A stretch of 33,274 bases of DNA from Rhodospirillales bacterium. Lineage in GTDB: Bacteria; Pseudomonadota; Alphaproteobacteria; Rhodospirillales; Magnetospirillaceae. Below, piece after piece: positions 1-33,274 of the stretch. Numbering within the stretch: position 1 is the first letter of the stretch; each line of letters begins with the position of its first letter. The notes under the pieces were generated by a model. It ran no database searches and was not told where the DNA came from. It saw only the letters and a program-made list of their open reading frames with translations. The stretch covers positions 1-33,274 of the forward strand of contig JACMKT010000098.1 in assembly GCA_014380005.1 (NCBI GenBank), written 5' to 3'. The position numbers were made by a program, and so were the translations under genes.

Positions 1-458
1 ATCTCGGGGCCGCCCTGATGGCGCCCGCCGCCGAGGCCGCACCGCCGCGCAACTTGGCGCGCGTCAGCTATCCCGACCACAAGCTCGCCAATCTACGCGA
101 CCTCAAGGTCGATCAGCCGATCGACATCGTCTATCCGGATTCCGGCTCGCCGGGCGTGCTACTCAAGTTCGGCCATGCCGTCGAGGGGGGCGTCGGCCCG
201 GACCGCGACATCGTCGCCTTTTCGACCCTGTGCCCGCACAAGGGCTTTCCGCTGGCCTACGGCGACGGCGACAGGTCGCTGAACTGCCGCCACCACTATT
301 CCCGCTTCGATGCGGAAAAGGGCGGCCAGCAGATCTGGGGCCACGCCACGCAGAACCTGCCGCAGTTCCGCCTGCGCGTCGACGCGCAGGGCGACATCCA
401 CGCCGAAGGGGTGGACGAACTGATCTACGGCCGCGTCAACAACGTTCTGCAAGGCTAG
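1..458 (+). CDS. aioB: Arsenite oxidase small (Rieske) subunit AioB, 5' partial
   Basis: This is the small subunit of periplasmic arsenite oxidase; its Rieske [2Fe-2S] centre takes electrons from AioA and passes them to a cytochrome or other acceptor. The reading frame is open to the left edge, and the residues before the first internal ATG (position 18) are Leu/Gly/Ala-rich followed by an APAAEA stretch. This looks like the end of a Tat-type signal and its cleavage region, so the true start lies outside the window. The Rieske ligands are visible as a CPH motif and a later CRHH motif. The extra Cys pair that forms a disulfide in the Alcaligenes faecalis protein is missing (GF and CRH replace GC and CPCH), as in some other AioB proteins. 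The stop codon is 11 nt before the aioA start, whose AGGAGA ribosome site lies between them. Identity is strengthened by the adjacent unmistakable aioA. Confidence 0.93.
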   Translation, partial: LGAALMAPAAEAAPPRNLARVSYPDHKLANLRDLKVDQPIDIVYPDSGSPGVLLKFGHAVEGGVGPDRDIVAFSTLCPHKGFPLAYGDGDRSLNCRHHYSRFDAEKGGQQIWGHATQNLPQFRLRVDAQGDIHAEGVDELIYGRVNNVLQG

Positions 459-469
459 GAGAGGCGAAC

Positions 470-2935
470 ATGACCTACAAACGCGGAACCGATCGCCTGC
501 CCATCCCGCCCAAGGATGCCAAGGTCCACAACGTGGTGTGCCATTACTGCATCGCCGGCTGCGGCTATAAGGCGATCACCTGGGACGTCAACCGCCAGGG
601 CGGCCCCCGGAGCGAGCAAAACCTGTTCGGCGCGGACCTCACCCGCCAGCAGGGCGCCAACGCCCCTGCGTGGTACGCGCCCTCTATGTACAATGTGGTC
701 CGGCAGAACGGCGCCGACGTTCATCTGGTGCTGATGCCCGATGCGGCCTGCGAGGTGAATTCCGGTCTGGGCTCGGCGCGCGGCGCCCGCATGGCCGAGA
801 CGTCGTATTCGCTGACCGCCGGCACCCAGCTCAACCGCCTGACGACCCCCTTGGTCCATCGCTACGGCATCTTGTCGCCGACCTCGTGGGACGATGCCGC
901 TTGGCTGGTCGCTGAGGTCACCCGGCGGGTGGTCGAGGAGCAGGGCGAGGACGGCGTCATCGTCTCCGCCTTCGACCATGGCGGGGCCGGCGGCGGCTAC
1001 GAGAACACTTGGGCCACCGGCAAGCTGTATTTCGATAGCATGAAGGTGCGCAACATCCGCATCCATAACCGTCCGGCCTACAATTCCGAGGTCCATGCCA
1101 CCCGCGACATGGGCGTCGGCGAGCTCAACAACTGCTACCAGGACGCCGAGTTGGCCGACACGCTGGTGGCGGTGGGCACCAACGCGCTCGAGACCCAGAC
1201 CAATTACTTCCTGAACCATTGGGTGCCTAATCTGCAGGGCGCGAGCCTGGAGCAGAAGCGGCGCGAGCTGCCGGGCGAGGCCCATGCCGCCGCCCGCATC
1301 ATCGTCATCGACCCGCGCCGTACCGTCACGGTCAACGCCTGCGAGGTCGAGGCCGGCACCGCCAACGTGCTGCATCTGGCGCTCAATTCCGGCACCGACC
1401 TCGTGCTGATGAACGCGCTGATGACCGAGATCGCCGCCCGCGGTTGGCTCGACCGCGCCTTCATCGACAGCCATACCGGCGGCTTCGACGAAATGGTGGC
1501 CGCCAACCGCGTCTCCCTGGACGAGGCCGCCGCCATCACGGGCCTGACGTCCGAGCAGATTCGCAAGGCCGCCGCCTGGATTGCCGAGCCCAAGGCCGGC
1601 GGAGCGCGCCGCCGCACCATGTTCGCCTACGAGAAGGGACTGATCTGGGGCAACGACAACTACCGCACCAACGCCGCGCTGGTGAACGTCGCGCTGGCCA
1701 CCGGCAATGTCGGTCGCCCCGGCGGCGGCTGCGTCCGCATGGGCGGCCACCAGGAGGGCTATGTGCGCCCCAGCGACGCCCATGTGGGCCGTCCGGCTGC
1801 CTACGTGGACCAGTTGCTCATCGAGGGCAAGGGCGGCGTGCACCATGTGTGGGCGTGCGACCATTATAAGACCACGCTCAACGCGTCGGTGTTCAAGCGG
1901 GCATACAAGAAGCGGACCGATCTCGTGCGCGCCGCCATGGACGATGTGCCGTACGGCGACCGCGACGCCCTGGTTGAGGCCATCTTGAAAGCCATCCGGG
2001 CTGGCGGACTGTTCTCGGTCAATGTCGACATCGTGCCGTCCAAGATCGGCGCCCACGCTCATGTGGTGCTGCCTGCCGCGACGTCCGGCGAAATGAACCT
2101 GACGTCCATGAACGGCGAACGCCGGATGCGGCTGACCGAGCGCTACATGGACCCGCCCGGCGAGGCCAAGCCGGACTGCCTTATCGTCGCCGCCCTGGCC
2201 CAGGCGCTGGAGAAATCGTGGCGGCGCGCGGGTAAGCCCGATATCGCCGACCGCTTCACCGGCTATCACTGGAAGACCGAGGAAGACGCCTTCATGGACG
2301 GCTACCACAAGCACGCCGACGGTGGCCGGTTCGTCACCTACGAGCGCCTGCGCGCCATGGGCACCAATGGTTTCCAGGAACCGGCGGTCGGTTACGAAGG
2401 CGGTCGGATCATCGGCACCCGCCGCCTTTACACCGAAGGCAAGTTCAAGGGCGCCGACGGCAAGGCGCGCTTCATGGCCACCGCTTGGCGCGGTCTCAGC
2501 GCGCCGGGCAAGGAAGCGGAGAAGCGCGACTTCCCGTATCTGATCAATAACGGGCGCACCAACCAGATATGGCAGTCCGCCTATCTGGATCAGGGCAACA
2601 GCTTCGTCATGGACCGCCTGCCGTTCCCCTTCATCGAGATGCATCCCGAGGACATGAAGGAAATCGGAGCCGGGCCCGGCGACGTGGTCGAGGTCTTCAA
2701 CACCAACGGCTCGACCCAGGCGATGGCCTATCCCACGCCCACGGCCCGCCGGAAGCAGACCTTCATGGTCTTTGCCCATCCTGCCGGAGTGCAGGGCAAC
2801 GTCATCTCGGCCGGCGTCAACGAATTGGTGCTGCCCAACTACAAGCAGGCCTGGGCCAACATCCGCAAGATCGCCGATGCGCCCGAGACTGTCCGCAAAC
2901 TGACCTTCAAATCCCAGGAAATGCCGGCGTCCTGA
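470..2935 (+). CDS. aioA: Arsenite oxidase large (molybdopterin) subunit AioA
   Basis: This is the catalytic subunit of arsenite oxidase, a DMSO-reductase-family enzyme carrying a bis-molybdopterin-guanine-dinucleotide Mo centre and a [3Fe-4S] cluster. It oxidises As(III) to As(V) in the periplasm. The 821-aa length fits the family. The cluster motif CHYCIAGC supplies Cys24, Cys27 and Cys31 near the N-terminus. The arsenite-pocket residues known from A. faecalis AioA are present: the RIHNRPAYNSE motif gives His199 and Glu207, and RMGGHQEGY gives Arg423 and His427. Other family blocks such as FDHGGAGGG and MNGERRMRLTERYMDPPG are intact. There is no signal peptide, as expected for a subunit exported with AioB. 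The start at 470 follows an AGGAGA site. No cytochrome c or moeA gene follows; an EPSP-synthase-like gene comes 66 nt later. The arsenate made here is a plausible substrate for the downstream organoarsenic genes. Confidence 0.97.
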   Translation: MTYKRGTDRLPIPPKDAKVHNVVCHYCIAGCGYKAITWDVNRQGGPRSEQNLFGADLTRQQGANAPAWYAPSMYNVVRQNGADVHLVLMPDAACEVNSGLGSARGARMAETSYSLTAGTQLNRLTTPLVHRYGILSPTSWDDAAWLVAEVTRRVVEEQGEDGVIVSAFDHGGAGGGYENTWATGKLYFDSMKVRNIRIHNRPAYNSEVHATRDMGVGELNNCYQDAELADTLVAVGTNALETQTNYFLNHWVPNLQGASLEQKRRELPGEAHAAARIIVIDPRRTVTVNACEVEAGTANVLHLALNSGTDLVLMNALMTEIAARGWLDRAFIDSHTGGFDEMVAANRVSLDEAAAITGLTSEQIRKAAAWIAEPKAGGARRRTMFAYEKGLIWGNDNYRTNAALVNVALATGNVGRPGGGCVRMGGHQEGYVRPSDAHVGRPAAYVDQLLIEGKGGVHHVWACDHYKTTLNASVFKRAYKKRTDLVRAAMDDVPYGDRDALVEAILKAIRAGGLFSVNVDIVPSKIGAHAHVVLPAATSGEMNLTSMNGERRMRLTERYMDPPGEAKPDCLIVAALAQALEKSWRRAGKPDIADRFTGYHWKTEEDAFMDGYHKHADGGRFVTYERLRAMGTNGFQEPAVGYEGGRIIGTRRLYTEGKFKGADGKARFMATAWRGLSAPGKEAEKRDFPYLINNGRTNQIWQSAYLDQGNSFVMDRLPFPFIEMHPEDMKEIGAGPGDVVEVFNTNGSTQAMAYPTPTARRKQTFMVFAHPAGVQGNVISAGVNELVLPNYKQAWANIRKIADAPETVRKLTFKSQEMPAS

Positions 2936-3001
2936 ACGGACGCCTCGCCTGACCCGACGACATTGCGCGCCTCGATTACACGAGACTTCTAGGAGAGTGG
3001 A

Positions 3002-4303
3002 ATGATTTACGCCGTTTCCCCCTTGGCCGGCATTAATCCCGAGCCGTTCATCGCCAACATCCCCGGCTCGAAGTCGCTGACCAACCGCGCGCTGATCATC
3101 GCTGCGCAGCGCATGGGCGTGACCCACATTCGCCGGGCGCTCCATTGCGACGATACCGACTACCTTGCTAATTGCCTCAACCAGTTCGGCGGGCTCTCGG
3201 TCGAGAAGACCGCTGATGGCTACCGTGTCACCCGCTCACGCGAAAAGCTGCTGGCACCGGAGAACGAGATTTTCGTGGGCGGTGCGGGCACGCCGGCGCG
3301 CTTCCTGCTGTCCTTCGCCACCACGGTCGAGGGCAGCACCGTCATCACCGGCAACGCCCGCCTCTGCGAGCGGCCCATGCGGGACCTGCTCGCCGCCTTC
3401 GACAAGATCGGCGTGCACTATGACTGCCTGAAGAGCCCTGGCCACCTGCCGGTGCGGGTCCAGGGCACGCACATCGTCCGCAAGCGCTGGGACATCAACG
3501 GCTCGACCTCGTCGCAATTCACCAGTTCGCTGATCCTGCTGGCGGCGTGCCAAGACTCGGGCCCCATCACCATCCAGGTCGACAACAAGCTGGTGTCGCG
3601 TCCCTATGTGGACATGACCATCCAGATGCTGAAAGAGAACGGCATCACCGTGCGGTCGGGCGGCGAGCAGAAATTCATCGTGGAGCCCGCCCCCCCCAAT
3701 AGCGACACCATCGAGATCGAGGCCGACGCCTCCGGCATGTCATATTTCCTCGCCGCTGCCGCGCTGACCAAATCCCGGGTGGTCATTCCCAATATCGGTC
3801 GCGATTCGGCGCAGGGCGATTTGGGCTTCGCGCGGGTTCTCGGCCAGATGGGTGCCACGGTGACGTTCGGCGCCAATGCCATCGAATTGGAGGGCGGCAA
3901 GCTCACCGGAATCGACGTGGACATGGACCACATGCCCGACACGGTGCTGACCCTTGCGGTGGTGGCGCCGTTCGCCGAGGGCAAAACCCACGTCAGCAAC
4001 ATCGCCAACCTACGGGTCAAGGAATGCGACCGTATCCACGCCGCAGCCGCCGAGCTGGGCCGGCTGGGAATCCGCGCCGAGGAGGGGCCCGACTCCATCA
4101 CCATTCATCCCGGCACCGTGACCCCGGCCAGCATCCACACCTATGACGACCACCGCGTCGCCATGGCCTTCGCGCTGATCGGGTTGCTGCATCCCGGCGT
4201 CGAGATTGAGGACCCCAAATGCGTCGCCAAGTCGTTCCCTGAATTCTGGACCGAGTTCGAACGCTTCCGCGCCCACCACGCGCTCGTTCCGGCTCTGGCC
4301 TGA
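3002..4303 (+). CDS. EPSP synthase-like enolpyruvyl transferase, candidate arsenoenolpyruvate synthase
   Basis: The 433-aa protein belongs to the AroA family of PEP-dependent enolpyruvyl transferases. Nearly all catalytic residues of AroA are visible: PGSKSLTNRA (Lys24, Arg29), GGAGTPAR (Arg100), ERPM (Arg124), SSQF (170-173), MPD (Asp313), NLRVKECDRI (Asn336, Lys340, Glu341, Arg344), YDDHR (Arg385) and DPKCVAKSFP (Lys410). The shikimate-3-phosphate contacts are also kept, so sequence alone does not exclude ordinary aroA function. Context argues against it: the gene sits between aioBA and a phosphoglycerate-mutase-like gene, with ppd-like and aldehyde dehydrogenase genes further down. AroA-like plus iPGM-like plus Ppd-like genes occur together in the Streptomyces bisenarsan cluster, where the pair is proposed to make arsenoenolpyruvate and rearrange it. 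I infer an arsenate/PEP reaction here. The start at 3002 follows an AGGAG site. Confidence 0.8.
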   Translation: MIYAVSPLAGINPEPFIANIPGSKSLTNRALIIAAQRMGVTHIRRALHCDDTDYLANCLNQFGGLSVEKTADGYRVTRSREKLLAPENEIFVGGAGTPARFLLSFATTVEGSTVITGNARLCERPMRDLLAAFDKIGVHYDCLKSPGHLPVRVQGTHIVRKRWDINGSTSSQFTSSLILLAACQDSGPITIQVDNKLVSRPYVDMTIQMLKENGITVRSGGEQKFIVEPAPPNSDTIEIEADASGMSYFLAAAALTKSRVVIPNIGRDSAQGDLGFARVLGQMGATVTFGANAIELEGGKLTGIDVDMDHMPDTVLTLAVVAPFAEGKTHVSNIANLRVKECDRIHAAAAELGRLGIRAEEGPDSITIHPGTVTPASIHTYDDHRVAMAFALIGLLHPGVEIEDPKCVAKSFPEFWTEFERFRAHHALVPALA

Positions 4304-4320
4304 GTGGAGAGGTCATCACA

Positions 4321-5787
4321 ATGAAAGCGCTTCTTCTAATCCTCGACGGCGCAGGTCTGGCCGCGCCCCAACCGGGCAACGCGGTGACTGCCGAAACCAT
4401 GCCGGTGCTGTTCCGGGCCATGGCGGAAAATGGGCATGCGGTGCTGGGTGCCTCGGGCAAGCCGGTCGGGCAGGACGACGGGCAGGTCGGTAATTCGGAA
4501 GTCGGGCACCTGACCATCGGTGCCGGTTTCGTCATTCCCTCGACCTTGTCGCGCATCGACGACGCCTTCCGTAATGGCGACTGGGACGCTTGCGGCGTGT
4601 GGGCCGGCCTCAAGGGCAGCGGTCGTCTGCATCTGATCGGATTGCTGTCCGACGCAGGCGTGCACGGCCATATGCGCTCGCTGGTCCAGGCGGCCGAGCT
4701 GGCCTGCCGTCATGGAGTGGCCGACGTGGTCGTGCACCCGGTGCTTGACGGCGTGGATTCCCAGGCCGGCACCGCGCCCGCGCTGATCAAGGCGCTGCGC
4801 TCGGCGCTGGCCGGGCTGCCGCGGGTGCGGCTCGGCGTGGTCAGTGGGCGCAAGTGGTTCACCGACCGAAGCGGCGACCTGGACATCAGCGCTGTCTTCG
4901 CTGACGGCCTGGCCGGAACCGCCGGCTTGCCGGAATTCACGGGCGAAGCCCTCGATGCGCACTTGGCCAAGGGCTCCGAGGCCAGCTTCCCCGCCCATTT
5001 GGCGCCCGGCGGCGTCACCGTGGCGGCGGGCGAGCCGGTCCTGCTGACCCAGCACCGTGCGGATCGCGCCACCCAGGTGGCCCGGGTGATCAGCATGCGC
5101 AATCCGGTGTACTCCCTGGTGGAGCTTGCCGACGCGGTGCCGGCCGGCCGGATTTTCTTCCCGACCGTGCCCTTGACCAAGGGGCTGGCCTTTGAGCTTC
5201 GCCAAGCCGGGGTAAGCTCGACCCGCATTGCCGAGGCCTGCAAGTTCCCGCACGTCACACGGTTCATCAACGGCCTCAATACCGAGTTGGAAGGGCGACC
5301 CGTGCGCGTCGAGTCCATTCCCGACGCCCAGATCCCCGAGCGCCCGGAGATGTCCATCGACCAGGTGGCCCGCGAGATCGAGGCGGTCGTCCGCGATCCC
5401 TCGGCGCGCGTCGCCATTGCCAACATCGCCAATCTGGACCAGGTGGGCCATCTGGGCCGATACGACCTCGCCGCCACGGCGGCGCAGGCGGTGGATCGCA
5501 CCTTGCAACGGTTGCTCGGGCTGTGCCGGGAGCACGGATGGACGGTGTTGATCACCTCGGACCATGGCAACGCGGACCGCACCCAGGACGAGGCCGGCAA
5601 GCCGTTCGGCTCCCACACCGAGCGTCCGGTCCCGTTTACCGTGGTGCCGCCCCCGGGTCTGTCTTTCACCTGGACCCGGCGGGAAGGCTCGCTCGCCAAC
5701 GTCGCGCCGACCCTGCTCAACGCCCTCGGGCTGTCACAGCCGGGCTACATGGAACCCAGCCTCATCGCAATGGTTGCGAAGGCCTGA
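4321..5787 (+). CDS. iPGM-like alkaline-phosphatase-superfamily mutase, candidate arsenoenolpyruvate mutase (BsnN-like)
   Basis: The 488-aa protein resembles cofactor-independent phosphoglycerate mutase (about 510 aa), a two-metal alkaline-phosphatase-fold enzyme. Metal and nucleophile residues are intact: Asp9, Ser59 in GNSEVGHL, Asp373 and His377 in NLDQVGHLG, Asp414 and His415 in TSDHGNAD, and His432 in SHTERPVPF. Substrate-side residues are altered. The usual DGRD motif is DGVD at 143-146, losing its arginine, and the FNFRxDR block reads LTQHRADR (242-249). A GRKWFTDR segment keeps Arg177 and Arg183. This pattern suggests retained chemistry on a different substrate. In bisenarsan biosynthesis the iPGM homologue BsnN is proposed to rearrange arsenoenolpyruvate to a C-As bonded product; I infer the same role here. 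The gene starts 17 nt after the EPSPS-like gene, behind a GGAGAGG site. Confidence 0.8.
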   Translation: MKALLLILDGAGLAAPQPGNAVTAETMPVLFRAMAENGHAVLGASGKPVGQDDGQVGNSEVGHLTIGAGFVIPSTLSRIDDAFRNGDWDACGVWAGLKGSGRLHLIGLLSDAGVHGHMRSLVQAAELACRHGVADVVVHPVLDGVDSQAGTAPALIKALRSALAGLPRVRLGVVSGRKWFTDRSGDLDISAVFADGLAGTAGLPEFTGEALDAHLAKGSEASFPAHLAPGGVTVAAGEPVLLTQHRADRATQVARVISMRNPVYSLVELADAVPAGRIFFPTVPLTKGLAFELRQAGVSSTRIAEACKFPHVTRFINGLNTELEGRPVRVESIPDAQIPERPEMSIDQVAREIEAVVRDPSARVAIANIANLDQVGHLGRYDLAATAAQAVDRTLQRLLGLCREHGWTVLITSDHGNADRTQDEAGKPFGSHTERPVPFTVVPPPGLSFTWTRREGSLANVAPTLLNALGLSQPGYMEPSLIAMVAKA

Positions 5788-5798
5788 CAAATCACACG

Positions 5799-5815
5799 GC
5801 GGAGCCAAACTCCGC
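5799..5815 (+). terminator. Weak hairpin after the iPGM-like gene
   Basis: A perfect 6-bp stem (GCGGAG / CTCCGC) with a 5-nt loop lies 11 nt after the stop codon at 5787. There is no long T tract afterwards, only TTGGT. It could be a weak terminator or attenuator between the aio-linked genes and the nif-like operon, which has its own promoter just downstream. Confidence 0.35.
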
Positions 5816-5867
5816 TTGGTCCGTCCCACTTAATGCGCTATAGTTCGATTAAACTAGATATATCGAA
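5816..5867 (+). promoter_or_regulatory. Promoter with overlapping palindromic operator upstream of the nif-like operon
   Basis: A sigma-70-like promoter is visible: TTGGTC at 5816-5821, a 17-nt spacer and TATAGT at 5839-5844 (5 of 6 matches to the -10 consensus). Directly downstream, and sharing one base with the -10 box, is a perfect inverted repeat TTCGAT-N12-ATCGAA (5844-5867) in a locally AT-rich stretch. An operator over the -10/+1 region is the usual position for a dimeric repressor such as ArsR/SmtB. The likely regulator is not encoded in the window, so its identity is inference. The first downstream gene starts at 5906 behind GGAGAGGGAGAG. Confidence 0.6.
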
Positions 5868-5905
5868 TTGTGCTCAGTAGCGGGCGGCAGGAGAGGGAGA
5901 GACGA

Positions 5906-6739
5906 ATGCGACACATCGCGATTTACGGCAAGGGTGGCATCGGCAAATCGACGACCTCGTCGAACCTGTCGGCCGCCATCGCCGAGATGGGCTACGCGGT
6001 CATGCAGATCGGCTGCGACCCGAAGGCCGATTCCACCAAGAACCTGACCGGCGGCCGCAAGATCGACTCGGTGCTGAGTCTGGCCGAGCGCTACGGCATC
6101 GCCAAGCTTGAGCTCGACCAAGTTGTGACCAAGGGCTTCGGCGGGGTTTATTGCGTCGAGGCGGGCGGCCCCGAGCCGGGCATCGGCTGCGCCGGCCGCG
6201 GCGTCATCTCGGTGATGGACTGCCTCAAGCAGCTCGACGTGTTCGAGGCGCTGAAGATCGAAGTGGTGATCTACGACGTGCTGGGCGACGTGGTTTGCGG
6301 CGGCTTCGCCGTGCCGCTGCGCAACGGCTTCGCCGACCAAGTCTACGAGGTCACCTCGGGCGAGATGATGGCGCTTTACGCCGCCAACAACATCGCCCGC
6401 GCCTTACACCGCTTCGGTCAGCGCGGCAGCGTCCGGCTGGGCGGCTTCATCTGCAACCAGCGCAACGCCTTCATGGAGCGCGAGGCGGTCGAAGGCTTGG
6501 CCAGCGCCATCGGCACCCAGGTGGCTGCTTTCATCCCGCGCGACAACGTCGTGCAGGAATGCGAAATGCAGGGCAAGACCGTCATCGAAGGCGCGCCGCA
6601 ATCGGCCCAGGCCGACGTCTACCGCTCCGTGGCCCGCACCATCCTGGAGAACGAGATCTATACCATCCCCACGCCGCTCACCGACGATGAGTTCGAGGAG
6701 CTGCTGGTGAAGGTCAAGGCGGAAGGGCTGGCCGCATGA
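5906..6739 (+). CDS. NifH-like nitrogenase reductase (Fe protein) homologue
   Basis: The 277-aa protein is a homodimeric ATPase/[4Fe-4S] electron donor of the NifH/BchL/CfbC/MarH superfamily. It shows the P-loop [10 protein letters not shown] (7-16), the switch region CDPKADST (37-44), Cys95 in PGIGCAGRG and Cys131 in [10 protein letters not shown]; the two Cys would bridge the cluster between subunits. Arg98, the residue ADP-ribosylated in Rhodospirillales NifH, is conserved. It looks closer to true NifH than to BchL, but the neighbours are not a standard nifHDK set. I chose ATG 5906 because a GGAGAG site precedes it and because it matches the NifH N-terminus; the frame extends 12 codons upstream without similarity. 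Its TGA overlaps the ATG of the NifD-like gene. It probably feeds ATP-driven electrons to the downstream DK-like complex. Confidence 0.93.
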
Positions 6740-8070
6740 CCCCCGCCATCGAAGACCGGATGGGTGTGTTCTCGGAACTGGTCGAGGCGATCGAAGCTGA
6801 TGCGGTGCACATCCGCGAAGGCCTCGACATGCACCAGTTCTGCGCCTACTGGGGCGCGCACGAGATCTTCGGCTACATCGACGGCGCCGTGTGCGTGGTG
6901 CACGGCACCTCGGGTTGCATGTCGAACCGACGCTTCCTGATGCCGTTCGGCGGCGCCGACAAGTGCCATCTGCAGCCGCAGTACAGCACCAACTTCAACG
7001 AGCACGACGTCGTCTTCGGCGGCGAACGCAAGCTGGAGGAAGCGGTCGCGCTGGTGCAGCAGCGCCACGACCCCAAGCTGATCGCCATCATCACCAATTG
7101 CTGCGCCGACATCATCGGTGACGACGTCGGCGGTGTGGTGCGCGGCATGGAGCGCGACGGCCAGCGCATCGTCTGGCTGCACACCGGCGGCTTCACCGGC
7201 AAGTCTTACCGCAAGGGCTCGGAGGAGGCATTCCGCGTCCTCGCCGGGCTAATGGAGGAGCAGCCCGCCAAGCCGGTGGTCCCCGGCACCATCAACCTGT
7301 TCCCGCGCCGCTGGGTGTGGGGCGAGAACCAGCAGCGCGAGGCCGCCGAGGGCATCCGCATGCTGGAGAAGCTGGGCCTGAAGGTGAACAAGGTAGTGCG
7401 CAAGGGCATGCCCTACGAGGAATTCCTCGACTTGCGTACCGCCGAAGCCAACGTCTCGCAATGCTTCTTCTTCAGCATGTCGCTGTTCGAGGAGATGCAG
7501 AAGCGCTTCGGCACCAAGCAGATCAAGGCGTCCAACCCGGTGGGCTTGGCCTCGTCGCTGGCCTGGATGCAATCCACTGCGCGGGCCATGAACATCGACT
7601 ACGATTTCGACAATGATCCCGAGATCGCCGAGCTCAAGGAAATGCGGGAAATCACCCGCCAACGCCTGGGCAAGGGGCGCAAGGCGGTGGTGTGGACCAC
7701 CACGGGCGAGCGCATGATCGCGTTGACCAAGTTCGCCCGCGACGTGGGCTTGGAGCCCATCGTCGCCGGCGTCGATCCGGCCAATGTGCGCGACAAGATC
7801 AACATGTTCCGCAAGGAAGTGGATGACGGCTTCGACGTGCCGATCTTCATGTCGCAATACGTCGAGGACATCCAGGAGCTGGTCCGCGAGCTCGACGACC
7901 CGATCGTGCTGTGCAACGAGGACTATTTCCCCGGCGCGACCGTGTTCGGCTACCGCTTCAACGGGCGGCAGACCTACGGGCTGGAGGGCGCGCGCGCCAT
8001 GTACACCCAGTTGCTCAACGTGCTGGACAACCCGCGCAGCCGCTACTCCTTCATGGCGGAGGCTATGTGA
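6736..8070 (+). CDS. NifD-like nitrogenase component 1 alpha subunit
   Basis: The 444-aa protein is a nitrogenase-like alpha subunit. The three P-cluster-type cysteines are in place: Cys36 (QFCAYWG), Cys61 (GTSGC, 25 residues on) and Cys122/123 before ADIIGDD. A further cysteine, Cys243 in [10 protein letters not shown], aligns by eye with the cofactor-ligating Cys275 of Azotobacter NifD. The cofactor histidine (His442 in NifD) is not found; in the C-terminal block ending LLNVLDNP the aligned position appears to be Tyr414. So a cofactor site is likely, but with a changed second ligand. At 444 aa it is slightly shorter than NifD. It overlaps both neighbours (ATGA upstream, TGATG downstream), indicating translational coupling in an H-D-K order. 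The substrate is unknown; with organoarsenic enzymes in the same operon, an arsenical is the leading guess. Confidence 0.9.
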
Positions 8071-9389
8071 TGGACACCGTGCTTGGAGCCGAAATTCACG
8101 GTGCCGACGAGGCGGCCAACCCGTGCATGCTCGATCCCGTCACCAAATGCGCCATCTTCGGCATCTCCCAAGTGGTGGGCGAAATCCGTGGCGGCGCCGT
8201 GCTGGTGCATGGGCCCAAAGGGTGCGCCTTCCCCGCCTTCGAGGCCACCCACTTGTCGCAGGTCAGCTTCAACTATTCGGAGATGTGCGAGAAATCGGTC
8301 ATCTTCGGCGGTGAGGAGCTGCTGCGGCTGAAGCTGTGGGAAACTTACCGCGACAACGATTCCTCCCTGCTGGGCGTCATCTCGACCTGCTCATCGGAAA
8401 TCATCGGCGACGACATCGTCGGCGTCATGGCCAGCGCCAACCTGCCGGTGCCGACGCTGAAATTCGAGGGTGCCGGGTTCAAGCGCAACCACCGCCAAGC
8501 GGTGGACTACGCCATGGAAACTTTGCTCAAGGAATTTCTGGCGCCGTCCGGGACTTCCGACGGCTCGGTCAACCTACTGTGCCATGTCAGTTCGCATTCG
8601 CGCTGGAAGGATGACTGCGCCCAGTTGGAGGCCATGCTCGGCGGCTTCGGCGTGCCGGTGCGCAAACTCTTCCTCGACAACGAGCTGGACGACCTCCGCC
8701 AAGCGTCGGCGGCCACCCTTTCCGTGCTGGCCGCGCCCGACGTGGGCGAGGGGGCGGCGCGGTTGCTCCAGCGCAAAGCCAATATCCCGTTCATCGCGCC
8801 TTTGCCGCCCATCGGTATGGAGCGAAGCGTCAACTGGCTGCTGGAGGTGGCCCAGGCTCTGGGCAAGAGCCTGACCCGCACCGAAGTCGATCAATTGGCC
8901 GAGGCGACCCGCCGGCGCTTCCTCAACGGCCTTGGCCGCGTCATTTCGCAGCGTCCGTTCGACAAGATCCGCACCTGCAAAATCGCCATCGTCGCCGAGC
9001 CTGTGCTGGCCGAAGGCTATGCCCATCTGCTGGCGCGCGAGTTGGAGGGTGTCCCGGCCCTGGTGGTGCTGCGCACCACCAACCCCGAGGACGAATCCAT
9101 CCGCGCGCTGGCCGACAGGTTGCCGCGCAAGACCCGCGTGGTGGTGTCGGGCGACAACGCCCGCATCCTCGACGAGTTGAACGCGATCAAGCCCGACATC
9201 CTGCTGGGCAGCGACCTCGACTACATCACCTATCGGGGCCTGGGTAAGGACGCGAAGGTCGCTTTTGTCGGCATCGCCCAGCCATCGACCCGCCGCCTGT
9301 TCCTCAATCCCCGGTCGTATTGGGGCTTCGATGGGGCGCTGAACTTCATCGAGGATCTGGTCAACGCCGTGACGGAAACGCACAACTAA
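8070..9389 (+). CDS. NifK-like nitrogenase component 1 beta subunit
   Basis: The 439-aa protein pairs with the upstream NifD-like subunit. P-cluster-type ligands are Cys27 (TKCAIFG), Cys52 (HGPKGC, spaced 25 residues as in NifK) and Cys107 (ISTCSSEIIGDD). An additional Cys19 lies just before them. It is shorter than Azotobacter NifK (about 520 aa) and lacks its N-terminal arm. ATG 8070 overlaps the upstream stop in a TGATG junction; the frame runs further upstream only as a shadow of the D gene. Together with the H- and D-like proteins it should form an ATP-dependent reductase of the type seen in nitrogenase, methylthio-alkane reductase, DPOR and CfbCD. No nifE or nifN scaffold gene is present in the window. 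Confidence 0.9.
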   Translation: MDTVLGAEIHGADEAANPCMLDPVTKCAIFGISQVVGEIRGGAVLVHGPKGCAFPAFEATHLSQVSFNYSEMCEKSVIFGGEELLRLKLWETYRDNDSSLLGVISTCSSEIIGDDIVGVMASANLPVPTLKFEGAGFKRNHRQAVDYAMETLLKEFLAPSGTSDGSVNLLCHVSSHSRWKDDCAQLEAMLGGFGVPVRKLFLDNELDDLRQASAATLSVLAAPDVGEGAARLLQRKANIPFIAPLPPIGMERSVNWLLEVAQALGKSLTRTEVDQLAEATRRRFLNGLGRVISQRPFDKIRTCKIAIVAEPVLAEGYAHLLARELEGVPALVVLRTTNPEDESIRALADRLPRKTRVVVSGDNARILDELNAIKPDILLGSDLDYITYRGLGKDAKVAFVGIAQPSTRRLFLNPRSYWGFDGALNFIEDLVNAVTETHN

Positions 9390-9401
9390 AGGAGAGAGCC
9401 C

Positions 9402-9548
9402 ATGAGCGAGAACGAAGCGCCGAAGAGCGAAGCCGAGCCCAAGCCCTGCTGCGGCGGCGAAGCGCCCAAACCCAAGGACACCAGCAAGTACGACTATCGC
9501 CCCAAGGAGCAAGGCCAGGAGGTCACGCGCCGCAAGGGGTGCTGCTGA
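9402..9548 (+). CDS. 48-aa Cys-Cys peptide in the nif-like operon
   Basis: This is a short, highly charged, Lys/Glu/Pro-rich soluble peptide with no membrane segment. It has two vicinal cysteine pairs, Cys16-Cys17 in KPCCGGE and the last two residues, Cys47-Cys48, in KGCC. ATG 9402 is preceded by GGAGAGAG and lies 12 nt after the NifK-like stop, so it is well placed for translation. I do not recognise the family. Vicinal thiols bind As(III) and also Fe-S or other metals, so a role as arsenic carrier, metallochaperone or small subunit of the nif-like enzyme is possible; this is inference. ArsM in this window has a similar KSCCGGDD segment and a CC tail. Confidence 0.7.
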   Translation: MSENEAPKSEAEPKPCCGGEAPKPKDTSKYDYRPKEQGQEVTRRKGCC

Positions 9549-9559
9549 CCAAGGATGAA

Positions 9560-9582
9560 CCGGCGGCCCTGGTGGCCGCCGG
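9560..9582 (+). terminator. Strong hairpin without T tract between the Cys-Cys peptide and the NifB-like gene
   Basis: A perfect 9-bp stem (CCGGCGGCC / GGCCGCCGG) with a 5-nt loop begins 11 nt after the peptide stop codon. No T run follows. It may protect or terminate part of the HDK transcript, so that the downstream genes are expressed at a lower level, rather than being a full terminator. Confidence 0.5.
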
Positions 9583-9592
9583 ATCGCCCCCA

Positions 9593-9632
9593 TCTTCCCG
9601 ACCCAGAAAGTTTCTTCCCGACCCAGAAAGTT
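9593..9632 (+). repeat. Two-copy 20-bp tandem repeat before the NifB-like gene
   Basis: The unit TCTTCCCGACCCAGAAAGTT occurs twice back to back (9593-9612 and 9613-9632) with no mismatch. Each unit has short self-complementary ends (TTTCT/AGAAA across the junction). It lies directly upstream of the likely NifB-like start at 9639, so it could affect translation or regulator binding, or be a simple duplication. Confidence 0.75.
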
Positions 9633-9638
9633 GCCGAA

Positions 9639-10658
9639 ATGACCATGCTTGGGCTGACGCCGCCTTCGCCGAAGAGCGCTTGCGCGACCACCTGCGGTGA
9701 TACCCGCACTCCGCCACGGATGGACGACGACATTGCAGCCAAGGTGGCGCAGCATCCCTGCTACAACGCCAAGGCCCACCTGAACTTTGCGCGCATGCAC
9801 GTTCCCGTCGCTCCCGCGTGCAACATCCAATGCAATTATTGCAACCGGAAGTATGATTGCTCCAACGAGAGCCGACCGGGCGTGACCAGCACGCGGCTGA
9901 CGCCCGAGCAGGCTGCCGACAAGGTGTTGATGGTCGCGGCGCGCATGCCGCAGCTGAGTGTGGTGGGCATCGCCGGGCCGGGCGACCCCCTCGCTAAGCC
10001 TGCCGTCCTGTTCGAGACGCTGGAGCGCATCCGCCAGAAGCTGCCGAGCATCATGCCGTGCGTTTCCACCAATGGCCTCGTCCTTGCCGACCATGTGGAC
10101 ACGCTGAAGGAGCTAGGCGTCGAGCACGTCACCATAACCATTAACGCGACCGCCCCCGATGTGGCCGCCCAGATCTACCCGTGGGTCTATTTCGAGGGTA
10201 AGCGGCATTCCGGCCGCGAGGGCGCGGCCATCCTGCTCGAACGGCAGATGGAGGGACTAAGGGCGTGCGTCGCAGCCGGCATCCTGGTGAAGGTGAACTC
10301 GGTGATGATCCCGGGCATCAACGACCAGCATCTGGAAGACGTGAACAAGGCCATCACGGCGGCCGGCGCCTTCATGCACAACATCATGCCGCTGATCTCG
10401 GACCCCTCGCACGGCACTTGGTTCGGCCTCAACGGCCAGCGCGAACCCACCGCCGAGGAGCTGGAGGACCTGCGCGAGCGTTGTGACGGGCCGGTCAAGC
10501 TCATGCGGCACTGCCGCCGCTGCCGCGCCGATGCCATTGGCTTCCTCGGCGAAGACAAGCATGCCGAGTTCGCGTCCTCTACCAGCATGAGCGTTGAGGA
10601 AATGGAAGCCCGGCTGCAGCGCCGTGAAAAGTACCTGCGCTATCAGAGGAGCGCGTGA
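9639..10658 (+). CDS. NifB-type radical SAM cofactor assembly protein without NifX domain
   Basis: NifB fuses two [4Fe-4S] clusters and inserts carbide to make the [8Fe-9S-C] precursor of nitrogenase cofactors. This 339-aa protein has the radical SAM motif as Cys61, Cys65 and Cys68 (CNIQCNYC), the NifB signatures HPCY (Cys41), NRKYDC, ESRPGV, GIAGPGDPLA and NAT...IYPWV, and the C-terminal RHCRRCRAD block that supplies auxiliary cluster ligands. It ends soon afterwards, so the NifX-like domain found in many NifB proteins is absent, as in stand-alone archaeal forms. The start is uncertain: ATG 9639 gives a short Cys-containing extension like other NifBs, while ATG 9720 is the next good option. 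It is followed after 1 nt by the transglutaminase-like gene. Its presence suggests the DK-like enzyme uses a NifB-derived cluster. Confidence 0.92.
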   Translation: MTMLGLTPPSPKSACATTCGDTRTPPRMDDDIAAKVAQHPCYNAKAHLNFARMHVPVAPACNIQCNYCNRKYDCSNESRPGVTSTRLTPEQAADKVLMVAARMPQLSVVGIAGPGDPLAKPAVLFETLERIRQKLPSIMPCVSTNGLVLADHVDTLKELGVEHVTITINATAPDVAAQIYPWVYFEGKRHSGREGAAILLERQMEGLRACVAAGILVKVNSVMIPGINDQHLEDVNKAITAAGAFMHNIMPLISDPSHGTWFGLNGQREPTAEELEDLRERCDGPVKLMRHCRRCRADAIGFLGEDKHAEFASSTSMSVEEMEARLQRREKYLRYQRSA

Positions 10659-10659
10659 C

Positions 10660-11490
10660 ATGCAGACTCTCAGCCTTCAGATCCCCGAAGGGGGCCCCGA
10701 CAAGGTCGCGGTCGGCCTTCTGGTCCCGATCCCGCCCGACACGGCGCACCAGCGCCGGACCAACGTCACGCAGCCGACCGTGGCCTCGCTCAGGCGGGTA
10801 AAGGCGCTCAATGCCGAGCAGGAGGCGTTTTTCCTGCCGGGGCTTGATGGTGCCGGCGCACGCTTCGCCTTCGGCCTGGAGAACGGCAGCGGGGCCAGTC
10901 CCGCTGCCCATTGGCAGCCTCTCCACAGTCGCTACTCCACCCCTTCGGCCGAACTGCGCGACCACATCGTGGCCATGGTGAAAGACGCACCGAACCGCCA
11001 AGCGGCCGTGGACACGTTGGTCGACTTCACCGCCTCGCTGTTCGATTACGACCACCCCAAGGCGCGTTTCTGCGACGGCAAGGACGAGGTGCCGCTGCTG
11101 TTGACGCTGACCAAAGGCAGCTGCACCGACATCAACACGTTCCTGCTCAGCTCGCTCTATGCGGCCGCGATCCCTGCGACCTACTACGCCGGCTATTTCT
11201 TCGAGAACGGCAAGCCGCGGCAGACCTCGGGCTTCCACTGCTGGATATCGACGCTGGCCGAAGAGCGCCACCTGGACTGGGACATCGCCCACCACATCAA
11301 GAACGGCAGCCGCGAGGTCAAGCCCGGACTCAACCCGGTGCCGGGCGAGCGGGTCGCGTTGAGCTACGCCCGTGGCCTGCGGTTCGAGGTGGACGGAACC
11401 GAGGTGGAATTCACCCACTTCGCCTATCCGTACTGGGTGTTCGCCGACGGCTCCTATCAACCGGCTGCGGCCATTGCGATGCTGGCCTGA
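10660..11490 (+). CDS. Transglutaminase-fold protein of unknown role
   Basis: The 276-aa protein contains a transglutaminase-like (papain-fold) core. The likely catalytic triad is Cys155 in TKGSCTDINTF, His193 in SGFHCWIS and Asp206 or Asp208 in LDWDIA; this arrangement is typical of bacterial transglutaminase-like peptidases or acyltransferases. No signal peptide or membrane helix is apparent, so it is probably cytoplasmic. ATG 10660 comes 1 nt after the NifB-like stop, which argues for co-translation. The N-terminal 90 residues match nothing I recognise. I do not know its function; it could process a peptide (for example the 48-aa Cys-Cys product), form an amide or ester in an organoarsenical, or serve in cofactor maturation. 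Confidence 0.75.
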   Translation: MQTLSLQIPEGGPDKVAVGLLVPIPPDTAHQRRTNVTQPTVASLRRVKALNAEQEAFFLPGLDGAGARFAFGLENGSGASPAAHWQPLHSRYSTPSAELRDHIVAMVKDAPNRQAAVDTLVDFTASLFDYDHPKARFCDGKDEVPLLLTLTKGSCTDINTFLLSSLYAAAIPATYYAGYFFENGKPRQTSGFHCWISTLAEERHLDWDIAHHIKNGSREVKPGLNPVPGERVALSYARGLRFEVDGTEVEFTHFAYPYWVFADGSYQPAAAIAMLA

Positions 11491-11520
11491 CCGCCGGGCA
11501 AAAAAACAGGGGGACACAAG

Positions 11521-12666
11521 ATGATCAAAGCCCAGGACTTCATAGCTGCAGCCAGGGATGTCGGCATCGACTTCTTCACCGGCGTGCCGTGCTCCTACCT
11601 CACGCCGCTGATCAACCGCGTCATCAGCGATCCGGGCACGCCCTATGTGGGCGCCACCAGCGAGGGTGAGGCGATGGCCATAGCGGCGGGTGCGTGGTTC
11701 GGCGGTCGCCTGCCGGTGGTGATGTGCCAGAATTCGGGCCTGGGCAACACGGTCAACCCGGTGACTTCGCTCAACTATCCGTTCCGCATCCCCGCGTTGA
11801 TGGTCGTCACCTGGCGCGGCGAGCCGGGCTTTCCGGACGAGCCGCAACATGACGTCATGGGCGAGGTAACGCACGCGCTGCTCGACACCATCCGGGTGCC
11901 ACACGCCACTTTCCCCGAGCAGCCCGAGGAGCTCGCGCCGCGGCTCAGGGCGGCGGTCAATCACATGCGGGGCGAGGCGCTCCCCTATGCCTTCGTCATG
12001 CGCAAGGACAGCGTGGAGACCGAGACGCTGGATTCGCCGGCCAAGGCCGTGCCACCGGCCGGCCGCGTCGTCGATCTACGCAGCCACGGCGCAGTGCCCA
12101 CCCGCTTCGACGTGCTGACGCGCTCTCTGGGGGTGCTGCCGGGCAATGCCGCGGTCATCGCCACCACCGGCAAGACCGGCCGCGAGCTGTTCACCGCCGC
12201 CGACCGCGAGCAACATCTTTATGTGGTCGGCTCCATGGGCGGCGCCTCGGCCATCGGCCTGGGCGTTGCCACCCAGGTGCGCAATCCGGTTGTGGTGTTC
12301 GACGGCGATGGTGCCGCGCTGATGAAGCTGGGCAACATGGCCACCATCGGCGCCACCGCGCCCGACAACCTGATCCACGTGGTGCTCGACAACGGCGTCC
12401 ATGATTCCACCGGCGGCCAGGAGACGGTGTCGTCCTTTGTCGATTTCGCCGCCGTTGCCGCCGCGTGCAGTTACCGCACGGCCGCCCGCTGCGACGACCT
12501 TGCCGGTTACGAGCGCGCGCTGTCGGATGCCCTGAAAGCGCCGGGCCCGCACCTGATCCACATCCGCATCCGCCCCGGTTCGCTGGAAAAGCTGGGCCGG
12601 CCCACGGTGAAGCCGCCCGAGGTGGCTTTGCGGTTCAAGGCTTTTCTGGCAGGAGGTCTGCGATGA
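11521..12666 (+). CDS. Phosphonopyruvate decarboxylase-like TPP enzyme, candidate arsonopyruvate decarboxylase
   Basis: The 381-aa protein belongs to the thiamine-diphosphate phosphonopyruvate/sulfopyruvate decarboxylase family. The N-terminal Pyr domain has FFTGVPCSYLTPLIN and the cofactor-activating glutamate region ATSEGEAMAIAAG (45-57). The C-terminal PP domain carries the GDG...DN motif beginning at about residue 262, with LMKLGNMATIG and DNGVHDSTGGQ, both typical of Ppd. Phosphonopyruvate decarboxylase converts phosphonopyruvate to phosphonoacetaldehyde. No PEP phosphonomutase gene is present here; the upstream EPSPS-like and iPGM-like pair would instead supply arsonopyruvate, so I infer arsonoacetaldehyde as the product. 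A GGGGGA site precedes ATG 11521, and the stop overlaps the ATG of the dehydrogenase. Confidence 0.87.
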   Translation: MIKAQDFIAAARDVGIDFFTGVPCSYLTPLINRVISDPGTPYVGATSEGEAMAIAAGAWFGGRLPVVMCQNSGLGNTVNPVTSLNYPFRIPALMVVTWRGEPGFPDEPQHDVMGEVTHALLDTIRVPHATFPEQPEELAPRLRAAVNHMRGEALPYAFVMRKDSVETETLDSPAKAVPPAGRVVDLRSHGAVPTRFDVLTRSLGVLPGNAAVIATTGKTGRELFTAADREQHLYVVGSMGGASAIGLGVATQVRNPVVVFDGDGAALMKLGNMATIGATAPDNLIHVVLDNGVHDSTGGQETVSSFVDFAAVAAACSYRTAARCDDLAGYERALSDALKAPGPHLIHIRIRPGSLEKLGRPTVKPPEVALRFKAFLAGGLR

Positions 12667-14087
12667 ATACCCCCATGTGGATCGCCGGCCAAGCGCGGAC
12701 TGCCGACACCTGGGCGCCCGTGCACGACCCCTACACCGGCCGCGAGGTCGGCCGCGTGCCGGTGGCGACCAAGGCGCAGATCGTCGAGGCCATTGAGCTG
12801 ATGACGCGCGGCGGCCCGTCCAAGCTCACCCGCAACCAGAGATCCGTCATCTTGCGGCGGGTGGCCGAGCTGATCCGGGCCGACGCGGATACCCTCGCCC
12901 GGCTGGACAGCTCGGAATCTGGCCTGTGCCTCAAGGACACCCGGCACGAGATCGCGCGCTCGATCGATGTGCTCAACGTCGCCGCCGACGCGACGACCTT
13001 CGACGATTCGTCGGTGTATCCCGGCGCCATCGGTGCCTGCGGCAAGAACCGACGCATCTTCACACAGCGGGAACCGCTGGGGCTCGCGGCCGCCCTCACT
13101 CCGTTCAACCATCCGCTCAATCAGGTGGTCCACAAGATCGCGCCCGCCATCGCGGCCGGCACGCCGATGATTGTGAAGCCCTCCGAGAAGACCCCGCTGA
13201 CGGCGCTTCGGCTGGCGGAAATCTGCTACGAAGCCGGCCTGCCGCCCGAGATGCTGTCGGTGGTGACCGGCAATCCGGGCGAAATCGCCGAGGTGTTCAC
13301 CACCCATCCCGCCGTCGCGCTGATCAACTTCACCGGCAGCCCGGCGGTGGGCAAGCGGCTGGTGCAGATGGCCGGCTATCGGAAGATGGTCGTCGAATTG
13401 GGGGGCAACGACCCGCTCATCGTGATGGAGGACGCCGATGTCGAAAAGGCGGCCGAGATAGCGGTCGGCGGAGCCTACGGCAATTCCGGCCAGCGCTGTA
13501 CCGCGGTCAAGCGGATACTCGTCCAGCGAGGGATCGCCGATGCCTTCGTCGCCGCCCTGGCACGCCGCACCCAGGCGCTGGTGTGCGGAAACCCCATGGA
13601 TGAGCGCACGGACATTGGCACGGTCATCGACGAAGCCGCCGCCATTGCCATCGAACGCCGGGTGGAGGCCGCACTGGCGGCGGGTGCGACGCTGGTTACC
13701 GGGCAGCCCCGCCAGGGAGCGCTGTTCCATCCGACGGTGCTTGACCATGTGCCCGCCGATTGCGAGCTGGTGGCCGAGGAGACCTTCGGTCCGGTGGCTC
13801 CAGTGATCCGCTTCGACGATATCGACCAAGCCATCGCGCTCAGCAACGGCACTCGTTACGGGCTGTCGTCCGGCGTGTGCACCGATCGGCTGGACTGGGT
13901 CACGCGGTTCGTCACCGAGCTGAAGGTGGGAAGTCTCAACGTCTGGGAGGCTCCCGGCTATCGGTCAGAGGCGTCGCCCTTCGGGGGCGTCAAGGATTCC
14001 GGCCTGGGCTGCAAGGAAGGCGTCGCGGAAGCGATCAAGCTCTATAGCACCATCAAGACCTTCTCTCTGCCATGGCCCAACCCGTGA
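12663..14087 (+). CDS. Phosphonoacetaldehyde dehydrogenase-like ALDH, candidate arsonoacetaldehyde dehydrogenase
   Basis: The 474-aa protein is an NAD(P)-dependent aldehyde dehydrogenase. It shows Asn149 in TPFNHPLNQ, Lys172 in IVKPSEKTP, the FTGSPAVGK turn (223-231), the general base Glu245 in ELGGNDPL and the nucleophile Cys279 in GQRCTAVKRILV. The QRCTAVKR style is that of the PhnY phosphonoacetaldehyde / lactaldehyde dehydrogenase group. Coupled by an ATGA overlap to the ppd-like gene, it most likely oxidises that enzyme's aldehyde product, giving phosphonoacetate or, as I infer from context, arsonoacetate. The open frame extends upstream of 12663 inside the ppd-like gene, but only the shorter product matches the family. 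Confidence 0.88.
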   Translation: MNTPMWIAGQARTADTWAPVHDPYTGREVGRVPVATKAQIVEAIELMTRGGPSKLTRNQRSVILRRVAELIRADADTLARLDSSESGLCLKDTRHEIARSIDVLNVAADATTFDDSSVYPGAIGACGKNRRIFTQREPLGLAAALTPFNHPLNQVVHKIAPAIAAGTPMIVKPSEKTPLTALRLAEICYEAGLPPEMLSVVTGNPGEIAEVFTTHPAVALINFTGSPAVGKRLVQMAGYRKMVVELGGNDPLIVMEDADVEKAAEIAVGGAYGNSGQRCTAVKRILVQRGIADAFVAALARRTQALVCGNPMDERTDIGTVIDEAAAIAIERRVEAALAAGATLVTGQPRQGALFHPTVLDHVPADCELVAEETFGPVAPVIRFDDIDQAIALSNGTRYGLSSGVCTDRLDWVTRFVTELKVGSLNVWEAPGYRSEASPFGGVKDSGLGCKEGVAEAIKLYSTIKTFSLPWPNP

Positions 14088-14181
14088 AAAATGCTGCTGG
14101 GGTGTAACACCTTGGCGTCTTCCCCCGTCAAATGAGTGTGGGTGCGGAATTGTCCGTGCCAAGGCTATTCGGAGGAAGACC

Positions 14182-14664
14182 ATGGCATTGTCGATGCTGG
14201 AGAAGGAGTTGGTGGCGGTCGGCATTTCGGTGGCGGTGGGCTGCCGCCCCTGCACCACCTACCATGTGGGTGAGGCCCGGCGCGCTGGCGCCACTGACGA
14301 GGCCATCGAGAAGGCCGTGGCCAGCGCGGTGTGCGTGCGCACCAGCGCCACCGAGGGCATGCGCTGCCACGCCCTCGGCCTGGAGCCGGGCGCCAGCAGC
14401 TGCGGCTGCAACGTCCCCGAGGCCCTGGCCGAACTGGTAGCCATCGGCGCCTCGCTGGGCGTCAACTGCACTGCCAACATCAACAAGCACTTGGCGGCGG
14501 CGCACTCCATCGGGGTGCCGCAGGAGCACCTCGACGAGGTGTTCGCTCTCGTCCAGAAGATCCGCCTGCGCGCCATCAGCCACGGCGAGGCGGGCTTCGT
14601 CGGCGAGGGGGCGGCGCCCACGGCGTGCGGCACGCCGGTCCCGGCCAGCTCGGGCTGCTGCTGA
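14182..14664 (+). CDS. AhpD/carboxymuconolactone-decarboxylase-like protein with Cys-rich tail
   Basis: The 160-aa protein looks like a double CMD/AhpD unit. The first half has the redox CxxC-H motif in CRPCTTYHVGEARRAGA. The second half repeats the pattern more loosely (LVAIGASLGVNCTANINKHL) with only one Cys. AhpD proteins are thiol peroxidase/reductase partners. The chain has further cysteines in SSCGCN and ends in SSGCC, giving another vicinal thiol tail as in the 48-aa peptide and ArsM. A GGAGGAAG site precedes ATG 14182, 94 nt after the dehydrogenase gene. CMD-domain proteins also occur beside other arsenic biosynthesis genes (arsenosugar clusters). A role in thiol-linked arsenic redox is inference. 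Confidence 0.72.
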   Translation: MALSMLEKELVAVGISVAVGCRPCTTYHVGEARRAGATDEAIEKAVASAVCVRTSATEGMRCHALGLEPGASSCGCNVPEALAELVAIGASLGVNCTANINKHLAAAHSIGVPQEHLDEVFALVQKIRLRAISHGEAGFVGEGAAPTACGTPVPASSGCC

Positions 14665-14679
14665 TCCACGGTCGAGGAT

Positions 14680-14703
14680 GGGGCCGGCCATGGGGCCGGC
14701 CCC
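14680..14703 (+). repeat. Intergenic 10-bp hairpin
   Basis: A perfect inverted repeat GGGGCCGGCC-ATGG-GGCCGGCCCC lies between the CMD-like stop (14664) and the enoyl-CoA-hydratase-like start (14730). No T tract follows, so it is more likely an RNA-stabilising or attenuating hairpin than a terminator. Confidence 0.55.
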
Positions 14704-14729
14704 GTTGGCATATCAGGAGAGTGGCTGGC

Positions 14730-15515
14730 ATGTCCCACCTGGAACCCATTGTCTTGCTTGAAATCCAATCGGGCGTCGCGACCCTGACGCTCAACCGTCC
14801 CCAGGCGCGCAACGCGCTCTCGACCGAACTTATGATCGATTTGGAGAAAGGCCTCGCGGCCATCGCCAGGGATTCCGCCATCAAGGTCGTGGTTCTTGCG
14901 GCCAACGGCCCCGCCTTCTGCGCCGGCCACGACGTGCGCGAAATGGCAGGACTCGACGGGCGCGACCAAGTGGCCGCGCTCTTCGCCCAGTGCGCCAAGG
15001 TGATGACCGCCATCGTGCGGCTGCCCCAGCCCGTCATCGCCAAGGTCCACGGCATGGCCTCGGCCGCCGGCTGCCAGTTGGTCGCCAGCTGCGACCTGGC
15101 CTACGCGTCCACCGAGGCGCGGTTCGCCACGCCGGGCGTCAATATCGGCCTGTTCTGCTCCACCCCCATGGTCCCCCTGTCGCGCAACGTCTCCAGCAAG
15201 CATGCCATGGAGATGCTGTTGTGCGGCCAGCCGATCAATGCGCAGACCGCCGAGGCCTACGGCCTGATCAACCGCGCCTTCTCGCCCGAGCAGCTGGGCG
15301 CCGAGGTCCAGATGGTGGCGGAGACCATCGCGGCCAAGTCGGGCTACGTCGTCAAGGTCGGCAAGGCCGCCTTCCACCATCAGCGTGAGATGGGCCTGGA
15401 TGAGGCCTACGCATATGCCAGCGACGTGATGACGGCCAACATGCTGGCTGCCGACGCGGCGGAGGGGCTCTCCGCCTTTCTAGAGAAGCGGTCGCCGATT
15501 TGGAGGGGCTGTTGA
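14730..15515 (+). CDS. Enoyl-CoA hydratase/isomerase family protein
   Basis: The 261-aa protein is a crotonase-fold enzyme. The oxyanion-hole segments are visible as NGPAFCAGHDVREM (about 59-72) and HGMASAAGCQLVASCDLAYA (about 107-126). Its family, close to the ECHDC3/EchA group, acts on acyl-CoA thioesters, but the acid/base glutamates of true hydratases are not obvious, so the reaction cannot be named. ATG 14730 follows CAGGAGAG at a good distance, and the length fits the family. It is the last gene of the nif-like/organoarsenic operon, just before a strong terminator. A role on a CoA derivative of an organoarsonate acid, or a detoxification role, is possible but unsupported. Confidence 0.85.
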   Translation: MSHLEPIVLLEIQSGVATLTLNRPQARNALSTELMIDLEKGLAAIARDSAIKVVVLAANGPAFCAGHDVREMAGLDGRDQVAALFAQCAKVMTAIVRLPQPVIAKVHGMASAAGCQLVASCDLAYASTEARFATPGVNIGLFCSTPMVPLSRNVSSKHAMEMLLCGQPINAQTAEAYGLINRAFSPEQLGAEVQMVAETIAAKSGYVVKVGKAAFHHQREMGLDEAYAYASDVMTANMLAADAAEGLSAFLEKRSPIWRGC

Positions 15516-15542
15516 CGCATTTCGGATAGCGACCTCCACTTG

Positions 15543-15577
15543 GGCCCTCGTCCCGTTTGGACGAGGGCCGTTTTTTT
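15543..15577 (+). terminator. Rho-independent terminator of the nif-like operon
   Basis: A perfect 11-bp stem (GGCCCTCGTCC / GGACGAGGGCC) with a 5-nt loop is followed, after a single G, by seven T residues. It lies 27 nt after the enoyl-CoA-hydratase-like stop and faces the convergent ACR3 gene. Confidence 0.95.
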
Positions 15578-15637
15578 GTGGTTATCGCGGATTAGCGGGA
15601 GCAGGTTTGAGCGGCATTTCCCCCAGGCCAAGGGGCG

Positions 15638-16708
15638 TCAGCGCTGCTCGTACCAGTCCTTGCTGGTGTTGACTAGGCGCACTACCGACAGCATCACCGG
15701 CACTTCGACCAGCACGCCGACCACGGTGGCCAGCGCGGCCCCCGAGGAAAAGCCGAACAGGCCGATGGCGGTGGCCACCGCCAGTTCGAAGAAGTTGCTG
15801 GCGCCGATCAGCGCCGAGGGGCCGGCCACGCAATGGGCGACGCCAAATTGACGGTTCAGCAGGTAGGCGAGGCCGGAATTGAAGTAGACCTGGAGCAGGA
15901 TGGGGACGGCCAGCAGGCCGATGACCATGGGCTGGTCAATGATCTGTTCGCCCTGGAAGCCGAACAGCAACACCAAGGTGGCCAACAGCGCGCCCAGCGA
16001 GAACGGCTGAACCGCCTTCAGCACCACCGCCAGCGTGCCCTGCCCCCCACGCGACAGCAATTGCCGGCGCAATATCTGTGACACCGCCACGGGCACGACG
16101 ATGAACAACGCCACGGAGAGCACCAGCGTTTCCCATGGGACGGTGATCGAGGACAGGCCCAGCAACAGGGCCACGATGGGGGCGAAGGCGAACACCATGA
16201 TGGTGTCGTTGAGCGCCACCTGCGAGAGGGTGAAATGTGGCTCGCCGTCCGATAGGTTGCTCCAAACGAACACCATGGCGGTGCATGGGGCGGCGGCGAG
16301 GATGATCAGGCCGGCCAAGTAGGAATCGATCTGCGCCTCGGGAAGCCACGGGCGAAACAGGTGGGCGATGAAGAGCCAACCGAGCAGCGCCATGGAGAAC
16401 GGTTTGACCGCCCAGTTGACGAACAGAGTGACGCCGATGCCGCGCCAATGTTCCTTAACCTCGTGCAGGGCGCCAAAATCGATCTTCAGCAGCATGGGGA
16501 TGATCATCAGCCAGATCAGCACCGCCACCGGCAGGTTGACCTGGTTGATCTCCATTCGGCCGAGGGCGTGAAACGGCGCCGGCCAAAGGCGCCCCAATCC
16601 AACGCCGGCGCCAATGCACAGCATGACCCATAAGGTCAGGTAGCGCTCGAAGAACCCCATGGCGGCACCGCCACGCTTGGCCCCTGCGATCTCGCAAGCC
16701 GCCCCCAT
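15638..16708 (-). CDS. acr3: ACR3-family arsenite efflux permease
   Basis: The 356-aa protein is a polytopic (about 10 helices) inner-membrane carrier of the ACR3 (arsenical-resistance-3) family that exports As(III). Recognisable blocks are YLTLWVMLCIGAGVGLG, LIWLMIIPMLLKIDFG and AAPCTAMVFVWSNL, which carries the essential conserved Cys, then GPSALIGASNFFELAVA. The start at 16708 has an AGGAG site nearby; a second Met at residue 17 is an alternative that also matches the family N-terminus. It is the last gene of the minus-strand arsenic operon, 15 nt after the 47-aa membrane peptide. It should remove arsenite formed in or entering the cytoplasm. Confidence 0.95.
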   Translation of the reverse strand: MGAACEIAGAKRGGAAMGFFERYLTLWVMLCIGAGVGLGRLWPAPFHALGRMEINQVNLPVAVLIWLMIIPMLLKIDFGALHEVKEHWRGIGVTLFVNWAVKPFSMALLGWLFIAHLFRPWLPEAQIDSYLAGLIILAAAPCTAMVFVWSNLSDGEPHFTLSQVALNDTIMVFAFAPIVALLLGLSSITVPWETLVLSVALFIVVPVAVSQILRRQLLSRGGQGTLAVVLKAVQPFSLGALLATLVLLFGFQGEQIIDQPMVIGLLAVPILLQVYFNSGLAYLLNRQFGVAHCVAGPSALIGASNFFELAVATAIGLFGFSSGAALATVVGVLVEVPVMLSVVRLVNTSKDWYEQR

Positions 16709-16723
16709 TTCACTCTCCTGTTT

Positions 16724-16867
16724 CTATCCGCAAAAATTCATGGTCGAGCCCAGGATGGACATCAACGGTGTGTGGTACATGGCCCAGGCCGCCCCCAGGA
16801 CGATTCCCGCCACGGTCAGGGCAGCGGCGACCGCCAATGTCCTGACGGCGGCCCGGGCCATGCTCAT
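16724..16867 (-). CDS. 47-aa single-helix membrane peptide between MFS and ACR3 genes
   Basis: This 47-residue peptide begins MSMARAAVRTL, continues with an Ala/Val/Leu-rich helix (about residues 10-30) and ends in NFCG. Its ATG overlaps the stop codon of the upstream MFS transporter (ATGA), and it ends 15 nt before acr3. An AAGGTG site sits before it. A positively charged N-terminus followed by one helix predicts a membrane peptide with a short C-terminal tail containing a single Cys. I do not recognise a named family; small one-helix partners occur next to some MFS transporters of the oxalate/formate-antiporter type, so a transporter accessory subunit is the best guess. Confidence 0.7.
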   Translation of the reverse strand: MSMARAAVRTLAVAAALTVAGIVLGAAWAMYHTPLMSILGSTMNFCG

Positions 16868-18084
16868 GCCGTCACCTTGGCCTGCTCAGGCGCCTGATAC
16901 GCGACCTCACGGATCGGCACGTTGATGAGCGCTGCGGCGAGGCTCAGCAGCACCGCCGCAGTCCAGGCGCCGTCATAGGAGCCCAGGCGGTCGTACAGCA
17001 CGCCGCCCAGCCAGCCGCCGAGGAAGCCGCCGATCTGGTGGGCGAGGAAGACCACGCCGCCCAGCATCGACATGTTCTTGACACCGAACACCGAGGCGAT
17101 GGTCCCGTTGGTGAGCGGCACGGTCGACAGCCAGAACAGGCCCATGGCTGCGCCGAACGCATAGGCGCTCCATTGGCTGACCGGCAGGAAGGCGAAGGCC
17201 CCGATCACACCGGCACGGGCCAGATAGACCCAGATGAGCAACCGGGGCTTGCTGATCTTACCGCCCCACAAGCCTGCGAAATAGGTGCCGGCAATATTGA
17301 CGAGGCCGATCAGCGCCAGCACCGTCGAGCCCACGCCCGCCGAGAGGCCGCGATCGGATAGGAACGCCGGAACGTGGGTGGCGATGAACACCACCTGGAA
17401 CCCGCAGACGAAAAAGCCCATGGACAGCAGAAGGAAGCCCCGGTGCGACATCGCCGTGCGGATGGCTTGCCCGGCCGTCATGTCGCCGGGAGCCGGCGCG
17501 GCGGCAGCCCGACCGCGCTCGAACAGCGGGGAGGCGAGCGGAACTATCACGACGGCGATAAGCGACATCACCACGAGGGCGCCCGACCAGCCCAGCACGT
17601 CGATGCCATAAAGGGCGCCCGGCAGCATGAGGAACTGGCCCACCGCGGCGCCGCCCATGGCGATGCCCAGGGCGAGGCTGCGCTTTTCCGGGGGCACGGC
17701 GCGCGACACCGCACCAAGTACCAGCGGGTAGGTGGTGCCGGCCAGACCGAGGCCGACGAGCACGCCGGCGCCCAACGTGAAGACCAACTGGCCCTGGGGA
17801 TACGCCATCACCAGCAGGCCGAGGGCGTAGAGGACGGTGCCGGCAATGATGACCCGGCCGGCCCCCAGGCGGTCGGCCATCATGCCGACGAACGGCTGAG
17901 ACACGCCCCAAACCAAGTTTTGCAGGGCGATCGCGAAAGCAAACACCTCACGCCCCCAGCCGCCTTCAAGGGAAATGGGCTGCAGGAAAAGTCCGAAGGA
18001 ATGGCGTACACCCAGTGAGATCGCCAAGATGATGGAGGCGCAAGTAAGCACAACGGTCGCGTGCCGGTTCATTTTTTGGCTCAT
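16864..18084 (-). CDS. MFS transporter in the arsenic operon
   Basis: The 406-aa protein is a 12-helix major facilitator. The loop 2-3 region GMMADRLGAGRVIIAG matches the MFS signature, and there is a central hydrophilic loop around residues 190-205. It resembles oxalate/formate-antiporter or monocarboxylate-type MFS proteins rather than ArsJ (no gapdh neighbour). Its ATG overlaps the ECF sigma stop codon (TATGA), with GGGAG just before it. Sitting between arsM, sigma and acr3, it may export an organic arsenical, such as a methylated or carboxylated arsonate. This is inferred from neighbours; the sequence does not show the substrate. Confidence 0.85.
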   Translation of the reverse strand: MSQKMNRHATVVLTCASIILAISLGVRHSFGLFLQPISLEGGWGREVFAFAIALQNLVWGVSQPFVGMMADRLGAGRVIIAGTVLYALGLLVMAYPQGQLVFTLGAGVLVGLGLAGTTYPLVLGAVSRAVPPEKRSLALGIAMGGAAVGQFLMLPGALYGIDVLGWSGALVVMSLIAVVIVPLASPLFERGRAAAAPAPGDMTAGQAIRTAMSHRGFLLLSMGFFVCGFQVVFIATHVPAFLSDRGLSAGVGSTVLALIGLVNIAGTYFAGLWGGKISKPRLLIWVYLARAGVIGAFAFLPVSQWSAYAFGAAMGLFWLSTVPLTNGTIASVFGVKNMSMLGGVVFLAHQIGGFLGGWLGGVLYDRLGSYDGAWTAAVLLSLAAALINVPIREVAYQAPEQAKVTA

Positions 18085-18671
18085 AATTTACTCCCGGTTC
18101 GGGGCGTGCAGGGCACGGCATCGCGGCCAAGATCAAGCTGGCAGTGACTGCCCAGCCGTTCACGGAGTGCGGCACGCGCCCGGTGCAGCAGCACGCGGGC
18201 ATTGCCCTCGCTGATGCCCAGGGCTTCGGCAACCTCGGAATGGCTGGCACCGCCCATGTCATGGAGGACGAGAACTTCGCGCTGCCGGTCTGGCAGCGCC
18301 ACCAGATGGGCGGTGATGCAGGCCCCCATTTCGTCCTTCATCAACGCCATGACGACACCTTCGTCGTCATCGGGCACTTCGGCCATGGCCAGCTCGTCGG
18401 CCTCCACCTCGTTACGGGTGGAGGGACGGCGGTAATGGTCGCGCAGGACGTTGAGCGCGATAGCCGACAGCCAGCTGCCCGGCTGCGAGCGTCCGGCGAA
18501 GGCCGCCGGCGACTTGACCGCTCTCAACAGGGTTTCCTGGACAATGTCCTCGGCCAAGGCGGCGTTCCCGACCAAGCGCACCACGAACCGGCTCAGTTCG
18601 GTTCGATGGGCGGCCAGGTCAACGGCGGCAACGCTGTCCTTTCCGGTGCTCACGTCCTGCAGGTCAGACAC
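18081..18671 (-). CDS. ECF-type RNA polymerase sigma factor
   Basis: The 196-aa protein has region 2 (about residues 25-85, NAALAEDIVQETLLRAVKSP) and region 4 (about 120-172, LPDRQREVLVLHDMGG then a helix-turn-helix SHSEVAEALGISEGNARVLL). There is a C-terminal tail with Cys177 and Cys188 (SHCQLDLGRDAVPCTP). No anti-sigma gene is adjacent. The start is GTG at 18671, 5 nt after a perfect AGGAGG; nearby ATGs are in another frame. It lies 69 nt after arsM and overlaps the MFS gene, so it belongs to the arsenic operon. The cysteine tail could allow direct sensing of thiophilic metal such as As(III), but that is inference. Confidence 0.92.
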   Translation of the reverse strand: MSDLQDVSTGKDSVAAVDLAAHRTELSRFVVRLVGNAALAEDIVQETLLRAVKSPAAFAGRSQPGSWLSAIALNVLRDHYRRPSTRNEVEADELAMAEVPDDDEGVVMALMKDEMGACITAHLVALPDRQREVLVLHDMGGASHSEVAEALGISEGNARVLLHRARAALRERLGSHCQLDLGRDAVPCTPRTGSKL

Positions 18672-18739
18672 ATCATCCTCCTTGAAATCGGGCCGCGACG
18701 ACCCTTTTCAGTCGTTTGACGGACGGGAGCGGGAAAACG

Positions 18740-19558
18740 TTACACGCAGCAGCGGCCCGGCTTAGTGGCCTGGATGTAAGCCGAGGCGATGTAATCCTCG
18801 ATACCGAGGCCGGGCGCCCATTCCCTGATCAGTTCGCGGCTATCGCCCTTGAGCGTGATCCGGATATCGACGAAGCCGGCGGCGCCAAGCCATTCGGTCA
18901 GCTCCTGCACCGTGGCGGCGCCCGCCGCGCAGGCCGACAGCAATTCCTTGGACACCAGCAACTCGTCCGGCAGCTTCCGTACCATGACCGCATCGGACAC
19001 CGCGACGCGCCCGCCCGGCTTGAGCACGCGGAATGCCTCGTCAATAACCGCCGGCTTGTCGGGCGACAGGTTGATGACGCAGTTGGAGATGATGACGTCT
19101 GCGGTACTGTCGGCAATCGGCAGATGCTCGATCTCGCCCAGGCGGAATTCCACGTTGCCCAGCTCCAGCTTGGTGGCGTTCTCACGCGCCTTGCGCAGCA
19201 TGGCCGGGGTCATGTCCACCCCGATGACCCGGCCCGCCTCGCCGATCTGGCGGGCGGCGAGGAAACAGTCGAACCCGGCGCCCGAGCCCAGGTCGACCAC
19301 GACCTCGCCCGGGCGTATCGCCGCAATGGCCTGGGGGTTGCCGCAGCCCAGCCCAAGATTGGCGCCTTCTCCCACTGCCACCAGATCCTCTGCCGCATAG
19401 CCCATGCGCCGCGCCATTTCGTCCGCGTCCATCTCATCTTCATCGTCACCGCCGCAGCAAGACTTGGCGGCAGGCGTGGGGTTGAGTGCGCGCGGCCCCC
19501 CTTCGGCGATATCGCCATAGCGGGCGCGGATGAATTCGCGGACCTCTTCGGGATTCAT
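18740..19558 (-). CDS. arsM: Arsenite S-adenosylmethionine methyltransferase ArsM
   Basis: ArsM methylates As(III) to mono-, di- and trimethyl species using SAM. The 272-aa protein has the SAM motif VVVDLGSGAGFDCFLAAR, an acidic GVDMTPAML, and the arsenic-binding cysteine set: Cys34-Cys35 in KSCCGGDD, GLGCGNP, SNCVINLSPDK and LLSACAAGA. It ends in a GRCCV tail typical of ArsM proteins. The start at 19558 has an AAGGAAG site. It is the first gene of the minus-strand operon with its own promoter upstream. Its product chemistry (As-C from trivalent arsenic) is separate from the proposed arsonopyruvate route of the other strand. Confidence 0.96.
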   Translation of the reverse strand: MNPEEVREFIRARYGDIAEGGPRALNPTPAAKSCCGGDDEDEMDADEMARRMGYAAEDLVAVGEGANLGLGCGNPQAIAAIRPGEVVVDLGSGAGFDCFLAARQIGEAGRVIGVDMTPAMLRKARENATKLELGNVEFRLGEIEHLPIADSTADVIISNCVINLSPDKPAVIDEAFRVLKPGGRVAVSDAVMVRKLPDELLVSKELLSACAAGAATVQELTEWLGAAGFVDIRITLKGDSRELIREWAPGLGIEDYIASAYIQATKPGRCCV

Positions 19559-19608
19559 GAGCTTCCTTCCGTGACGGGGGTGGATCCAAGCGGCACACCC
19601 TTTAAACT

Positions 19609-19645
19609 ATTGTTCCAGAATGATAGAACGATGCGAGGGCGTCAA
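19609..19645 (-). promoter_or_regulatory. Promoter and palindrome upstream of arsM
   Basis: On the minus strand a TTGACG -35 box (19645-19640) is followed 17 nt later by a poor -10 (CATTCT). An inverted repeat ATTGTTC-N10-GAACGAT (19609-19632, one mismatch) covers that -10 region, about 50 bp upstream of arsM. This is a plausible repressor site. It differs in sequence from the palindrome before the nifH-like gene, so a different regulator may act here. Confidence 0.45.
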
Positions 19646-20230
19646 GTTTCTCGCCTCTATGTGCGGCACCATCCGTGGCGACAGCTACCGACGCTTGAGG
19701 CCATGTCCTGACTGTTGGCAGGGGCCAGTTCTTCGTGTCGCCAGGGGATCAGTTCCTGGTGTCGCTTGGATCGTTTTGCCTTCGTAGAGGTGCAGGATAG
19801 ACCGGGGCGCGGAGCTCGGGAGCACAGGGGGGGGGCTGATGTTGCAAACGCTGTCTGAAGGCGATCTTGAGGTCGCCCAAAAAACAATCAAGTCGCTTGC
19901 GAGTCGCCCTTAGCGGTGAAAAGCCGCCGCGAGATTGCACCCGGTCGCCAGGGATGTGAGCCGACGCTGGCCGCGCCGTCTTGCACTTCGCAGCCGCCCG
20001 CGCGCCCAAAAGGGGCAACTCAACCGGGTGAGACGCCTCATTTTATTGAGGCAATAAATTAGTTTGAAATCAATAAATTACGTAATGAGCCACTGGGGTG
20101 GCTCCTATCTAATCGAGGCAAACCCATAGGCTGCCATCGTGATAAACGTGCTCAGAGCTGCACTGCGGGCACTTCAATCCATCGTCCATTATTTACTCTC
20201 GTCGGTGCGGCGTGACCGGGAAGAAACGCC
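19646..20230. other. Gene-poor spacer between arsenic block and core genes
   Basis: About 585 bp separate arsM from the hemerythrin fusion gene. I see short frames on the minus strand but no convincing protein, and nothing I can assign to an insertion sequence. It includes a run of nine G (19827-19835), an AT-rich patch around 20035-20085 with repeated AATAAATTA, and a 7-bp hairpin GAGCCAC-TGGG-GTGGCTC (20087-20104). The composition shift suggests a junction between acquired and core DNA. Confidence 0.5.
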
Positions 20231-22846
20231 CTAGTACACGCCCTTGGAATTGAGATAGCTGGTATAGCGCCGGTCTTCGGTGCAGATATGATTGACCAGC
20301 CATTCCTTCAGGAAGGTCAGGATACCGGCGCTTTCGGCGAAGCCCCGTTCCTCGATCTGCGCGCGGTTCTCGGCCAGCATGTCCATCAGGCGGGCATGGC
20401 GGGCGCGGTGGGCTTCGGTTTCGGGATAGGCGTAGCGCTCCATCAGCGCTTCTTCCTCGCCGAAATGATAGCGGGCGTATTCGGCGATGGCGTCCATCAG
20501 CGACAGCACTTCCGACAGCTCGCGCCCGCAATCCACCGCATCGACGATGGCGTTGGCCTGTTCGAACAGGCGGCGGTGCTGAGTGTCCAGGCGCAACACA
20601 TCGACGCGGTATTCCTCGTGCCAGCTCAACATGACCCGGCCCATGTGCTCGCCCTCGAAGATGGAGGTCATGCGCTTGCCCAGGGTCTCGAACAGCTTCC
20701 ACCGCACGGACGGAATGCCCGCCAGCATGCCGGCGGGGATCAGAAACACGTCGGTGGGTTCCACCGGCTTGAGGCGGAACATGCTGGGCGTCCAGAAGAT
20801 GGCCAGTTCCTCGCCGAAGAACTCGCCGGCGCCTAGCATCTCGACGATATGCTCGCCCAGGATACGCGCCACGGTGCCGCGGATGATCAGCGCCACCGCT
20901 TCCGGGCCGATGTCGATGGTCTCGCCCACTTCGAACCGCTGCAGGGTCATTTCCTTGGCGATGCGGTTCAGGGTGCGGGTGGACACCACTTCGCCGAACA
21001 GCCAGGTGCGCTGCAGGAAGTCGCGGTTCTCGAAGATGCGGGTGATTTCGGCGGATAGATTGTTGCGGCGCACGAACTCGCCATACAGCGAGCACGGGAT
21101 TTCCAGCGCCTGGACGAAGCCGATGGCGCGGTAGGTTTCCGACACCGGCGAACCGAACAGGGCCGACAGCTCGCCGATCATGGCGCCCGCCGACAGCACC
21201 GAACGCCCACCGCCATTCATGTGGATGGCCTCGACGCTGCCCGATAGCAGCAGGAATATGGACCCCGCCGGCTGGCGTTCCTTGACCAGGATGGTGCCCG
21301 GATTGAAGGTCGCCACCGGGTTGTTCAGCAGCACGCGGACCTGATGGTGGGGAATACCGGGGAAATAGCCCAGCAGCAGCTCGTAGGCCGAGCGCCAGAT
21401 GAAGTCGTGGTTGGACGGGATCAGCACGTCGGTGGTGCCGAAGGACGCGGTGGAACCGATGGCCTTCTGGGCGATGGTGTGGCGCAGCGAGGTATGCGCC
21501 AGGATCACCTTACCCGAGGTGTCGTCGCGGAAATCATAGGCGTCGCCGTGGATCATGCCGCCGCCCACGTCCACCTTTTTCACGTCCACCGGGGTGGCGT
21601 AGTCCTGCACCACGCGCTGGTACAAAGCGGGGGTGATGCCGGGCTGGGTCTCGTCTTCGTTGATGAAGGTCTTCAGCACCTCAAGCCGGCAAATGTCGGC
21701 CATGTGGGCATAGGTGCGGAAGCCGCCATCCCACAAAGCGCGGAACAGGAAGGTGGTGGTTTCCACCGGATGGGGCGAAAACAGCGGCTTGACCTCGAGC
21801 CCCTCGATGTCGTTCCACGCATCCTCGACCATGTCGTGGCATTCGAAATAATCGGCGAAGGCCGACGGTTCGATGGACAGCAGCGCCGCCATCTTGCGCG
21901 CCACCGAGGCGCGCACCAATGGCGTCGCATAGTATTTGATGCGGTGATCGGCACGGATCAGCGTGGTCAGGCCGGCGAAATGGTCGTCGTGGGAATGGGT
22001 ATGGAAGATGCCTTCGATCTCGTTCACGCCGATGCCCAGGGCGTCCAGCGTGTACAGGATGTTGGGGCCGGCGTCGATCAGATAGACCTTGCCCTGGAAC
22101 ATGAGCACGGTGCCCATGGCAGGGCGGTTGATGTCCCAGCCGTCACCCTCGCCCGAATGGACCACGGCGAAATACTCGCGCGGCATGTTGTAGAAGCCCA
22201 GCGGGTACGGGCATTCATAGGTCTCGAACGGCGGCAGGTTCAGATCGACGGTGACGATCTCGTCCCCGTAGCGGAACTCGAACAGGTTCAGGCGCAGGCG
22301 GCGGACGCTGACGCCGTCGCGGATATCCACCTGCTCGCCTTCCACCGCCAGGGTATTGATGATTTCCGTCGGATGGCAGATGCGGCCAAAGGCGAATTTC
22401 AGCTTCAGCCGCATGCGCTCGGCGGCTTGCTCGGGCGTGGCGCCGGCATCCAGCAATTCGTCTTCGCTGATCAGACCGTAATTGCCGCGATGAATATATT
22501 GCAGCTGAGCGCGAACCTGCTCAGGCGAACCGATAATCAGCGGCTTGACCCCGGTATTGCCGGGATGGCCGGGAATAATCATGCCCTGGCGGTAAAACAT
22601 CTGCAAAACCGGGAACTCGCCCAGATTGGCGAAGGTGCCGTTCTGCACCATGACATCGGACAGCAAGATGACGTTGGGGCCGGTCTCGAAGGCGAGGCCG
22701 CCCACTTCCGTGGGCGCGATCAGGCCGCGTTTCATCAGATGCTTGACTGCATCGGCAGGACAGCCGCACAGGATGCGCACATCGGCGGCGGGTATCTCAA
22801 CCCACCACACGCCGGTAGTCACCTCGATCTTGCGTAGCGCCTGCAT
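20231..22846 (-). CDS. Metallo-beta-lactamase / cNMP-binding / bacteriohemerythrin fusion protein
   Basis: This 871-aa soluble protein combines several domains. The N-terminal 240 residues are unassigned. A metallo-beta-lactamase-like domain follows (about 240-500) with HTHSHDDHFAGL. There are then one or two cyclic-nucleotide-binding-like beta-rolls (about 530-740; GSIFLLLSGSVEAI, GEFFGEELAIFW). The last 120 residues are a hemerythrin domain with WHEEYRVDVLRLDTQH, HFGEEEALMERY, HRARH and the terminal HICTED, giving the diiron ligands. Hemerythrin domains bind O2 or NO, so an oxygen-responsive enzyme or sensor is likely. The start is uncertain: ATG 22846 fits, while TTG 22864 upstream is possible, and neither has a good ribosome site. 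The gene stands alone. Confidence 0.85.
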   Translation of the reverse strand: MQALRKIEVTTGVWWVEIPAADVRILCGCPADAVKHLMKRGLIAPTEVGGLAFETGPNVILLSDVMVQNGTFANLGEFPVLQMFYRQGMIIPGHPGNTGVKPLIIGSPEQVRAQLQYIHRGNYGLISEDELLDAGATPEQAAERMRLKLKFAFGRICHPTEIINTLAVEGEQVDIRDGVSVRRLRLNLFEFRYGDEIVTVDLNLPPFETYECPYPLGFYNMPREYFAVVHSGEGDGWDINRPAMGTVLMFQGKVYLIDAGPNILYTLDALGIGVNEIEGIFHTHSHDDHFAGLTTLIRADHRIKYYATPLVRASVARKMAALLSIEPSAFADYFECHDMVEDAWNDIEGLEVKPLFSPHPVETTTFLFRALWDGGFRTYAHMADICRLEVLKTFINEDETQPGITPALYQRVVQDYATPVDVKKVDVGGGMIHGDAYDFRDDTSGKVILAHTSLRHTIAQKAIGSTASFGTTDVLIPSNHDFIWRSAYELLLGYFPGIPHHQVRVLLNNPVATFNPGTILVKERQPAGSIFLLLSGSVEAIHMNGGGRSVLSAGAMIGELSALFGSPVSETYRAIGFVQALEIPCSLYGEFVRRNNLSAEITRIFENRDFLQRTWLFGEVVSTRTLNRIAKEMTLQRFEVGETIDIGPEAVALIIRGTVARILGEHIVEMLGAGEFFGEELAIFWTPSMFRLKPVEPTDVFLIPAGMLAGIPSVRWKLFETLGKRMTSIFEGEHMGRVMLSWHEEYRVDVLRLDTQHRRLFEQANAIVDAVDCGRELSEVLSLMDAIAEYARYHFGEEEALMERYAYPETEAHRARHARLMDMLAENRAQIEERGFAESAGILTFLKEWLVNHICTEDRRYTSYLNSKGVY

Positions 22847-23219
22847 ACGTTTACCCAAACCCAACGTAAGTTTGTCATGCTAGGGCTTTAGACTGTGCAC
22901 ATCAACCCGCAGCCCTTCATCAAGCAATAAATTATCACGATTTCCACTCCTGCGAGCGCCGCAGAACCGCCATTTCATATTCCTGTTTCACACTAAAGTT
23001 GATGAGGCATCGACGCCGCCCCACATCCCAGCGCTAAAACCAGCCATGCACCATACGCATGCACCTCTGTGCGCATGCAACTTGCACCGGCTGGCCGAAT
23101 CGGGTTTTCTGCGCCTCAGCCCCACCCGTCGGGGCGGGGCAGACCAACACTCTTGACTCATGGGTGCAGCTTACCCTATACGACGGGATAGGATTTACTA
23201 TACTTTAGGGTAGACTGCC
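22847..23219 (+). promoter_or_regulatory. Intergenic region with probable promoter for the 66-aa membrane protein
   Basis: This 370-bp spacer lies between two divergent genes. On the + strand TTGACT (23153-23158) and TATACG (23177-23182) form a plausible promoter with an 18-nt spacer. Two TACCCT/AGGGTA half-sites (23172-23177 and 23207-23212) surround the presumed transcript start. A second imperfect palindrome built on GCATGC lies near 23058-23078. I see no protein-coding signal in the rest. Confidence 0.4.
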
Positions 23220-23420
23220 GTGAACGACAACACCGCATACACCGATCAAGATGCCGACAAGGGCAACGTTGCCCTGCGCGTTATCGTGCTGGGCGCCTTG
23301 TATGCGCTGGCGGTGGCATTCACGGTGGCGTTTTCGCCGTCCATGGGCGTGGTCCGGCATCACCACCCCACCGGCGAGGTCGGCCCCATGGCTTCCATGG
23401 AAGCCCCGGCCCGGCGGTAA
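23220..23420 (+). CDS. 66-aa single-helix membrane protein, unknown
   Basis: The frame starts with GTG at 23220 behind an AGGGTA stretch. The product has an acidic hydrophilic N-terminus, one transmembrane helix (about 18-40, RVIVLGALYALAVAFTVAF) and a His/Pro-rich tail with a HHHP motif. A strong terminator follows immediately, which supports a real short transcript. I do not recognise the family. It may work with the small membrane protein and polyferredoxin just downstream. Confidence 0.6.
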   Translation: MNDNTAYTDQDADKGNVALRVIVLGALYALAVAFTVAFSPSMGVVRHHHPTGEVGPMASMEAPARR

Positions 23421-23436
23421 CGCCAACCAGCCCCAC

Positions 23437-23467
23437 AACCCGCCCCCCTTGGGAGGCGGGTTTTTTT
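23437..23467 (+). terminator. Rho-independent terminator
   Basis: The arm CCCGCC (23439-23444) pairs with GGCGGG (23455-23460), and seven T residues follow. It ends the 66-aa gene 17 nt after its stop codon. Confidence 0.85.
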
Positions 23468-23571
23468 GTGCCATGCGTTTGCAACATGCGACTGCGAACA
23501 AATCGCACTTGATTCACACACTAAGTTCATGGCTATTCGCTTAATTGGCAGTTTCACATGAGGCCCCACCC

Positions 23572-23682
23572 ATGCCGTGCTGTTCCGTCTTTCTGCTCCG
23601 CACGGCGCTGGTGCTGCTGCTGACGACCTTGGTGCCGGTCATCGGCATGTGGGCCATCAAGCGCGCACGGGCCACCCCATGA
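23572..23682 (+). CDS. 36-aa membrane peptide coupled to the polyferredoxin gene
   Basis: The peptide begins MPCCSVFLLR and has one strongly hydrophobic helix (about residues 8-28) and a basic tail ending RARATP. Its TGA overlaps the ATG of the iron-sulfur membrane protein (ATGATG), which suggests translational coupling. The vicinal Cys pair sits at the membrane edge. I recognise no family; it may be a small subunit of the adjacent membrane redox protein. Only a weak GAGG site precedes it. Confidence 0.55.
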   Translation: MPCCSVFLLRTALVLLLTTLVPVIGMWAIKRARATP

Positions 23683-25088
23683 TGCCCCGCCAGCTGCCGC
23701 CCGGCGAAGCGTCGCGCCTGTCCGCCCGCGTGGCCGGGCCGGTGGAAGCGTTCTTCGTGCGCAACATCCGCTGGCTGCCCTGGGTCCACGCGGTGATGTT
23801 CGTGGTCTTCGTATCCCTGATCCTGGTGCCGGCTTTGCTGTCGGACCCGGCAGAGAACGCCGGGCCGCTGGATCATCTGGCGGTGTTCGCCAACCTTGCC
23901 TTGTGGGGCCTGTGGTTCCCCCTGCTGCTGCTATCGGTGCTGGCCACGGGCCGGTCATGGTGCGGCCTGTTATGCCCCATGGGTGCTGCGTCGGAATATG
24001 CCTCCAAGCACGGTTTCCGCCTAAGCCCGCCGCGCTGGCTGACGTGGCCGGGCACTCCGGTGCTGTCGTTCATCGTCGTCACCATCCTGGGCCAGACCAC
24101 CGGCGTGCGCACCCACCCCGAGGCGGCGGCGGAAATCTTCGGCGGCACCATGGCGGCGGCCATCATCCTGGGCTGGCTGTTCGCACCGGGCAAACGGCCG
24201 TGGTGCCGCCACGCCTGCCCCATCGGCCTGCTTTTGGGCGTGTTCAACCGCCTCAGCATCGTGGATTTCGCCCCCAAGCGCCCCGAGCCCGGCGGCGACC
24301 GCTGGAACGACAAGGGCGCCTGCCCGACCATGATCGATCTGCGGCACAAGACCGAAACCCGCCATTGCATCGAATGCTTCCGCTGCGTCAGCCCGCCGGC
24401 CCCCGGTGGGCTGTTCCTGCGTCTGCGCCGCCCCGGCGAAGAGATCGAACAGATCGCCAAGCGCAATCCCAATCTGTCGGAAGTGCTGTTCCTGTTCCTG
24501 GGCGGCGGGGTCGCCCTGGGCGGCTTCCTGTGGGGCGTGCTGCCGTTCTTCGTTGAGCTGCGCGACGCCCTTGGCCTGTGGGCCATCGAGCATGACGTGG
24601 CATGGTTGCTGGAAAGCGGCCCGTCCTGGCTGATGAGCGTCCACCCCGACCGCCGCGAAGTCTTCCTGTGGCTGGACTTCGTCATGATCACCGGCTTCAT
24701 GGCGGCGACCATGCTGGCTTTCACATTGGGACTGTCCCTGCTGACCATGATTGCGTCCTGGCTGGCCGGTCTGGCCGGCGCCAACGGCACCCTGCGCAGC
24801 CGTTTCCTGGAACTGGGCTACCAGTTCACCCCCATCGCCATGGTGTCGTTGCTGATCGGCCTGGGCGGCGGCCTGTTCACCGCCATGAAGTCGGTGGGCC
24901 TGCCGGCGGAAGCGGTCTCCATGATCAAGATCGCCCTGTTCGTCGGCGGCATTACCTGGAGCCTGTGGCTGGCATGGCGCATTCTCGCCACCCAGAACGT
25001 CACCGGCATCCGATCGTTGCCGGCGTTGGTTCCGGGTCTGGCCGGTACAGTCGCGGTGGCCTTGGCGTGGTGGCCGGCGCTGTTTTAG
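23679..25088 (+). CDS. NosR/NapH/CcoG-like membrane polyferredoxin
   Basis: The 469-aa protein has an N-terminal membrane helix (about 33-55), further helices, and cysteine motifs of the NapH/NosR/CcoG group: WCGLLCP (Cys95, Cys99), WCRHACP (Cys176, Cys180), Cys215, and a ferredoxin-like CIECFRC (Cys230, Cys233, Cys236) followed by PPAP. Several more helices lie in the C-terminal half, ending in WWPALF. Such proteins pass electrons across or along the membrane to periplasmic enzymes or assist metal cofactor assembly. The ferredoxin site appears incomplete: only one full CxxCxxC set is present. I chose ATG 23679 because it overlaps the upstream peptide stop. The partner enzyme is not visible. 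Confidence 0.85.
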   Translation: MMPRQLPPGEASRLSARVAGPVEAFFVRNIRWLPWVHAVMFVVFVSLILVPALLSDPAENAGPLDHLAVFANLALWGLWFPLLLLSVLATGRSWCGLLCPMGAASEYASKHGFRLSPPRWLTWPGTPVLSFIVVTILGQTTGVRTHPEAAAEIFGGTMAAAIILGWLFAPGKRPWCRHACPIGLLLGVFNRLSIVDFAPKRPEPGGDRWNDKGACPTMIDLRHKTETRHCIECFRCVSPPAPGGLFLRLRRPGEEIEQIAKRNPNLSEVLFLFLGGGVALGGFLWGVLPFFVELRDALGLWAIEHDVAWLLESGPSWLMSVHPDRREVFLWLDFVMITGFMAATMLAFTLGLSLLTMIASWLAGLAGANGTLRSRFLELGYQFTPIAMVSLLIGLGGGLFTAMKSVGLPAEAVSMIKIALFVGGITWSLWLAWRILATQNVTGIRSLPALVPGLAGTVAVALAWWPALF

Positions 25089-25315
25089 GGGGCGCTCTCC
25101 CGCGCCTCCTCCTCTGCCGCCTCCACCACCCGCGCCGCGGCCAGCAAAGCTGGCGATGACCAGCAACAGCATTTCAGCGAATAGATCGAGCCTTTCGCAG
25201 CCAGAATTGACCACGCGGCAGTCCAATCTGTACGCTTGGCGAGCCGGATAGCTTGCAGGGCAGCAGCCAGTTGCAAGACAATGGAAAGTGCAATTATCGC
25301 AAGCATGAGCACCAC
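25085..25315 (-). pseudogene. Possible remnant of a membrane protein
   Basis: A minus-strand frame of 76 codons starts with a convincing transmembrane segment (MLAIIALSIVLQLAAALQAIRL), as in the first helix of bacterial membrane sensor proteins. After about 40 residues it becomes low-complexity (Cys-, Ala- and Glu-rich), while another frame of the same strand gives a hydrophobic LFAEMLLLVIASFAG stretch. This suggests a frameshifted, truncated gene rather than a working protein. It could also be a genuine small membrane protein. Confidence 0.35.
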
Positions 25316-25389
25316 CTAATTGGTAGTACCAGTGTTGCGCGGTCTTATCACAATACGCAATATGCCTATAGTTTAAGAAGGAATTGTAA

Positions 25390-26346
25390 CTAAGACGTGA
25401 CCAAGCCCGCCAGCCCCATGAAGGCCGGCTGCGGATGGATCACCAGCCATGTGGGGATGGGCGCCAGATAGTCCTGGAAGCGGCCCTTATCCTCGAAACG
25501 GCGACGAAATCCCGATTGAGCGAAGGCTTGACGCATGCGCGGCAGGACACCGCCGGCGATATAGACGCCGCCGCGCGCCCCCACGCTGAGCGCCAGATTG
25601 CCGGCGATGGTGCCCATCATGGCGAAGAACATGTCCAGGGTGTCGCGGCAGATCAGGCACGACCCGTCCAGCCCGCGCTGAGAAATGGCGTCCGGCGTGG
25701 TATAGGCGGCGGGGCGGGCGCGAATGGCGCAGATGGCTTCGTACAGATTGACCAGACCGGGGCCGGACAGGATGCGTTCCGCCGACACATGGTCGAAGCG
25801 CTTGCGCAGCCACGCCAGCACGTGGTCTTCCTGATCGTTGGCCGAGGCCATGGTGACGTGACCGCCTTCTGCCGCCAAAGCGGTCCAGCCGCCGCTGCGG
25901 TCGGGCACCAAGGCCGACACGCCCAATCCGGTGCCCGCCCCCAGCACGGCGATGGGGGCGTTGGGCGCAGCCTCGCCACCGCCCAGCTTCAGCTTGTCCT
26001 GCTCGGCCAGATGGCGCACGGACAGGGCCACGGCGGTGAAGTCGTTGACCACGTCGAAACGGTCCAGGCCCAATTCCACCCGCACCGCCTCGGTGGAGAA
26101 ATGCCATGCCGAATTGGTCAGATCGACCATATCGCCGGTGATGGGCGAGGCCACGGCGAACGCCGCCCGCTTGGGCTGAGCCCCGCCGCCGAGAGTGGCA
26201 AGATAGGCCTGGGCGGCCTGGGCCGGGCCGGCGTAATCGGCGCAACGCATGACGGAGGGCTCACCGGGCACGCCGTCGGGTGTGACCAAAGCGAAGCGGA
26301 CATGGGTGCCGCCGATATCGGCGATCAGCGCGGGAATGTCGGTCAT
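25390..26346 (-). CDS. glk: Glucokinase
   Basis: The 318-aa cytoplasmic kinase phosphorylates glucose with ATP to glucose-6-phosphate. The N-terminal phosphate-binding motif IADIGGTHVRFAL, the NDFTAVALSV segment, the GAGTGLGVSAL loop and GGVYIAGGVLPRM near the C-terminus are all typical of the proteobacterial Glk family. The start follows a GAGGG site, 24 nt after glgA on the same strand. It therefore forms a glgA-glk operon opposite glgC, linking glucose phosphorylation to glycogen metabolism. Confidence 0.95.
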   Translation of the reverse strand: MTDIPALIADIGGTHVRFALVTPDGVPGEPSVMRCADYAGPAQAAQAYLATLGGGAQPKRAAFAVASPITGDMVDLTNSAWHFSTEAVRVELGLDRFDVVNDFTAVALSVRHLAEQDKLKLGGGEAAPNAPIAVLGAGTGLGVSALVPDRSGGWTALAAEGGHVTMASANDQEDHVLAWLRKRFDHVSAERILSGPGLVNLYEAICAIRARPAAYTTPDAISQRGLDGSCLICRDTLDMFFAMMGTIAGNLALSVGARGGVYIAGGVLPRMRQAFAQSGFRRRFEDKGRFQDYLAPIPTWLVIHPQPAFMGLAGLVTS

Positions 26347-26370
26347 GGCGGCCCTCGGAAAGCTTTGAAG

Positions 26371-27843
26371 TTAGGAAGCCGTCAGGCCGTTGTACAGTTG
26401 AACATAGCGGCTCGCCGAACGATCCCAGCCGAAATCCTGATAGATTCCGGCAGTCTGGATTTTGCGCCACTGGTCCTTCTGGCGGAACATGGCCACGGCG
26501 CGCTCCACCGTCCATTGGAAGGCGCCCGCATTGGCGTGCTCGAAGGCGAAGCCGGTGGCGGTGCCGGTCATCAGCCCGTCATAGGTGGTGTCCACCACCG
26601 TATCGGCCAGGCCGCCGGTGACATGAACCACCGGTACGGTGCCGTAGCGGAAGGCGTAGAACTGGGTCAGGCCGCAGGGCTCGAAGCGCGACGGCATCAC
26701 CAGCATATCGCCCGCCGCCATCAGACCATGGGCCAGCGCCTCGGAATAGCCGATCTTGACCGCCACCTGGGTGGGATTGGCCTCGGCCACCGCCTTGAAG
26801 CCGTCCTCCAGCCCCTTGTCGCCGGTGCCCAGCACGGCCAGTTGCGCGCCCTGGCGCAGGATGGCCGGCATCACCGCCAGCACCAGATCCATGCCCTTAA
26901 GATCGTTCAACCGGCTGACGATGATCAGCAGCGGAGCGTCCGGGTCTTGGGCCAGCCCCAGTTCCGCCTGCAACGCGGCCTTGTTGACGGCCTTGCCTGC
27001 GATGAAATCGGCGGGCTGGTAGCGGTGGGTCAGGTTCGCATCCACCGACGGGTCCCATACCCCATAATCGGCACCGTTGATAATGCCGCTCAGATCGGTG
27101 GCGCGCTCGGCCAACAGGCCTTCCAGGCCACAGCCATGGGGCGCCGCCTGGATTTCCTTGGCATAGCGCGGGCTGACCGTGGTCACCCGGTCGCTATAGA
27201 ACAGACCGGCCTTCAGGAAGGACAGGCTGTCGTAATATTCAAATCCATCAATCTGGTACATCTCCCACGGCAGGCCAAGGCGCGGCACGGTGTCGTTGGG
27301 GAATAGACCCTGATAGGCGATGTTGTGGATGGTGAACACCGTCTTGGGGCGTTCCGCCAAATCCCAGGCGTTCAGATAAGCGGGCGCCAAGCCGGTCTGC
27401 CAATCATGGCAATGCAGCACCTCGGGCCGCCACTTGATGGGGCTGGCGCTGGTGGACAAATGGGCCGCCACCCAGGACAGCAGGCCGAAGCGCAGATGGT
27501 TGTCGGCGTACTCGCTGCCGTCCACATCCTGGTAAGGGCCGCCCTTGCGGTCGTACAAAGCCGGGCAATCGATCAGCCACAGGGGAACGCCGGAACCGGG
27601 CAGCTTGGCGCTGATCAGCTTGGCTTCCGCACCCACACCCAACGGATCACCCAAGGAGGCGACTTGGCGCTTGCCCTCGGCCTTGGCCAACGCCTCGGGA
27701 TAGCCGGGCAGCAGCACGCGGACATCCTGGCCGGCTTGCGCCAGCGCCGCCGGCAGCGCACCGGACACGTCGGCTAGGCCGCCGGTCTTCACCAACGGGT
27801 AAACCTCGGAGGAAGCGAACAGCACGCGCATGGACTCACCCAT
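26371..27843 (-). CDS. glgA: Glycogen synthase (ADP-glucose type)
   Basis: GlgA extends alpha-1,4-glucan from ADP-glucose. The 490-aa GT5-family protein has the N-terminal KTGGLADVSGALP motif that binds ADP-glucose, the FTIHNIAYQG segment, VSRLNDLKGMDLVLAV, and the C-terminal EPCGLTQFYAFRYGT active-site block. The start at 27843 (MGESMRV) follows a GAGG site; an internal Met at residue 5 is an alternative. It is transcribed away from glgC and followed by glk. Confidence 0.96.
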   Translation of the reverse strand: MGESMRVLFASSEVYPLVKTGGLADVSGALPAALAQAGQDVRVLLPGYPEALAKAEGKRQVASLGDPLGVGAEAKLISAKLPGSGVPLWLIDCPALYDRKGGPYQDVDGSEYADNHLRFGLLSWVAAHLSTSASPIKWRPEVLHCHDWQTGLAPAYLNAWDLAERPKTVFTIHNIAYQGLFPNDTVPRLGLPWEMYQIDGFEYYDSLSFLKAGLFYSDRVTTVSPRYAKEIQAAPHGCGLEGLLAERATDLSGIINGADYGVWDPSVDANLTHRYQPADFIAGKAVNKAALQAELGLAQDPDAPLLIIVSRLNDLKGMDLVLAVMPAILRQGAQLAVLGTGDKGLEDGFKAVAEANPTQVAVKIGYSEALAHGLMAAGDMLVMPSRFEPCGLTQFYAFRYGTVPVVHVTGGLADTVVDTTYDGLMTGTATGFAFEHANAGAFQWTVERAVAMFRQKDQWRKIQTAGIYQDFGWDRSASRYVQLYNGLTAS

Positions 27844-28024
27844 AGTAGGACCTCATGGTCAGTCCGACCAGCCTAGCCCAAGGCCGCCCTCGGCGAAAGC
27901 CGCTTCGCCACCGGTGTTACCCGATGATTAAGACAGGCAGGACTGCTCCTGCGACAGTTGTGCCCCTTGCCCAGATATGGCACGGTCCCGCTTAGGCCCC
28001 AGGATGTGTTGGAGAACTACGCTG

Positions 28025-29311
28025 ATGTCGCAGTCTGAGGATCGGGTGAGCTACGATTTCGAAGTCAACATGCGCCTGCGCCGCACCCTGGCGCTGGTCC
28101 TGGCCGGCGGCCGCGGCTCGCGCCTGAAGGCGCTGACCGATTGGCATGCCAAGCCCGGCGTGCCCTTCGCCGGCAAGTTCCGCATCATCGACTTCACCCT
28201 GTCCAACTGCATCAATTCCGGCATCCGCCGCATTGGCGTGCTGACCCAGTACAAGGCCCATTCCCTGCTGCAGCACATCCAGCGCGGCTGGGGCTTCCTG
28301 CGCGGCGAGTTCAACGAATTCATCGAGCTGCTGCCCGCCCAGCAGCGCACCGATGGCGAAAACTGGTACAAGGGCACTGCCGACGCAGTGTTCCAGAACC
28401 TGGACATCATCCGCCAGCACGGCCCCGAATTCGTGCTGATCCTGGCCGGCGATCACATCTACAAGATGGATTACGGCAAGATGCTGGCCCACCACATGGC
28501 GCAAGGGGCCGACGTCACCGTCGCCTGCCTGGAAGTGCCGCTGGAGGACGCCAAGGGCTTCGGCGTCATCGCTGTGGACGAGAACGACAACATCACCCGC
28601 TTCGACGAAAAGCCGGCCAATCCGCAGCACGCGCCGGGCAAGCCCGACGTGGCCCTGGCCAGCATGGGCATCTACATCTTCAACGCCCAATTCCTGTATG
28701 AGCGCCTGAACCTGGACGCCAGCCAACCCGGCACCGAACACGATTTCGGCAAGGACGTCATTCCGCAGCTGGTGGGCAAGCACAAGCTGGTCGCCCACCG
28801 CTTCGAAGATTCCTGCGTCATGCACGAAGGCGCCAAGGAGCATTATTGGCGCGACGTGGGCACCATCGACGCCTATTGGGAAGCCAATCTGGACCTGACC
28901 ACGGTCACCCCGGCACTGAATTTGTACGACACCAACTGGCCCATCTGGACCTATCAGGCCCAATTGCCGCCAGCCAAATTCGTCTTCGATTCCGACACGC
29001 GGCGCGGCATGTCGGTGGATGCACTGGTCTCGGGCGGCTGCATCATCTCCGGCGCCACCGTGCGACGCTCGCTGCTGTTCTCCAACGTGCGGGTCAATTC
29101 CTACTGCTTGGTGGAAGATTCGGTGATCCTGCCCGATTGCGACATCGGACGGCACGCGCGGCTGCAAAAATGCATCGTCGATCAGGGCTGCACCATCCCC
29201 CCCGGTCTGGTGGTGGGCGAAGACCCCGAATTGGACGCCAAACGTTTCGACCGTACCGCCAAGGGCGTGACCCTGATCACGGCGGATATGCTGAAGAAGC
29301 TGGAATCGTAA
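28025..29311 (+). CDS. glgC: Glucose-1-phosphate adenylyltransferase
   Basis: GlgC makes ADP-glucose from ATP and glucose-1-phosphate, the committed step of bacterial glycogen synthesis. The 428-aa protein has [32 protein letters not shown], the [13 protein letters not shown] catalytic region, [13 protein letters not shown] in the C-terminal beta-helix and Cys residues in the NCINSG segment. ATG 28025 lies about 11 nt after GGAG. It is divergent from glgA across a 181-bp spacer that should hold both promoters. The stop at 29311 is adjacent to the DUF1232 reading frame. Confidence 0.96.
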
Positions 29312-29312
29312 G

Positions 29313-29678
29313 ACGCTCGCCACGCTCAAGACCCGCCTGAAAGCCCTCAAACGCGAGACCCTGGCGCTAACCATCGCCGCCCGCGACCCACGCACGCCGT
29401 GGGCCGCGCGAGTGGTGGCTGCGCTGGTGGTGGCCTATGCGCTGTCGCCCATTGATCTGATCCCCGACTTCATCCCGGTGCTGGGTTATCTGGACGATCT
29501 GATCCTGGTGCCGCTGGGCATCTGGCTGGTCCTGCGCCTGATCCCGCCCGAGGTAATGGCCGACGCCCGCATCCAGGCAGCCCAGGCCGGACGCCCAGGC
29601 AGCAATTGGTGGGGATTGGTCATCGTGGTGACCGTGTGGGTAGCGACGGGGGTTCTTATCTGGCGGTGGCTGGCTTAA
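29313..29678 (+). CDS. DUF1232 (YkvA-like) small membrane protein with unclear start
   Basis: The conserved core VVAYALSPIDLIPDFIPVLG is the DUF1232 signature, followed by LDDLILVPLGIWL and a C-terminal helix (VIVVTVWVATGVLIW). Similarity to the family begins upstream, in LKALKRETLAL and ARDPRTPWAAR, so the protein should start near 29313. However, the frame has no ATG, GTG or TTG between an in-frame stop (within the end of glgC) and GTG 29412. Translation may start at a rare codon coupled to the glgC stop, or the gene may have lost its start; from GTG 29412 only 88 residues remain. Function unknown. Confidence 0.7.
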   Translation, partial: TLATLKTRLKALKRETLALTIAARDPRTPWAARVVAALVVAYALSPIDLIPDFIPVLGYLDDLILVPLGIWLVLRLIPPEVMADARIQAAQAGRPGSNWWGLVIVVTVWVATGVLIWRWLA

Positions 29679-30915
29679 CGCTCAGCAAAATCCCTCCGCC
29701 CACCAGGAAAAAACCCAAGATCACCGCCATGCCGGCACGCTGGCTGTGTGTCACGGCGGTGACCGCACCCACCGCCCACGGCCCCAGGAAGGCGGTGGCC
29801 TTACCCGACAGGGCGTACAAACCAAACAGTTCGGTGCGGCGCTCGGGTGGTGCCATGCGGGCCAGATAAGTGCGGCTGGCCGCCTGGGCCGGGCCGACGA
29901 ACAGGCCCAGCGCGCCGCCCATGATCCAGACCAACGCCCGGCTATCCGCCACCAGCACGCCGGTTCCGGCCATCAACAGACCCGCCAGCGCCAACAGAAT
30001 GACGGTGCGCGAGCCGAACCAATCGTCCAGCCAAGCGAAACCCGCCGCACCCAAACCGGCGGTGACGTTCAGCACGATGCCGAACAGCATGACCTCTTGC
30101 AGGGTGAAGCCGTACACCCCGGCGACGAACACGCCGCCCATGGCGAACAGGGTGGCAAGGCCGTCGGCGTACAGCATGTGGGCCAGCAGGAAGCGGCCAA
30201 CGTCGCCCATGCGGGCCAGTTGCTTGAGTGACACCGCCAGCGAGGCCAACGCCGCCTTGACCCGCAGAGGTTTGCCCGCCCCGGCATCCGGGGTCCATAG
30301 GAACAGCGGCGCCGAGAACACCAGCAGCCACAGCCCTACCAGCGGGCCGCAGATGCGGATATGGGCGGCGTTGTCCTTGGGGATGCCGAACCACGGCTGA
30401 TCGGGCAGCACCAACGCCACCAAAGCCAGAGCCAAAGCGGTCAAGCCGCCCACATAACCCAAACCCCAGGCCCAGCCCGATAGGCGTCCCAGGCGTTCCG
30501 GGCCGGCCATTTCGGGCAGCATGGCGTTGTAGAACACCCCGGCGGTCTCGAACCCCCAATTCGCCAGCACCACCAGGGCGATGGCGAGGGGCACCGCCGA
30601 AAGCTGGGGCGTCACCCACCACAACCCAGCCGAGGCCGCCGCGCACAGCAAGGTGAACGCCAGCAACCACGGCTTGCGCCGCCCGGTGACGTCGGCCACG
30701 GCGCCGAAGATGGGGCTGGAGATGGCCACCACCAGCCCGGACAGGCCCATGGCAAAGCCCCACTCCGCCTGCCCCTGAACCTGATCGCCCACCACGGCGG
30801 TGGCGAAATAGGCCGGAAAGACGAAGGTGACGATCAGCGTGGCGAAGGGCGAGTTGGCCCAGTCGTAAAAAGCCCACGACAAGGTGGAACGGCGCGAGGA
30901 GGACGAGGCTTTCAT
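29656..30915 (-). CDS. UMF1-type MFS transporter
   Basis: The 419-aa, 12-helix protein resembles the UMF1/Atg22-like branch of the major facilitator family. The N-terminus LSWAFYDWANSPFATLIVTFVF is a hallmark of that branch, followed by GAVADVTGRRKPWLLA. The chosen ATG 30915 (MKASSSS) follows CAGGA; an upstream extension exists without similarity. Substrates of this branch in bacteria are not well defined. Its 3' end overlaps the DUF1232 gene on the other strand by 23 nt. Confidence 0.9.
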   Translation of the reverse strand: MKASSSSRRSTLSWAFYDWANSPFATLIVTFVFPAYFATAVVGDQVQGQAEWGFAMGLSGLVVAISSPIFGAVADVTGRRKPWLLAFTLLCAAASAGLWWVTPQLSAVPLAIALVVLANWGFETAGVFYNAMLPEMAGPERLGRLSGWAWGLGYVGGLTALALALVALVLPDQPWFGIPKDNAAHIRICGPLVGLWLLVFSAPLFLWTPDAGAGKPLRVKAALASLAVSLKQLARMGDVGRFLLAHMLYADGLATLFAMGGVFVAGVYGFTLQEVMLFGIVLNVTAGLGAAGFAWLDDWFGSRTVILLALAGLLMAGTGVLVADSRALVWIMGGALGLFVGPAQAASRTYLARMAPPERRTELFGLYALSGKATAFLGPWAVGAVTAVTHSQRAGMAVILGFFLVGGGILLSVKPATAR

Positions 30916-30971
30916 GCCCGTCATCCTGCCCGAAAGCGCTGGGTTATGAAATGCGCCTAATGGGCGACGCC

Positions 30972-31889
30972 TCACCCCTTGGACGGTTGAACCACCACGG
31001 CAGATCCCAGACCAGCCCCGGCAGGGGCGATCCAACTGGACGGAAACGCCGCCACTTTCCGATGGGGCAAGGCGGCTGCCACCTGGGCGAAGGCGTCGTT
31101 GCCGCGCCCATCCTCGAATTCAGGCACCACCACCCGCTCGCCGGCCACGAGGCAATCGGCGTAACAGCCGCCCTTGCGCTTGGACGACGGCAATTCCACC
31201 AGCACCAGCCGGCGCCCGCGCGCGTCGATGACATCAGCCAGAATGTCGCGGTTGACCGCGCTTTGGGCGAAAAACGGATGGCGCTCGTCACGCTCCATGG
31301 TCACGCCGACAATGCCGGGGGCCAGGAAGCGCGCCCCCAGGGAGGCACCCGGTTGGGGCGCCGCCAGCCAAACCAATTGCTCCAGCCCCAGCCATTGTTC
31401 CAGCATGGCGGCCAGCGGGCCGGTTTCTTCGACCGAGCGGGCGCGGACCAAGGCGGTGCCCTCGCCGTCCATCTCCAGGGTGGCGGGCAGGCCGGGTGGT
31501 GCGTCAAATACCTGCACGCCGGCGGTTTCCGCCATCACCCGCGACAAAGGCGACCGCACCAGCGCCGCCGTCAGCTTTCCCTCGCCGTCCAGCAGCCACA
31601 ATGGGGCATGGCTGCAAATGGCCGAACCATCATGCTCCGCCGCCAGCACCCCTACCCCGGTGGGCGAACGCAAGGCGCATTCGGCCACGTCATGGGGCGG
31701 GCAAACGATGGAGACCGGGGCATAATCGGACAATAACTCGGCCAGACCCAGGCAGTCCTCACGGGCGGCCTCGTCATGGTCCTTGTCGCCGCAGGGCGGG
31801 GGCCAGACCATCCAGAAACGGCCCGGCTTGGTCCAGGCCGGGGCCGGTCGCCAACCGCGCTCACGCGGGCTATCTCCCATGGTCGGCAT
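30972..31889 (-). CDS. Degenerate agmatine-deiminase/peptidylarginine-deiminase-fold protein
   Basis: The protein (about 305 aa) matches the PAD-type deiminase fold in outline: RPAPAWTKPGRFWMVWPPP at the N-terminus, DGEGTALVRARS in the middle and CYADCLVAGERVVVPEFED near the C-terminus. Catalytic positions look changed. Where active enzymes have an H-x-D motif this one reads NRD, and the terminal GGxHC motif reads GAGLGSAVV, so both the nucleophile Cys and the His seem lost. It may be an inactive relative or have a new role. ATG 31889 is favoured because GGGAGG sits just upstream; 31901 and 31880 are alternatives. It lies 56 nt before the MFS gene, possibly in one operon. Confidence 0.6.
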   Translation of the reverse strand: MPTMGDSPRERGWRPAPAWTKPGRFWMVWPPPCGDKDHDEAAREDCLGLAELLSDYAPVSIVCPPHDVAECALRSPTGVGVLAAEHDGSAICSHAPLWLLDGEGKLTAALVRSPLSRVMAETAGVQVFDAPPGLPATLEMDGEGTALVRARSVEETGPLAAMLEQWLGLEQLVWLAAPQPGASLGARFLAPGIVGVTMERDERHPFFAQSAVNRDILADVIDARGRRLVLVELPSSKRKGGCYADCLVAGERVVVPEFEDGRGNDAFAQVAAALPHRKVAAFPSSWIAPAGAGLGSAVVVQPSKG

Positions 31890-31902
31890 CGGCCCTCCCA
31901 TT

Positions 31903-31932
31903 GACTAGGCACTTGGTGACTAGGCACTTGGT
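31903..31932 (-). repeat. 15-bp tandem duplication upstream of the deiminase-like gene
   Basis: The unit GACTAGGCACTTGGT is present twice in direct succession, exactly, in the short gap between the lipoprotein stop and the deiminase-like start. Confidence 0.8.
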
Positions 31933-31967
31933 CAGGTGGGGGCAGCCGGGGTTGCGAACAAGGTGTG

Positions 31968-32282
31968 TCAGGACGCCCCGTCGAGTACAAGGTAATGCGC
32001 TTCCGTACCGACGATCTCCGCCGGATGTTCCGCTTCCAACGCCGGCACCTCGCGGGCCACCGCCGCCTGCACCGCCGAGATATCGTCCTTGCACACCGCC
32101 AAGCCGCCGGAAACGCGCCACGGGCCGCAGCCGTGGGCCGATGCCAAGGTGGGGGCCGATGCCAAGGTGGGGGCCGAAGCCAAGGTGGGAACGAAAGAAC
32201 TGGTGGTGGTGATTGTGGTTTCGGGCGCCGCCGCGCAGCCGCTCAGCGCCAGGGCGAAACCAATGATCCATAAAGCCTTCAT
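31968..32282 (-). CDS. Small lipoprotein with tandem repeat
   Basis: The 104-aa protein starts MKALWIIGFALALSGCAAAP, a lipoprotein signal with lipobox LSGC, so it should be anchored to a membrane by its N-terminal Cys. A tripled PTLASA hexapeptide (from an 18-bp DNA repeat at 32137-32189) follows, then a more conserved C-terminal part with two Cys (HGCGPW, LAVCKDD). ATG 32282 has GGAGG five to six bases upstream. Function unknown. Confidence 0.75.
   Translation of the reverse strand: MKALWIIGFALALSGCAAAPETTITTTSSFVPTLASAPTLASAPTLASAHGCGPWRVSGGLAVCKDDISAVQAAVAREVPALEAEHPAEIVGTEAHYLVLDGAS
32137..32189 (+). repeat. Three-copy 18-bp tandem repeat inside the lipoprotein gene
   Basis: The unit GCCGATGCCAAGGTGGGG is repeated three times; the third copy differs at one base and is cut short by one base. 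It keeps the reading frame, encoding the PTLASA repeat, so copy number could vary between strains without a frameshift. Confidence 0.85.
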
Positions 32283-32531
32283 AACACCCTCCATCGCGCT
32301 GATGAGGGGAGTCTAGGCCCATTGCCGCCTAACCGGCTGGGAGCATCGGCGCTACCCCAATGGGCGGAAATGCCCCGTTAGAGGTAGATAAGACACAAGG
32401 AAACGGCGGCAGCGGGAGACGGCGAACGGAGCTTGCGCGGATGGCTGGGGGAAGCACACAAGCTTGCGGGGGGTAGCCCTTTTTTGTTGGTTCTTCAGGG
32501 GTTGCCGAGGCCATCGCACGAGGCTGGCCCC

Positions 32532-32646
32532 GCAAGATTCACCACCAAGGGCACCAAGGACACCAAGAAGACGTGCCGGAGCACACCTAATGCGGCCACC
32601 CGGCAGATGGCTTCGTGCCCCTAGTGCCCTTGGTGGTAAATCTTGC
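32532..32646. repeat. 115-bp inverted-repeat element
   Basis: Two 23-bp arms (32532-32554 and 32624-32646), complementary at 22 of 23 positions, enclose 69 bp. The left side also holds short direct repeats of the ACCAAGG type (CACCAAGGGCACCAAGGACACC). It carries no gene and resembles REP-like or miniature inverted-repeat elements scattered in bacterial genomes. It lies in the 425-bp region between the lipoprotein start and aspS, which otherwise shows no gene. Confidence 0.75.
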
Positions 32647-32663
32647 CAATCCGCGACGCCAAC

Positions 32664-32692
32664 AAAAAAGGCGCCCCCGTAGAAGCGCCCTT
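32664..32692 (-). terminator. Rho-independent terminator of aspS
   Basis: Read on the minus strand, AAGGGCGC pairs with GCGCCTTT across a 10-nt loop, including one G-U pair, and six T residues close the structure. It begins 27 nt after the aspS stop codon. Confidence 0.8.
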
Positions 32693-32719
32693 TCCGTGTC
32701 GTCGAGCCGAAGCCCTGTC

Positions 32720-33274
32720 TCAGCCTTCCTTCTTCGGCTTGGGCAGGTCCAGCTTGAGGTGCAGTTCGCGCAGGCGGGGCGATTCCACTTCCGCCGGGGC
32801 GCCCATGAGCAGGTCCTGGGCCTGCTGGTTCATGGGGAACAGGATGACCTCGCGGATATTGGGCTGATCGGCCAGCAGCATGACGATGCGATCCACGCCG
32901 GGGGCCGAGCCACCGTGCGGCGGGGCGCCGTAGCGGAAGGCGTTCAGCATGCCGCCGAATTTTTCCTCGACCACTTCAGGACCATAGCCGGCGATGCCGA
33001 AGGCCTTGATCATGATGTCGGCACGGTGGTTACGGATGGCGCCCGAGGACAGCTCCACGCCGTTACAGACGATGTCGTACTGATAGGCGTTGATGGTCAG
33101 CGGGTCCTGAGTCTCCAGCGCTTCCATGCCGCCCTGGGGCATGGAGAAGGGATTATGGCTGAAGTCGATCTGGTTGGTTTCCTCGTTCATTTCGAACATG
33201 GGGAAATCCACGGTCCAGCAGAACTTGAACACGTCCTTTTCCAGCAGGTCCAGATCAACGCCCACCTTGGTGCG
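32720..33274 (-). CDS. aspS: Aspartyl-tRNA synthetase, C-terminal part
   Basis: This is the last 184 codons of a class II aminoacyl-tRNA synthetase that charges tRNA-Asp (or, in alphaproteobacteria, often Asp and Asn tRNAs). Visible are [18 protein letters not shown], the bacterial-type [12 protein letters not shown] block and class II motif 3 in [14 protein letters not shown] with its catalytic Arg. It ends in a lysine-rich tail. The gene continues past the right edge of the window, so its start is not seen. Confidence 0.96.

Follow-up and report, generated by a model that had tools for sequence, protein, structure and literature searches.

Why does a set of nitrogenase-like genes lie among genes for arsenite oxidation, arsenite efflux and predicted C-As bond formation? 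The question is raised by a stretch of 33,274 nucleotides from a Rhodospirillales bacterium (GenBank assembly GCA_014380005.1, contig JACMKT010000098.1), analysed over its full length and referred to below as the window. We propose, tentatively and with somewhat less than even confidence, that the locus encodes a NifHDK-like enzyme which, together with its own NifB, acts as an ATP-driven reductase of carbon-bound arsenic in an organoarsenical cluster.

Composition of the gene block

The block spans positions 18–14087 of the forward strand. It begins with the arsenite oxidase genes, aioB for the Rieske subunit (18..458; TIGR02694, 188 bits, cut-off 96), whose frame is open at the contig start, and aioA for the large subunit (470..2935; TIGR02693, 1226 bits, cut-off 359). 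These are followed by an EPSPS-like gene (3002..4303; TIGR01356, 400 bits, cut-off 287), a BsnM-type candidate for arsenoenolpyruvate formation, and an iPGM-like gene (4321..5787; TIGR01307, 294 bits, under the cut-off of 331), a BsnN-type candidate for arsonopyruvate formation. Next are the genes for a NifH-like reductase component (5906..6739, with a possible GTG start at 5870; PF00142, 345 bits; TIGR01287, 391 bits, just under the cut-off of 394), a predicted catalytic NifD-like subunit of a new family (6736..8070; PF00148, 197 bits) and a predicted catalytic NifK-like subunit (8070..9389, GTG possible at 8067; PF00148, 199 bits). The latter two score far under the equivalog cut-offs for NifD, NifE, NifK and NifN. 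The gene for a 48-aa Cys-Cys peptide (9402..9548), found in all three loci compared below, lies between the nifK-like gene and nifB (9555..10658; TIGR01290, 490 bits, cut-off 344), which encodes a short form without the NifX domain. The remaining genes encode a transglutaminase-core protein (10660..11490; PF01841, 26 bits, cut-off 23) with no NCBIfam match, Ppd, a predicted arsonopyruvate decarboxylase (11521..12666; TIGR03297, 418 bits, cut-off 313), and a phosphonoacetaldehyde-dehydrogenase-like protein predicted to convert arsonoacetaldehyde to arsonoacetate (12663..14087; TIGR03250, 640 bits, cut-off 636). Junctions are tight up to position 14087: three neighbouring gene pairs overlap by 1–4 bases, and the largest gap is 118 bases.

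An AhpD/CMD-domain protein with an SSGCC tail is encoded further along the forward strand (14182..14664; PF02627, 58 bits); it matches the AhpD part of the ArsM-AhpD model NF041537 (47 bits, cut-off 510). The opposite strand carries genes for the arsenite efflux protein ACR3 (15638..16708; TIGR00832, 375 bits, cut-off 283), an MFS transporter that is a candidate product exporter (16864..18084; PF07690, 103 bits), an ECF sigma factor (18081..18671; PF08281, PF04542) and the arsenite methyltransferase ArsM with CC near its end (18740..19558; NF008823, 332 bits, cut-off 263). Rfam gave no matches at gathering scores. The first-pass annotation had described a single-strand block with close junctions, and profile matches recovered all its genes on the forward strand. 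It understated the extent: aioB lies before its start, and the peptide, the transglutaminase-core and AhpD/CMD proteins, ACR3, the MFS transporter, the ECF sigma factor and ArsM are absent from its list or beyond its range. The last gene in its range, for an enoyl-CoA hydratase (about 14721–15515), was rejected as a member of the system, having no counterpart in either related locus.

In a search of 385 genomes drawn from the class, with at most four candidates scored per genome, the NifD-like gene (E 1e-60) and the iPGM-like gene (E 1e-90) were each found in one genome, that of the window. Since both are confined to this genome within the class sample and recur together in Azospirillum soli, the block is no chance assembly. 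A binning artefact was also set aside, given that glgA of the contig is single-copy in the genome bin, although the bin is scored 6.25% contaminated. This glgA is 94% identical to that of one genome of the same genus and 70–77% identical to those of the other eleven.

Features of the NifHDK-like enzyme and NifB

In the alignment all six P-cluster cysteines are kept, C36, C61 and C122 in NifD-like and C27, C52 and C107 in NifK-like, the latter three aligning with NifK C70, C95 and C153. The cofactor cysteine is kept as well: C243 of NifD-like is invariant at the place of Cys275. At the place of NifD His442 the NifD-like family has Tyr-Gly and no histidine; its only invariant histidines are H33 and H56, and none is found in the C-terminal part. 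Hence no conserved histidine could stand for MarD His429 (loop I), the exact column of which is not fixed. NifH-like contains two cysteine motifs, which we take to be those of the [4Fe-4S] cluster. NifB is predicted to make the [8Fe-9S-C] precursor. A fold comparison with a predicted model, weak around three conserved stretches (29-34, 72-78 and 124-126), ranks DPOR first, ahead of Mar and nitrogenase, which counts against the function proposed below.

No nifE or nifN was seen among the window genes scanned. Elsewhere in the draft genome, NifE- and NifK-type genes lie on contig C136 and a NifN-type gene on C93 (labelled by motif and tree), and a second, longer NifB on C86. There is no NifD-type gene among the six PF00148 matches of the genome.

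Phylogeny and distribution of the NifD-like family

The NifD-like family is discrete: the database search gave 27 matches, after which E drops from 1.9e-83 to 9e-25, and matches below this gap are 22–30% identical. In the free tree the family forms its own deep clade (100/100) outside NifD, NifE, VnfD/AnfD and MarD. One clade with NifD was rejected by the tree test (p 0.00026), and union with MarD was borderline (p 0.051). The first-pass annotation had named placement among known nitrogenase or methylthio-alkane reductase proteins as evidence against its reading, and the free tree gives a different placement, though with regard to MarD the test is only borderline. An ordinary nitrogenase was rejected on this phylogeny and on the missing cofactor histidine.

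The tree took 19 of the 27 aligned members (P0001, P0004-P0029), fragment P0030 being outside the alignment. Excluded from the careful tree were the long rows HIT_P0031, P0080, P0042, UnkD and UnkK, along with every K-type and Bch row. Labels NifD, NifK, NifE, NifN, MarK and BchB were assigned by motif and position; AnfD, VnfD, VnfE, BchN, BchY and BchZ were checked. Of the three rows labelled MarD, one was checked as well (739 bits to 9fmg_A), and the third has no His-His close to its end.

Relatives include proteins named as from Photobacterium gaetbulicola, Anaeromicropila populeti, Oscillospiraceae and Acetivibrio alkalicellulosi (source tag UNVERIFIED_CONTAM), as well as metagenome members. 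Several matches carry the source name NifE. The search scored the 7,998 candidates sharing most words, and absences from it are soft, because it gave no match on the A. soli contig although the A. soli locus encodes the protein. A scan of genome contigs yielded only two Azospirillum loci. Within the family of the window's genome, NifD-like occurs in that genome only (1 of 55). No tblastn match was found in plasmids at E 1e-20, and 82 pattern matches in viral contigs contained no relatives. This sparse distribution suggests horizontal transfer.

Comparison of the three loci

The loci of the window, A. soli and A. brasilense BR 11650 share aioBA, acr3, ArsM-type genes, HDK, the peptide and NifB. 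Among the 27 database matches, context was read for A. brasilense only; the locus of A. soli was taken from a separate sequence collection. Gene orders differ across the three loci, with linkage retained. Thus all three readable loci are arsenic loci, contrary to the outcome, HDK/NifB sets mostly without arsenic genes, that would have spoken against the earlier reading. Identities to both Azospirillum loci are 68–69% for aioB, 65–67% for aioA and 72–75% for ACR3. The transglutaminase-core protein (70%) and the AhpD/CMD protein (62%) have counterparts in A. soli, the ECF sigma factor has a 75% homologue there and none found in the A. brasilense stretch, and the MFS transporter has no match in either locus.

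The EPSPS/iPGM/Ppd module is present in two of the three loci. Matches in A. soli are 74% identical for EPSPS-like, 71% for iPGM-like, 76% for Ppd and 76% for the aldehyde dehydrogenase. In A. brasilense HDK, the peptide and NifB lie instead beside the gene for ArsL, an enzyme of arsinothricin formation (670 bits, cut-off 450), and only distant iPGM (35%) and AroA (32%) copies were found. The ArsM-type call passes its curated cut-off only in the window: A. soli scores 454 (cut-off 500) and A. brasilense 192 and 66 bits (cut-off 500 for both), the ArsQ-like protein of the latter also being under its cut-off (351 bits against 480).

As the C-As enzymes are swapped between loci while the nif-like set is constant, this set follows organoarsenical biosynthesis rather than one C-As chemistry. 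The earlier placing of the nif-like enzyme in an arsenic setting thus stands, whereas its tie to EPSPS/iPGM chemistry does not extend to A. brasilense. The ArsL locus makes it more likely that the enzyme acts on the arsenic head group, across differing organoarsenicals, than on a single intermediate. The sequences themselves show the genes, their linkage to arsenic genes at three loci, the retention of the P-cluster cysteines and the cofactor cysteine, and a deep clade of its own for the family.

Relation to known systems

A second EPSPS-type (AroA) copy, 32% identical to EPSPS-like, lies on contig C188 of the window's genome. The EPSPS-like, iPGM-like and Ppd genes thus occur together in the block with a separate AroA elsewhere, the arrangement that marks a bisenarsan-type module. 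The analogy to bisenarsan drawn earlier holds at the level of gene family: the part of the bisenarsan report considered describes EPSP-synthase-like, phosphoglycerate-mutase-like and phosphonopyruvate-decarboxylase genes together (BsnM/BsnN/BsnJ; PMC12159101). The block goes beyond bisenarsan in a predicted oxidation of the aldehyde to arsonoacetate and in having ArsM, AioBA and the nitrogenase-like set, and no polyketide gene was seen among the window genes scanned. Among the iPGM matches listed (120 of 1,581), a NifD-like gene is known on only 2 of the 31 contigs of at least 20 kb, those of the window and A. soli. Judging by gene content, iPGM-like proteins can do without the nif-like genes.

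The arsinothricin arsQML cluster resembles the A. brasilense locus, with ArsL and ArsQ/ArsM-like genes beside aioBA and acr3, and the A. soli locus, with ArsM- and ArsQ-like genes; the Burkholderia cluster also adjoins aioAB, and the portion of its description considered mentions no nif-like gene (PMC8552651). Neither the ArsM-like nor the ArsQ-like proteins of A. brasilense reach the arsinothricin cut-offs.

Known substrates reduced by nitrogenase-type enzymes are nitrogen, tetrapyrroles and sulfur compounds. Molybdenum nitrogenase shares with the block the fold, the P-cluster ligands, the Cys275 equivalent and NifB; the block differs in having no His442 equivalent and no nifEN, and grouping with NifD was rejected. 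Methylthio-alkane reductase (Mar, MarBHDK), which cleaves C-S bonds, likewise combines HDK and a NifB-type radical-SAM partner with the nitrogenase fold, P-cluster cysteines and the cofactor cysteine (Cys270 in MarD), and the block has no Mo-cofactor genes (PMC12552129). The block differs from Mar in its separate clade in the free tree, the lack of a His429 stand-in, its arsenic rather than sulfur neighbourhood and the Cys-Cys peptide gene. Isethionate reductase (Isr, IsrBHDK), also nitrogenase-like with a radical-SAM partner, is needed for use of isethionate, an oxyanion-headed two-carbon compound; it is set apart by description, IsrB being only 13.8% similar to NifB whereas the partner in the block passes the NifB cut-off (PMC11423573). 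Both of these nearest functional precedents act on C-S compounds, which speaks against organoarsonate reduction. In agreement with the first-pass annotation, no nitrogenase-like enzyme for arsenic was found among the papers listed, judged by titles and abstract starts.

Proposed function and alternative explanations

We infer the substrate and the metallocluster of the NifHDK-like enzyme from sequence. AioBA would oxidise arsenite, and the arsenate would enter C-As bond formation: EPSPS-like and then iPGM-like would yield arsonopyruvate, Ppd arsonoacetaldehyde and the dehydrogenase arsonoacetate. In A. brasilense, by contrast, ArsL would transfer an aminocarboxypropyl group to arsenite. NifB would supply an [Fe8S9C]-type cluster like that of methylthio-alkane reductase, to which NifH-like would pass ATP-gated electrons via the P-cluster. 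There the pentavalent organoarsonate head group would be reduced to a trivalent (or lower) state. The Cys-Cys peptide and the AhpD-like protein would hold or shuttle trivalent arsenic, ArsM, which needs trivalent substrates, would methylate it, ACR3 would clear arsenite, and an ArsQ-like or MFS exporter would clear the product. Since many organoarsonates can be reduced by thiols, spending ATP heavily on a two-electron step calls for some justification; the power of a nitrogenase-like enzyme would be better matched to deeper reduction or to C-As cleavage.

Reductive C-As cleavage, freeing arsenite from organoarsenicals for self-resistance or use of foreign compounds, would accord with Mar, which cleaves C-S bonds, and with the need for Isr in isethionate use (PMC12552129, PMC11423573), and the adjoining ACR3 would export the arsenite. 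We consider it unlikely. Cleavage would be futile in loci that also encode predicted C-As makers (ArsL or EPSPS/iPGM), exporters and methyltransferases, and within the ArsL locus it is harder to justify; among the neighbours scanned, nothing stood out as an uptake system for organoarsenicals. That inorganic arsenic is reduced to the element or to arsine, by analogy with dinitrogen to ammonia, is rather improbable. As a detoxification route with the peptide delivering arsenite, such a reduction would draw on inorganic arsenic, the only input common to the three loci (all with aioBA and acr3), on the two Cys pairs of the peptide and on an enzyme type built for multi-electron reduction. However, ACR3 already exports arsenite, and the shared C-As makers and ArsM-type genes would be left unexplained.

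That an unrelated nitrogenase-like enzyme, e.g. for a sulfur compound, hitchhikes in an arsenic island is quite improbable. Its relatives acting on sulfur compounds (PMC12552129, PMC11423573) and the sparse, possibly transferred distribution agree with it, but linkage survives differing gene orders in three genomes while the C-As chemistry is swapped, and among the neighbours scanned no gene of sulfur metabolism was conspicuous. We regard as very improbable that the DK-like pair is a NifEN-like scaffold maturing a cofactor for another enzyme, despite matches named NifE and the cofactor histidine missing also in the NifE rows. NifK-like keeps three P-cluster cysteines where both NifN rows lack two, in an alignment that also misses one cysteine in MarK, for which all six are reported (PMC12552129). 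Moreover, no client apo-enzyme was recognised in the locus, and NifH-like is directly upstream.

If organoarsenical reduction is correct, this would likely be the first known case of a nitrogenase-type enzyme with arsenic as its target. A discrete deep family in organoarsenical clusters with interchangeable C-As makers makes this role directly testable in cultured Azospirillum. The block also provides candidate genes for formation and reduction of arsonoacetate, and hence a concrete hypothesis for arsenobetaine, whose biosynthesis was called unknown in 2022 in the part of PMC9609160 considered. Here, arsonoacetate would be repeatedly reduced by the nitrogenase-type enzyme and ArsM would add three methyls to give (CH3)3As+-CH2-COO-, with the peptide as arsenic carrier. 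We hold this complete route from inorganic arsenic to be quite improbable; if true, it would extend nitrogenase chemistry to arsenic, the heavier congener of nitrogen, and provide the first arsenobetaine gene set.

The Cys-Cys peptide family

The 48-aa peptide contains an internal CC and a C-terminal KGCC, i.e. two Cys pairs, and may be a trivalent-arsenic carrier. Five family members were found. Screening for Cys-Cys tails additionally picked up frames that are probably not genes. Over the last 31 coding codons dN is about 0.16 and dS 0.61–0.81. Differing codons among 32 are non-synonymous in 7, 8 and 9 cases and synonymous in 6, 8 and 4. Since these counts are about even and neighbouring frames are also partly alike, the case for the peptide rests on the per-site rates and on its annotation as a hypothetical protein in both Azospirillum records. 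A small protein family may carry trivalent arsenic. From the equal length of their contigs (42,813) we infer that P0005 and P0229 lie on one contig.

Gene content and placement of the contig

The window spans its contig from end to end (33,274 bases). Its plus strand carries, at positions 18–14,087 and in this order, aioB, aioA, the EPSPS-like and iPGM-like genes, nifH-, nifD- and nifK-like genes, a 48-codon gene, nifB, a transglutaminase-core gene, ppd and a phosphonoacetaldehyde-dehydrogenase gene. The next gene, starting at 14182 (plus strand), encodes an AhpD/CMD protein with a Cys-Cys tail. Genes for ACR3, an MFS transporter, an ECF sigma factor and ArsM oppose this block on the minus strand. 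Upstream partners of the block may be missing, since the contig begins a few bases 5' of aioB.

The genome is a 4.24-Mb draft, scored as 97.9% complete and 6.25% contaminated. Hemerythrin and glycogen genes lie past the minus-strand arsenic genes. The glgA gene of the contig is present in one copy in the genome and shares 70–94% identity with its counterparts in the twelve further genomes from this genus; therefore the contig looks well placed. The segment 26371–31901, containing glgA (minus strand), glgC (plus strand) and a frame weakly similar to agmatine deiminase, is an ordinary chromosomal flank of the arsenic block. In the long frame at 20231–22864 (minus strand), one stretch weakly resembles RNase Z (38 bits, below the cut-off), and the C-terminus holds a bacteriohemerythrin domain. 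Similarity to NapH/MauN ferredoxin-type proteins at 23577–25088 (plus strand) scored 41 bits, far below the cut-off.

Related loci in Azospirillum

A scan of genome contigs revealed two further loci, in A. soli and A. brasilense BR 11650. The first part of the A. soli locus encodes AioBA, ArsQ-like, ArsR, PstSCAB-like, EPSPS-like (74%) and iPGM-like (71%) proteins. Genes for ArsM-type, transglutaminase-core, Ppd and dehydrogenase proteins follow the iPGM-like gene on the opposite strand, and the last part comprises HDK, the small peptide, NifB, ACR3, an ECF sigma factor and an AhpD protein. In A. brasilense, HDK, the peptide and NifB are divergent from two ArsM-like genes flanking ArsL (NF040542, 670 bits vs the cut-off of 450), PstSCAB-like genes and AioBA, the latter followed by ArsQ-like and ACR3 genes. 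For iPGM and AroA, the sole matches in this genome show 35% and 32% identity. The neighbourhood of HDK, NifB, EPSPS-like, iPGM-like and ppd-like genes delineated by the first-pass annotation recurs in A. soli; in A. brasilense HDK and NifB are accompanied by ArsL instead. Thus the C-As-forming enzyme is swapped, and the nitrogenase-like set stays constant.

The PstSCAB-like transporters of the two Azospirillum loci (L014, 5038–8386; L015, 7173–10665) possibly take up arsenate; as the window contig opens at aioB, any counterpart lies beyond view there. A second A. soli ACR3 (locus L016, 17399–19120) adjoins a frame with a CTGNS motif, which we take to resemble low-molecular-weight arsenate reductase.

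A protein of 48–55 residues is encoded between the nifK-like gene and nifB in all three loci. It has an internal Cys-Cys, a common SKYDYR motif and an identical TRRKGCC ending, with dN about 0.16 and dS 0.61–0.81 over the last 31 coding codons. A profile search yielded five members among 106 candidates: those of A. brasilense, the window and A. soli, one encoded on a contig equal in length to that of P0005, a NifD-like relative, and a fifth from a contig of 2,986 bases. No NCBIfam model matched the peptide at E 0.1. Cys pairs also occur at or near the C-terminal ends of ArsL and both ArsM-like proteins of A. brasilense, the ArsM-type proteins of A. soli and the window, and both AhpD proteins. 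These recurrent pairs would fit the handling of trivalent arsenic.

Distribution and proposed function

The NifD-like and iPGM-like proteins were each found in one of 385 genomes sampled from the window's class, the window's own. In the family of A. soli, 2 of 82 genomes have the NifD-like protein and one has the iPGM-like protein, in the same locus. Both are so rare that chance linkage is hard to sustain. Among the iPGM matches listed (120 of 1,581), 31 lie on contigs of at least 20 kb, and a NifD-like protein is known on two of these (window and A. soli); arsonopyruvate formation therefore does not need the nitrogenase-like set.

By family, the EPSPS-like, iPGM-like and Ppd proteins correspond to BsnM, BsnN and BsnJ, which are proposed to convert arsenate to arsonopyruvate and arsonoacetaldehyde. 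Bisenarsan formation was shown to require bsnN and bsnJ when these genes were disrupted, as had been done earlier for bsnM (PMC12159101). The phosphonoacetaldehyde-type dehydrogenase would then yield arsonoacetate. ArsM is described as acting on trivalent arsenic, and in the arsinothricin producer pentavalent hydroxyarsinothricin is suggested to be reduced back to the trivalent form (PMC8552651). Given this preference of ArsM, each locus combines a C-As-forming enzyme whose product is, or becomes, pentavalent with a methyltransferase that should require trivalent arsenic. A reductase of the arsenic head group would unite the two, and the NifB-dependent, P-cluster-bearing HDK, common to all loci, may fill this step. 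We tentatively put at somewhat below even the chance that HDK is an ATP-driven reductase of carbon-bound arsenic in an organoarsenical cluster, the substrate, product and cluster all being putative. As Mar shows, an [Fe8S9C]-cluster can be housed by an HDK paired with a NifB-type protein (PMC12552129), and Isr is a nitrogenase-like enzyme on which the use of an oxyanion-headed two-carbon compound depends (PMC11423573). Cys393 and Tyr414, both invariant, are candidates for the second ligand of the HDK cofactor. Cleavage of the C-As bond, formation of arsine, a scaffold role and mere hitchhiking in an arsenic locus compete with head-group reduction as explanations of the set.

HDK adds a new lineage to the nitrogenase-like reductases, and its setting is new too. 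Its fold, its pairing with NifB and the C-As modules belong to known kinds. The initial statement that no described nitrogenase-like enzyme was known to act on arsenic agrees with the literature matches listed, none of which, judged by titles and abstract beginnings, links the two. Arsonopyruvate intermediates, searched in three spellings, were matched in the bisenarsan review only. Arsenobetaine shares the skeleton of arsonoacetate and bears three methyl groups at its arsenic; the boldest reading, which we regard as improbable, is that the block is a route to this compound. Its biosynthesis has been called unknown (PMC9609160).

Other nitrogenase-like sets

Genome G035, from the window's family, has 20 PF00148 matches, including Nif-, Vnf- and Anf-type sets, three MarDK-like pairs and BchNB/YZ (some of these labels were checked). 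Genome G052 contains a further nitrogenase-like D/K pair (locus L059) with no NCBIfam match at E 1e-30, which falls loosely near MarDK in a quick tree.
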